Shown: positions 1 to 64,000 of the stretch, in pieces
Position numbering within the stretch: position 1 is the stretch's first letter
How the letters are laid out: every line of letters begins with the position of its first letter
Assembly: GCA_023078555.1 (NCBI GenBank)
Contig: CM041202.1
Span: forward strand, 5,504,522-5,568,521
Direction: 5' to 3'
From: Ulva prolifera
Lineage: Eukaryota; Chlorophyta; Ulvophyceae; Ulvales; Ulvaceae
Length of the DNA stretch: 64,000 nucleotides
Notes under the pieces: generated by a model
Databases searched by the model: none
What the model was told of the DNA's origin: nothing
The model's input: the letters and a program-made list of their open reading frames with translations, nothing else
Program-made: the position numbers and the translations under genes

Positions 1-1288
1 GCATTTTGGCCGAAAACAGGCCTTTCCCTGGGCACTTTTGTACGTTGAGCCCAGGGACCGCCTGTGTGCATTCAGTATGTTATTGTGAGTCTATAGACAC
101 CGCCCAGGGCCCTGGGCGATGTCTGAGCTGCTCGCGTTCCCGGTGGACGTGTGCATGGCCCGAGTGCAGACCCCCCTTGCCAAACCGCGCGTATGCGCCA
201 TTGCAAGGCATCTGGCACTAGCTGTCAAGTAGCAAGCACAGTACCATCGTCACCGTTGACACCACGGTGAACGGCTTGCCGTGACTGCTATCGTGAACAG
301 CTCTCGATGCGAATCGATCATACGGTGGCGTGCGGACGTAAGCTTTAGCTGGTTGTGGATCCGCAGCGAAGAATCATGTAACAAAAAACCATTCCGGGCG
401 AGGCAAAGACTGAGCTCACAGCAGTGAAAGAACAGGAATTTGACTGTTTAGGAATTTGTGGGAGGTCTGACGGCCTCTGATCTGACAGAACGCCGAAAGC
501 TTCGCGCTTCACACCCGCCGCGCCAACCACACCACGGCTTGGTCTGGACCGCAGATCACGTCCTTAAGAACGCAGACGTGCACACAAATGTACACGGAAA
601 CACACAGATATACGCTCTTGTATCGAAAGCCGAGTTTGCAAGGTATTCTGGCTGCACGTGGATCCGGAATCTCACCAGGCTTGACCTGAAGCATGTGGAC
701 GTCTCGGACTGCGCAGCATTCTGGACAACCACTTCGGCTATCCCCTGTTCAAACAGAAGACCAGATGAAAATTAGCTGTGGCAGGAATCTATCTCAAGCA
801 CTGCAAAGGTGGCCGCGCTGGCGACGCTGACCAGCGTTGGTGGACGAGTACGTCTCTAGAGATCTGTGCCTGGTGCCCGATTGCGCGACGAGGCAGGAAT
901 GGCATAGCCTCAGCGTTTTTAGCTAAATTCGCCGGCTGCAGAGTGCGTTTCAGTGGATGTACTGTGTTCCGGGGTCATGGCGCAATGCTAGCACGTGTCG
1001 AGGTCATGGCGGAGCACGCACACGCGTATCTCCAGCTGAATTCAGGCTTCCGAACTCGAGATACTGACTCCGCCATGACCTCGCGCTGACGGTTATGGCG
1101 GATTTTGCATATAGGTACATGGGTGCGCTCGCACCAGAGTCCGAATTTCATACCGTACCCTTTCCATGTCCCCGCAGTACGTCTAGTGTCCACTGGACAC
1201 TGTCCAGGCAGGGGTGAATTTCACAGAATGACAGGGCGAGGAGGCAAACACCACCGAACGAACAATATGCAGCGCTAGAACAGCTTGT
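1..1288. other. Left-edge stretch without a recognised gene
   Basis: I see no gene I can name here. Short open frames exist on both strands but have no recognisable domain or paired splice sites. A short plus-strand frame starting at the ATG at 119 contains PVDVCMARVQ, loosely like the signature of mitochondrial carrier proteins. It is too short and too weak to call, although it could be an exon of a gene that begins to the left of the window. Confidence 0.4.
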
Positions 1289-2000
1289 TTGCTAGCAAAC
1301 AATACAACAGCTGGGGGATGGCAAGTTGCTGACGTGCATCTTGACCGCGTTGCCTCTGGCAGACATATGCATGTCGTGCATGGTGCGTCGGACAACCCCC
1401 TGGGGTCATCAGAGTCCACCGGGAACTCCGGAGGCGGGTCCACCGCAGCTGATAGTCCGTCTTCGCGTGCTGCGACGCATGCGCAGGGATCCACCGCAAC
1501 CGCTGCCGGGCCTGCCTCCGCCAGCTCCACCGCCACTTCGACCTCCACGGCGTCCTCGAGCCGCACATGCGCAGGGCTTTTCTGTCGGGGGTTAGCATGG
1601 CCGAGCGTAACCTCGCCGGCCGCCCAGGCCTGCTCCTCCCTCTCCGTGGCCCCAGCCGGGGCAGCCTGTTGCAGCGCTGGCAGGGGCTGTTTGGCGAACT
1701 GCATGAAATGCTGGGGTGCATGCATGGGAGGCCGACGCCCGCGACCTAGGCGTTCGCGTCTGGCAAGCTACTGGAGGCCCTGGGGCGGGACGGGCGATCG
1801 CGGACCATGCGGCCGCACTCCACCTCCAGGGCATCAGCCTCGACACGCTGGCCGGCAGGCAGGGGGTGCCTAGGAAGCGGCGTGGCTCAGGCGCACCTCG
1901 AGGGGACTGGCGGGCGCCTTCCTCTCCACTCTGCCGGGTCGCATCCTCACCCTGGGCGACGCTATGCTTATCGTGGCGGTGTGGCACCGCCTGCAATTCC
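1289..2000. other. GC-rich coding-like tract, strand and gene unresolved
   Basis: This tract is far richer in GC than its surroundings and stays open in several frames. On minus, a frame from about 1700 down to about 1330 encodes an acidic, Ala/Val/Glu-rich segment (with LEDAVEVEVAVELAEAG). It could start at a CATGCAG acceptor near 1705. On plus, a frame at 1716-1920 has a strong preference for C or G in third positions and reads GRAIADHAAALHLQGI. A Ser/Thr/Ala-rich frame also runs at 1400-1560. One or two real exons are likely, but I cannot decide the strand and recognise no family. The tract ends in a 20-base C run at 2017-2036. Confidence 0.3.
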
Positions 2001-2016
2001 GCGTCCCGCTGGACGT

Positions 2017-2036
2017 CCCCCCCCCCCCCCCCCCCC
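2017..2036. repeat. Poly-C run of 20
   Basis: This is an uninterrupted run of 20 C at the 3-prime end of the GC-rich tract. Similar long C or G runs occur at 10621, 39134, 42214, 46031 and 63161. Confidence 0.9.
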
Positions 2037-2876
2037 ACCCCCTCCGTGCAAATGCAGTGCAGGTGTTGCCGCCGAACCGGATCATTTCATGGTCTGCAAG
2101 AAGGTGGCAAAGGAGACCCATCTCAGGACCCGTCCTGGGTCTCCCGTCAGTCCCATCTCAGGTGTGGGGAGAGGCCGGGGTGTTCGCTGTCGTGGTGATG
2201 CTAGACTTGTACATGCATATGTGCGCACGTTCGACAGCCGTGAGCTGGAACCGCAGCTGGGCGCTCTTGGCAGGGTGCGCAGCCGTGGGATTCTGCCGAC
2301 GGCGGCTCCCAGTTTGTTGTGAGTGCCTACTCCGTCCGCTCCGAGCCGGGGCGGTCTGCGGGAGCTAGTGTCACCACATGCAGTCACACGTCTTGCATGC
2401 GATATGAGCCCGCTTCTGGTGAGATCTAGCTACTTCTCTATAGCCTGGACAGCGTAGAGCCCCCTGCTGCACCCGGCAGCTACAGGCACCACAGGAGCTG
2501 CTATAAACGCCATGGACAGATCTGGGTAGCGGCTGCTCCTGTTGCTGCAGCGGCCCCACTTGCTGACACTAGTGTATGTGTCATGTGATCCTATGGAGTG
2601 GCTGTAGCTCGTCGACATAGCTGTGCGTGTGTCCATGCATGAAATTTTGAGCTATGCTTTGTCGCTGCAGTACCCCAGTGCGAGCTTGACCTTTGCTGAC
2701 GGGCCCCCCCTCGAGAGCCGAGGAAGCAACAGCCAATGACCAAAACGCAATGCTCGGCTGCCATCTGCTTGCAAACATCCTGGCTTTCGAATCCAGCCCT
2801 GCAAATCAGCCAGAGCCCAGTAGCTGAAATTTTGAAGATCCGATGCCCGAAGAACTTCCGAGTGACCTTGTAGACG

Positions 2877-2929
2877 TGCTGCTGCAGCATATGCTGCAGC
2901 AGCATAGAAGCAGCATGCATGCTGCTTCT
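2877..2929. repeat. Two abutting perfect palindromes (28 and 24 bp)
   Basis: Positions 2877-2904 form a perfect 28-base palindrome with TGCAGCATATGCTGCA at its centre. After one base, 2906-2929 form a perfect 24-base palindrome with AGCATGCATGCT at its centre. Each could extrude as a cruciform or fold as a hairpin in RNA. A related cluster sits at 61603-61659. Confidence 0.85.
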
Positions 2930-3261
2930 GGGGCAGCTCCTTGCAGGGCGTCGTGATGCACGGCCTTTTCTAGTAGAGGCACGTCACACATGTTCTGAGG
3001 TCAGTGTGCGAGAAGAGTTTTCGCGACTGAGCAACAGCGATGAACTCAAGAAAGGATGTGATTGATGTGCTCACCTCTGACGAGTCATGTACACATCTGA
3101 AGCTGCTCTGTACTCTTGATCATGATATCATGGTCTACATCAGCATCACTGCTAGATTGAGCCACCACAAACCAGCCGTGGAAAACGACAGAGGGCTCAT
3201 GATCACCCGTTTGCGAGCATGTGAGCTAGTGGCTACTAGTGGCTACGGGCCATTTGCCGCG

Positions 3262-3281
3262 TGCTCATGCATGCATGAGCA
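3262..3281. repeat. Perfect 20-bp palindrome followed by a short tandem repeat
   Basis: The bases TGCTCATGCATGCATGAGCA form a perfect palindrome. The half-unit GCATGCATGAGCA is then repeated imperfectly to about 3302. Confidence 0.8.
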
Positions 3282-3611
3282 GCATGCATGAGCAGCATGC
3301 ATCTGACATGCTGCGGCAAGAGGCAGCTACATGCCAGCGTAGACGAACGTGAGCGACTGTGGCACGACAGTGGTACATGGGCTCTGTCTGAGTTCCAGTG
3401 GACGCTGTGAGTGGGCATTGCACCATGCTCTGGTCACCCTAGGTCTTTTGAGGCAGCTTTACAGCTTGCCCTCTGTAGTGAATATCGATCTCCTTAGCTT
3501 CTAGCCGTTTGCTGTGGCGACCGGTAGATCACGCGTATGAATCTGAAGCTGATTGCGTGCGTGCAGAGGCTACAGGGCCGCTACGTGCCCCGCCAGCGCC
3601 CTACGCATGCA

Positions 3612-3690
3612 CCAGGATTTGAACCGGCCACACCTGCTCGTGTTGGCAGGCAAGGCCACCTTGAACTGTGCTCTAATGGACAACCCCGGG
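3612..3690 (-). ncRNA. tRNA-like relic (Val-like) with B box
   Basis: On minus the sequence has a B-box/T-loop motif GGTTCAAATCC (plus 3615-3625). Just before it is a perfect five-pair stem CCTGC/GCAGG (plus 3633-3650) around an eight-base loop containing AACACG, resembling the anticodon arm of tRNA-Val. I cannot find a matching acceptor stem or a good D arm. It looks like a tRNA pseudogene or SINE head, not a working tRNA. Confidence 0.22.
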
Positions 3691-4981
3691 AAGCAAGACC
3701 TCTTCAAGTCGGCATGGACTTACAGCATGCTATAAACCAAGTGCTCCAGGGAATAGAGGGATCTCCCGCCAGTGGCACCCACCGCAAGAAGGCAGGGCGG
3801 ATGTTTCGGAACGCTTCAGGCAGGAAGAGGCTACATGTGCCACAAAAACATCTAATTGACCCTACCCCCATGCGGCCATCTCATAGGGGCGTACAAGCCT
3901 AAGACAACAGGGGCCTTTGCTCGCTGGCAGTGTCTGGAAGTTGTCGCGGCACGCCAGTGGGTGGCCCTAATCGACGACACCATGGCCATCTGAGCCTGCT
4001 GTTTTGATATCGCAATGTAACTCATCATGATGATCAGCACCCGACTGTATTCCAAAAGCCACATACACACCTCTTTGGCCATGCTTCACTTGTACTCGCA
4101 TGCAGATCACTGTTCGCTGCCATTGTTGTCAAAAGCCTGTGAGCAAAAACTTTGCGTGGAACAGCGTAGCCCACTACCAGTGTGCCCTGGTCCAGCGTCC
4201 GAATTCACCGAGCCGCGCCTGCACTCGTTCACGGCACCGGCAGGTACCATACGTATCTGGCGTGAGCAGCAGGCCGTATGTTCTAGGCCTGCAAAGGTGC
4301 CATCCCCAGTTGGCCTTAGCCATCGGGCAGCGTAGCTCTACCCAGCACGCAGTGTGGATTTTTTGGCTACACGGCCCTGGGGTGGTTGCTCAATGGCTGG
4401 CACAGCCATGACGTTTTGCAGTGGCATGCATGTGATGTTCCAACGATTACATACAACAGAGGAGGGGTGTGCCGCCTCACCTTGTGATATTGCGCGATCT
4501 GAACCACAAAAAACACAAGGAATAGGCAACTGTTGCGACGTATACCTGTGAACACGCGTGTAGAGCAAAGGCGGCCTGTAGGCCAGGGACTGTAGGGACT
4601 TCAATCGGCATGTGGACATCGCGCGCTGGCATGCAATGGGTCGTGCAGGGATGTCTGGAACATGTTTTTGTCTCAGCAGCCTCATGATCATGTGCGGCCA
4701 CCAATAATGTACAAGGCGGGGTAAACATTGTAATCTCTCAGACCGATCGAGTGCACAATTGCGAACTAATTGAGATGGAAAAAAGCCGCCTGAATTGCTA
4801 TCCAGAGCTACACGAGAAGGCGTGACAGAATATAGCGACCTCTTGGTCACGAACTGTGCCTAGGTAACATACTGCTTGGGCAGAAGTAGCCTCGCATAAG
4901 ACGCCATGTGAGACACTGGCTCACGCAATCTCAGGAGATGATCGTCCGCATCAGCGGATGCGTGCGGCATCACATTGCAGT

Positions 4982-5774
4982 TCAGATGTTTGAGGACCTT
5001 TTGCTCGAGGCCCACAGGTACACAGCCTTGCCTACAATGCCCATGACAGTGACAGCAGCTCCAAAGTACAGCGGGGCCCCGACAGATCGCGACTTGGGGT
5101 TGCCTGTGGCATAGCCATGGAAGTACATGAGCCGGCCGATGATATATGCAGCTCCAGCAATAGCAGTGGTCTTGGGATTCTGCAGCACAGGCTCGTTCAG
5201 GTGTCTCCATCAATTCCTGGCAGAGATCGCATGGCAAATGGCTGAGTCGTCACCTGCAACCCTGCCAGGTTCAATAGCACGAGGAAGGGGCCATGGAACT
5301 CAAGTGAGTTTTGATGCCCACGTTGAATGCAATTGAACTTTTGAGCATCTTCCTTGTTCGGGCAGTTGTCCTTCGTTGCATACAGGTCAGGGTACTCAAT
5401 GCCATACCTGCAGCACACTCATTCCAGTCAGGCGAATGGAATATGTCCGTGGGCGTCAGTTTTGAATCTGCACTCGAGCATGAGCGTGTGCGGCCAGTTC
5501 TGCTTCAAAGGTACCGATCAGCGACCGGTCAACGCTGTAAAACCGTCGTCCCCTTTGTTTGCGACCTTGTTTGAAACTAATGCATGCATAAAACTGTCGA
5601 GAAATAGATCATGGCTCACTTTTTCCGTGCCTTCGATACCTGCACAGGCATGTACAGATGATGCACCGCGAACGATGCCAACGTCACAGCCATCACCATC
5701 TCGTAGCCCTGCGCAGGTCTGCCACTGGCAGCACCAGATACAGCGGGTACGACCGCCACCGTGCGTGTGTCCAT
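4982..5774 (-). CDS. MGST3: Microsomal glutathione S-transferase 3 (MAPEG family)
   Basis: The predicted 168-residue protein matches the MAPEG family, integral ER-membrane enzymes that conjugate glutathione to lipophilic electrophiles or reduce lipid hydroperoxides. Three exons join in frame: 5620-5774, 5254-5407 and 4982-5179, with GTGAGC and GTGACG donors. Family hallmarks are KARKKYGIEYP across the first junction, then FNCIQRGHQNSLE in exon 2, and GRLMYFHGYATGNPKSR in exon 3. All are typical of MGST3-type members. Hydrophobic segments near residues 25-45, 90-105, 108-125 and 138-158 fit a four-helix topology. The start is the ATG at 5774, just before MDTRTVAVVP. The length is slightly above the usual 150 or so. 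No key region is missing, and the gene looks intact and functional. The gene symbol follows the animal name. Confidence 0.9.
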
Positions 5775-8700
5775 AGTGGGGTTCATAGGGAGTAGCTAGG
5801 AAGATTAGAGCTTCGCACAAAGCATAACCGGATGAAGTGAGCGGTTGAAATCGTGTTGTTGCCCAACGTGACTACTCATGCAGTCCGAACCGGAAGATCT
5901 CGCGACTTCAATGGCACCTGACGTACATCATAAGTTGCTGCTGTTTCCGTGTGGTGGCTGAGTGAACCAAGTGCCTCAGATTCTGAGAACCCCTCCAGTG
6001 AAATGCGTCCCGTTATATCGAGAGTCGACCCACACCAGTCGAACATCCGGTTCACAGCTGGCTGCCATCGCGATGCATCCGACTGGGCATGATTGTATGG
6101 GCGAGCACGGAGCACCATTCTGACTGATACAGAGGCGTGGCTTCGTCTAAGCGCTCCTGCGCGGGCCGTCAAACGCTGCTGCAGCAACATGCCGTGCTCG
6201 TGCGGTGCTGAGGAAATATGCGACACAGGCAGCTGGCGCGTTCGTAAGCAAACAGACTTCCGCAAGTGGCACGCAATGCACAAGTTTTGGTGAAACCGTC
6301 TGGCCAATGATGTTCCTCAATGGCTGTGCTATGCTTCCCATAGCTGCTTTGTGATCTGCGCGGGCATGTCTACACAGAGCCAGGGACCAAGACGTGTGAC
6401 GAACATGGACAAGTGTCCCATGACGCCAGCTACTACCGAATGACTACAAGATTTACGTGTTCTCAGCTGTGGGAATGCGGCGTCTATATGCTGCCACTGT
6501 CTCGGCGGCATCCATGGAGCTGCATTGCTGTTTCAGGCTCTTCCACACAGGCGTGCACAGCTGCTGCTTTGTCGCGTCTTCAGCCATCTCCATTGTGTTC
6601 GTAAGCTTCAGTACGAATCTTTGCCGCCTCTGTTAAAGTATGCGGTCTTGTCCAGCTGGGTCCAGAGACGAGCATTAACCGTGCAGCCATCCCATCCCGA
6701 AACAGGCTGCCATCCAGGTGGCACACAGATAATCGTTCCGTAGCTGTCATGATAGCCTGATGCATCTTTCTTACTGATTCAGTACCAAGCAGCGATACAC
6801 AATGGCGGGAATTCTGGCAGGCACCCAGGTCGGTGCTCATGCCATGGATCTCCATGCACGCCTAACGATCATGCTGCAGCACCAGCCAATCCGAGAAGCG
6901 TGAGGGAAGCTGAGCCGGGAAAAGTACCAACGACCACACAGGGAAGCATAGCCGCCACCATTCACAATGACCAGCTCACTGTCAATGTCGTCCGTCTGCG
7001 TATACCAGCAGTACTGACAATCTTGATGGTTTGTCATCTGGACCCGCCTGCTCTCCAAGACTCACATACACCACATCTGCGCCATGACTGCCTTGATGAC
7101 CGGGCCCCTGCCACCAGTGCCAATTGCAAAGGAGTGCAGATAGCTGCATGTGTTCACCTAATGGCGGGCTTGACAAGTGGCAAGGCGGGCAGCATCGCGA
7201 GACCAGGTTGCTGCATGTGCGGCACTACCTCATCTGCTATGGCCCCGCCCCAGCTTCCAAACTCCTTCAACCCCAGCCATCGCATGTGGGCTGCAGATAT
7301 ACGTTTTGCTCTACATTAAGTTGCTGCGACCCTCGGTCACGCACATCCTTCAACCCTCGGTCACGCACATCCTTCGACAGTGTCAAAGTGAAGTAATTAT
7401 TGATCAAAGAAGCGGCATGTTCAAAAAGACTTTGACAACTTTGTGCACATCCATTGACAGCACAGAAGGGCGTGACACGCCTGCATCCTGCACCACGTTC
7501 ACACATGGATGATGGAACAAAGTGTAAGGGGTGGCTGGCATGTGCATCCTGAGCCCGTGTTTGCGAGAGCCGGCCGCGGAGCGCCGCAGCTGATGACCAT
7601 GGCCACTGCGGTCGACTCCGCAAGAGGTACCGAACTTCTGTGACTCTGATGTGTTCTTCAGATCCTACAACGTGGAGAGGTGGGGTGACACTTGATCTTG
7701 CTGCTTGCATGCTTTGTTGTGAACACTTCGACCACATGCTGTTACATTTTTGCAGCTGAATGCGTCTAGTTTTGGAGAGCAGCTAGGGCAGTGGAAGCTG
7801 CGAACAGGCTCCCGCAAAAACATAGCACGTGAATCAGCGGCCTCGTCAGAGATACGCCCTTACAGCCGGCGGCGGCGTAGACTATACTACCAGCGCCCCG
7901 AGGATACCGACAGCCGTGCCAGGAATCCATGCTGGGACATTTGTCGGCGTAGCGGTGGACGTCCGAGTCTCAGTGTGAGCTGACATGGTGCATCTCAACC
8001 GGACTGAAGGTCCCCACATGCATGGGTCACGGAAGGACATGCAGCACGTAACACATCCAAGAATTCAGGAGACAAAACTGATTGCAGATCATCTATAGAT
8101 AAAGGTCTAATCATCTGCGCAGTAGCGCGCCTCGTCGCGACGCAGCCGCAGATCTGCGTGCTCGTGTAGTCGGGCTCTCGGTGCAGCTCCAAGTGGGGCC
8201 CAAGACCAAGTGCACTCAACAATCCATATCTCAGTGCATACTTCTCGGATTGCGGTAACCGCGAACCAATCCAATTTTTGGTTCCCTGGATCCGCAACAG
8301 TCCTCCTAATTGGCCGGCGCTACGGAAAAGGTACTAGGCGTTGTCTAGGCCCAAAAAACTGCTTTTTCGTCACTGCAGGCTCCAGCAGAGAGATACAGCC
8401 ACTCAAAGGTAGCCCTTGTTCAAGGCCATGGGTGAGGCATGCCAGCCCTGCGCTGCCTCCAACTCTGTCAGCCAAGTGCCAACACATATTCCTGGTGCCT
8501 CGGGAAGTGGAATGTTGACTGCCACACTGTAATGGTGACCATACTGATTTCCCTGAGCATATGGCAGGTGGCCCATGCATGCCACATGTATTGAGCAACA
8601 CATTGTCACGACAGCAGCTCAAGTGCGGCTGACACGATCACGTTGTCGAAATTCATCGGTTGTGACGCCGCAGTCAAGGCTGCCTTGCGGCTGCAGGTGG

Positions 8701-8925
8701 ATCTTACTGCATAAAGTAGCTTTTCAGGCGTCACGTTCAAACCGTGAGTTTCCCCGCACGCCACGGAATGCGTTACCGCAGCTGATCAAAATCAAGCAGT
8801 ACACTCGAGCATTGTTCAAGCGGGAGCACAAATAGTTCGGGATAGGCCTTGCCGATATCTTGCCCAGGTCTGGATGCGTCACGTCCGGGTGATCATTGCA
8901 GAATGTCGATCGCGGCAACTGCTAT
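5775..8925. other. Intergenic stretch, possible unrecognised minus-strand gene near 5.9-7.2 kb
   Basis: Nothing here is recognisable. Some minus-strand segments look coding: one ending at 5876 (with ITGRISLEGFSESEALGS), one at 6580-6790 (with HLDGSLFRDGMAARLMLV), and one at 6990-7150 (with AIGTGGRGPVIKAVMAQMW), which runs into a GTGAGT donor. They could be exons of one minus-strand gene, but I could not build a continuous model and know no matching family. A 24-base tandem duplication lies at 7329-7376. Confidence 0.3.
7329..7376. repeat. 24-bp tandem duplication
   Basis: The unit at 7329-7352 (beginning ACCCTCGGTCACGCACATCC) is repeated directly at 7353-7376 with one mismatch at the last base. 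Confidence 0.85.
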
Positions 8926-9093
8926 TGTGGCAATATGAGCTCTGTTAGCTGCTATGATCACTAGTCATACAGTACAGACTCCTGTCAATTGCCAGTCAAA
9001 GATATTACAGAATAACTATGCCGTGTGTCTCACCTGTGGCAATATGAGCTCTGTTAGCTGCTATGATCACTAGTCATACAGTACAGACTCCTG
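8926..9093. repeat. Exact 59-bp direct duplication
   Basis: The blocks 8926-8984 and 9035-9093 are identical over 59 bases (starting TGTGGCAATATGAGCTCTGT). The first block is followed by a 23-base segment that recurs at 9171-9193, giving a small mosaic of repeats next to the copia-like fragment. Confidence 0.9.
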
Positions 9094-9995
9094 CACCACG
9101 TAGTACGCTCAGCACACTGATCTCTGCTATTGTCAGACGACAGACACACACAGACAGCAAAGCATTCTCACCTGTCAATTGCCAGTCAAAGATGACCTGG
9201 AATTGACAGCTACGTCCTATATTCTGTGCACTGGACAGCCGACCTACGGTCTGCCCGCAGACTCACAGCCAAATGCATGTGATCTGCTGCACTCGCGTTA
9301 TCACAGGTACGACACGCTTGCACCAGGGGAGCTCTGCTTCCCACACACCCCCTCAAGCGCTGTCGCTTGGAGATTCAACCAGAAAACCAGCCACTGCCTT
9401 TCCTAGCGCTGGACCAGCCAAAGCCTTGGTCAGCATATCAGCCTTCTGCTCAGCTGTCGGCACAAACTGGACATCAATCTCCTGTCGCATAAATCTGTTC
9501 CTAATGAAGTGATACTGGATGTCAATGTGCTTGCTCCTTCCTGGAGCACCAGCAGTCCTCTGCTTCATCAGATGCAAAGCACTCTGATTGTCACAATAAA
9601 CAGTCATCCGCTCAACACGACCATAGATATCACCCAGCAACTTCCTCATCCACAGTGCTTCTTTCACTGCCATGGCTGCTGACATATACTCAGCCTCTGC
9701 GGTGGACGTGGCCACCACTGTCTGCAACTTGGCACTCCACATCACTGGGCACCCATGCATCATCAACATCATACCTGATGTACTCTTTCGATTGTCGAGA
9801 TCCCCAGCCAGATCTGCATCAGAATACAGCTTCAATGCCTCATCTCTGATTACCCCGAGCTCCTTGAAGTCTGCTTCTGTGAAGGTCTTCACCCCTTTCA
9901 TCTTGTCTTCTGGGTCGAATCTGAACATCAGCCCATGTATTCCATGTCGCGACGTGCAAGGATCCAGTGGTATAGCGGCCATATCACTGGATTGC
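8926..9995 (-). mobile_element. Fossil Ty1/copia LTR retrotransposon fragment (RNase H end of pol)
   Basis: A minus-strand segment at 9353-9982 encodes the C-terminal RNase H part of a Ty1/copia polyprotein. The family motifs YSDADLAGD, STAEAEYMS and QKADMLTKAL are present, and they are diagnostic of copia RNase H. Integrase and reverse transcriptase are not seen, so this is only the 3-prime part of an element and is broken. Downstream of the coding part, 8926-9193 holds repeated non-coding blocks that may be remains of its terminal repeat. These are a 59-base block at 8926-8984 repeated exactly at 9035-9093, and a 23-base block at 8981-9003 repeated at 9171-9193. The identity of the 59-base copies suggests a fairly recent rearrangement; the age of the element itself cannot be judged. 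Sequence around 9950-9995 recurs near 30.2 kb. Confidence 0.8.
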
Positions 9996-10955
9996 CACAG
10001 CTATGTTTTTGCGGCACCCAGAACGAAGCCTGCTCTGATGAGGTGAGTGGTTGAAACTGTGTTTATGCTCCACGGTAGTATCTGATGCCACCCGAGACGC
10101 GAAAATGTCACGATTCAAGCGGAAATTGATGCTGCAGCATGCTGGCCCTCTACATCACGTGTTGCTTCTACTTTCGCGCGGTGGCTACTTGATTCAGGTC
10201 GGGTGTGGTGGTATCCCAGGTATGCAACACAGGGAGCTGTGCACAGCTCATGTGAGTGCCTTCCAGTTCACAAACAAACACTGTATGTGAACAAATGAAG
10301 AACACCGGTGAGGCAGTGTGACTGGTGATACAAGATTGTTCAGTATTGGCTATGATATGCACTCCGTCCCAACATGATGGTCCAAGACTCCAGGTACTGC
10401 CAAATGTATGCAGGAACCATGCAACCTTCAGCGGTATCCATGTAGCTACACAATTCATTGAAGTTCAAGCTGCAGCACAAAGTCCCGCATTGCTGCTACT
10501 GCGTCATCATCTCCTCAGCTGTTTCCATGGCAATTCATTATACACAAAATGAAGGTCGCAGGCCATCTCAGCAGCAACAGGTGCACTCGACCCACATGGA
10601 TCAAGCAGCCACAAGCATTGCCCCCCCCCCCCCCCCCCACCCTTGTTGGATTGCCAGCTGGAACTCCATTGCCCATTTCTTAGTCTCCATATCATTCCAG
10701 AGCAGTAAACTGCAGTCAGCTGCACATGAGAGATCCTGGTTGCGACGGAGCAGTGCCGGTTCAGCCCATGTGGCCTGTGGTGTGCTCACGCAAGCCAAGA
10801 CCCGTGTGATGCTGTCCAACTGTCAGCCCTGAGTTGGACACACTAGTCAAGATCGATCATACTTCATTGTGAGCCAGTCGAAACACCACTTCTCCATGTG
10901 ATGCATGCTGCCAAAGCGTGTGACCCCCGGCTCGTAAACATTTCCAGTGGGTGAC
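9996..10955. other. Intergenic stretch with poly-C run
   Basis: I see no gene between the copia-like fragment and the stop codon of the PGYTG-motif gene. An 18-base C run lies at 10621-10638. Confidence 0.5.
10621..10638. repeat. Poly-C run of 18
   Basis: This is an uninterrupted run of 18 C in intergenic DNA, about 320 bases downstream of the axonemal-type gene's stop. Confidence 0.9.
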
Positions 10956-12975
10956 CTACAGCCCCAGTGACCCGATCGGGAACTTCCCGCCCGGCGCCGT
11001 TGTCTTGGAGGCCTGCGCGTGCTTCGCGAGGCCCTCCAGCGGCCGCAGCAGCTCAAAGTAGCGCTGCGCGTCGCTGCGGCCGTTGTCCGACACCGCGGCG
11101 GCGGCACCCGCCGAGAAGAAGCCGAGGGTGCCGGCGCCGCTGTCGAGGCAGTGCGCGCCGCCGCCGGCCGCCGCCGGCATGCCGAAGGAGGCCCGCACGG
11201 AGTTGGCAAAGCCGTACGTGGTCGCGGCCGTCGGGCCGGAGGGCGGCTGCACGGCGGTTGTGTTGCCGGGCGCGACGGGCTTGAACGTCGTGTTGCCGGG
11301 CAGCCGGCTGCGGGAGTACTGCTGCAGCGTGTAGAGCAGCGTGCCCGCCTGCAGAGGCACAGCGCCTGCCGGTGGTGCTTGCGTGCTTTGCACCCTCGCA
11401 CCGTGGCGTGCCCAGTCCGAACAACAGAACCAGGGGGGACATGCACGAAATCCCAAGCCCAAGCATGAAACATAAAAGCCGAGACAGTTGCAGGCATCGT
11501 GCAGGGTTCGCCAAAATGCACAAGCAGGCACAGTGCAGCGGGCTGATCTAGCACATTTAGATCGGCAGCCGGCCTGCCTGCATGCGTAGCCCGCCTGTCA
11601 CACACGCCGCTCCATGCACACCACAGGGAAGGTAGCACGCACCGTGTCGCTAGCCTTGGACTTCTCACCCATACTCTGCTCCACCGCGTCCGGATTCTGC
11701 CTCGCCGCGCACTGGAACCCGGTGTATCCGGGCAGGTTCCGCGTGTTGCGCTGCGTGCCGTCTGCAAGGTCCCGCGTCGTTGCGCGCATCGTCATCTCCC
11801 GCGCCGCATCCGCCATGTGGTCGAGCGGGTCATCCCCGGCGGCCCCATAGTCCAGTGCGTACCGCGGCTGCGCAAGTTGCCGCGGCGGCATCGCGCGTGG
11901 GGCACGTAGCGGCCTGGGCTCCGGCGGGGCACGCCGGGTGCGTGGCGCGCCTGCGGCCGCCCCACCGCCGACGAGCGGCGTGGCCGCGACGAGGGCGCCG
12001 TACGTCGTTGTGTAGCCGATCGCCGCGCCGGAGGAGGTGCAAGGGACGGAGGGGGGGGTTGAGGAGCCTGTGCGGGAGCGGCCGCTGCGCGCCTGCTCAG
12101 AGGTGGCGGTCAAGGCTGAGAGACCGCTGGAGCGGGCAAGCTGCGCCGATGCGGTCTCTGCGGCAGCACCAATCTCCTGGGCGTAGGCTGAGCGGGCGGT
12201 GAAAGGCTTGCCGGGTGGAATGCCGCGATTGAACAGCCAGTATCCGCCGCCGGTCTTTGTGGGGGGTGCGTAGGAGGAGGGCGAGGCTTTGAACGTTGTG
12301 GCGTACTGGGATGTCGTGTGGGTATCGTTTGTGGCATCTCGCAGCTTTGCAGCGCTCTCTGAGTCGCAGAGTTTGCCTGTGAACCGTGAGCACTGATCAG
12401 ATGGTGGATACTGGACACACAGGAGCCACTGTTGTTACACATGCATAAATGACAGCTGCAGCCTACAAGAAGCGCAGCCCATGCAAAATCAGTGCAGGCA
12501 CATAACCAAGGCGGTGGTGAAATTTTGTCTGGATGAATGTTGCGCAGGGCGTCCTTCAGCTGTACTCACCGTGGAAATCTGTGTGTAGTCCTGATAGGTA
12601 CAGCAGCCGCCTGATTGTGACAGTATGATTGCTTAGGAGCCCACAGTAATCGAGCATGAACAGCGAATACACCTTGTCATAAATGAGTCGCGTCAGGATA
12701 AACGGTGCAACGATCTGCTGACGAACAAGCCGTGCAATCCAGCTTTGCTGATACCACAATGTGGCCTGATTAAGCTTGTGTGGCACAATAATCTTGGATT
12801 GAGCTGCAGGCGACTTTAAGACAGCAATCTATGCAATATTCCAGTGCGCACCAGTCCGTTCTGTGTTGCCTTTGATGTTCAAAGGAATGTTGTCGGGACC
12901 GGGGCAGTACCCAGTGTATCCCGGCACTCCATAACCAGCACGATAGCTCAAGGCTCCCTTGAATCCTGCCTGCAT
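10956..12975 (-). CDS. Axonemal / flagella-associated-like protein with PGYTG motifs
   Basis: Three exons (12852-12975, 11643-12376, 10956-11348) join in frame with GTGCGC and GTGCGT donors to give about 416 residues. The protein has no enzyme signature. It carries VPGYTGYCPG at residues 17-26 and LPGYTGFQ near 256-263. Short segments such as TTSQYATTFKA and PGNTTFKP are the kind of Tyr/Pro/Thr-rich, unstructured repeats seen in microtubule inner proteins and other axonemal proteins, where PGYTG-type motifs are common. The middle is Ala/Pro/Arg-rich. By inference it binds tubulin in the cilium or basal body; I cannot name the orthologue. The ATG at 12975 is chosen as start, but the ATGCAG there could also be an acceptor, so an upstream exon is possible. 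A minus-strand open frame at 12556-12786 lies wholly in the first intron. The NSE2-like gene starts 549 bases away on the other strand. Confidence 0.6.
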
Positions 12976-13523
12976 GTCAATTGAAGTATTCAGAGTACTT
13001 CACGAAGCCCATGGATTGTTGACCAAATTGTTGTGAACGGCTCGTGGCACAGGAGCTTGTGAAGCATCTGTCGCACGAAACTCGCGGAGAGCTGAAGATG
13101 CATACCGAGCGGAGATGTGAGTGCTTACGATCATGCATCAGCGAGCATGGCACATTTTCGAGGGCAGGCATGACTTGCTGCGCCAACTGTGACAAACGTC
13201 AACGGTGTATGCGACACGCTGGGACCAGTGTGTCGCTCAGGATTGAGCACATCGTAGTGGTCATGTACCCTGGATAAGAAGTGCGGACGTGAGGGTGCCA
13301 ATAAGTCCTAGCTTCGCTTACAGTACCTGGAACGCTGGAGACACCCTTCGGCCATCCGCGATGTAACGAGGCGGTAGAGCATTTGACAGCACGCAAAGGT
13401 TGCAGGCAGGCACATGCTGCATGGCAGGTCAGCGATGAGAATTCTGATTGCTTCGTTCATGCTTCGCGGTGGATGTTGGTGTCCATCGCAGTAGCGATCA
13501 CGACGTGTTGAAGCAAGAGGCTG
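12976..13523. promoter_or_regulatory. Shared divergent intergenic region
   Basis: These 548 bases separate the start codons of two divergent genes (axonemal-type on minus, NSE2-like on plus). They must hold both upstream regions. I see no clear TATA box or other named element. Confidence 0.4.
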
Positions 13524-14356
13524 ATGACATGGACTAACAGCAACATGGCGAGACACAACGCTAACGAGCACTTGGAATTGCAGCATGTCGCGGATAAGCA
13601 ATTTCGCACTGTGTATGCGGATCATATCATGGGCATGCTTGAATCCGTCGCCCGTGTCCGGGACATGGTTGATCCTGATCAGCCCGGCACGGAGGACTTC
13701 TTCACGGAGCAAATTTCCCAATTGAGCGAGCTTTACACAGAATGTCTCTCAGCAGAATCAGTCGTGCAAAAGGTGTGTGATCTGATTCTCCGTGTTTGTT
13801 CGAACATGTCGGGGCCCATGCGAGCGATCGGATACGTTCAAGTTCGTCAAAACACTATCCACAGTCTGCTGTTCAGAAATTTAAGACCTATCTGCAAGCG
13901 GATCTGCAAACTCGTGCGGGGATGGATCTGTCTGCCTCTCTTGCGGATGAAATGGCACTCGCATATGAAAATCATCAACTCAAAGGCATGCCACAAAAAA
14001 CAGAAGTCTGGCGACATTGGTGTAAGGAAACGAATCAAGCTCTACCAGAAGATCTGGAGGATGATGAGCTCCAGATTGAAGGTGGAGCTGAGTTTCGAAA
14101 TGCGCGATGTGTGTTGTCACAGAAGTCCATCTTTGACCTGGTCGAGCCTGTTGAAGACGCTAACGAGTACATATGGGAGAGAGCGGCAATCGTCCAGCAC
14201 ATCCGTGCACAACACGGTCGTGCGATGAATCCCGCAAATCAAACCCTGCCTATCACTGAAGCAGAGCTGAAGCAAAGTAGAAGGGTCATCAGAGAGGCTC
14301 AGAGGCGAAGGCGTGAAGCTGCTACTACGCAAGCCCAGGCATTAGAAATTCTTTAG
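13524..14356 (+). CDS. NSE2/MMS21-like E3 with degenerate SP-RING or U-box-like domain
   Basis: Two exons, 13524-13772 and 13877-14356, join in frame across a 104-base GT-AG intron (GTGTGT donor, TTCAG acceptor). They give 242 residues, close to human NSMCE2 (247) and plant HPY2/MMS21 (249). NSE2 is the SUMO ligase subunit of the SMC5/6 DNA-repair complex, which it binds through N-terminal helices. Here the first 130 residues are predicted helical. An acidic linker (DLEDDELQIE, about 142-151) precedes a C-terminal domain at about 158-222 that fits the SP-RING fold: CVLSQKSI, then VEPVEDANEYIWERAAIVQHI, partially split as EPVEDAN and WERAAIVQHI. The usual zinc ligands are missing. Cys161 is the only retained cysteine there, and the C-x-H and second C positions are replaced, so it reads more like a zinc-free U-box. 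A plain U-box protein is the main alternative. The start could also be the ATG at 13545. Confidence 0.55.
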
Positions 14357-15722
14357 CTCCAATGACCACCGATCATCTGTTGTTACGCTGAGTGCTGGAT
14401 TTGCCAATGGTACAGTAAGTTGAGTCCACAACACCCCATCTTTGATTTCCCTGCAATGTACGTTAACAGTATGCCACATTCGACCTCGAACAATGGCTAA
14501 ATCATGTAGGATAATAGCTACAGCAAGTTCAGAGCACCACAAGCATGGCCATTCACCCCTGAATCAGCACACATGAGCGTAATGAACGAAGAGTGAGCTG
14601 TAATGATTGTATTTACACCCTTACCTGGTCATGTAATGGCATAGCATCTTTCAAGATGTTATTCACATGCAGTGTATGTGTTCAGTCTCAACTATGGTGG
14701 CTCTTATGACTCTGTCTTTGTAGCACAGATTCTCAAACTCTGCCATGGACAGGTGATGGTACACCATTGTACGTCTGCATCCTGAGTTGCCACTGTTTAA
14801 ACGGCATTAAGATTCCCTGTGTATGACACACCAAGAGTATGGAAAAAGCAAGCTTACACCTCCACTGAAACCAGGCAAAAACGTTGTGATGCAGGCAACA
14901 CACACACAGATGCCTGAGAACACATGCACCACGAAAGAAATCACGTGCAAACCACGGGGCTGTCATTTATACTGAGCTGCTGCTGGTCAGCGGCCACTGG
15001 GGGACATGGCAGGCATATCGAACAGCGTATCTGGACTGCCTCCGATGCCAACATCAACCCAAAATAAACATCTCCTCCACAACTCATTTGACAAGCTCTT
15101 CACAAGCACACATGTCGCGCTCACAGCCGAAACAGCCATTTCACACATGCTCTGCAGCCCCAGCGCTGTCCCGCATGCAGCAGAAGGCAACCGACAAGGG
15201 TCTCTGCAGACATTTGGCACGTTCAGCCTCGCCCTCGTACAGCGTCGCCTGCCACGCAGGACCGGAATCACATGCTGCTAAGTGATGCGGAGATACCAGA
15301 CCAGCCACAGGGGGCCTGCCTGGACGCAACGTGTATGCCCTCAGCATTATGCCCCGCATGCATGGTCTCACGCAAAGCACATGCACGCCTGCGGCCCCGA
15401 CGCCTCCTAGCGTGGGCTCGCCTGCATGTAGCTGCTGCTCGTCAGTCGTACACACATCATGCGACGTGTGATTCTGTGTTGTCAGTCAGTACTACGGCCA
15501 AAGCAGTCCCCATTGGGGACGCCCCGCATGCCGGGGTGTGGGCAAACATGCAGCAGCTGCCGCACAGCTGCGGCACACCTGCACGCGATCTGGCCCAATC
15601 GCGCTACACACGCTGCAGCTGTACGATCTGCTCTCGCCCTGCCTCCTTTGAGCGCACAGCGCACAGCATGCACGTCGTCCCCGACCCGGCCATCATGCAC
15701 CCGGCGCTCGGCCCGTAATGCA
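14357..15722. other. Intergenic stretch, nothing recognised
   Basis: This separates two convergent genes (NSE2-like on plus, ABC transporter on minus). Open frames here are short or low in complexity and match no family I know. Confidence 0.5.
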
Positions 15723-18700
15723 TCACGGCATCGGCCGCGGCGACCGCGGCGTCGCGGGGCCGCTGCCCCCCGCGCCCACGAGGTCGTCCACCGACGGCGA
15801 CGCGAGCTGCCGCGCCCACATCGTCGCGTACACGCCCCCAAGCGTCAGCAGCTCCCCATGCGAGCCGCGCTCCCGCACGCGGCCGTCGTCCATCACCACG
15901 ATCTCGTCGGAGTCCATCACGCTCGACAGGCGGTGCGCGACGGACACCATCGTGCGAGTCGCCTTCATGCCCGCGAGGCACGTGTGGATGTCGCGCTCAG
16001 TGAGGCTATCGAGGGCCGACGTCGCCTCGTCGAGGACGAGGATCGCGGGGTTTTTGAGGATCGCGCGCGCAAACGCGACGCGCTGCTTCTCGCCGCCGCT
16101 CAGCCGCAGCCCGCGCTCGCCGACGACGGTGGCGTACTGCTCCGGGAAACGGGTCATGATGGCGTCGTGCAGGGACGCTGCGCGCGCCGCCGCGTGCACC
16201 TCCTGCATGACTGCCGCCGCGTCACCCTGGGCCGGAAAGTTCCGCACGCACGCATGCCGCGCATGCACCTCACACGGCCAAGCCCCCGCAGACCTCGACA
16301 CGCATGAGCTGCTAACAAGCTCGTACGCTGCATGGAGCATGCAGCGAATACCGCAGCTGTGGCACGCATTGAGCACCATGCCCGATGTGCACATCCAGCA
16401 ACTAAGAGCACAACTCCCCGTGCAAGTATGGCACCAGGCGTGTAATCGCGAGCATGCAAGGGACGGGTGAAGTGAGGAGCGGGGGACGCACCTCCTCGCC
16501 GGCGGAGGGGCAGCCGTAGGCGATGTTGTAGAAGATGGAGTCGTTGAAGAGGACAGTGTCTTGGGGCACGACGGCGAGGTGCTCGCGGAAGGAGGCCTGC
16601 GTGACGCTGCGTAGGTCCTGGCCGTCGACGTACACGGCCCCCGACGTCGGGTCGTAGAAGCGGAAGAGCAGGCGCAGCATAGTCGACTTGCCGCTGCCTG
16701 TCGCGCCGACGAACGCGACGCTCCCGCCACCGGGCACCTGCGAGAAATATGGGTGGCATTGCTTTCGGCAGGCATGCCGGGGTTGCCACGAGAGCATCTA
16801 AAAAGAGCTAATGGTCATTACACTACTTCGTATCAGCGGACGGCGACAATCACTCCACGATGCATTCGTCTCACAGGCTACACGAATCCGATCTGATGCC
16901 GTATCCGAACTGCGCACGCGACGTGCGATTGCTCCCGAAAAGACACCTCCCGAAAAATGCAGTCAGACTGACACCACTTCAGTCCCGCATGGCTACCATC
17001 ATCCCGCACAGGCTGCGCTGATGCTGGCAGAAAGACTCTCACAGATGGCACCTAAATTGCGAGGGGCAATGGCGTGCCATTGCCGAGCTCCCGGCAGGTT
17101 GCTCGTGCCTCAAGCAAGGCCCCACTGTATCACATATGAATTCGTCCAGTGTGCGGGGGGGGGAGGAAGGGAGCGCACGCAGAAGGAGACGCGGTGTAGG
17201 ATCGTGCGGTCGGGCTTGTAGCCGAAGGTGACGTCCCAGAACTCGACGTCACCGCGCTTGAGCTCAAAGCGCACCGCGTCGGGCGCGTCCTGCACGGCGC
17301 CGCCCTCCGCCAGCAGCTCAAACATGTTCTCCATGTCGATCATGTTGCGCTGGATCTGGCGGTAGTACGAGCCGAAGAAGTTGAGTGGCGCGTAGATCTG
17401 CACGCGGCCCGCAGGGTTGTCGGACGCGCCCCCCGCCGAATGACCACCGCTGGGGAGGGGGACCACAGCAGAGCCAATTGAAGAACATGCCCCGAAAATT
17501 GGAGCAATCTGAGCAGCCGGCCGACATGGGCGACCTCGGGAGACGTCCGCTAGCATGCCAGTCAAATGAACCTGTCCCTCCAGGACAACCACTGTGAAGA
17601 TAGGGTGGCCGTAGGCAACACGAGCGCAGAGGTGCCTCAAGGTTGCCTCTGGTGCATTGATCACCGGTGTCAAAATACTGAGGTGCACGAACGCTGCCGC
17701 AAGGGCACTGCTGGACAACCAATTGATTTTCCTGGAGTGCCGGAATACCGCCATGTCCGCATGGCAAGAGTCCAGTCGCAGCTCTCACGGCTAATGCACA
17801 ATTCAGAGTTCTTGTTCGCATGTGGGATGACCGAGACGATGCGACACGCAGGGTGGACGCAGGTAGTGGCGGTGGCAAATCCATCTGGCGTGCCTACAAC
17901 GATGATTCATAGAGAATTAACGTGTGGCAGCGGCTGAACCTCAGCTGGCACGCTTTGACTGATGCACGGGCCACTTACTACGTTGAGTGCCGTCTGTTTG
18001 ATATGTTCGTGCCAAGCGGTCCCGCTGATTCGGCAACATGCATGCGCCGACGCCGATCCCGCCCTCCCATCATATGGCACCGAGACGCCCAACCCCACAG
18101 GGCATCTGGAGGGCTACACAGTGAGGCAGCGCAGCAGTTACTTTTGCCAAGCACATGCGCAGGTGGGCTCGGGGACCTCTGGCGGAGCCGTGAACGCGTT
18201 AACGGAGCCACTGCATATGAGGCGGGCCAGCAGGACACAGAGGCAAACATGGAATGGTGAGAGAGCTCAACAGGATTTATATCTGCGCAACAGGCGCCTT
18301 CATACAGGCATGTGAGCATGATCTCATTCCGGCATTGCTCGAGGAGGAGAAGCTGTGCACCTGGGACATGAGGGTGAGGAAGAGGACTGAGTCTCCAACC
18401 GAGAGGTTCCCGCGCACAACCTCGTGAACGCAGACGGTCATGCCTGTCGAGATGCCAGCAAACATGATGAGCGCCTGGACGACGTTAAGGACATTGAGGG
18501 AGACGAGGAGGGCCCGCTCGGAGTTCTGGTAGGCGGCAATGGCGGAGCTGTAGCTCTGCACCTCCATCTCCTCGTTGGTGAAGTACTTGACAGTCTCGAA
18601 GTTGAGCAGTGCGTCCGTCACCTGTACAGCTTCAACGTATTAGCCGTTACATATTGCACAGACTCACGTATTGATATATAAACACGTATGATGATTGAAG

Positions 18701-21700
18701 ATTCCTGCTTGTGGGCCGGTACAGGTGGCCTGCACACTGCTGCTCCCTGTAGCGTGGGGCAAGTTCCGTGTTGGTGCTGCTGTCCCGATCCCATCCTGGG
18801 AACTCCATTGAGTGCATGGGCCGGGTGCATGGCAAATTATCTCTTGCTAGTTGCTAGCATTCAGAGAAGGCCTTGACACCAGGAGCCGGCGGACCAAGCT
18901 CCATTCCGCTCACCACCAGCCAAATCAGGTACATGGCCACAGAAAGCTGCAACCTTGGTTGTTTTGAGTGCACAGCTGGTACTGGCCCTGCCTCGTGCGG
19001 TGGTGCCTACCTCTGTTGCTGTGCGCTTTCTATCTGCATGTCCTGGAACACACGGCCAGATTGGCCACCATATAACCACACCACAGTAGCGGGAACACGA
19101 CAATGGCTGGCAGTGCATTGCACTCAAAACAACGCTGCCGGTGACCGGAACTGTCATGGACTGGTACTCAGCGGCAGCGCCATTCCCAACAGCTCCCGCA
19201 GGAATGCAGAGCGGGCACCGCGCTGGCGTTTGCGAACCAGGCATGCATTGCTCCAGCAGGGCAGGCGTGCGCGGCCGTGGGCGCACCTTGCTGCCGACCT
19301 TGTTGTCGAGCATGTTCATCTCTCGCCGCATCTCGCCGCGGTACTCGGTGATGATGATGGTGACGGGCACGTAGAAGAGCACCGACACGAGCACGATGGC
19401 CGCGATCCAGGCCTGCTTGGAGTACAGCAGCGACGCGGCCGCGATGACGTCAAACATGGCGGGCCCGATGCTGAACAGCATGCTCTCCAGCAGCACCCGC
19501 ATGCTGCTCGTGCCGCGGTCCACCACACGGATGAGCTCCCCTGCACGCCACAGCTATGCAGTCATGCACAAATACATACGATTTGTTTGTGACGAATGCT
19601 CTGCGCCGGCTGATTGTGGCGTTGTGCAAGGGGAATGCTATTGTGCTCCGTGCGGGGCTTCAATCTTTGGCTGGCCTCACCGGCAGGGCTGTGGTACGTG
19701 CCCGTACCCGGCCTATTGCCATGAATGAGTGAGTGGATTTGCGGATGGATTCCTAGCAACGGCCCGATGCCCGGCCTCTGTCCTTTGTAAATACAAACAT
19801 ACAGCGCCGCCCGCGGGTCAGCCCACCTGCAGCTTCTTGGCGCAGTCGCGCTTTTCATGTATTGCAGAGCGAGCCGCGGAGTGTGTGTGACGAGGGACGT
19901 GCGAGATGCCACACGAGCAGCGCGAACTTCATGGGAGTCGGCGGGCTCGGAACCAGTGCAGCTCCCACACACAGGTTGCGCTACTAGATGGGGATGGGCA
20001 GCAGTATGTCGTACGCTCAAGCACAGTGGCTGTGGGCACCACTACAAGCACCTGCCACCAGCAATTCTGCAGTGCGATACCCTGGCATGTGCATACTATG
20101 TGCAACAGCACAGTAGGACCAATATTTGCCGCATCAAGTGGCATAAGTGCCGCGTGCATGAGTGCAGCAAACGCTGCCAGTCAAACAGTTCAGGTTCTCC
20201 GGCGCACCTGTTTTGCGCTTGAGGTGGAAGGTGAGGTCCAGATAGAGGAGGTGGTCGAAGAACTCAACAGAGATGCGGCGCTCAGCGTCCTGGCTGATCG
20301 GGATCCACAGGTACGACCTCAGCGTTGAAATCAGGCCGACACCCCCCACCCCACCTGCAAGCGCACCCACGTCACGCCCTGGCTGCAACCTCATCACGCG
20401 TATCGATGATCAGAATGTGTTCGCAATGCTCACCAGACAAACACCAGCAATGTCGCTGGATTGCGTCTAGTGCGGAACAGATCACATCTGAACTCTGCTG
20501 ATGCTCTGTCTGGCACATTGGGAAACCAGGTAGGTCAGTGTGCCCGCTGGTACACATGCATGTGATGCAGAATATGTCATGCGGTGGCCATTCACGTTTG
20601 TTTTCCGGATACATACACACTGCATCTGTGGACCGCTGTGCCATGTCGATATGCTGCGCACACATCCATAAGCTCTGATGCTGTGCGACAGGCCGGACAA
20701 AGCTGTGCAGGCTGTACCCACACAGGCCCATGAGACCACAGGGCTCTGGTGACCAGGGCAACACAGGGCTCTGTAGCCTCGTGCTGTTGAAGCACTGCTG
20801 TAGTCAACGCAATGAGCATGTTGGCTGTGTGGCCAAGCGCAGGTGGCCCACGGAGTGAATGGGCTTTTATATCACTGGCTGAGCTCGCAGAAGCACACCT
20901 CCGCCTTGCAAGAAGCGAGCAGCAAGGTATAAGATTACCCATGGCCACATGGTGTGAGCAAATACATGCCCAGTGTTGTGTGGCAGGCTGCCTTCCTTCG
21001 CTTGCTGTGAGACCTTGGACAAGATATCTACCGTGCGCCCATAGAACACCGGCACCGCTAGGTTCAGGAGGCGGACGGTGATGAGCAGAACGATGCACAC
21101 GCATGCTGACAGCTGGAGCATTGGGCGCTTGGGCCATACATACAGCAGGCAGCGGCCTAGGGCTGAATACCAGGGGCTATCAGGCTGAGTCTTGCGTGGT
21201 ACTCCACTGGAGGGAACTCGGGGATCAGGCAGCAGCGGATCGCATGCTTCTGACGAGCTCTTCATCTTCATCTTCCTGCACGGAACTGTCAGAGATGAGA
21301 TGCGTCCATGTGGCAGTATGCCGTGCTCTGTGTGTTAATCTGCGATTGTGAAGGTTTCAGTATGATGCAGCGGACTCACAATCCCCAGATGTACATGGCC
21401 GCTGCCTGTTTAAGCACATATAATAATACATTGGACAGGACTGGAAGTTTGATGCGCACCAAACACACTCAAACACAGCAACCATAACCACTGCAAGACA
21501 CTGTACACAGCCGAGGACTACCGAAGCATCAGTGCTGGTCTGATCTTCATCATCTGCTGTCATGTAGATGGTTTGGGTCAGGTATGCGATCCCGATTGTC
21601 ACCACCAAGCCGGTGGTGTTTGGCACTGATAGGCCATTGCTGCTCCCAAGCAACAGCAACAGCAGCACTGCCACATACGTGATCATGAATGCGCCCCCGC

Positions 21701-22007
21701 AAAAAAGCCTAGCAGGATGAATATGCCATATTTCATCTTCTGGAGCATCTGGTGCCATCAAAAGGTCCAGCAGCATCGAAACGAGATGTGTGAGCAGTAG
21801 GAATCCGACAAAAGCGAAGAGTACGCTTGTGCGGAGCCTTTCTTCGGGCTTCACGACAAGGTCTCGAGGACTAGATGTCCTTAGAATCGTCAAGTATATC
21901 AGTGTGCCGATCCCTATCATCACGAGCAGCAAAGCGCCTGTCACTGTGTCCACAACGCAACTCGTCACCCCGATGGCAACCACACCGTCACCGTCGCACC
22001 AACTCAT
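15723..22007 (-). CDS. ABC half transporter, ABCB subfamily (HMT1/ABCB6-like)
   Basis: Eight exons (21460-22007, 20899-21275, 20208-20354, 19287-19540, 18361-18621, 17179-17397, 16492-16737, 15723-16226) join in frame to 851 residues, the length of fission yeast Hmt1 (830) and ABCB6 (842). Residues 1-182 are an N-terminal hydrophobic TMD0-like domain with about five helices, as in HMT1/ABCB6. The six-helix transmembrane domain follows; it contains [29 protein letters not shown] and [13 protein letters not shown], hallmarks of the ATM1/HMT1 branch. The nucleotide-binding domain is complete: Walker [10 protein letters not shown] at 613-621, signature LSGGE at 726-730, Walker B ILVLDE at 746-751 and H-loop His782. 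Relatives export metal-thiol complexes, heme or porphyrin across vacuolar, mitochondrial or other membranes. The exact substrate here is inference. The first junction (GTGCGC donor at 21459, phase 2) is the least certain. Confidence 0.9.
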
Positions 22008-23801
22008 GTTCAAACAAAGTCAGACGATCAGCAGCTGATATGTTTATGATCTTGAGGTGGCAATATAGGACGTCAAGGCGCAGCCTTCATCGTCATTGTC
22101 TAGCAGACTACGTTGACCTACGCCTGCGTTCATCGCGTCCAGACATACGAAGACAACGCTTCGTGGCAATGAGTCCCCTCGCAGCCAATTCTTCCTACCC
22201 CCCCCTCCCATTGAGATCGTCCACTGTAGTCCGTTTAGCGCTCGCGATGTGGCCGATGCCAGGAAGTCACATGCTGCCAAGCAAGCTTGTGGCGGAGGGG
22301 TGCCTTTTTCCCACCGGAAGTGATCCCAGCTGCGGACTTTGATTCGATCATGAAAGAGAAGATTGTCACTCGAATGAGCTTTTACAGCTGTACAATTTGG
22401 CATACTGCGGTACCTCAGAATCCTTACACGCCAGCTATTTACCTTACAGTAGGCGGTACTATCTGTGCATGTGTATGCAGAACGTCCACGAATGCTGACA
22501 GCTGGCGAATATGAGCAGACCGCTGTGTTGGCTGCCCGAAGCCTTGTGAGGATCTCTTACAAAGGACCCAATCGAGACAAGATTCATGTGCCATGGGGTC
22601 GCACGACGATCCCTCCTTGGAGCTCCAACCACAAAGACTTTGCTGGATCCTTGTCTAGGCTTTGCAGCTTCATGCCACTGCTGGTCAGGACGGTTCAGAA
22701 GATGCTGCATGATCTGCATATGTGGATGTAATGTGACACGTCTTCCCTGGTATGAAGACAATAGGGATTAGGCAGTGATCCAAGACCCGCCGTGGTTGGT
22801 CCTCGTCATCACCCATCGGGCGTCTGTAATCGCAGCGGCACCTTTCATGGGGCTGAGAGTGGACACATCAATTCGCCAAGATAGATTGATCACCTGCTTG
22901 GTGTACTTGTGCTGCAGGAGTGATGCTCAAGAGTCCGCAACATGTGTAGCCAGGCCGAGCACCATCGCTGGTGCAAGGTGCAGAGAGTATATGGACCATC
23001 AGTATTGGTTAGCCATATGCGCGGGCACAGCTGCCTTGACCTTGTCACACACAGGCGCAGCGTCATCTCCGGGAGACAGCACGATTAAGGGACACTTCCA
23101 AACTCCAGCTGCAGCGCGCCAATACCACGACCAAATCGATGATGGGTGTTCATATGATGTTGAACATCCATCATTGGGTGATGATCAATTTGGGGGTGGT
23201 GCCCATCGTCGCAGTGGAAGGTGTTCAGAGGCGCTATCGTTGTGCCCTACGAACGCAGACGCCAAGAAGTTGACGTGCAGGATATGATTATCGGCAGGGT
23301 ATATTATTGAGCAGCTTGGCGTACACATGGTGCTACAAAGCGCTGGCGGGAGTGGTGAATCATGCGTTGGCGCAAAATTGCAAGACGGCGCCTGAATCCG
23401 ATCGCTTGCGCCACCAGATTCACAGTAGTCTGAGTTGAGCTCCACTAGTCTTAGTTGAGCTCCGGTACAAAGGGCTTCCACAGCTGTTGCAGGTGGTGAG
23501 CGCCGCTGCTGCCATAATGTATGTTGTCTTTACGTTATCGCGATACATCGCAGGGCTTCGCATCCGTTCACGGCGCACCAGGACCAAAACAGCCCTCTGC
23601 CTTCTGCTTCCCCACATTACCACCAGGCACCATTAATGCAACATACATAATGTCTTGAAGCAATCTTTCAAAGTAGAACTGAGTTTGACGTGTCGTTGTG
23701 CCTAACCTTGCTCGCACGCACCGCGCCCAGATCTGGTAACGTATTAACGGATCTTATGTTTGCAAAAACTTGATTCTAGTACCGACGGAATCAACAATAT
23801 A
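22008..23801. other. Divergent intergenic stretch, nothing recognised
   Basis: About 1.8 kb lies between the start codons of the ABC transporter (minus) and CBP60-like gene A (plus). A plus frame at 22465-22731 of 88 codons looks mildly coding but has no family match. A 19-base direct repeat with one mismatch (AGTCTGAGTTGAGCTCC-like) occurs near 23428-23462. Confidence 0.45.
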
Positions 23802-26800
23802 ATGACGCGTGCCAGAAGGTCTTCGCGCCCAGTTGGCGAGGATACGCCTGGGCAGCAATTGCAGTCCGCGCCAGCGCAGCAAGACCGCACGGACATCGTC
23901 GATATCCTCAACGTGCGCTGCTAAAACATATACTCCAATAGTTCATGGGGCCGTCTGCAGGAGTCACGAATGCGGTTGTGCGTGCAGGCAGCGTCAACAC
24001 ACCCTTACTGGGGTCAGCACATGAGCGAGCTTTGGGTTAGCGTTCTGGCCGGCGTGAAAGAACGCCTGGATTTTGATTCCTATAAAACAGTATGCGATGT
24101 GCTGATAGATACCTGGAACTCCGGTCCCGTTCAGGAGACCGCTGAAGCGGTCCAGTTCCAGCTACGGCTGGACCATACCTGCTCGGCTGGCGCCTGCGCT
24201 GACGGGACATGCACACTCTGCGTCAACAGTGCATCCAGGCCATGCCCGCAGCTGTTCAAGTCTAAGTACCTTTTGCGGGACGGTATCGTTCCGGCTTGCG
24301 GCTCAGGCGCGTCTGTGAGCGTCGTGCGCACGGGACGGTCTGGGACAGCATTGACGGCCGGCGAGCTCCAAGCACTGCCACCCTTCGTGTTTCAGGTAAG
24401 TTTAGAATGTAGATCCGGTTCGTATCAGCCTGTTCAGCGCCACGCTCGACGTTCCCGAAAAAGTCAGCTCGTCACCTTCGGCCCAAGTTCCTCCCACCTG
24501 CGCCTTCACAGCTGAACCTAGACTTGCGTCACACCTTCGCAAAGCAAAAAATACACTATGCCACACATCAGATCATCTTCCTGCCTCTATTCGTCTACCG
24601 GCGCCATCGCCGCACTGATCCATCGACCGCCCCGTGTCGGAGGTAGTGTCACAAGCTTGCATCATCCGTCAGAGACAGTCATACGTCGTTACCTTCGTAG
24701 CACCTTCACATCCACCTCCCCATCCGCCACCGCGGTTCCCCGCGCTGCACCCGCCCGCCGCTCGTGCAGGTATGCGCGCTCCCGTGGGCCTACTACAAGG
24801 AACACAAGGACGCCATCCCGTGGGACACCATCCATGCATGCAAGACCATCACCAAGGAGTCCGGGCCTGAGGCCGGGGCGGAGATCGAGGCCGTGCTCGC
24901 GTGCCGCGACATCGGCCACATGGAGACGGACGGCTTCATCTCCTTCCCGTACGCCGTGGACTCCGGCCAGGGCGTTGCTTCCAAGCAGGTCCTCGCCAGC
25001 AACGGCGTGAAGCTTCCGGAGGTGTTTTTCCCGAAGCGCTCGGCAGAGGCGCTGCTCGACGGCAAGCGGCCGCAGCTCGTGCTGGTGGTGCGCGCGGTGC
25101 ACGCCGCGACCGGCGCGCCGCTCGCGGCGGTGCTGCCGGCGGCCTCGACGCCGTTCCACGTCGCGACGCGTCGCACCCGCGGCAACGAGAAGGCCTACAT
25201 CCCCAGCATGGACCAGGAGGTGCGCCGAGCCGGCCGGTGTCGGTTGCGAATCCCTGTGTCGATTGCGAATCTGCGTGCTCCCTAGCGGTTGTTTGTGACG
25301 ATAGAGATATCCACAGTGTTCACGCAGGCCGGTTTCTGTTCGGCTTCAATGCCACACGGTGCTGTTTCGTTAGACACATTGCTCTGGCACTGATGGCTCG
25401 TCTGTCCCGCCTGACAGGCAGGTCTTGTCACTGGTGGCTTTCTGGGCGGTGCCTGGACCGAGCCTCCGCGGCGAGCCCACGCCAGGGCAGAGCCCTCCAC
25501 GCTGCAGTACAGCGGATACAGCGTGCGCCCCAGCCCCCGCACATGCATCCAATCGCTCCTCACACCGGCAACTGTCTGCAGGTGCGCGTCCTCGAGCACA
25601 TCGGCGACGCGTGCATCAAGAAGCTGCGGGCGCTGCCGGAGCACGTCGCCGAGCACCCCGAGGTCGCGCTGCCGGCGGCAATCCCGGAGGGCAAGGTGCT
25701 GACCGTCGCGCACATGCATGCGCTCGTGACGGCCGTCGAGAACGACAAGACCGCGGAGAGCAAGCTCTTCCTCAAGACCCTGAAGCTCAACGACGTGCGC
25801 CCCACCTCCACCCCTCCCCACGCCCGCGCGCCCCTGATCGTCGCTCCACTGTTGTACTGTGTGTTCGCCGGGGCGGGTCGCGCCGGGCAGCAAACGTACA
25901 AGTGCACATTTGTAGGCGCTGACGCACCACGCGTGCGCCTGTCTCAGGCGGAGCGCTAGGACTGCGCCCCAACTTGTTGCGTGTAGGAGAGGGTGCACGT
26001 ATTTATGGTTTACGTAGCTCACATTGGCTCCTGCTGGAAATGCGCTCCCTGTGCTAGGTCGCAGCGCATCTGCATGTTCTTTCAGAGACGCCCACCCACA
26101 GCTCTCCGTGGCCCTTTCCCCATGATAGTGCACCTGCCGCCACCTGCGCCGGCACGCTGCTCTGAACCTCAACGCTCCACTGGACGCCCAACGCTGGCGT
26201 GGAGTGCAGGACCGCCTGGGGGAGCTGAAGGAGCAGCTGAAGCGCGCGGTGCGGCCCGACTCGCAGCTGCGGGTCTTCTACTGCGGCACGTACCCGGAGG
26301 CGCCGCTGCCGAACCTCCTCGAGGGCCCGGTGGATGTCGGCCTCGTGTTCACCTGCACGCGCGGCACTGTTGACCTCCATGAGGGTGGCATCTGCGGTAA
26401 GCTCCCCCTCCCCCTTCGTCTTATTGACCATCACTGTCGATTTATTTGACATGATTCATTTGAACTCGTCTTTGTTTCTTCTTACTTTAAGATGTTGCCA
26501 GTGTGTCTGTTTACACACGAGGCACACGCCGTCTGCTCGCCGGAGTCGACGTGAAACCCATGGAGCTGTTGTTGGCATTTCGCGGGAACTGGTTGTGGCC
26601 GGTGGTGACTGAGGCATGATGGGGCTTGCCAGCGCTGCTCACGCACAGTGTCTTCGCCTCTGCAGGAGTCGTGATGCGGTCACAGCTGAGCGGGGCCGCA
26701 ACGGCGATGGAGACGATCGTGCCCCGCGACCACCTCATCCAGGAGCCGCAGCTGAAGCCGCTGCTCCTCATGCATGCGCGCCGCGCGTGGTGCACGTCCG

Positions 26801-28104
26801 GGCACCCCGGCTGGGGCTTCTACACGTTCCAGGGGCGTGCGACATCACGCATGCCGCCGGAGGGCGCCGCGCGATACCCCGTCGATCCCAACCGCATTCC
26901 GTGCTTCACCCCCAGCCAGTACGCGGAGGCTGTGGGTGATGGGGGCGCCGGTGCGGCGGGAGGTGGCGACCACGCGGATCCCGGCGCCGCAGCCGCCGCC
27001 GCCCCCGCGGCAGACGGCGCAGAGGAGGCTGGGTCTCATGCGCACAGCGGGGACGGCGGCGCGGCGCCGGCGGCGACGGCGGCGTCCGCGGAGGAAGCCG
27101 CCACCGTGGCCCGCATCGCAGCCGAGGGCTGGGCAAACATGGAGGCGCAGCATGCCGCGCAGCACGCGGCGCAGCACGCCGCGCAGCAGGCCGCTGTGGA
27201 GTCTGCGCGGGCAGCGCATGCGGCGAGGCTGGCGGAGCAGGCAGCGGCGGCCCAGGAGCCGGGGTCGCCGGGCGCGGCGTCCGCGGTTGCGACGCTCGTG
27301 CAGGCGGCGACTGCGACCCGTGCACTCGACCTCATGGCGGGCCAGCCTGCACAGGCGTCGGCGGCGTCCGCTCCGGCGAGCGCGTGGATGAACACACACA
27401 AGCTCGCGGCTGCCGCCGGCTGGTCCTCCATCTCTCAGGGCTCTCCGCCGGCGCTGTTCCAGCCGTCTGCACAGATCGAGGTCGGTGAGCCGGGTGTGCG
27501 CGCGGCGGCGTCCGGCGAGCTGCCAGGCGCACCACCACACAAGCAGGCGCGGTATGCAATCGACGCCATCGGCTACAGCGTGGGTTTACAGTGCGTTGTC
27601 TCCTGGATGTTTCTCGCTCTACTGATCTGTCATCTCACATCTGTGCAACTGTGGCGTGCTGCCGACTGCAGTTTTCTTGCGCGTCACCATCGACTATGCA
27701 GCATACCCTGAATGTCGGTACTTCAAAGTCCGTCTGGCCCTCATCAGCACAAGACCTCCTTGTGGCTATCGTCTCAATGGCGGCTCCCCGACCTCATCAC
27801 ACATGGCCTGGCTGACTCATTACCTCTGTGCAGGCAGCACGCACCACCGGACGCGGCGAGCGGCGTGCCCGCCAATGCCGGTATTTCCTTCCTGAACCTC
27901 GGGGGTCTCTCCAGTGAGCTCCAGGCTCAGAACCCTGCGCTTGTGAGCAGCATGCTCCTCAACAACAGCCTGCGCGGCGTCGTCCAGGGCAGCAGCGACC
28001 TCGGCTCGTTTCTGTTCAGCAACGGAGACAGCCTGCCCTCCGGCACCCCCCCCGGCTCTGTCGCCGCCGGCTCCGTCGCCGGCTCTGTTGAGCTTGCCGC
28101 TTAG
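23802..28104 (+). CDS. CBP60-like (calmodulin-binding protein 60-related) gene, copy A
   Basis: Seven exons (23802-23912, 23988-24395, 24770-25219, 25582-25794, 26210-26396, 26666-27551, 27834-28104) join in frame to 841 residues. Plant CBP60/SARD1 proteins are calmodulin-regulated nuclear transcription factors. The segment encoded by exons 3-5 shows their core order: STPFHVATRR, YIPSMDQEVRVLEHIGDAC across an exon junction, then QLRVFYCGTY and VDVGLVFTC. These correspond to the CBP60 motifs around DDEVWRLEKIGKDG and KLYVYY...VGVVF. Exon 2 adds an invariant Cys cluster (residues 102, 107, 112, 115, 123) and HPYW near its start. Exon 6 holds GVVMRS and HPGWGFY, then an Ala/Gln-rich coiled-coil-like stretch, and ends with a conserved WMNT helix. 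Exon 7 is Ser/Gly/Leu-rich. Copies B and C share all exon phases. DNA or calmodulin binding is inferred, and the family call rests on motif order only. Confidence 0.7.
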
Positions 28105-29331
28105 CCGCATCACAGCGCGCCGCCGGCCCCGCGTCCACGCGGGGCCTGGTCGGGGGTGGGGTGGGGGGGGGAGGTGGCTACTCCTGTATTGCTACTGGAG
28201 GCTGTGTGGGGGAGACCATGCGGTGGAGGAGGAGGAGCTGTCGTGCGTGCTGTGAAGACCGTGTGATAAACTGTGAGCCGCTGTGAAGCTGTGTTGAAAC
28301 GTGCGCCGCTGCATGTGCGCCGCTGTGAAGCTTCTCTCGTCCTGTGTGAGTCGAGCGTTCCCTGCGACTCCAGTAGCACTGAATGTGCATCCCGTCCGCA
28401 TCAGTTGACAATTTATCCTCCGGGGTTGGCGATTTTAATTCAACACTGTGTACCGGAGGGAGCATGTGCCGTGTGATATGCTGCAGTGCATCGGGGTTGT
28501 GTTGCTATTGCTATGCCTGACACCGGCGCTGTGTTGCAGGAGTTGCAGGGGTTTTGCAGGCAGAAAACTTGCCGCTCATGAGCATGACGGTCCACACGAC
28601 GTGGCACGGTTGAAGATTGGATCAGTGGAGGCTGGCACCAGGCTCATATCTGTGCCGATGTCTTTGAACTGGCTATATGTGATGTACTTGACCAAGCGCT
28701 ATCGTGTGTTCACTGGAGCTGAAAGATGTTTAATTATTGTGACCAGGCGTCACAGCAGGTGTCACAACAGTGATGGGTAGCCATGATGTACAGTTCAGAG
28801 TATCCTTTCTGAGGTTTTGTATCTCGATGGTGCTTCTGAGCTCGGAGCTGAATGCCATATAGGCATATGTTACGTCGTTGCACTGGCAATGCTGGCATCT
28901 GCATCTATCACATACTTGCTTACGGCCAAAGCCACCGTGGCTTCTGAGTGGCATTTGTCTTCCTGGTACATGGACAACAGGCTGTTGTAGCGTCTGCACT
29001 GTTGGTACGATAACGAGTTCACTCAGCGATGCAGCACATATGCAGCACAGCACGGCTGGGGCATGTACACACGGCTTGTATGTGCGATGTAATTTTTGCA
29101 GACGTTGTGCGGTGCTTCTGGATGCTTGCATTGTAGTGTGTTTTGGTGCTCTGCCTTGAATGGCCGGAGCTCTCTTGTATTCTGTTCAGTTCGTGTTGTG
29201 CAGTGCGCCGGTACCTTTCACGAGTTGAGGTGACATTTACAGCGGTCAGGTGGAAGGACCTCTCTTATGTGACATGGTTGAACATGGACGACTAGTTCCC
29301 AAAATGTTTGCTTCATCAGGTAAAGTAAAAG

Positions 29332-29433
29332 TGAAGTAAATCTAAATTTACTGAGCCGTATCCTATTGGACATCGACAACTCCGAGTTAATGGGACCACA
29401 TATGCCGAAAGGGTAAATCACCTGGAAACCCCC
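29332..29433 (+). repeat. Dispersed repeat, member 1
   Basis: The sequence from GAAGTAAATCTAAATTTACT through CACCTGGAAACCCCC matches, in reverse complement, 62719-62832. Shared blocks include CTGAGCCGTATCCT, GACAACTCCGA, TGGGACCACAT and ATGCCGAAAGGGTAAA, with small gaps between. It is probably a non-autonomous transposable element. Confidence 0.75.
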
Positions 29434-29520
29434 CTCAGACGACCGTACGCAACTCACAGGGCCTCCTCCTGTGCTAAGCGAGGGGGTCACGTACGGCCGT
29501 TTCGATTCCCCAAAGTGCAC

Positions 29521-29592
29521 GCAGAATCGAACCCACGACCCCGTGAAACGGAGGGGGTAGCTTTTAATCCGTCCTCAACCCATTGGACGGAG
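29521..29592 (-). ncRNA. tRNA-like element or SINE head with A- and B-box-like motifs
   Basis: On minus the order is ATGGGTTGAGGACGG (A-box/D-arm-like), then CCTCCGTTTCACGGGG, which resembles the anticodon arm of tRNA-Glu(TTC), then GTCGTGGGTTCGATTC (B box). The anticodon-arm stem pairs except at one end, but the variable region is too short, the T stem pairs poorly, and no acceptor stem is found. It is likely a tRNA pseudogene or the head of a tRNA-derived SINE. It lies next to a member of the dispersed repeat family. Confidence 0.35.
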
Positions 29593-30010
29593 GTCGCTTT
29601 CACGGGGGAGCAAGTTGGCAGGGGAGCAGCTTGACCAACCATGAACATTCTCGGTACCCGGACTGTGAGTACAATGTTTCTTCCAACACAGAAACTCACC
29701 AAGTGGCTTTGGAGTCACATTAGGTTTCTGCATCAATGCTTGATCAAAATAGATCACATTTATTTAAAAACAGCTCTGCCTTCACGTTGATCATAACTAT
29801 GCAGCCTCAATGGTTTTCCCCATTCCTTGCAGGGCTTCTCGGCCAAGCAATGGTTGTATCCTCTGCACTGGTGAATCCGCAACTACCGTCAGGTGTGCAT
29901 CGCTTGCTCGACCCGATATTGTGCAAGCTCGGGTAAACATTGCTTTGCAGCTGTACTCAACCAAGACGAGAGAGGACTCAACCGTCTTTGGGCCACATAC
30001 GTCGCACAGC

Positions 30011-30060
30011 GAAGTAAATTATATCTGCATTTACTCAGCGGCATCCTTAAGAGGATAGTG
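30011..30060 (+). repeat. Dispersed repeat, partial member
   Basis: GAAGTAAATTATATCTGCATTTACT followed by CAGCGGCATCCTTAAGAGGAT (partially quoted blocks GAAGTAAAT, GCATTTACT, GCATCCT, GAGGAT) resembles the left part of the repeats at 29332 and 62832. Confidence 0.5.
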
Positions 30061-30185
30061 ATGGAGGTCTCCTTGAGGCCTCATCTTGTGACTGATCTTT
30101 GGTGTTTGCTTCGAGTCATCACATAAAGCGAAGGACCCCATTGACAGCACACTTCTTCCAACACTCAGAACAGACTGGACGGCCA

Positions 30186-30239
30186 CAGATCGCGACGTGC
30201 AAGGATCCAGTGGTATAACGGCCATATCACTGGATTGCG
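30186..30239. repeat. Segment shared with the copia-like fragment at 9.95 kb
   Basis: The block containing GACGTGCAAGGATCCAGTGG and CCATATCACTGGATTGC is almost identical to 9949-9995. Within it, ATCCAGTG and CACTGGAT form an inverted repeat able to fold as a hairpin. At 30224-30259 the last 18 bases are duplicated in tandem. It is probably another small relic of the same fossil element family. Confidence 0.7.
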
Positions 30240-31550
30240 CCATATCACTGGATTGCGCATGTGTGCGCACACAGATCAATGTAAACACGACACTAAATGT
30301 CAGCCATGCAGTATCACATGCTCTGTCCCATGATTCCGGTAGGTACCATCCTGGCAGTGTGTGATTTACACAGGAATCCAAGCTGATGTTTGGCAGAGCA
30401 GACATGCTGATAATGCTCTGTTTCGCCATGTCAAGCCACACCACTGTCACTGTACCGACTCAGGCGCATCGCAGCCCAGCCGAGTGCTTGCTTGTTCACT
30501 ACGGCCACACGTGTTGTACAAGCCTGGTTCATACGACATGAGCATCAACAGCTCCTGGCTGTCACCGCTCTGCAAGCAGCTTGCCTGTACACCAGCCACC
30601 TCCAAAACATTTCAGGAGGATGTCCTGACATTGCTTCAGGAGAATGTCTGTCACTGCTTTACAAGGAGTGCGGCTGTACATCATTCACCGCAGAGTACTT
30701 GATGAGGAAGTGGCCGCACGTACTGGAACACTACAAGTGAACAAGAGCAACATCACATCATCCCACCATAAGTCGCCTGTGATCACAGCACCTTCCTTGC
30801 ACCTTCCCTGGGTAAGAAACCACGCCCTCAGCCTCAGCTGAGCCCCTGCCCGGCGAAAAAAAACACGTCAGGGCGAAACAGCGTCATGTGGCGAAGTACG
30901 GTTGTAGCGCGGGGGGAGAGCAGTGGCAAGCATGCATGGCTTGTACGAAACACAAGCTCCCCTGCCTACCAGCTCTTTCATTGACCACACGAGGACAGGA
31001 TGCGCGGTCATACGTCGCGCATTCGACCACACCACAGAACCACACCCGTGCTGCGCTGCCTCGGCAGACGACACTTCCATGGGCCCAGCGCACAGCTGGG
31101 CAACCCAGTAGATGCACGACGTGTGCTGTGCATACTCAACTTGCGCGCAGAGTCACGCCCGTTGCGTTGTGTACCTGATTGCGGCGGCACAGGGCACCGC
31201 CACAGTGTCGCATCTGCATGCTGCGTGCTGCATGCTGCGAACGCGCCACCCCACTGTACAGCACCACCTTCGGACCAACCGCCACCAGAAGCCGTCTCAC
31301 CACCGCCAGATGTCCCAGCACTGGCGACCCTCCAGCCACACTATGCTGTCTGCAGCAAAGCAGCGCGCCCTGTCACGTCACGCACAGCGGCACCGCACAG
31401 AGGCCACCCTGCAAGACCCGAAGCAGCTAGATATGAAGCGCCCGGATCACTCTTTGGACTACAATGAATTCTAGTCGGCTGCGTTCGGCTCCGCCATGCA
31501 ACGGCGTTTTGCCGTATCACGCATCACACAAACACACTCCGCGACACGCG

Positions 31551-34500
31551 TCACGCCGCGTCGACCTCCATCGCGGCGGCGCCGGGGCTGCCTCCCGGCG
31601 AGGCCGAGCCGGGCGCGCGTGCGTCGACGGCCGCCGACGTCGAGATGCCCGGCGGCAGGTCGCCGCTCATCGAGGGGAACTGCACGCTGCTGTTCAGGAG
31701 GTTGCTGAGCAGGCCGGGGTGCAGGTTCGGGTTGAGCTCGGTGGAGAGGCCACCGGAGTAGAAGAGCTTCGAGAGGCTGAGGGGATTGGCGGCCGCGGCG
31801 GCCGACACGCCGCGCTCCTGCAGCTCGCGCTGGCTGCGCGCCGCCTCGTCGTCGTCGAGCCTGCAGGAGCCGCACACGCGGTCGGCCACAGGCCAGCACG
31901 CTGCACGCGTCACATGCTGCGACATGCATGCTGACAACTCAGATATCAAGCGAGCTCAAATGAACACGCGAGCCTCTGTGTGCATCTCGTTACAATCACG
32001 TGCCCGAGCTGCTCGTGGCGGCGCCCCACGCGTGTCCAGGTGCGCAGGCACTCACAGCCACAGGGAGGCCGGAGGCATGGCACACCTGACCTCGACGCCG
32101 CGTTCCCGCTCCCCGGATCGCGGCCGCTGCCGCTCCGGCCGCGCGACGTCAAGCGCCGCGCTGCCGAGCGAGCTCCGCAGCCGCACGAGGCCGCCGTCGC
32201 AGCCGTCGTCCCGCGCCGCCGCGGCCGCCCCGCCGAACAGCGGCGGCCCGCCCGCCGCCCCCGCAAACATGCCCGCCACGAGTGCCCCCGCCGACGCCCC
32301 GAACGGCCCCGGCATCGCCGGCGTCTGCGCCGCGATCGCGTTTGTGTCCATCCAGTTCGAACCCGGCGGCGGCGCGGGGAAGTCGACCGGCAGCGACAGC
32401 TGCGACCACGGGATGTCCCCGGTTGACAGCCCGAGGCTCGACAGGCCGGCGGCGGTCGCAGCGGCCGTCGCGCCGCCGCCGTCCCGCGCCGCCTCCACAC
32501 CCGCGCTGTTGAAGATATTCTGCAGCTGCGCGCGGCGCTGAGCGTCCACCTCCGGGCTGCGCCGGCCCCCCGGCGACGGCGAGCGCTTGCCGTCCGCCAT
32601 CACCGAGTCGCCCCCGTCGGCCCCACCCAGCTTCCCACGCCCGGGGCTCCCCGACGCAACAGCCTCGCCGGCGGGCTTGCCGGAGGCCGCAGCCGCCGTG
32701 CCGCCGACCGCAGCGCGCACAGCGTCCCCAGCGTACTCCGTCGGCGTGAAGCACGGCACCTGGGCCGAGTTGACGCTGTAGTGCGGCGCGTCGGAGCCGG
32801 GCATCTGCGTCGTCGTGGCGTCGTTGTGCTTGTACAGGCCCCAGCCGGGGTGGCCGGGAGTGTTCCACGCGCTCTTTGCATGCATGAAGAGCAGCGGCAC
32901 GAGCTGCGGCTCCTGCGTGAGGTGGTCGCGGGGCACGATCGTCTCGACGTTGCGGTACGGCGACCGCATGACGACGCCTGCACTCACATGGCACATGGTG
33001 TTAGCTTACTAGCAGTCGACTGCGACGCCGATGCTTGCCGGCACCAGAAGTTGTCACATGGCGTCTGGTGCATCGGGCTGCACACGCAGGGTCTTGGTTT
33101 CGGGTCATCCTACTCAACAGGGTTTGCGCCCATCTCGCCCCAGTCCGGGAATGAAGAGTATAGATACTGTACTACTTGGTCCGTAGCCCCCGCAGATTGC
33201 AAGGCAGGAGAGCGGCCCGGCGGGGTGGCGGGGCAGCGCACCGCAGATGCCGCCCTCGTACAGGTCGACAGTGCCGCGGGTGCAGGTGAACACGAGGCCC
33301 ATGTCCACCGCGCCTTCCAGAAGGCTCGGCAGCGGCGCGGCGGGGTACGTGCCGCAGTAGAACACCCGCAGTTGCGAGTCGGGCCACACCGCCTTGGCCA
33401 GCTGCCGGCGCAGCTCCCGCCACTTCTCCTGCACGCGTACCCCGTCAAGCCCGACCCCCCTCGCAGACGACGGCAGCGTCAAAGAATCAGAGAAACATGT
33501 CGGGAGCGCGTGGTGGGCCACGGCTGCGCAGCCACACCGCAAGCGGCCCGCAGCTCCCACACATACAGACGAGACAGTGTGCAGCGGGTGCTGCCGCAAG
33601 CGGCCCGCGGCGGCGACTGCATGACCCGCGGCGGCGGCGCACCTCGTTCATGTTGAGGATGCCCTGGAAGAGCTTCTTCTCGGCGGTCTGGTTGTCCTGG
33701 TTGGCGCGCATGAGCGCGACCATGTGCTCGACCGTGCGCACGCCCGACGGCGGCACGGCGGCCGGCAGCTCGATCTCGGGGTTCGCCGCGATGTGCACGC
33801 GAACCTCGTTGAGCTTGCGGATGCACGCGTCGCCGATGTGCACGAGCACGCGCACCTGCACCCGGCTGCCTGTGTCAGCTCAAATCAGCCGCTGGCGCTG
33901 GTGAAACTAGGCGGTAGTAGCCGGTGAAATTAGCGCCGCAGCGCACGCCCAGTTGTGTGACAAGGAGGAAGCAGGCAAGGCAGGGCGCACTGCAGGAAGT
34001 GTGTGCACGACTGAGATGGGCAGGAAGCACACGCAGGCCACCACCGGCGGGCCTGGCGACTCCCGGTCACTCGGGTGTGGCATGCGGGAGCGTATGGTGC
34101 CCCAATCGCGAGGTGCACAGAGAGCGCAGGTGACTACGCAAATGGTACTGCGGACGCGGCCCGAGCTTGAGATGTGCAGCCAGGGAATGTGTGTGTGTGT
34201 GTTACAAGGACAAAGCAAGCAAGGCAGGTAGCACCGCGAGCAGCAACCAGGGGAACCGCACACTACGCAACAAGCCACACGCATCACACACCAACACACC
34301 CACGCACCGCCAGCACTTGTGCCGGCCACAGCCACACAGGCATGTGAATGTGTGTGTGGTCGTGGGCCATGGCGGCGAGGGGCGGTGAGTGTGGGTGCGA
34401 GGGTGACTCAGGCGCCTGTGCGGCCTTCCAGGCGATGGTGTGTTGCATCCGGGTTGGACATGATGGCATTCATGGCAGCGGACAACAGGCAGCATGTAGC

Positions 34501-36200
34501 AGACGTAAGGAATGTTGTTGGACACGCAGATGTGTCTGATGTTTGCATGTCTGCTGCTGAGTTGGTCGTGTGCGGCTGCTGAGATCAGAAACGTGAGCAG
34601 ACGAGCGAGAAGGCCTGTTGAGCACTGCTCCCAACAGGCGAACGGAGTGCGCGCAGTTCTTTGGAATCCTGTGCATCGTGCGCGTTCAATTGAGCATCAG
34701 CAGACAAGACAGTATGTGGGTGCCTCGGTGCCCATGTGCACACCAGTCACCCCGTGTGGGTGAGAGTGAACGAGCCGAGCAGAGGTGAGAGAACATTCAG
34801 GCATGTTGTGGAACAGAAAGCACTGGTGCTGCCACCACATTCACCACGGTCTGGGGTCTCACCTCCTGGTCCATGCTGGGGATGTCCACTTTCATTGCTC
34901 CCTTGACCCTTCGGGTGGCAACGCAGAAGGAGTTGGACACTGCAGGCCGCACTGAAGCGATCGGGGCGCCAGTCCGTGCAGTGACAGCTCGGACGACCAG
35001 AACAATGGGTGGCTGCTTTCCATCAAGCAACGACTCACCGGAGCGCTTGGCGAAGAACACTTCTGGCAAGCGGATGCCTGCATCCGACGTTGTTTCCTTG
35101 TACTCTGCTCGCCTGCCTGTCTCGAGCGCATGCGGGAACGATACGAATCCATCTGGTTCGAGCGTTCCGTTCTCCTTGCAGTTCAAGACGGGCTCACGGT
35201 GATGGGCGCCATCCTCTTGGAAAGTGACGGTGTTGCTTTCATGGATGTTCGCCCAAGGAATGTTGGCTTGGTGTCGTTGAAGGTACGACTGTGGCAGGGC
35301 GCAAACCTGCATGTTGCATAGCGTGAAAGAAGCTGAAACCGATGGAACGTAAGCCGAAGCTGATGCCGTTCGATGTGTTTGTGCACAAGCAGAATCTAGA
35401 GCTGGCCCTGCCTCGGCCGGGGGCGCGGTGGGGTGCACCGCTCTGCAGCCTCGACGGCTTGGCCACGACTCACTCAAAGGCATCAGAACAGAGCTCGCGC
35501 AGCCGATGGATCATATGTTTCGTAGTGAGGCGGACTGGCAGCGCCGCTTGCTATTGAAAACTCACAAATCGTACAGAAGCTGACGAGAATGTGGACATGG
35601 CCAACACTGAACACACGATCGCATACGCTGTGTGCGTAAATCAGCGACCACTTGGATCACATTACCTGCAAAATAAATGGCGGAAGCTTCTGAAACTCCT
35701 TCTCGCTGACAGATCGACCGGATAAGCCTGTTTGTTTGAGCCGAACTGATGTTGGGGCACCGCATGCCGGCACGAGAGAATCCTTGACGAGATACTTCGG
35801 GCTTAGCAGCTCAGGACATCGTCTAGATGCAGAGTTCCTGCACAGCGTGCATGTCCCATCCGTGCACGCTACTGCAGCACAGTCGTGGACCAGCTCCAGC
35901 TCGAGCTGCACTGGGTCGTCCGCCATGGCAGACGCGGACTGCCACGTCTCCGCAAGAACTCGACATACAGTCCCATATGCGGTTCCTGGTAGCTGTTGTT
36001 TCAGCCCAGCCAAGAACCTCCTCCAGAGCTCTTCGGGGTGGTGTGCCCAGTAGGGATGAGTGGATGTTGCCTGCACAGGTGCTAGCCTCTCGCTTCTGAT
36101 CTATATTGCTATTTCAGCAGTTGATGAAGGCGTTTGCGCGTACGTTCAGTATTTCCGATAACGCCGATGTTGCCTGTTCCTCTTGGGAGGCGTCCTCCAT
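31551..36200 (-). CDS. CBP60-like gene, copy B
   Basis: Seven exons (36144-36200, 35666-36070, 34863-35306, 33643-33855, 33242-33428, 32086-32977, 31551-31860) join in frame to 835 residues with the same intron phases as copies A and C. The short first exon encodes MEDASQEEQATSALSEILN and ends at a GTACGC donor. Exon 2 has THPYW and the Cys cluster at residues 83, 88, 93, 96 and 104. Exon 3 has FCVATRR and IPSMDQE, exon 4 VRVLVHIGDACIRKL, and exon 5 LRVFYCGTY and VDMGLVFTC. Exon 6 begins GVVMRS, contains HPGWGLY, a Ser-Pro-Gly-rich linker with KRSPSPGGRRSP, and a WMDTNAIA helix. The final exon is acidic and Ser-rich. The segment after the second Cys pair differs from A and C enough to suggest an old duplication. 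The third intron (about 1 kb) contains a dispersed repeat member at 34198-34250. It converges with copy A, and copy C lies upstream on the same strand. Confidence 0.7.
34198..34250 (+). repeat. Dispersed 50-bp repeat, copy in intron 3 of gene B
   Basis: GTGTTACAAGGACAAAGCAA followed by GCAAGGCAGGTAGCACCGCGAG matches copies at 39323-39378 and 42137-42191 (reverse complement) and 41601-41640 (weaker). It follows a short GT run. Confidence 0.75.
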
Positions 36201-38993
36201 CCGCGAGAAAACTGCTTTTCGATGCGCAACAGCAACACTATCTTGAGCAACGAGAATGAATCAGCTCGCAAATTGTTCCTCTATTTAAAGACAGCTCAAC
36301 TAGCAGCTTCGCGGGACCTGCGTGCTCTGCACTAAAACAGGTGTCGGTCAGGCTCATCAAAAATATAGTAAGTACTGTGCGCTCATGTATGGCTACTGAA
36401 ACCCCGCGCTTTCGCGTGTTGACCATCGGTGTGGCCCGGCAGATCGGCCCTCTCGTACCGGTGCGAGCTCCATAGCAAGTGCCTCGAGAGAACGGGGCAA
36501 CGCGTTGCAACGTCGAAACAGGAAGCCACGCAGTTGCTTGTTGCAGCGGTCGCATGGATTGGAGCACAACGCTAGGCCGGGGTTGTGCATGGACTGCGCA
36601 AAACCGGGACTTCGCAGCGAGCCCAGGCGGTCATCGCACCATGCCAGCCCTCGGACAGCGGGGCATATGTCAGCATTCGACGCCAGCCAAGGCAGCCTTC
36701 ACTGGAAGCAAAGGATTGCATCACGCACGCACCGAGGCACAATAAACCTTCCGAGCAGCCTGCTCAACGCTCACCCGGCAAGTGGAAGCCCCGGACGGCA
36801 AGAGGATATATTTTTACGTATGTGCTGTGAGCCTGAATGTTTGCAAACCGCTGTGTTCCTCGGGGTGCGGGTTGGCGAGCGCGAACAAGCGAACACTGGC
36901 CTGTTCATCGTGCTGCATGGTCGGCGTTGCTCATCGCCGCACGGCGCAGCACACGTATCACCGAAGCAATCACACAAGGAAAGAAAATCACTTGCATGGC
37001 TTCTGCCTGCAACCTGAGGTGATGCACTGTTGGACAAGCGCCGAGCCGAGCGCCCCTGCGATCGACAGTGCGCTGTGAAACGCTCCATGGCTGCCCCCAG
37101 GAACGTTTGTAGCGACAGTCCGCCAGGACTTTTTCGGAATAAAACTTATGTCCGGGATGCCTTACGATGATGTATGATTATCTGATGTCGAGCTGCGCAA
37201 CTGGCTGGGCTTGTTTGTCGCGCATCCTCCTTGTGCCAATCACCATAGCCTGGGCGGTAGGCCCGCTTGACGGCATTTTGTGAAGTGTACAATTTTATGA
37301 TGTAGTTGTGATCGGATTTGACACGGTCACCGGCCGTGACCAGCATCAGGTCGAGCACCAGTGGTCTGAGTTTGGTCAGTCATCCCTGAGTTGATCTGCG
37401 TCAACGATTGAAAGCGCCAGCGTGCGCCCTTCATTTCCACTGTCACAATCACAATCCACTGATGCTGTCGCTTTGCATGCAAAACCATGCCGGCGCCTGA
37501 GTGCTGGCTGTGGAGCTGTACACACGTCCCTGTGCACACATCACGAACCAGCGCTTCGAGGTGACCAATCCAGCTAGGTAGATGGACCTTTCCTTGGTAC
37601 GTTCTTTGAATCGAATCTCAGTAGCGAGGAAGTTGTGTACATCCTATAGCATGCAATGCATTTCCGCTCAGGCGTGGCTGCCTCCAACTCCGAACCATGC
37701 GAAAGATAGGTCCTGAATGGACTGTAGCAATGCAGACTGAGAACATCGGTTGATCTCGCGAGGGCTGTGATTACTGTGTCAGATGCCTGACCTGCAATGC
37801 CTGGCGCCATTGTATGTTCACAGCGCATGCTGTTGTTGGACTGCTTCTGGAGTGCTGCCGACACACACTGCCACACCTGCAAGTCTCGTCCACAAGCAGA
37901 TCAAGTGAACGGACCAGTGGCAGACGAACGAACCAGTGGCAGATGCTGGTGGTGGCCTGTGTAGACATGGACTGTGACAACTTGTGGCTGCCCAGCAGTT
38001 TAGCTGCCGTAAGCGAGTCGAATAAAATCGAGACGATCGCTGTTGTGTCAGACAACGGCATGCTGCAGGCTGGCAAGCAGCATGGTGGCCTGCATGCAGC
38101 ATGTGGACAGGGCCTAGATCAGACTGCCTGCAGCTTCATGTACACAAGCCAGCCTCAGTGACCTGCTGCTTGGATGAGACATCTGGGCTACATGAAACCG
38201 CTCCAGCTCTAGAGGATGTGCACCATGCTCGAAACACTGCACATCTCCACCTCCAGGCTCTGTGCACAGAGACCGTGTTTCGGGGAATACAGTTTGCTCA
38301 GAACCTCTACTTACGTATACGTGCAGCAGCGCCACCGTGAAGGCACATCGGCCGACCTGAGGCTGGTTGCCACAGCCTGCACACTCGCGCAAACAGTGTT
38401 ACAGAAGACAGAGCTTCGCAAGTGCTAGCAGACAGAGCCTCCACAGCAGCTCTACTACAGCCACCCCTCAATTGGACACAAGCCCCCATACAGGCACAAC
38501 CCGCAAACTACCACTCAGCTCTCCAACCCCCAATCTGCACTGCCGCCCGCACCATGGGACCTGTGCACATGCATGTGTGCGCATGTCCCGTCCTGCCCCA
38601 CCGCCCAGCCGCCCAGCACCAGATACACGTGCATGTGTGTGTTTGTCCGCATGTCTGTGCACATACCGATGTACGGCCCTACAAGTTGAAACGAATTGAA
38701 ACGAAGAAGTCGGAATGGCAGGAAGCACCGCAGAGAACAGATTAGGCATAGCTTAGCTCATAAACAGGCCTGTTCTTTGAGCTCCTGGGTTCCCCCCAAC
38801 CAGCAAGGGGGAGCTGCTGGGTCATCAATTGCAACCCAGCACAATACACCCCAGCGAGACACAGCCAGCAACCTCCCGCAGAACAACTTGAAGCAGCGGT
38901 TTCACACCAACTTCCAGGCTGAGGCGGTTGCTTTCGATTGACGCGCTTTGTGATGCGGTCCGGGCTGGACTAGCCGGGAGCACTGTGGGCCTG

Positions 38994-39022
38994 TTGGGGG
39001 GGCTGGGGGTGGGGGCGGGGGC
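38994..39022 (+). other. G-quadruplex-type tract
   Basis: Four G runs of at least five bases are separated by CT, T and C (GGCTGGGGGTGGGGGCGGGG inside). This is a textbook intramolecular G4 pattern on plus. The 300 bases after it are strongly G-rich and include the 25-G run at 39134. Confidence 0.75.
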
Positions 39023-39133
39023 CCCTGGCGGTCAGCTGGCTTGGTCGGGTGGCAGCGGGCGGTGTCGACCCGGGCGCGGCTGCATCGTGGACCCACGCTT
39101 GCGGGCTGGGGTGGGTGTATATATATAGTTGAT

Positions 39134-39158
39134 GGGGGGGGGGGGGGGGGGGGGGGGG
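39134..39158. repeat. Poly-G run of 25
   Basis: This is an uninterrupted run of 25 G in intergenic DNA, immediately after a TATATATAGTTGAT segment. Confidence 0.9.
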
Positions 39159-39322
39159 TGCGTGCGGGGACCAGGATTGAGGGGTGTGGGGTGCGTTTCG
39201 GATGTGGGTGTGCCAGTCTGCGCGTTCGATTGTTCGGGACTCTGTGAGTTCAAAAGTTTTGCGTGCACCGGCTGCGACTGTGGCGTGGGTGCGCTGGCCC
39301 AGGCCGGTGGTTGTGCTCTAGC

Positions 39323-39378
39323 GTTGCTTGCTGGTTTCGCGGTGCTGCCCGCCTCGCCGCCTTTACCCTTGTAACACA
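39323..39378 (-). repeat. Dispersed 50-bp repeat, minus copy
   Basis: In reverse complement it reads GTGTTACAAGGGTAAAGGCG then GCGAGGCGGGCAGCACCGCGAAA, matching the copies at 34198, 41601 and 42137. All copies can be read as CYKxKxxxAxSTA or VTRxKAARRAAPR, depending on frame. Confidence 0.75.
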
Positions 39379-41600
39379 TGCCGACCCCGCACGGTGCTTG
39401 CTAGCATGTTTTTGCAGTGCTGTGAGAATATGTGTCCCATGGATCCTGCACATGAGGGTCAATTGCACGCACAAGTGGCCTGCCGAGTGCAGAAAACCTT
39501 TGGTACATGTTTCAAATTGTTCGTATTCTTGTACTGGAACAGATCTTCGAACTCGGTCTGCTCCGAGCGGAGTCCCCATAAGTCGTAGCCAGAGTGTGCT
39601 AGCGCTTGTGCAGCTGTTGTATTTCTGTCATGCAACATTGCCGATTCAACAGGGGCTACCTTGTTTGCTTTGTTTCACAGCCTGAGGACACATAACAAAC
39701 AGTGGCGGCGTCTTGGAAAGCTGGAGTGGCGCCGGCACACGCGGCATTTGAAGATGAATTTATATAAATTGCCATGTTAACCCTCCCCCGGGCCGGGCCG
39801 TGCATGGATCCCGTGCATGCACTCGTGCTGGTTCACAATGAGGTACATGTGGCGCTGTTGAGCCAGAGGTGTCAGCGCATGAAAATTTCTGAAAATGCGA
39901 TGATATTTGAAAGCAAAGTTCCATATGGGGATCAAAGGCCAGTGCACAGTTCATTAAGCCTGTAGCCACTGCAGGTCGACCTTCGATCCAGGGCCGGATC
40001 TGTTCGGAAATCTCCTTTGAACCCTGGGCTGTGATTGCCACTCGGGCCATGGAGATCCGCGAGTCATGAGCGCTGCATATTTTGAGGATTTTGTATATGG
40101 TATCTGAATGTCATCAGCACCACTGCGAGCCGATGCGGCTGTTATAATTATATTGCGCATGCCACCAGCATTGCACCATGGTGTTGAGCACTGTTGAGCC
40201 CAGCTAACTATAGGCACATTGTTACAATTATGTTCTTAACACCTGTTGCGGCATTCTACGAGCGAAACCCCTGCAGGGGCAGCACATGGTCGCGGATCAA
40301 GACAGTCTGCCGACCGCACACACCGGGTCCCAATTGCCACTGCTACATCGATGCGATATCTGTATGCATATGGTCTCTACGTACTCAGTAGGCTATCGCG
40401 ACGTGAATGTACGTACACATGTATGCCGTGGGTGCACTGTGGCGGGCACACAGCTAGCTGCGCTGCAGGCCGGCCTGCGCATGCCCATGGGCGAACACAT
40501 GCTGCTGCACATACAACAACGAACGAGCATGCGTGCACGGCAATTGTGATGTCTGCGGCTATCCGTTCACGCCTCAAAGATCGCAGGCACGCTGCGCTCT
40601 CGCTGCATTAGAGAGCACGAGGTACAGCTACTACGCGCGGGTGTGCACTGCATGCGCGATTGCAATCGTTCGGAGGTGGGACGCGTGAATCGTGAACTTC
40701 GCGGTGGATACCACGGCCCGCGCCGCGTGGGACCACGGCACGTTGCAGCGGCCCGCGACAATGTACAGTCAACAGGTGACTTGCGGCCGGACACTACGAG
40801 ATCACGATGAGTTCATAAGGTCGTGTGAGTCCGTCGAGGTTGTGGGTGCGTCTGGGGCTGAGATCCACGCGCAACTCTCTATAGGCAGGCGCTCTTTGAA
40901 TGCTGGGCCTGGTCGCGCGCCTGTGCACAGCATTGTATACATCCCATGGCAGCAACTGCACATGTAGATGTACCTACCGTACCAACGGTAGTGGAGGGTG
41001 CGGCGTGCAACACCATCCACACATCCAGCTGTAGCCAGAAGTGATGTACAGCTATACTTTTAATGTCTGAGTTGAGCAAATCTGGATTTATATGATCTGG
41101 ATTCATCTGGAGCTCCTGGGCCTGGTTGGCCGTATCCTTATCTATCCTCATCGTACTGTCCTGGACCAGTGACCTTGATTGCATGCAGTCAACAAGTGAC
41201 ACATATGTTCGCATACAGGTACTGTCACGGACACAGGGTACCCCTACAACAAGGGGCCATCATGACGTGGGATTGTCTGTGTGTACATGGTCTCAGAAGA
41301 ACAAAGGTGAGCAGGCAGGTGGCACTATAGTGCCTGTAGCTACAGGCGCGCTTGTGCAGCACATGTCCTCGCAGCACCCAAGCCACATGTCCGGCCAGCA
41401 CGAACAGGAGATCAACTTGTGTTATGCCTGCTAGCACCCTTTCACTGTCTTGTGATCACCACAATCGTTGGCTGCATCATGATGCATTCATCTGGAGATG
41501 CGGATGGGGGAATCGTTCTGGTGGGGGGCCCTGGCCACCATGGGCCGCTGGCCACTGCGCAGGCCACGTGGCCATATATATACGGCACGCACAACACTGT

Positions 41601-41640
41601 GTTGTACAAGGACAAAGTCAGGGAGGCAGGTAGCGCTGCA
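41601..41640 (+). repeat. Dispersed 50-bp repeat, diverged plus copy
   Basis: GTTGTACAAGGACAAAGTCA followed by GGGAGGCAGGTAGCGCTGCA is a weaker match to the repeat core. A still weaker piece (AACAAAGGTGAGCAGGCAGG) lies at 41300-41326. Confidence 0.55.
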
Positions 41641-42065
41641 GGCACTGTGATCACACGCTGCAGCTGTCCTTAATTGCAGCATGCATGCATGTATTCGCTG
41701 TGCATGTGAACATGTGCCGCCTGTGCACTGTGTGCAGGCCAGGGGTGCTTCCTGTTCAGCTACTAGCAGCTGCCATGTCACAACGACAAAGGCTGACAAG
41801 CGCTGACGGAGGCGCCGCGGCCAGCAGCACTGCAAATCCAGCCACACAACGCGTGAATCATGCAAACACCCCCAGGACAACACACCCAAGCGACAGCCTG
41901 CACACGCCGAATCCAAGCGAATACATGTCGGCACTAGCAGCTGCTCTGGGCCGTGTATGCAGTGCTGGCCAGCACCATGGCTGTGGCAGCTAATTTTATA
42001 CAGCAGCTCAGCGCTGGTTCAGAGAAGCATGCACGCATGTGCACACAGCTGAGCTCGGTACTGGG

Positions 42066-42084
42066 TTTTTTTTTTTTTTTTTTT
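42066..42084. repeat. Poly-T run of 19
   Basis: Nineteen T are followed by ATTTTG. The run lies 53 bases before a minus-strand member of the dispersed 50-bp repeat. Read on minus it is a poly-A tract just after that repeat, as a retroposed element would have. Confidence 0.8.
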
Positions 42085-42136
42085 ATTTTGGGCGTGGTGG
42101 GTGTCGCGTGCGTGGGTGTCTGTGTGTTTGCTTCGT

Positions 42137-42191
42137 TTGTTTGCTTCTTTCGCGGTGCTGCGCGCCTTGCTGCCTTTGTCCTTGTAACACA
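42137..42191 (-). repeat. Dispersed 50-bp repeat, minus copy with poly-A-like tail
   Basis: In reverse complement it reads GTGTTACAAGGACAAAGGCA then GCAAGGCGCGCAGCACCGCGAAA. It is the best match to the copy at 34198. A 19-base A run (on minus) lies a little downstream at 42066-42084. Confidence 0.8.
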
Positions 42192-42213
42192 GCTGAGCTC
42201 GCATTGCCAGAGT

Positions 42214-42227
42214 GGGGGGGGGGGGGG
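42214..42227. repeat. Poly-G run of 14
   Basis: This run of 14 G lies 23 bases from the dispersed repeat copy at 42137-42191. Confidence 0.85.
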
Positions 42228-43412
42228 TTCGGATTGATACCGCCTTGTCCCTGAGATGCGGTGGGGGCTGGAGGGGCTGCGCGGCGGTGCGCCAGGCTGG
42301 CTGGGTCTGCTGTGGGTCTGTGGGGAGGGTGGGAGTTGACAGCACGAAAGCCTGGGTCTGGTACTGCACCTGCAGACACGGGCCCATCGGAGTTCGGGCG
42401 CACCTCGCGTGGTGGTTGTGCGGTGTGCAGTTTCAGAGCCCACTGCCACTGCTGCAGATTTGCGAGAGGCATCCGATCGCACCGACGACCACGCAACGTC
42501 GGCCGTTGCCCAGCACAGTCCAACGTATATCCATATGGATTTGCCAAGCACTGACGGCACGCAGGCATCCTTGAGAGCACAGTTTGTGGGCTGGCCAGAG
42601 GTTACAGTGCGTATCTCGAGATACATATGCTTGTCGCGGTAGCAGAGCATGCATGTTCTTGATTCCGCAACAGCAGCTACCCCAAGGCGTATTGTTGTCT
42701 GTTACCATCGTTGTGCTTCGCTAAATATCATGCCTTGACAGTCTCTGAGATATGGGTTTGTGCGGATTGGGCAGTTGGCAGCTTATGCGCACGTGCGCTA
42801 TCACGGAGCATAGCACAACCCAACATACAAGTGTGAGCTAGGTCACGAGCAACAGTGCTTTGAAGGAACAATACATCAGCAAGTTCAGAACATGTAGCCC
42901 GTGAAGTAAGGGTCAACTTTCACTGCATCACATTCGTGACCTTGTGGGCTGCACTCGATCATTTGCATGATCCTTCAAATTGTTCACAAAGGTGAGGTCC
43001 GGATCCTCTGCGGTCCACAGGCGAGACCACCTGTTCTTGTGCAATGTACACACAGTGCTGACACTGCTCCGAGACAATTCTGAGGTCTTCCAAAAATCTG
43101 TAGCCGCATGTTCTCCAGGGTTGAACAGCGGTACACGGTGAGGCTGTGAAGGAAGGCTCATCTGGCATGCATGTTAGAGGTGCATGCCTGCTCAAGTGCT
43201 TGGCACGTACATGCATGGCTACTGGTGGCAACAAGCAATAGCACACAATCAACCCCAGACGAGGTCTGGTGCAGCTGCTTTGGCATACTTTAAATTTACA
43301 ATCTGTAGTCTTCAAAATGCTACATCACAGGCCACCGGGCCAACATGGCTGCATGGGCACAATACAATCGGTCGGGAGTGATATTCCACATCAAGCTTGT
43401 GGTACTACGGCC

Positions 43413-46030
43413 TCAGCCGCCGCCCGATGCACACTCTAGCTCCCCACTACCACCAATGTACGCATGTATAGGGGTGCCGGCGCGGCCTCCTGGGGGGTCC
43501 AGGTGGCCGCTGCAGAAAGCGGCGGCGGTGTTCGCCACCAGCACCGCCGAGTCATGCATGCCACCCCCCAGCCCGATCCCTTGCGACTCCATGCGTGCGG
43601 CTAGATCCCCTGACGGCCCTGCTGCTGCGAGCATGGAGCCAATCTCGGGTAGATCGGAGAAACTCAGCCTGCACATGATCAACTGGTGAGCAAATGCATG
43701 GTCACTGACGGCATGTGTGCCTGGGTGGACAGCCGCAGTGGGTGGCAAGGGTACTACGTAAACCAGAAAATTCCAGGTGTAGCTAGACCTATAGGCCCCG
43801 ACGATTAACGACATGGCACGTCTGCACACAAGCGATCCCACCATGGCAGATGTCATATGAAGCATGTTAGACCACGCACTGGCAGCACGCAGCATGCCTT
43901 TTATGATCACTGGCTTCGTGACAATGCCGCCTGTGCATGATGGCATGTGTGCACATTCCTGGAAATACACAGCTCTCCTGCCCTTGCGGCCTTGTTTACA
44001 TGCATGCCACCGTGCTGGTCAGGTGCCGGACGGTCAGACCGCACCATGAGTCCCCTCTGTCCAACTCATCAAGTTCCGCAGTACCGTCGCCCCTCGCCCG
44101 CTTTCCCCCGCGGCCACCCAGCTCCACAGACGCGCTCCGCGCACGCACAACGCCCGCCGCCGCCTGCAGCTGCTCTGCCGGACCCATACACGGCGGCGCC
44201 GCATTCGCGTCCCAGGCTCGCGCATCGGGCTGCACATGCATGGCGCTGGCGAGTGCGATCGTGTCCATCCACGTCGGCCGGGGGCCCGTCCGCGGCCCCT
44301 CAGCATGCGCAGCATGCGGAGGCGGCTCGGCGGAGGGCTTCTTGGGCTCGTGCCCGGGTCCACGCACTGCCGGCTGGAGCCACGGGGCCAGCGGGTCCGG
44401 GTCCGGCCCCGGGCGCGGACGCGCTCCGGGGGTATTGGATGCAGACGGACTCACGGCGCGGCCCCATGCCGCCGGAGCCGCTGCAGGTGCTTTGCCTCCG
44501 CGTCTGATGTCGCAGGATCCCTTGTGCGTCACTCCGCCAAACCCGTTCTCCTGATCCATCTCTGTTGGTTCATCTGCCAGTCGAGCCATGAACGCCGTGA
44601 CATCATGAGTGTGCCCATCTGCGCCCTCCACTTCCGTGGCATCACCAGCAGTTGCATGTGTGCCGTCTTCTGCCGTGTGCAGCTTCGAGGATGGTCCCGC
44701 GCCGGCGCTGCAAAAACAGTTCCCCCCCAACGGATCGGCGCAATGTCCTAACGACGGATTGCATTCAAGACCGTCGCTCGGGGTGAAGCAGGCGGCCTTG
44801 CGGGGGTCCGCGGGGTACGGCCCGGTGCCGGAGGGGGGCATGCGGGCGGTGCGGCGGCCCTGGAAGACGTAGTGGCCCCAGCCGGGGTGCGTCGGGCAGT
44901 TCCACGCATGCACGGCATGCGTGAAGAGTGACGGCTTGAGCTGTGGCGCCTGGAAGAGGCTGTCGCTGGGCACGACGACTTCGGAGCCGTCGCGGGACCT
45001 CATCACCACTCCTGCATGCACGCACAGGGTACAGAACAGTACCCACACGCTGTGTGCTGTGATGCCGCAACCCCGAATTCGAAACCAGGCAACTCTGGGT
45101 ACATGATGTGTGGTAGCTCGCTGATCGACGTCGAGTCTGTATGGGGCCGGACGACGCTGCAGAGCGCTCGGTAGGCCACCCGAAGAGCGGTGGGGAGACT
45201 CCCCAGATGTGAGATGACACACCACGAATGCCCATTCAACGTAAACAATAGCGAAAGTGTTCCTCAAGCGGTCAAAATCGCAGCCGAAGGGCCCACCATG
45301 TATCGGGAGTGGTTGACCCCCTACCTGAAGGCCGCATGCATGCGGTCCACACGACATGGTTGCTATGCATGACAGAGCCGGGACTTCTGGGCTACGCACG
45401 AGGAGCTGCTATGCATCACATGAGACGCAGCTCCTGAGCACGCGCACACGCAGGCAGCTGTAGAGTGTGAACAGTCACGTTGGTCTGGAGGGGGGATGCC
45501 GCACCACAGATGCCGCGCTCGGTGAGGTCGACGGTGCCGTGGGTGCAGGTGAACACGAGGCCGACGTCGACGCTGCCGCCGCCGGGCAGAATCCCGGGCA
45601 GCGGCGCGGTGGCGTAGGGGCCACAGTAGAAGACCCGCAGGTTGGAGTCGGGCTGCACCGCCCTCGCGAGCTGTTCCTTCAGCTCCGCCAGCTTGGTCTG
45701 CACAGCAGCTAGGTCAGTGTGCGCTTGCGCTGGGCACAATCGATGTCAGGGCAGCGGCGCTCAATAGGTTCGCCTCTACATTCTCGAGGACTCGACACTC
45801 TGAACTGGCTGCGCTGCGCACTTACGGCGAGACAGGCAATGCCATGAGTGTGGCCCTGACACGCATGGGGCTGTGCCATCATAGGGGCTCCATCTGCGAG
45901 CTCTCGAGAGCTCTTGGCGGGGCAACGCCACAGGCACGGTTGCGTTTGTTTTGATGGGAAAGGTTCATCTGTACGGTGCATTCCATGGCCACAGAGTATT
46001 CACACGTGCGCACAGTGATACAGATGAGCA

Positions 46031-46065
<35 letters not shown>

Positions 46066-48046
46066 AAACAGTTGCAGGGGCACACGTCGTTAAGTTTGAG
46101 GGTGGTCCGGAAGAGCCACGCCTCTGCGACACGGTCGTCCTGCACCGCCGCGACCAGCGCCGCCATGTGGCCAACGGTGCGCACGACGCCGCCGGGGATG
46201 GAGGCGGGCAACGAGATGCCGGGGCCGGTGGCCTTGCGGGAGGCGAGGTGGCTGGGCAGGGCCAGCAGCTTGTCGATGCATGAGTCACCGATGTGCTCTA
46301 GCACGCGCACCTGCACCATGTGCCGCAGGTCTACTATGCCATGAACGATGGCGGCTTTGAGCGTGACAATTGGTTGAATTCTTCAGACACCTGTTTCAGT
46401 GTTGACATGTGCCATGGGGATTTGTCTCCTTGAAGGGGCATGCATATGCGGCCTGGAGCTTGCAATGTGCTCAGATGCGGAGGCACAGATGTTCCTTAAC
46501 AACTTGCTACAACAACAGTCTTGCCTCTTGAATGTTGTGCTGTGCGGCTTCCTGTCCGTCTGTGCATGTCACCCAGAGCGGGGACAAGAAATTGGCAGGT
46601 CCTGGAGGGCAGGGCCGAGGGAGGCAGCGAACCTCCTGATCCATGCTGGGGATGTAGGCCTTGGCGTTGACTTTGGTGCGGCGTGTGGCAAGGTGGAAGG
46701 GCGTGGACACGGCCGGGAGAATGGCCGGGACCGGGGCGCCGGTTGCAGCATGCACCGCCCGCACGACCAGCACCAGCTGCGGCCGCTTACCATGCAGCAG
46801 CGCCTCAGCGGAGGTGCTCTTGCCATTTGAGAATAAGATGCCCGGAAGGTTGATGCCGTCGGGAGAACACGCCTCGAGAGGAGTGAGCCCCCGAGCGGAC
46901 TGGCGTGATCGAGGGAAGGAGACGAAGCCATCATCCTCGAGGTGGCCAGACTGTCTACAAGCGAGGATTGCCTGGGCCTTCTTGCCTCTTCCTCCTGTTT
47001 TTGTGATGGTCTTGCACTCATAAATTGTGTCCCATGGGAGGTGGTCTTTGTGTTTCTCGTAGTATTCCAACGGCATAGCGCACACCTGGACACGATTCGA
47101 TGCTGCCGAAGGTGCTATACAGGAGATGCTGTTGCATCGGTGCGATGCTGCGTGGTGCTTGTGGCTACGCGAGTCGGATTCGTGTGTACCGAGACATGTG
47201 AGCTTGTACCAGCTCACAGCGTGCTCAGCGGCGAATCACAGTGGAACACAGAGATCAGGCACAGTACAAGCACAATTATCTCAGCTACCATAGCGCACGG
47301 AGTGGCGGGTCAATGTCTCAAAGCGCTGCGTGCAAACGATACAGGTGCTGATAGAAGCAGCCCTGAAGCTGCAAGCATGTGCGAGCGAGCGTCAACAACG
47401 TCTGCGTGCATTCCAGCAGCAGACGAGGTGATGGCATACGACAGCACATCCGCGGCACGCACCTGAAGAATAAAAGGAGGCAGCTTTCGCATGTCCTCCT
47501 GGGTGACATAATCTTCGGAAGAGCCCAACCGCACCAGCTTGACAGATGCTGATGCTCCACACGCTGGAAGAAGCAAGTCTCCGAGCAAGTACTTCTGTTT
47601 CAGCAAGGATGGGCATGGCCGCGAGTCGCTGTTAATGCACAGCTCACAGGTTCCACTTGAACACGCGCCAGCAGCGCAATTGTGACTCAGAGTGAGCTTG
47701 AACTGAGTCGAATTTTGCCCCGCACAGGGCGCAGCCAGCGTCCCTAGCAAGACGTCACATACTGTGTTGTATTCTTGGGGCGCCAGTTTGGTCTTGATGC
47801 CGTCTAGAAAGCGGCTGAAGTGTACTCTCGAGGACAGTGCACACGACGGGTGTGGCGACGTTGCCTGCACAAACCTGTCACATAAGCCTGAAAGAGACGA
47901 ATAAACATCAAATATACAATCTCAAGGGGAGGGAAGCGCACGTATAGCTTGTCTACGACCTCGGCGGGGTCCAGTGGTCTCTGCTCGGGCTCCCAAGATG
48001 GCGTTTGCGGGAGCTCAAAGCTCAACGATTTGCTGAGATACATCAT
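43413..48046 (-). CDS. CBP60-like gene, copy C
   Basis: Seven exons (47942-48046, 47463-47864, 46633-47085, 46086-46310, 45505-45697, 44045-45011, 43413-43668) join in frame to 866 residues, with intron phases identical to A and B. Exon 1 encodes an acidic N-terminus with PLDPAEVVDKLY. Exon 2 carries the Cys cluster at residues 98, 103, 108, 111 and 119; its HPYW motif is changed to HPSC. Exon 3 has STPFHLATRR and YIPSMDQE, exon 4 VRVLEHIGDSCIDKL, and exon 5 LRVFYCGPY and VDVGLVFTC. Exon 6 has GVVMRS, HPGWGHY, a Pro/Gly-rich linker and a TWMDTIALA helix. Intron 4 contains an exceptional 34-base G run (46031-46064). The start at 48046 is the first of two adjacent ATGs. The NYN-like gene 1 ends 750 bases away on the same strand. 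Closest in exon 3 to copy A. Confidence 0.7.
46031..46064. repeat. Poly-G run of 34 inside intron 4 of gene C
   Basis: This is the longest homopolymer in the window. It lies 21 bases from the end of exon 4, so in the transcript it is a 34-base C run directly after the splice donor. Confidence 0.9.
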
Positions 48047-48799
48047 TTCGGAAGCAATGTTCAAGGATTTGCAACAATTGAATTACAGTCTATCGAGATG
48101 ATACCAATGGGGATGACCTAAGTGCGTATGGTTCGGCACTGCGCTCCGTGCTGAGCAGCAAAAATGGCGTTCAGTACCGCGGAGACGTGAAAGCATACAA
48201 AGACGATCTCATTACGACCCATGCACGATTGTATAATAGAACCATGGTCTCAGAACCTGTTGTCTGTCGGTGATTCTTCAGCTGTGAGGAAGCGTCCGAC
48301 ATATCGAGGTAATCCAGTCAGCAGGCACTGTCACGACAACGACCGGCACAGGCCCACGCCATGCTCACTTTACATACTCAGCATCACAAAGCTCATAACA
48401 ACGTACACATATCAGCCGTACAGTAACGACACGACCATCCATAAGCGGAACGGGCTGCGCTCACGAAGCGTCTCGCCTGCTCACACTTGAGCACACCATC
48501 TCACAGCCAATCACACCACAGCAACCCCCATGGATAAGCACACTTGCAACAGGAGCCGGCGGCACAGGCACTGGAACTGCTGGACATGAGCCTGGCGAGC
48601 AACGCTGGGCACAGCGTCTGCACGGGCTACAGGTCACTGTGCTCAGGGTCCCCCTGCTGTGCCGTCATAGCTGACGGCCCAAGCTCAGTATATCAGCAAA
48701 GGCCCAGCAAGCCCTACCTACAGGTGTCTATACAAAGGTGTTGCTGCAGGCCGACGCTGCCTGACCTGAACTGAGAACACACCCGCCAGCGTGTGGGCC
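48047..48799. other. Short intergenic region between gene C and NYN-like gene 1
   Basis: About 750 bases lie between the start of CBP60-like gene C and the stop of the next minus-strand gene. I see no gene or named element; it should hold the promoter of gene C. Confidence 0.5.
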
Positions 48800-51700
48800 T
48801 CAGGACCCGGCGAGGCTCTCCAGGAGCTCCCTGCCCTCGCGCCGCAGCGCCCAGTCGCGGTTGATGTGCTCATTGAGCTTGATGCTCTCCGGCAGCTGCT
48901 GCGCTTCAGGATCCTGCACAGCACAGCACGCAGCACTGATCCAGCACGCAGCATGGGGCCAGCCTGGATCATGTATCAGAGTGCACGCGAGATTGCCACA
49001 TCGCCCTGCGTGCTGTGGCCTGTGCTGAGGTCCCAGCGGGCTGTTTACCGCTTGGAGGTCTGCTCTGAGACATGTCACTGAGCATGCGCAATGCTGCGCC
49101 GCCTTAGAGCATACAGCGACCTGAGCAAAGTTGGGAATCGGCCTCAGAGTCTCAGCACAGCGTCACGTCGGTGTCTCATAGGCGGTATAGCACAAACAAA
49201 GCAGCTGTTACAACAGCTCACCACTCACATGGCCGCGTACAAGAACCCCGATGATCATACGCACATATGCATGTCATAAGAATCTCGCGACGCCTAAGGA
49301 CCCCGGCAGAGTATGGAAGCAATGGCCTTGCATATGCTTGCAGCGTTGAAGGGGCAGGGTGTACACACCTCAAACAGCACAGATCACGCGTCGATCCAGC
49401 CGCACACACAGCAGCTGCCCGATCGCAGCAGCTCATTCACTGGAGAGCCACAAGACTTTATATATAGGCACCAGATCGCACCTTGGCCAGGAAAGCAACT
49501 TGAGCAAACAGCCCCGGTTCGCCATACTGCAACAGCGCCTCCGCGATCGCTCGCTTCTGCTCCACGGGCACCGCCGGCGACCCCACCGTCGCGATCGTCT
49601 GCCTCCGGAACGCGTCGCACTTGCACAGCGCCGCCGGGAAGTTCTCGATCGCCGCCCACGCCTCCGGCTCGCACCGCATGTGGCCCCGAATCCGTGCAAA
49701 CCAGTTGATCGAGATGCGGTCGAGGCACCCGGCCAGCGCCAACCAGTGGCTCTGCGACGAGTCGGGCTGCATGCTGCCGGCGGCCCACCCAGCCGCCGGG
49801 CCGCCGCAGGCGGCGTCTTCGTAGACCTGTGTCAGGGTGGAGAAGCCGCGGCAGCGGTGGAGCATGTGGGCGAGGAGGGCGCGGCCGGCGGCGGCGTTGG
49901 CGCTGTCCGCGGAGATGATGCGTGCCGCCGTTGAACGGTCTGGCGGCAGCCGGGCCATGTCCGGAGCCTGCACGCATGCGACACATGTGTACCTTGTGGA
50001 GTCTTGCCTGAGGTGGACTGTGTGCACGATGCAACCGCATGGGCAACGCCTGATGAAGAGAGTCACTCGTGCGTATGACGGCGCACTGGGTAGTGGACGG
50101 CAGGGCGGGCGTGCAATAATGCTCACGGCAAGTGGCCATGCTCAGCGACGGAAGTTACGTGGGGACAAAAGGAAAGTGGGTCCAGCGGCAAAACCCGTCT
50201 ACTCACAAAATTGTGCACGCAAAGTGAGTTTTCTGTGTGCGTAGCACACACGGCATGAAACCACCCGACAGCCGAAGCCTATCGATGGCGCAGGGAGGGC
50301 AGCGTAATGGTCATGTTTCACGCGGCGGGCTCAACAGAGGGTAGCGCACCACCACCAGGCACCCAATCTGCGCGAACAGGTTCCAATCCTCCGTGTTGAG
50401 CAGCATCTCCAGCACAGCGGCCTTCTCGCACCGCAGCCACGTGCTCTCAGCTGCGAACCCCGCCACCAGCGCAAACCGCAGCGACGGCACCGACACGATC
50501 TCCTGCGGGAAGTCCTCCCCCCCGCACATCTCCGCCGGGTGCAGCAGCATGCGCTCCTGTAGCCGCGCGACGTTGAACTCCGCCGCGCGGTCGAGGGCGC
50601 TGCTGAGCGTGACGCACAGCTCGGCGAGCGGCCGCCGGAGCAGCTGCCGCATCTGCGCGGGCACGAGGGGGTCGCAGATGATGATGGCGAGCCGCTGCGC
50701 CTCCGGGTCGAGACTGTGCGCCCGGGGACCGGAAACGTGCCCCCCACCACGCCCCGGCATCGTGGACGGATCCGTGAGGGTCTGCACGGTTCCGGGGGAT
50801 GATGTGGGGTCCGGGTGCGCGGCAGCGGCGACCGCGCTGAGGGTGAGGTGGATGGATGCTGTGCACTGCGGGACAGGGGTGGATTCGGCGGCGGCGGGGT
50901 CGGTCGAGGCGGTGACGGCGGCGGCGGGGCGACCCAGCGCGCGCAGCGCGGTCAGCATGGGGATGGTGTTGGGATTACTGGAGACGATGACGAGCAAACA
51001 GGCCGAGCTCTCAGCGTGGGCGACCTGCATAGCGACAGCGTGCTGGGGCGTGCTGTGCATGCTGGGGCATGAACAGGTGGCGACGAAGTGGCGTGGGCGG
51101 ACGTGCGGGGCATGGTGTTGGAAGTGGCATACGCTGTGCATGCACGGCGTATTGGCCCCGGTGGTATGCTGCTGCAGAAATACGGGGACACGTTGCACTT
51201 GGTGGATAGCGGCAGCATCAGATGCTACGCAGTCCGCTGCAGCGCTAACCTCTGTACATGAATGTGAGACAAGATGCAGCTGCGGCAGGGTGTGGTGTGG
51301 GGGGAGGGGGGGGGGGACACCTGCAGGGCGTGAGCCGCCAGAGAAGTGGCAGCGTCGGCGCTGCCCGAGGCCGCACCACCGCCAATGTCCACCCGCAGCA
51401 CGCCCCCTGCATGCACCCCAAGCCTTCAACCCAAATGCTGAACAGAAAGTACGATGCACACAGACCCGCAGCGACCCCCGTACACAGTGGACCCTGCAGC
51501 AGTCACGAGGCGCTTGTCCATGCATACAGAAGCATGGATGCACAGAGTTGTTCACTTGTGACTACCAGGGTGTTTCACGTACAGAGCGAAAAATGCATTG
51601 GGAGCCAGCATGCACTGCGGATAACGCCATGCTAGGCCAGCCCTGCCGCAGCTGCGAGCAGAAATGCGTGGGGAGCGCTGGCATGACCTGATGCCACACT

Positions 51701-53055
51701 ACAGCGTGGCCGCCTGCTGTGGCCACGCATTGCATGCACATGTGCAGCTCACCGCACCCGCTGGTGAGTCTGTAGCGGCGCCAGTGCAGAGAGCCGCGGC
51801 GGTGGCGCCAGTGGCAAACACGTCGACGCTTTGCACCCGGCACTGTCCCAGCTGATTCACCACCGCTGCCATGACTGAAGACGTGTAAGGGACAGAGTCG
51901 GCGTCCCACATGATTCGTAGCTGCGCCTGTGGCTGCCAGTGCAGGTCTTCATATCCTACTACTGATACAGAACTGACCCGATACTCGATTTCTGAGCTGC
52001 CTGCCACAGGTGCAGAGTCTGCATGAAAAGCACCGTGTCACACAGCAGCAGAAATCGCCATCAATTGAGTGCCTGCGCCTGTGCACAGCTCAGTGTCAGG
52101 CTGATGGACGATTAGTGCTGAAGATGAGATGAAAGCGCCTTTGTGAGGATCTGCTCCACGGAATAATGTTTCTTGGCATGTTGAGATGTTGCGTTTCTTG
52201 GCATGTTGAGATGTTGCAGCCGAGTTTCGCATAGTGCTGCTCTGCCACTTTCAACGCTCTCGTGCCGAGAGATTGTCTGCTCGACAACGGAATACATGAC
52301 GGTGAACAGCAAATGTATTGTAGTCAATACACAATTGTACGATATGGCCGCCGCTGAGCTCAGATGTACACTGACGCACGGATGCCCAGGTGCCTGTCAG
52401 CTCATGGTGCCTGTCTGCAGAAGCTGCTTCTTTGACATTGGCATGCAAACAGCCATGTTTGTCAGATCAGCCAGATTTCAGAGCGCATTGCTTCATGCGT
52501 GCCAAAATTCGTACCTGATCCTGCTGCCCTGACATCGAGCACGTCAGCAGCACCATCGCTGCTGGCATACCCGGTGCTGCTGCTCGAAGCCGACCTTTCG
52601 TCAATATATGTACTCCCTGATGTCACGGAGCTCTCTGCACTGATTGACATGTATGCTTCAGAAGCATTATGTCGGGCTCGGTCAAACACGTCAGCCGATG
52701 GCCTCTCTTCAGCCGCGGTTGCAGCTGTATATCGCCTGTCGCCCCAGCGAATGCCGTCAACGACTCTACCATGATCATGATTCCGAGATAAGTCTACGCC
52801 GTAGTCTCCCAACACATGGCTATGCTGAACGCCCGCAGAAGAGCCATATGTGGCCGTTGCATTGGTGACTGGTGACGCACACGATTGCAGGGTGACCGCA
52901 TCATCATGCCGATAGTTCAATACACTGCTTCGTCCTACTGCTTCGCGGGCGTGGCTATATCGGCGCGGGTTGCATCGGGTCTCTTGATCCGCAGTGCCGC
53001 AGCAACTGTGGTCGATGCCCCACGACACAGTGGCCTGCCTAGAAGTCAGCTGCAT
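48800..53055 (-). CDS. NYN/PIN-nuclease-like protein with duplicated helical module, paralogue 1
   Basis: Five exons (52515-53055, 51753-52000, 50350-51024, 49482-49967, 48800-48913) join in frame to 687 residues. The region at about 205-290 has the order of a NYN (MARF1/limkain-b1-type) RNase fold: LRIMWDADSVP with Asp213, then QSVDVFATGATAAAL, then LLVIVSSNPNTIPML. NYN domains cut RNA with a cluster of Asp residues. Here the motif usually written SGDxDF is SSNPNT, so activity is doubtful. The C-terminal half holds two related helical modules ending CEKAAVLEMLLN...LFAQIG and VEQKRAIAEALLQ...LFAQVA, then a short exon ending GRELLESLAGS. Exons 3 and 5 have exactly the same lengths as in paralogue 2 (675 and 114). 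The first exon is Ser/Thr/Ala-rich, without a known domain, and its start at 53055 is uncertain. The family name is tentative; gene structure is better supported. Confidence 0.5.
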
Positions 53056-56000
53056 ACGGCCGATTCTGCACTCGGCAGCTCCAGTGCTGCAAGCATACAG
53101 CTTGTGATGAGCACGGGGCCCAATTGCCTACCTTTTCCAGCGTTTTGTGACAGGCCAGCGCGCTGGAAAACATGCAGACGCTGTCACGGCTCTACGGTAA
53201 TGCAGGCAAAAACATACCTGCAGAAGGGACGAGGCATTAGTAGTCTTTTTGAAGATTGAGCCCAGCTAACAGCACTGCGGCGAGTGAACAAGTTGTCGAT
53301 AACTAGCGGCCTTGCGCGAAGCAGCTGGCCACACCACTTAGTTCACTTCATCTTCGATCAGTTGGCACAGACCAAGTAGACATGACTGAGGATCTATATT
53401 AACTCGATGCTGCTGTTCTCGGATGGGCTGGAACAAGACGCACTCTGTGCGACCATTGTTGTGCTAGCTGGAGACAGCGACCGCTTACCGAGTCATTGCG
53501 AAGCACTTTGACACACATTCGATGATATGCGAGAAGAATTATACGTCCCCGAGCTCAGCATATCCGCGTGTGCAGTGGCGAATGCAAGCCAGTGCATGCT
53601 TCAGTACGCGAGCGATTTGGACCCCAGATACTTTGCAACCGGTGGATACACCAAGACCACTCATCGGGGGAAGCAGGGCCAACCGCCGAATCTCAAGTCA
53701 ATCGCTTGCTTGACGGTGTGAGTGCGGGTCGTCTGCGTACGCAACACAGTTCACGAGTTGCCGTAATTTGCCGCGAAGTACAGCGGTACAGGATTGCGCT
53801 TGATGGATGACACGAAACAGGCCGGCATCGGCAGGACCATCTCTGAGTAGTCGCAAATATTGTTCACACGCTTGCAACGTGACAGCTTGTCAGACAACAT
53901 GGCAGACACTCTCAGGATCACTGCCAACCAAACTACAAACAGCACTGAGACACGCCCAGCAGATGCTGCCGGCCTCACCACAAACTGCATGCACCGGAAG
54001 GAGCACCAGATCGCGTTAGACACATCACATGGGCATGCTCAATCGAAAGGGCGGGAAAAGGGGGCTGTGGCTCCTCTTGTTGCCACGCTCTCTGCATGCG
54101 TTCCGGATTCACTGGTCATCAGCCCTGGATCAAAGGCAGGCATTGATCGCCCCAGTAGACGATCCTGCCAAATGACCACTCACTGTTGCATGGGACTGGC
54201 CGCGCTGTGGCCAGAAGATAGTACCTCTCGGAGAGATCCCATGTGGTCTTCATACAGAAAGCTAGAATTGCCCGCAGAAGGCGCTGCTGCTGCAGCCAAG
54301 GCGTCAAGGTCAGCCGCCTGTCACGCTTGATGAGCCAATGCCAGTGCTCCCCCGGCTCCAGCCTCGGTGGCCGGCTGACTGTGACTGAGGCATGTGTTGC
54401 AATCTAGCACCATCAACACCGGATCGCCACAGGAGTGACAATTCATGCCTGAAGCCTCTGCATGGCTGCGCAAAGCAAGACAATCGGACTGAGATGACGT
54501 CCCTCTGCACTACATGTGGGTTAATCTCCAGGGGGCACCGGGGGGCTGCGTCGCAATACAAAACAGTGAGGGAACGACCTTGCTTGGTACGTTGGAGCCG
54601 CACCGCCCGTGTGAAAATTGCCAACAGAGCACTACATGGCATTGCCACCCTCACCGACACAAAGAAACGCAGCGGCAGCGGCGATGCTGACATGTCAGCA
54701 GCTGCAGGCTCGCGCGGGGGCCACCCCGCTCCAGGCACAGCCCCTTGTGCAGGCTTGCCCTTACAATGCTACGGTCCAATATGGCACCTCGCCACTGTTG
54801 TCATCCCTGAACGTGCTGGAGGTATACACACCCACGCACACAAACATAATTCAAGCAACGTCTGCTGCCCTGCCCGCTCATGCATCAGCGGCACCAAAGC
54901 CACCATGGCCTGTGCAGGCCGACGTCTGTCTGATCAGACCTCAGACGTAAGCCTATGATCTGTGGCCGCCCAGACGCAGCATGCCCAGGATACATGATGC
55001 CACAGCAGCCCACACCAACAACACACATACACTGGAAACACCTGCACTGATTACGTCATGCCACCTGCACGGATCCACACCTGCGCACACACACCTGCAC
55101 TCAATCTAAGACTTTTTTTTTAGCTGCAAAAAGACGCAGCCAACCGGCTGGCATACAGCACATTCGACCATGCATCCAAAGCCCCTTCCACCATAATAAA
55201 TATGCCAAAACATGCAGCAGATGGACAGCTCCGGCGACTCATCTGTCACCTTGAACTGCCAGCTTCTGGCACAAAACAACTGCTGCAGTCAACACGGCAA
55301 GCAGCTTGTGCCAAGTGGCAACAGCCAGTGCCCTCTTCCCCTAAGAACCACAGTGATCAGCCCAAAACTGTTGAAGAAAATGGAGCTGGTACTGACGCGC
55401 GTCTTATCACGCCAGGTGGGGCACTCGTATATCCTCAGAGGAGCCAAGCTATCGCTCCGCCTCATTCCTCACCGTGGGAAAGAAACATCGCGGCTAAACA
55501 TCGCTGCTATATCCATGTGTGCGATGGACACACAGCAGCTTCGGGCACAGGGTGCCTGCGCAGCGGGAAATCTGGCAGCATGGGTCCTATCAAAAGGAGC
55601 AGCACGGGTACCGCGTGTTCTGTGCAGTGTCCTCATGCCTGTGTGGACCCCGCCTGTGCATTCACTACCATGGGGCAAGTGCCCCCTGGAGCTTAAGCAG
55701 CGCTGAAGCACCGCTTCATTGGATCACTGTGCGGATCCCGCACGCACGCGCAGCGTTCCGTGGCACCTGCCTCGTTGACTTGGGCCGTGAAGCACAGGCT
55801 CTATGGGTCGCTCCTGCAGGAGCCTTCATCGTGCACACCACCACGGCTCGCAGTCCCGCTGCATGCCAGCCTCGCAGGGACGGCCCCGACACATGTGATG
55901 CAAGCACCTGTTCCCTTTGAAGGCAGACATACCGGAGCACTGCTGGCCGTGAGCACAGCTCTAACCGCGGTGCCTTGATACTGCACAAACTGGCATTCGA

Positions 56001-56166
56001 GGCTCGCTGACGTAGAACGGCAGGGGCCGATCACCAGTGTACCTACATACTGTGTACAGTACTGACGTGAGCGGAAAGTCAGGGCAAAGTCTGACCGGCA
56101 GGAGGCTTGACCGTGGCCATCGTGCACCGAGCAAGCCTCTAGGGGGAAGGGCGAAGCACCTCGTGG
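53056..56166. other. 3.1-kb intergenic region with two overlapping open frames
   Basis: There is no recognisable gene. At 55202-55706 two overlapping plus frames are each open for 164 codons. The one starting at 55212 has the more natural composition (with LLKKMELVLTRVLSRQVGHS). Neither has a known domain. An A/T-rich TAATAAATATG lies just upstream. Confidence 0.4.
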
Positions 56167-59100
56167 CTACTCTTTGATGAGGAAGCTCTCGAGAAGCCGC
56201 CTGCCGTCGTGCTGCCGGTCCTTGTCAGCGTAGATGGCCTCACGCGCCTCCCGTTTGTCAGGCACCCGCTTCTTGCCCCCCTGCACCGCATCCACGCAAA
56301 ACCTGGCACGCCGCCCTGGAACGACGTCACAAACCAGGGTACGTGTGACACGCGTGGTCTTCGAGGCCGCTGTGTATGCACATCTGTGTCGCCGGGCACG
56401 CACTCAGTGCACAAACTGCCGATGTGTATGCCCATCTGCGCTGTGGTGTCACCAGGCACGCACTCAGTGCACGGCTACTGACGCGGCACCTGGTCTATGT
56501 TGCCAGGAGAAAGTCACTTAAGAACAAGTTGCCACAGGCATCGCACAGCAGCACAGCGAAAGACTATCACATAGCATCCGCTCAAAACTGTAGATGCTCT
56601 CGGTGTGACGCACTGTGGCCACACATCACTGCTACATGATGAGAACGGCTGCGGCACCCCTTGGATGCCAGCAGCGGGGGTGCACGGAACCTGTGCTCCC
56701 ATCCACTGACGAGGAGTCTAAGCAGGCCTACACAGCGGAGCGAGTCGGATGGAGGACCCCGCACCGCCCACGCAAAGCCGAGCTCGGCAAAGAGCACGGC
56801 GTGGTTGAACTTCAGCACCGCGCTCACAAACGCCTGCTTCTCTGGCCGCGGCACCGCCGCCGAGCCGAGCATGGCGAGCACCCGGTCCGCAAAGTCGAGG
56901 CTGCCGCCGCTGCGCAGCGCCACCGGGAAGTGCTCGATTTTGCTGCACAGCCGCCGCTTGCTGTTGATCAGCCGCCGCGCCTCCGTGAACCAGTCCTCCG
57001 ACACGAGGCGCAGCAGCTTCACGAGGCGCCGCCAGTCCGCGTCGTCCGGCGGCGCGGCCGCGGACTTGATGGCCGTCTTGGACTTGACCGCGGCAGGGAC
57101 GTTGGCGGAGGTGGCGTCGGGGTCCGGGGCTAGGCGGAGGCTGTCGCGGAACTGCATCGCGAAGCTCATGCCGTACGCCAGGTAGACTTGGTCCTTTGCG
57201 ACTGCGAGGGCCGGCTCCGACGTGCAGCTGTCCGGGAGCTTGCCGTGCGCTGGCTCCTGTACCCGCACGCATGTACGTCTGATTGTGGCTACAGGGCTCC
57301 TGAAGTGCTGCCGATCGTGTCGGCCCGTCGCCAGTATGAGCGAAACAGCACTACATGAGTACGACCTATCACGCAAATAACACATGACCGCCACGTACGA
57401 GACTCTGCCAGACGAGGCGATGACGCCCCTGGCAAAGTGCCACGGAGATTCGCACCAGTGCAAGCAGCCCGATCTGTGCAAACAGGCCTGGAGCGCCAAA
57501 CTTGAGGATGACATCCAGCACAGCCGCCTTCTCGCACGCCAGCCAGGTGCTATTCTTTTCAAAACCCACCACCACCGCATCCCGCAGCGACCGCGCCCTC
57601 AGGATCTCATCCGGAAAGTCGTCCGAGTCATAGAAGCCGGGGGGGCAGCCCAGCACGCGTCGCCGCAGCGCGTCAAAGTGCCCCTCCGATACGCGCGCAA
57701 GGCAGCGGCTCAGCACAGCACACTGCGCTTTCTGCGGCTGCCGCAGCGCAGCCAGCAGGGCCGCGGCGGCGCCCTTGGCATCCGGCCGGGGGTACTCGGC
57801 GACTGCGACGTGGCCGCTTGCCGCCCGTTTGCGCGCAAACCGTGCGCGCTTTGCGCTGGAGGCGCTTTCGGGGTCGGTGTGCACGGCTTCGCTGGGCCCG
57901 GCGGGGGCAGAAATCTGCGGAGGGCAGCTGGACTCGAGGGCAAGGTGAACCCAGGGGGTGCCTTTCGGCACTGGAGGAGGTGCGGAGGCGCTGCTGCCTG
58001 GAGTGAGGTCAGGCACCGCCATGGTCGTGGTGACGGCGGCGGCGCGGGGGCCGAGAGCGATGAGAGATTCTCTCACCGCCGCATCATCTGAGACGACGAT
58101 GTAAAACGTGTTCTTGCGAGTGTTGTGGGTCTGCAATGGCGCGTACAGTCAGGAGGCTGTGCCGAGCCTGCCGCCACCGCGCATGCACAACAGGAACCTG
58201 TTTGTAGGTAAGACAACATCTAGCACGGTCAGTCGTGAGACGTCCGGCAGTGCATGAGGTGAACACGATTTCGATGCAGAGGTATGTTCATGGCAGAGCA
58301 CTTCCAGCACCAGCGGCCCAAGTCCAAGGGTGCAGTCCGTGCGTGGCGAGCTATACCGAGTGTGTCGCAGGGCCACGGCACAAGTAAGGGTGATGCGAAT
58401 TCACAGCTAGGCTCAGGGCAGCAGGTGTGCAAGGCACTGCCTTGTAAGCATGCGCGACAGATTTGTAATTCGAACGTGTCGCGATGTGGCTCGGCATGAA
58501 ATCGTGTAAAAGTGAGCCCAATGCGGAACTGCAGCGTTCGGCACACATAGCTGGCGGTCACGTACCTGGAGAGTCCGCAGCAGGTGCGTGTGCAGCTGCT
58601 CGGCGCCGGTGGTGCCGGAGGCGCAGGTGTGGGCTGCCCCACCTGCACACCCCATCGCGGTTGGGCTTTCGAATTGTTCCCAAGAAAGAACAGGCGCTCC
58701 CATCTACCTCAAAACGCTGTGCACAGTTGCTCGCCATCAGTGTGATTTGAATTGTTGCTACATGGACGCGAGCCAAGACCATGGACCAAGTCCAAGTCGA
58801 CCTGAGCCGAAAGACACCAAGAGCGGTGTAGGCATGCCCGACCGTCCGTGGCTGAGAATGAGACACTAGCTTGGAGCTGACACTGGCCGGTGACGAGACA
58901 GGGTGTTCAAATGGGGTGGTGCAACGAGGCCGATGCTTGCTTGCACTTAGTCCATGTACTTTCTGCGACTTTTACAGGCACAAAAATGAGCTAGTGTTGC
59001 AGCCAGTAAACCCATGAGCCGGTGTGGACGCCCTTCCTGCCTTCGGGCTGGTTTGCTATGGGAGGCACTCTCACGGCCACCATGCGTGAGCCCGGTGGAG

Positions 59101-60903
59101 GAAGCACCTCACCTCAGATGGCAGAGCCACATTGATGGCACCTGCGGGCTTGCAAAAATATGATGGAAGATTATGACGAGGGGCAAGCAATGCGACCGGC
59201 TGTTCCTTCGCGAAATGGCGGCAGCCCCGGACAGGGCAACACGGAGCCGTGCATGATGGTGGGAATGCCGCACCACGGCATGCATGTGTCTACAGGAGAC
59301 GCCGCACCTGTGGGCCTGCCAGCAATGATGGGAGGGTGGCAGAGGGCCGCGACTGTTGCGCTGGAGGTGAAGACGTCCACGCTCTGCACCTGCACGTTCC
59401 GGTGCGACGATGTCACAGGAGTTGCTAGTGACCACACCAAGCGCTGCATGTTGAGGTGGGAGCATCGGCGAAGCGCCTATGGACAGATATGGTAAACATA
59501 AGGCCCCAGGGGTTCCGCTGTCACAGGTGGGAACACTAGAATGAGCACATCACAAGCGACTGATAGATCAGTAGGCCCAAGAAATGGTGATCTCTGCTGT
59601 GAGAATGGTAATGTCGGCATGCTACTTCAGATGATCATGATTCCACGCGGACGCCAGACGTGAGGTGGCCAGATGACAGTGCAGTGCATTCAGCGTAGTG
59701 CAACTTGAATGCACTACAAGTTGCGTGGTGCACTCGAGTGTCCTGGTGCTGCATTACTGCACGTCACGTTGATGTCATGAGGTGGGCTGAACCATCACAA
59801 GTGACCTCTCACCCGGATTGCGCATGCGTTTGCAGGCCCAATTGGACAGCAGATTGCAGAGCCACGGTGGCGAGCAGCCGGCTCGGGTATACTGAGAGCC
59901 TTGTGGATGATCCAAGCACGTGGGCGTGGCCCCAGCTGGTAGTTTCTGTGTACCACACCTGTGCATCGCCAGTCTCCCCCAGCAGCGCCAGCAGTACTGC
60001 ATCGGTGTAAGGCACCGAGTCGGCATCCCACACAATGCGAAGCTTGGCATGTTGGTTCTCTGCTATCTGCTCCAAATCCTGTGCTGATGTGGAAACAACG
60101 CGTATGTAGTCAGGACCTGCAGCACAGTCTACTGGATCGTTGGATGCGCGGATGCTAGGATGAGTGAGAGCAACTAGCGGCCTTGCCTGTCGTTTCTCTG
60201 GGCACATAGCAGTTTGGCATGCATGCGACATCTGACAAATCTGCATAATGCATGTATACCGTGGTGAAAGGTGGTTGGCATTCAAAATCCGATCAGTGCA
60301 CCGTTGATTCGATGCTTCAGGAACGTCATACAGTCTGCAAAAATGCCATAAGCTGCCCCAGGAATGCAGGACAGCCTAGCGCCCATGCAATAGGTGGAAG
60401 ATGCCCTTTGCACATTTCAGTGTTTGCCATGCTTCCTCTGAATGAACCTTGCTGGCCATGGACTGCATTCAGGTGGACGATCCGTGTCCGTCATTTGTAG
60501 GCATACATGGATCAACTGTGCTGAGCTGCACGGTCGCCACACCTATCTTGATGAATTTTTGAACTTCTTCTTCCCACATCGGCAAGACATCGCTGGGTCC
60601 GACTAGGATAGATTTCGTGGCACGCCTGAAAACATGTTCAGCCACAGCCAGCTGGGCATTCGCAACAAGGCGAAGCAAGTGCAGCGAGCATGAGCTTGGG
60701 TGGACGGACTCAGCAGTACACTTGAGAATAAATTCGGCAGCCTGTTCCTCGACGTATTGGTGTCTGAGTCTTGCTACATCCAGGACTCCGGAGATGCTGG
60801 CCGGGCCATGCGGGAACAGCTCGTCAAGGATGCAGGCCACGAGCAGCTCGTCCAGAGAGCCAATTTCTATGGCATGATGATTTGTCTGGGCTGCTGGAAT
60901 CAT
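56167..60903 (-). CDS. NYN/PIN-nuclease-like protein with duplicated helical module, paralogue 2
   Basis: Six exons (60543-60903, 59959-60116, 59294-59389, 57456-58130, 56765-57256, 56167-56280) join in frame to about 631 residues. The NYN-like region runs from LRIVWDADSVP (Asp151) through VQSVDVFTSSATVAAL to NTFYIVVSDDAAVRESL (Asp220/221). It therefore keeps an acidic motif that paralogue 1 lacks. Compared with paralogue 1, an extra intron (59390-59958) splits this domain. The C-terminal half again has two helical modules, ending CEKAAVLDVILK...LFAQIG and PEKQAFVSAVLK...LFAELG. The last exon ends GRRLLESFLIKE. The first exon (from the ATG at 60903) is helix-rich and unlike that of paralogue 1. 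The donor of exon 3 (GTAGAC at 59293) is poor and is the weakest junction. By inference it acts in RNA metabolism, but no partner is evident. Confidence 0.5.
56371..56472. repeat. Imperfect tandem repeat in last intron of NYN-like gene 2
   Basis: Blocks 56371-56412 and 56424-56472 share TGTGTATG and GGCACGCACTCAGTGCAC. The second contains a few extra bases. Confidence 0.7.
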
Positions 60904-61602
60904 TGTGATCCTACCCTTGCCGGAAGCAGCTGGAGGTGACCTGCTACGCTGCAACGTCGTCCACGGCAAAACCTGAGCCGACACCTGTGGACAGGTAGCC
61001 AGACATGATGCAAGCATCAGCTTCGAAGATTCCAGCTCTTTGTTTCACTCCGAACGAAAGGGGTGAACAGCACAGAGCTTAGTCCCGGATATGGCTGTCA
61101 GCAGCGTTGTTCATACAGCGCTTATCTGCACCGGGCGTATGGGCACAGACGTTCGTCGACGTAGAATGAATATATCAACGTTGTGGTCAAGTGGCTCCGC
61201 GATTGTGGGCGCTTGCAGTTCAAGAACCCGAACTTGCGCTGCGTAGGTCCGACACACGTCTTGCGCATCAAGCCACTGCATGAATACCAACAACGACCTG
61301 CAGGCACGGCGCAAACTACAAACAGCCTTCGGTTGGCGTAGTGATACCTTGTGCCGATGCAATCCGCTAGCGCGCAATGCCTCGTCAGAGCACTGACGGA
61401 GTGGCGACGCGCACCCGTGACCATGCATTGGACATCAGGGGAGCAGATGTATGCACGGCCGGGCACCAAAAATGTTGGCGCGGGCGAGCAGTGGAGCCGT
61501 CTTGAATATTCAATTGATACATTGGCAAAAGGCTCGCGCGGATGGCCCCGCGTACACTCGAGTCCCGCTGCATGGCTACCGGTATATAGCACACCGGCAC
61601 TG

Positions 61603-61659
61603 CCAGCTAGCTAGCTGGTACAGCATGCTATAGCATGCTCTCAATGAGAGCTCTCATTG
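61603..61659. repeat. Three successive perfect palindromes (16, 18 and 18 bp)
   Basis: CCAGCTAGCTAGCTGG (61603-61618), AGCATGCTATAGCATGCT (61622-61639) and CAATGAGAGCTCTCATTG (61642-61659) are each perfect palindromes, separated by only 3 and 2 bases. Confidence 0.9.
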
Positions 61660-62718
61660 CAGAGGCCCAAGAGGTCTTACTATGAAACGACAGAGGCTGT
61701 GTCCGTCACAGCGCACATCACGGACTAGTCTCTATACAATCAATATCGCCAGCCTGTCACAGCGGAATTGATCATGAGGTCGACGCCGCTGCAACGTTGT
61801 GCGCAGTGTTAACACTGATGGCATCATGCCATCATGATGGTGAAAAACCTGTCTTGTCGAGCCTTGCGGTCAGGTCCAACAATCTTCCCCGGGCCCTGCG
61901 CCTAGGCAGTGTGCTGACATTCATATGAATGCATGCATATGGCCCGTTGGGTGCCGGTCCTGTGTTGGCCCCGACGCGGCGCCCGAGCGCTACACTGAAG
62001 TTCATGATCAGCTCTGGCCACATGGCACCCGATCCGATCTGACGGGAGTCGCGTTGACTGGTAGGTGCCGGCCGCTTTGTTCGCTGACCGGCTGTAGTAG
62101 CTACCGCGGCGTCACGGTACTAGCAGTTGGGCATGCAAGCCTGAGGAGCATCACAGCAATCGTGCAGACACCCAGCATCAGCACACTGCCTCATACAGAA
62201 CACCTCCAACGCACTGTAGCCACTCATATGGTGCCCCATGCATGGCGCCATGCAGACGACCAGCACCATGCATACAACGGCTCTGCTGCGGAGACAATTT
62301 GAGAACTTGTGGGGCTGGGCCGTGCGAGAGAAGCTACAGCATTTGCCACGCTTCTGTTCCACCACGTAAGTGACAGCAGAATCGTGAAGCCACCCCTAGG
62401 CGTGTATCCGATCACACGCGCGTATTTATTTCTCATGATCATACAAAGCTGTTCATGCTCGGCAGAGCTGCGTATAGCTATAGGATCGGTCGCACACTCG
62501 TGACAATCGCGTCGCTTATTTCTAGATACAGATGGCCAGCGGCAACCCGACCACCCTGACCTGCGAAAGCTAAAAAAAAAAGACTGATATAAATTGTATT
62601 CGGCAAAGTTGCGCTGGATGTATACAAATGCGGACGACAGCCTGCAGCAAGTCGAGCAGACGCACATGCAGCCGTGAACCAGGCAAGCAATGGGACGACA
62701 TCACAGCTGTGATGTACA

Positions 62719-62832
62719 GGGGGTTTCCAGGTGGTTTACCCTTTCGGCATATCACATGATGTGGTCCCATCGATTCGGAGTTGTCAAAATCCTCTTCAGG
62801 ATACGGCTCAGTACATTCAGATTTACTTTATT
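62719..62832 (-). repeat. Dispersed repeat, member in inverted orientation
   Basis: This is the reverse complement of the repeat at 29332-29433, with conserved blocks GGGGGTTTCCAGGTG, TTTACCCTTTCGGCAT, ATGTGGTCCCAT and AGGATACGGCTCAG. Confidence 0.75.
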
Positions 62833-62991
62833 TGACGTCACGTGCATAGAGCGTGGCAGTAGACGATGCAGCCGTCAGGCAGCGGAGCAGCAGTCATGCT
62901 CAAGCTTAGCTCTAGAGCTGCAGCGCTACAAAAGAGTGAACGGGAGAAGACAAACACCAAAACCGAATCTCATCCGAATCAACAGCAACAA

Positions 62992-62993
<2 letters not shown>

Positions 62994-63028
<35 letters not shown>
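62994..63028. repeat. (AC)n microsatellite
   Basis: This is an uninterrupted AC dinucleotide repeat of about 17 units in intergenic DNA. Confidence 0.95.
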
Positions 63029-63031
<3 letters not shown>

Positions 63032-63160
63032 CTTCATCCATACCAAATGTAACAAGCTAGGTGTTTGTTACAGTTGCGAGTACTACCAGTAGTAGCCTGC
63101 CAAGACAGCCCCGTCGGCTCATCGGCCGGTACTATGGCGGCCTTTGATGACCGCTCGCTG

Positions 63161-63176
63161 CCCCCCCCCCCCCCCC
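63161..63176. repeat. Poly-C run of 16
   Basis: This is a run of 16 C. On minus it would encode a poly-glycine stretch if the surrounding frame is coding. Confidence 0.9.
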
Positions 63177-63428
63177 GCCTCCGCCGTCAAGGCGGCAGCC
63201 GCCTGTGCAGCGACACCGGCTTCATGATCATGTACAGGTGCTGAATCAGGAGGTGAGCGATCCACGTCAGGCATGGTTGGCTCACTACCGTCGGCGGAAG
63301 CTGTTGCTGCTAGCGAATTTGATGTACCGCGGTGAGTATCGGCACGAGCGAGGCTGTCGGTGTTGCTACCACCGGACGGTGCTGTAGCGGCTGTACTACT
63401 AGTGTACTGTCGTGGTGCTCTCACGTAC

Positions 63429-64000
63429 GCGTGGCTCCAGCTTAGCAGGCATGGAGAAGGCAGAGGCAAAGCTGGGGGTCTCCATGAGGTGGTCACGGCT
63501 GCTGCCCATGGCCACATATGCATATATGCATGCAGGAAGCCCCCGGAGAGCTGCGGCTCCGGCGAGGCTGGCGGGGCCCTTGCAGGCGGGTGGGGTGAGT
63601 GCTGTAACCCTGTTACGATCTTGTGATATGTGCACTATAGCTGCGTGTGCTGTTTCGTGGAGTTTTTCATGGTTAACCACGTACGTTGGACTAATGCCAA
63701 CACAGTGCTCGCTGTGTCCAGACACAGTCGCAGGAACTCCAATTGTATAAACTTAGGCACCAAACACGCACCGTGGAATCATTCACAGTGCAAGCCAACA
63801 TGCACAGCCCAATTGAGCTTCTTACTTGCATGCAGCGATCTCAACGTATGGGTTGTATGGCTTCAGGTCTGAAACGAACGGTTGCATGTCACGCAGTTCG
63901 AAGCATGCGCATTGCAGCGAGAACAAGCCACACCTTAATCCTTGAGATTCAGGCGGGGGACTGGCTTCTAGCTTCACGTCTTCAGCTTCACTATCCTGGA
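63429..64000 (-). CDS. Partial unrecognised gene entering from the right edge
   Basis: The last 175 bases read on minus as an open, acidic, coding-like segment starting QDSEAEDVKLEASPPPESQ. It runs to VSDLKPYNPYVEIAAC and ends at a strong GTAAGA donor at 63824-63825. A second coding-like segment at 63429 to about 63590 contains SSRDHLMETPSFASAF and ends at a GTACGT donor. A Ser/Ala/Gly-rich open segment further down (63119-63400) may be its last exon. The 5-prime part lies outside the window, and I recognise no family. The junctions between segments are not resolved. Confidence 0.35.

Follow-up and report, generated by a model that had tools for sequence, protein, structure and literature searches.

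The CBP60 proteins, among them the plant immune transcription factors CBP60g and SARD1, are characterized as plant-specific in the passages of PMC5993538 that deal with this family. The same passages place the DNA-binding domain of CBP60g in its N-terminal portion (residues 1-361) and report that SARD1 does not bind calmodulin, so that this trait is variable even within plants. According to the sections of a 21-species survey that address the origin of the family, CBP60 is absent from Chlamydomonas and Volvox and first appears in mosses and ferns (PMC11049924); in the relevant excerpts of work on brown algae, Sargassum among them, SARD1 and CBP60g were not detected (PMC12089773). A possible record of a CBP60 gene in Ulva (PMC5591278) was rejected, the three passages concerned being ones that refer to Arabidopsis CBP60g and deduce a role from it. 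Our non-exhaustive literature search found no report of an algal CBP60.

Here we analyze a window of 64,000 nucleotides, the whole stretch of DNA under study, in which a preliminary description had recognized a local family of three CBP60-like genes in what looked like a green alga. The 88.9 Mb genome contains LHC genes and encodes a plastocyanin that is identical at 98 of 98 positions to PDB 7pcy, which we take to be the Ulva prolifera protein; the host is therefore a green alga, Ulva or a very near relative, in line with that first impression. The RuBisCO large subunit was not found in the assembly, so that the plastid genome is probably absent from it, and ARAGORN detected no tRNA in the window.

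Three old paralogs under protein-level constraint

The three genes, denoted A, B and C (Table 1), were rebuilt from the window sequence as predicted models of seven exons each. All introns are of the GT-AG type (18 of 18), their phases are 0,0,0,0,1,2 in each of the three genes, and each reading frame runs from its ATG to its terminal stop codon without an internal one (841, 835 and 866 amino acids in A, B and C, respectively), in full agreement with the seven exons and identical intron phases originally described. The tandem and inverted arrangement was also correctly recognized, A and B being convergent and B and C in tandem. Position 48046, the end of the stretch first singled out, is the start codon of C, which extends from there down to 43413. 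Exons 2-6 are fixed by conservation among the paralogs; we infer the exon 6/7 joins and the exon 1 starts, given that the donors were picked to hold both frames open in phase and the starts are the first fitting ATGs.

Table 1. Predicted genes and protein regions of the algal family (window positions, except for paralog D)
Feature	Position	Strand	Exons	Description
Gene A	23802-28104	+	23802-23912, 23988-24395, 24770-25219, 25582-25794, 26210-26396, 26666-27551, 27834-28104	predicted model
Gene A exons 2-3	23988-25219	+		similar to CBP60 N-terminal (Calmodulin_bind-like) domain; conserved Cys cluster near start; PF07887 link through paralog D only
Gene A exons 4-5	25582-26396	+		aligned to CBP60 central domain and start of C-terminal domain (VRVLEHIG... 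/ LRVFYCG...VGLVF), by the A-D profile alignment
Gene A exons 6-7	26666-28104	+		end of conserved core, then tail
Gene B	36200-31551	-	36200-36144, 36070-35666, 35306-34863, 33855-33643, 33428-33242, 32977-32086, 31860-31551	predicted model
Gene B exons 2-3	34863-36070	-		N-terminal domain region
Gene C	48046-43413	-	48046-47942, 47864-47463, 47085-46633, 46310-46086, 45697-45505, 45011-44045, 43668-43413	predicted model
Gene C exons 2-3	46633-47864	-		N-terminal domain region
Paralog D	G000:C7:4078476-4082428			predicted model; same contig as A-C, 1.4 Mb away, outside the window

The cores of A-C share 50-57% amino acid identity in pairwise comparisons. The mismatches are mostly at codon position 3 (0.51-0.52 vs 0.26-0.32 at position 2), with dN of 0.37-0.46, dS of 1.09-1.19 and dN/dS of 0.33-0.39. 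This pattern, which is far from chance, shows that A, B and C are old duplicates subject to protein-level constraint.

The motifs from which the resemblance to CBP60 had originally been read (PFxV, YIPSMDQEVxxLExIG, LRVFY and VGLVF) are present and vary among the paralogs, chiefly in B: PFHV in A and PFHL in C correspond to SFCV in B, YIPSMDQEV in A and C to DIPSMDQEV, LEHIG to LVHIG, and VGLVF to MGLVF, such that LRVFY alone is common to all three. Each protein additionally contains one copy of a W-M-N/D-T motif. In A, the predicted secondary structure of the central and C-terminal region consists, at low confidence, of helices followed by four strands and then again helices, and the tail encoded in exons 6-7, in which the W-M-N/D-T motif lies, comprises about 300 amino acids and is rich in Ala, Gly, Ser and Pro.

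A fourth paralog and the probable connection to CBP60

A diverged fourth paralog, D, went unseen in the preliminary description because it lies outside the window. It is 29-30% identical to A-C (D vs A: BLASTP E 8e-34, 30% over 389 columns), and a cluster of Cys and His residues early in the N-terminal domain is invariant across A-D in the alignment columns. By the gene models, none of the five introns of D occupies an A-C intron position (0/5); the splice sites of D, of which two fall within the N-terminal domain, were selected while consulting the A-C alignment. A genome search with D returned 12 exon matches, six belonging to D and six to A-C, and no further family member. A putative fifth gene at C1 was rejected as a fragment of about 200 bp that covers the end of exon 3 and the start of intron 3 and is 85.5% identical to A; by eye, it adjoins frames resembling reverse transcriptase.

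The N-terminal domain of D matches the Pfam family PF07887 (Calmodulin_bind) in three of eight overlapping constructs, with E-values of 6.1e-4, 7.8e-4 and 3.5e-4 and scores of 20.4, 20.0 and 21.1 bits, all below the curated cut-off of 25.5. These matches span positions 20-144 of the 147 in the profile, and PF07887 is the sole Pfam family reported for these constructs at E<=10. The match is boundary-dependent, given that full-length D and four more constructs containing the domain have no Pfam match at E<=10; the reversed domain, typed by hand, has no Pfam match either. When D was compared with an HMM built from three plant CBP60 sequences, which were entered by hand and checked against Pfam, the score was 16.9 bits (E 0.0032 for 25,000 sequences); a control set of 5,000 shuffled D sequences gave 2,657 reported scores, of which the highest was 8.8 bits and none reached 16.9.

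At the level of the entire family, hhalign comparison of the A-D profile with the profile of these three plant sequences yielded a score of 46.2 (probability 73.9, E 2.8e-5) over 339 columns that run collinearly through the N-terminal, central and C-terminal regions at about 20% identity. The maximum among 600 shuffled-column decoys was 29.2, so that 0 of 600 reach the A-D score. A-C alone fall inside the decoy range, with 15 of 100 decoys reaching their score, as do A-C taken in parts (26, 22 and 9 of 100), and no single domain of A-D is significant (N-terminal 27, central 3 and C-terminal 6 of 100 decoys).

In hmmscan searches, A, B and C, whole and in pieces, had no match to Calmodulin_bind, Calmod_bind_M (PF20451) or Calmod_bind_C (PF20452) at E<=1 or E<=10, and the latter two models have no Pfam match in any of A-D. 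The Pfam matches listed for A-C are to other families (E 0.017-0.26, all under the cut-off); DUF7565, matched by B, has the lowest E-value (0.017). Chal_sti_synt_C was matched by a provisional piece of D (E 0.09), and a hand-made A-D consensus had no Pfam match. Thus, of the profile check proposed at the outset, the direct comparison of A-C with Pfam CBP60 failed; the CBP60-like reading of A-C holds as remote homology, by a different route that runs through the diverged D. Genome searches with PF07887, PF20451 and PF20452 produced no match and carry little weight, their controls being equally silent, and when the genome was searched with a hand-entered core of plant CBP60b, nothing was found at E<=10. 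A pattern search for relatives matched 30 times in GTDB genomes and 85 times in IMG/VR contigs, and none of these matches was confirmed.

The AlphaFold2 models are poor, with pLDDT of 42.9 for A with B and C and of 62.3 for the central plus C-terminal part. A Foldseek search with the latter gave 510 matches at E<=10 and none at E<=0.001; the top matches, COMMD chains, were dismissed (TM 0.11-0.22). The hand-entered CBP60b core matched no PDB chain at E<=1.

Possible function and ancestry

We consider it probable that A-D are a green algal family that shares an ancestor with land-plant CBP60 and that these proteins are, most likely, nuclear, sequence-specific DNA-binding regulators. The beta-rich, Calmodulin_bind-like N-terminal domain would bind DNA and would carry, inserted close to its start, a short, putatively metal-binding Cys knuckle. 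Next would come a central domain made of helices and then a small alpha/beta C-terminal domain, and the long tail, probably disordered, could recruit partners. The appropriate name for A-D is CBP60-like rather than CBP60 members.

A smaller yet appreciable probability goes to the possibility that A-D share an ancient domain with CBP60 without being regulators of the CBP60 type, the fold having been reused and the function altered by the Cys cluster, for example, in a metal-dependent scaffold or a nucleic acid-binding protein other than a transcription factor. The remote identity (20% over 339 columns), a Cys/His cluster without a counterpart in the plant sequences compared and the lack of matches to the central and C-terminal Pfam models would all fit such reuse, whereas the conserved order of the three regions in a full-length alignment that beats 600 of 600 decoys argues against it. 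Two kinds of test that involve D, namely PF07887, which involves none of the hand-entered plant sequences, and the plant profile, agree on family and register, and CBP60 had been named ahead of all these tests; hence it appears improbable that the resemblance is due to chance, aided by the splice choices in D, and that A-D are an unrelated algal family without an assigned function. In favor of such chance resemblance are the failure of A-C alone, and of each single A-D domain, to beat the decoys, a D match that is under the Pfam cut-off and seen in three of eight constructs, and the lack of any intron position common to D and A-C, in a D model for which A-C guided the choice of splice sites. 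It is very improbable that the alga acquired a CBP60 gene laterally from land plants or a lineage related to them and that this gene then duplicated and changed fast: the survey passages that place CBP60 in land plants, with none in Chlamydomonas or Volvox (PMC11049924), are compatible with it, but about 20% identity to plant CBP60, the position of D far off on the contig at 29-30% identity to A-C, the many introns and the shared Cys cluster indicate long residence.

Shared ancestry of A-D and land-plant CBP60, our preferred reading, implies that, with distant CBP60-like genes present in a green seaweed, the roots of the family may predate land plants; the suggestion in the preliminary description that the cluster bears on the origin of CBP60 is real, if undated. 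We tentatively envisage, as a plausible course of events that falls somewhat short of being probable, that a Cys-knuckle form existed in the chlorophyte/streptophyte ancestor, was kept and multiplied in the green seaweed, and lost the metal site toward land plants, where the family would later have been wired to calmodulin and salicylic acid.

Comparison with land-plant CBP60

A distantly related family that standard cut-offs overlook in a green seaweed would shift the origin of CBP60 back and would provide an outgroup for separate tests of the DNA-binding, calmodulin and immune traits. Like land-plant CBP60/SARD1 (PF07887, PF20451 and PF20452), A-D constitute a small multigene family, with collinear remote similarity over the three regions, and, by homology with CBP60g and SARD1, might likewise be DNA-binding regulators. 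They differ from the land-plant proteins in that the identity is only about 20%, under the Pfam cut-offs and without a match to the central or C-terminal model, in the extra loops of A-C, and in the Cys cluster, which lies early in the N-terminal domain of A-D and is missing from the three typed plant sequences.

Gene models and their genomic setting

The window lies at G000:C7:5504522-5568521 in an assembly of 88.9 Mb and 44 contigs. The genome is photosynthetic, with 38 LHC exon matches; one LHC frame matches 89 PDB sequences at E<=1e-60, and 59 of the 60 listed are named light-harvesting or chlorophyll a/b-binding, the lone exception being a 'multifunctional fusion protein'. The product of a two-exon plastocyanin gene on another stretch (L028) is identical at 98/98 residues to PDB 7pcy, which we take to be the plastocyanin of Ulva (Enteromorpha) prolifera; the second closest is 1iuz, presumably that of Ulva pertusa. 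The LHC exons and the plastocyanin thus bear out the preliminary assignment to a green alga, very probably Ulva prolifera or a near relation.

Models of genes A, B and C, rebuilt from splice sites and reading frame, agree with the earlier picture of three genes with seven exons and identical intron phases (0,0,0,0,1,2): all 18 introns are GT-AG and internal stops are absent, the first exon and the donor joining exons 6 and 7 being least certain. The cores share 50-57% pairwise identity (dN 0.37-0.46; dS 1.09-1.19), and the genes are old duplicates under protein constraint. Each protein ends in an Ala/Gly/Ser/Pro-rich tail of 295-326 residues, from residue 541 onward, with one copy of a W-M-N/D-T motif.

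Features of the window and related loci
Feature	Position	Strand	Remarks
Gene A	23802-28104	+	seven exons, splice-site and frame model
Gene B	36200-31551	-	seven exons, splice-site and frame model
Gene C	48046-43413	-	seven exons, splice-site and frame model
Gene D (outside window)	C7:4078476-4082428		six-exon model, C-terminal tail left out
Second local family of small genes (by eye)	49384-51561, 56582-58148	-	adjoins A-C cluster
ABC transporter exons	15723-16814, 18861-19553	-	Pfam matches to ABC_tran (E 6.6e-10) and, under the cut-off for that model, to ABC_membrane (E 7e-4)
Long poly-G runs	about 46031-46064, 39134-39158	+	former inside gene C intron 4
Short repeat, ~40-55 bp	33952-33998, 34196-34242, 39324-39378, 41598-41644, 42137-42191		gene B intron 3 and B-C spacer
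Shared repeat	19582-19798		217 bp, 90% identical to L017 6903-7119 (C1)

The apparent small-gene family carries a repeated motif like EKAAVL...LFAQIGxLxxVR, and the four frames tested gave no convincing Pfam match. The short repeat may be one end of a small mobile element; a 71-base query around position 39328 returned 787 first-look candidates genome-wide, with at least 41 matches. The shared repeat, whose counterpart lies in or beside a reverse transcriptase-like frame on contig C1, is probably a retroelement piece.

A genome search with the core of A yielded 16 matches at E<=1, 12 of them within A, B and C; two overlapping matches lie at C1:7523751-7523927, and two, at C7:4079308-4080647, are part of a diverged gene, D. 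D aligns with A at E 8e-34 (30% identity across 389 columns), and, used as a query, recovers only itself and exons of A-C, which, at the sensitivity of this search, puts the family at four members. None of the five D introns occupies an A-C intron position in these models; either D branched off long ago and its introns were reshuffled, or its model is partly mis-spliced, its splice sites being all GT-AG but picked with the A-C alignment in view. At C1 ~7523765-7523955 (L017 4266-4456), the end of gene A exon 3 and the start of intron 3 recur at 85.5% identity, flanked on both sides by frames resembling reverse transcriptase (by eye); because part of an intron is included, the fragment must derive from an unspliced source.

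Relationship to CBP60

The Pfam profile search proposed in the preliminary description was negative for A, B and C, with no match to any CBP60 family model, and positive only through the N-terminal domain of D, below the curated cut-off. Three of the eight D constructs containing this domain, which includes two of the modeled exon joins, matched PF07887 (E 6.1e-4, 7.8e-4 and 3.5e-4; model positions 20-144 of 147); full-length D and the other four had no Pfam match at E<=10, and no construct reached the curated 25.5 bits. The reversed domain (hand-typed) had no Pfam match. This test is free of the hand-typed plant sequences used below.

The plant profile consists of three CBP60 sequences, typed by hand and not drawn from a database, which match all three CBP60 Pfam models across almost their full length. 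Against it, A-C alone scored 19.9, equaled or exceeded by 15 of 100 decoys, and parts of A-C were reached by 26, 22 and 9 of 100. With D included, hhalign gave a score of 46.2 (probability 73.9, E 2.8e-5) over 339 collinear columns at 20% identity; column-shuffled decoys (three kinds x 200) averaged about 16 and never exceeded 29.2, and the reversed profile scored 15.0. Taken singly, none of the three domain comparisons was significant (N, M and C reached by 27, 3 and 6 of 100 decoys), so the full-length signal builds up from individually weak matches that follow the correct order. For a database size of 25,000 sequences, the plant HMM scored D at E 0.0032 and the other paralogs far worse (A 54, C 80, B 1600); among 5,000 D shuffles, 2,657 were reported at all, with a maximum of 8.8 bits versus 16.9 for D.

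With these tools the CBP60 reading failed on A-C alone, which had no Pfam match to the family and scored within the decoy range, and held once D was included. We consider A-D very probably remote relatives of CBP60 and, with less assurance, favor a putative role for them as DNA-binding regulators as well. Since tests against the curated Pfam cut-offs all fell short, we speak of a CBP60-like family, not of CBP60 members. Scans of prokaryotic GTDB genomes and viral IMG/VR contigs found no relatives. We propose old vertical descent as the likely reading.

Comparison with plant CBP60 proteins

In PMC5993538, CBP60 is described as plant-specific, the calmodulin-binding domain of CBP60g as essential for its defense function, its DNA-binding domain as lying within the N-terminal portion, and SARD1 as not binding calmodulin. 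Other papers report 162 CBP60 members across 21 species, with Chlamydomonas and Volvox having none, by an E 1e-5 search plus PF07887 (PMC11049924), no SARD1 or CBP60g detected in brown algae (PMC12089773) and a salicylic-acid network viewed as conserved since the emergence of land plants (PMC9654257); for Ulva prolifera, CBP60 is brought up as no more than an inferred step (PMC5591278). Searches of an open-access library turned up no published algal CBP60.

AlphaFold2 models from the three-sequence A-C alignment had a pLDDT of 42.9 over the A core and 62.3 over its central plus C-terminal part; a fold search with the latter gave no match at E<=0.001, an outcome that is neutral on the CBP60 relationship. 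No PDB chain matched the CBP60b core (query not drawn from a database) at E<=1. A loop ahead of the VGLVF strand is present in A-C and missing in the aligned plant CBP60s and in D, where its absence depends on the donor chosen. Invariant in all four algal proteins are H70, C72, C77, C82, C85 and C93 (D numbering), which follow the first conserved strand (LQLVF in D) and precede the KYLV segment; C111, directly after that segment, is invariant too. The spacing of the Cys cluster suggests a predicted metal-binding knuckle; the three typed plant CBP60s lack the cluster, CBP60g having one nearby Cys.
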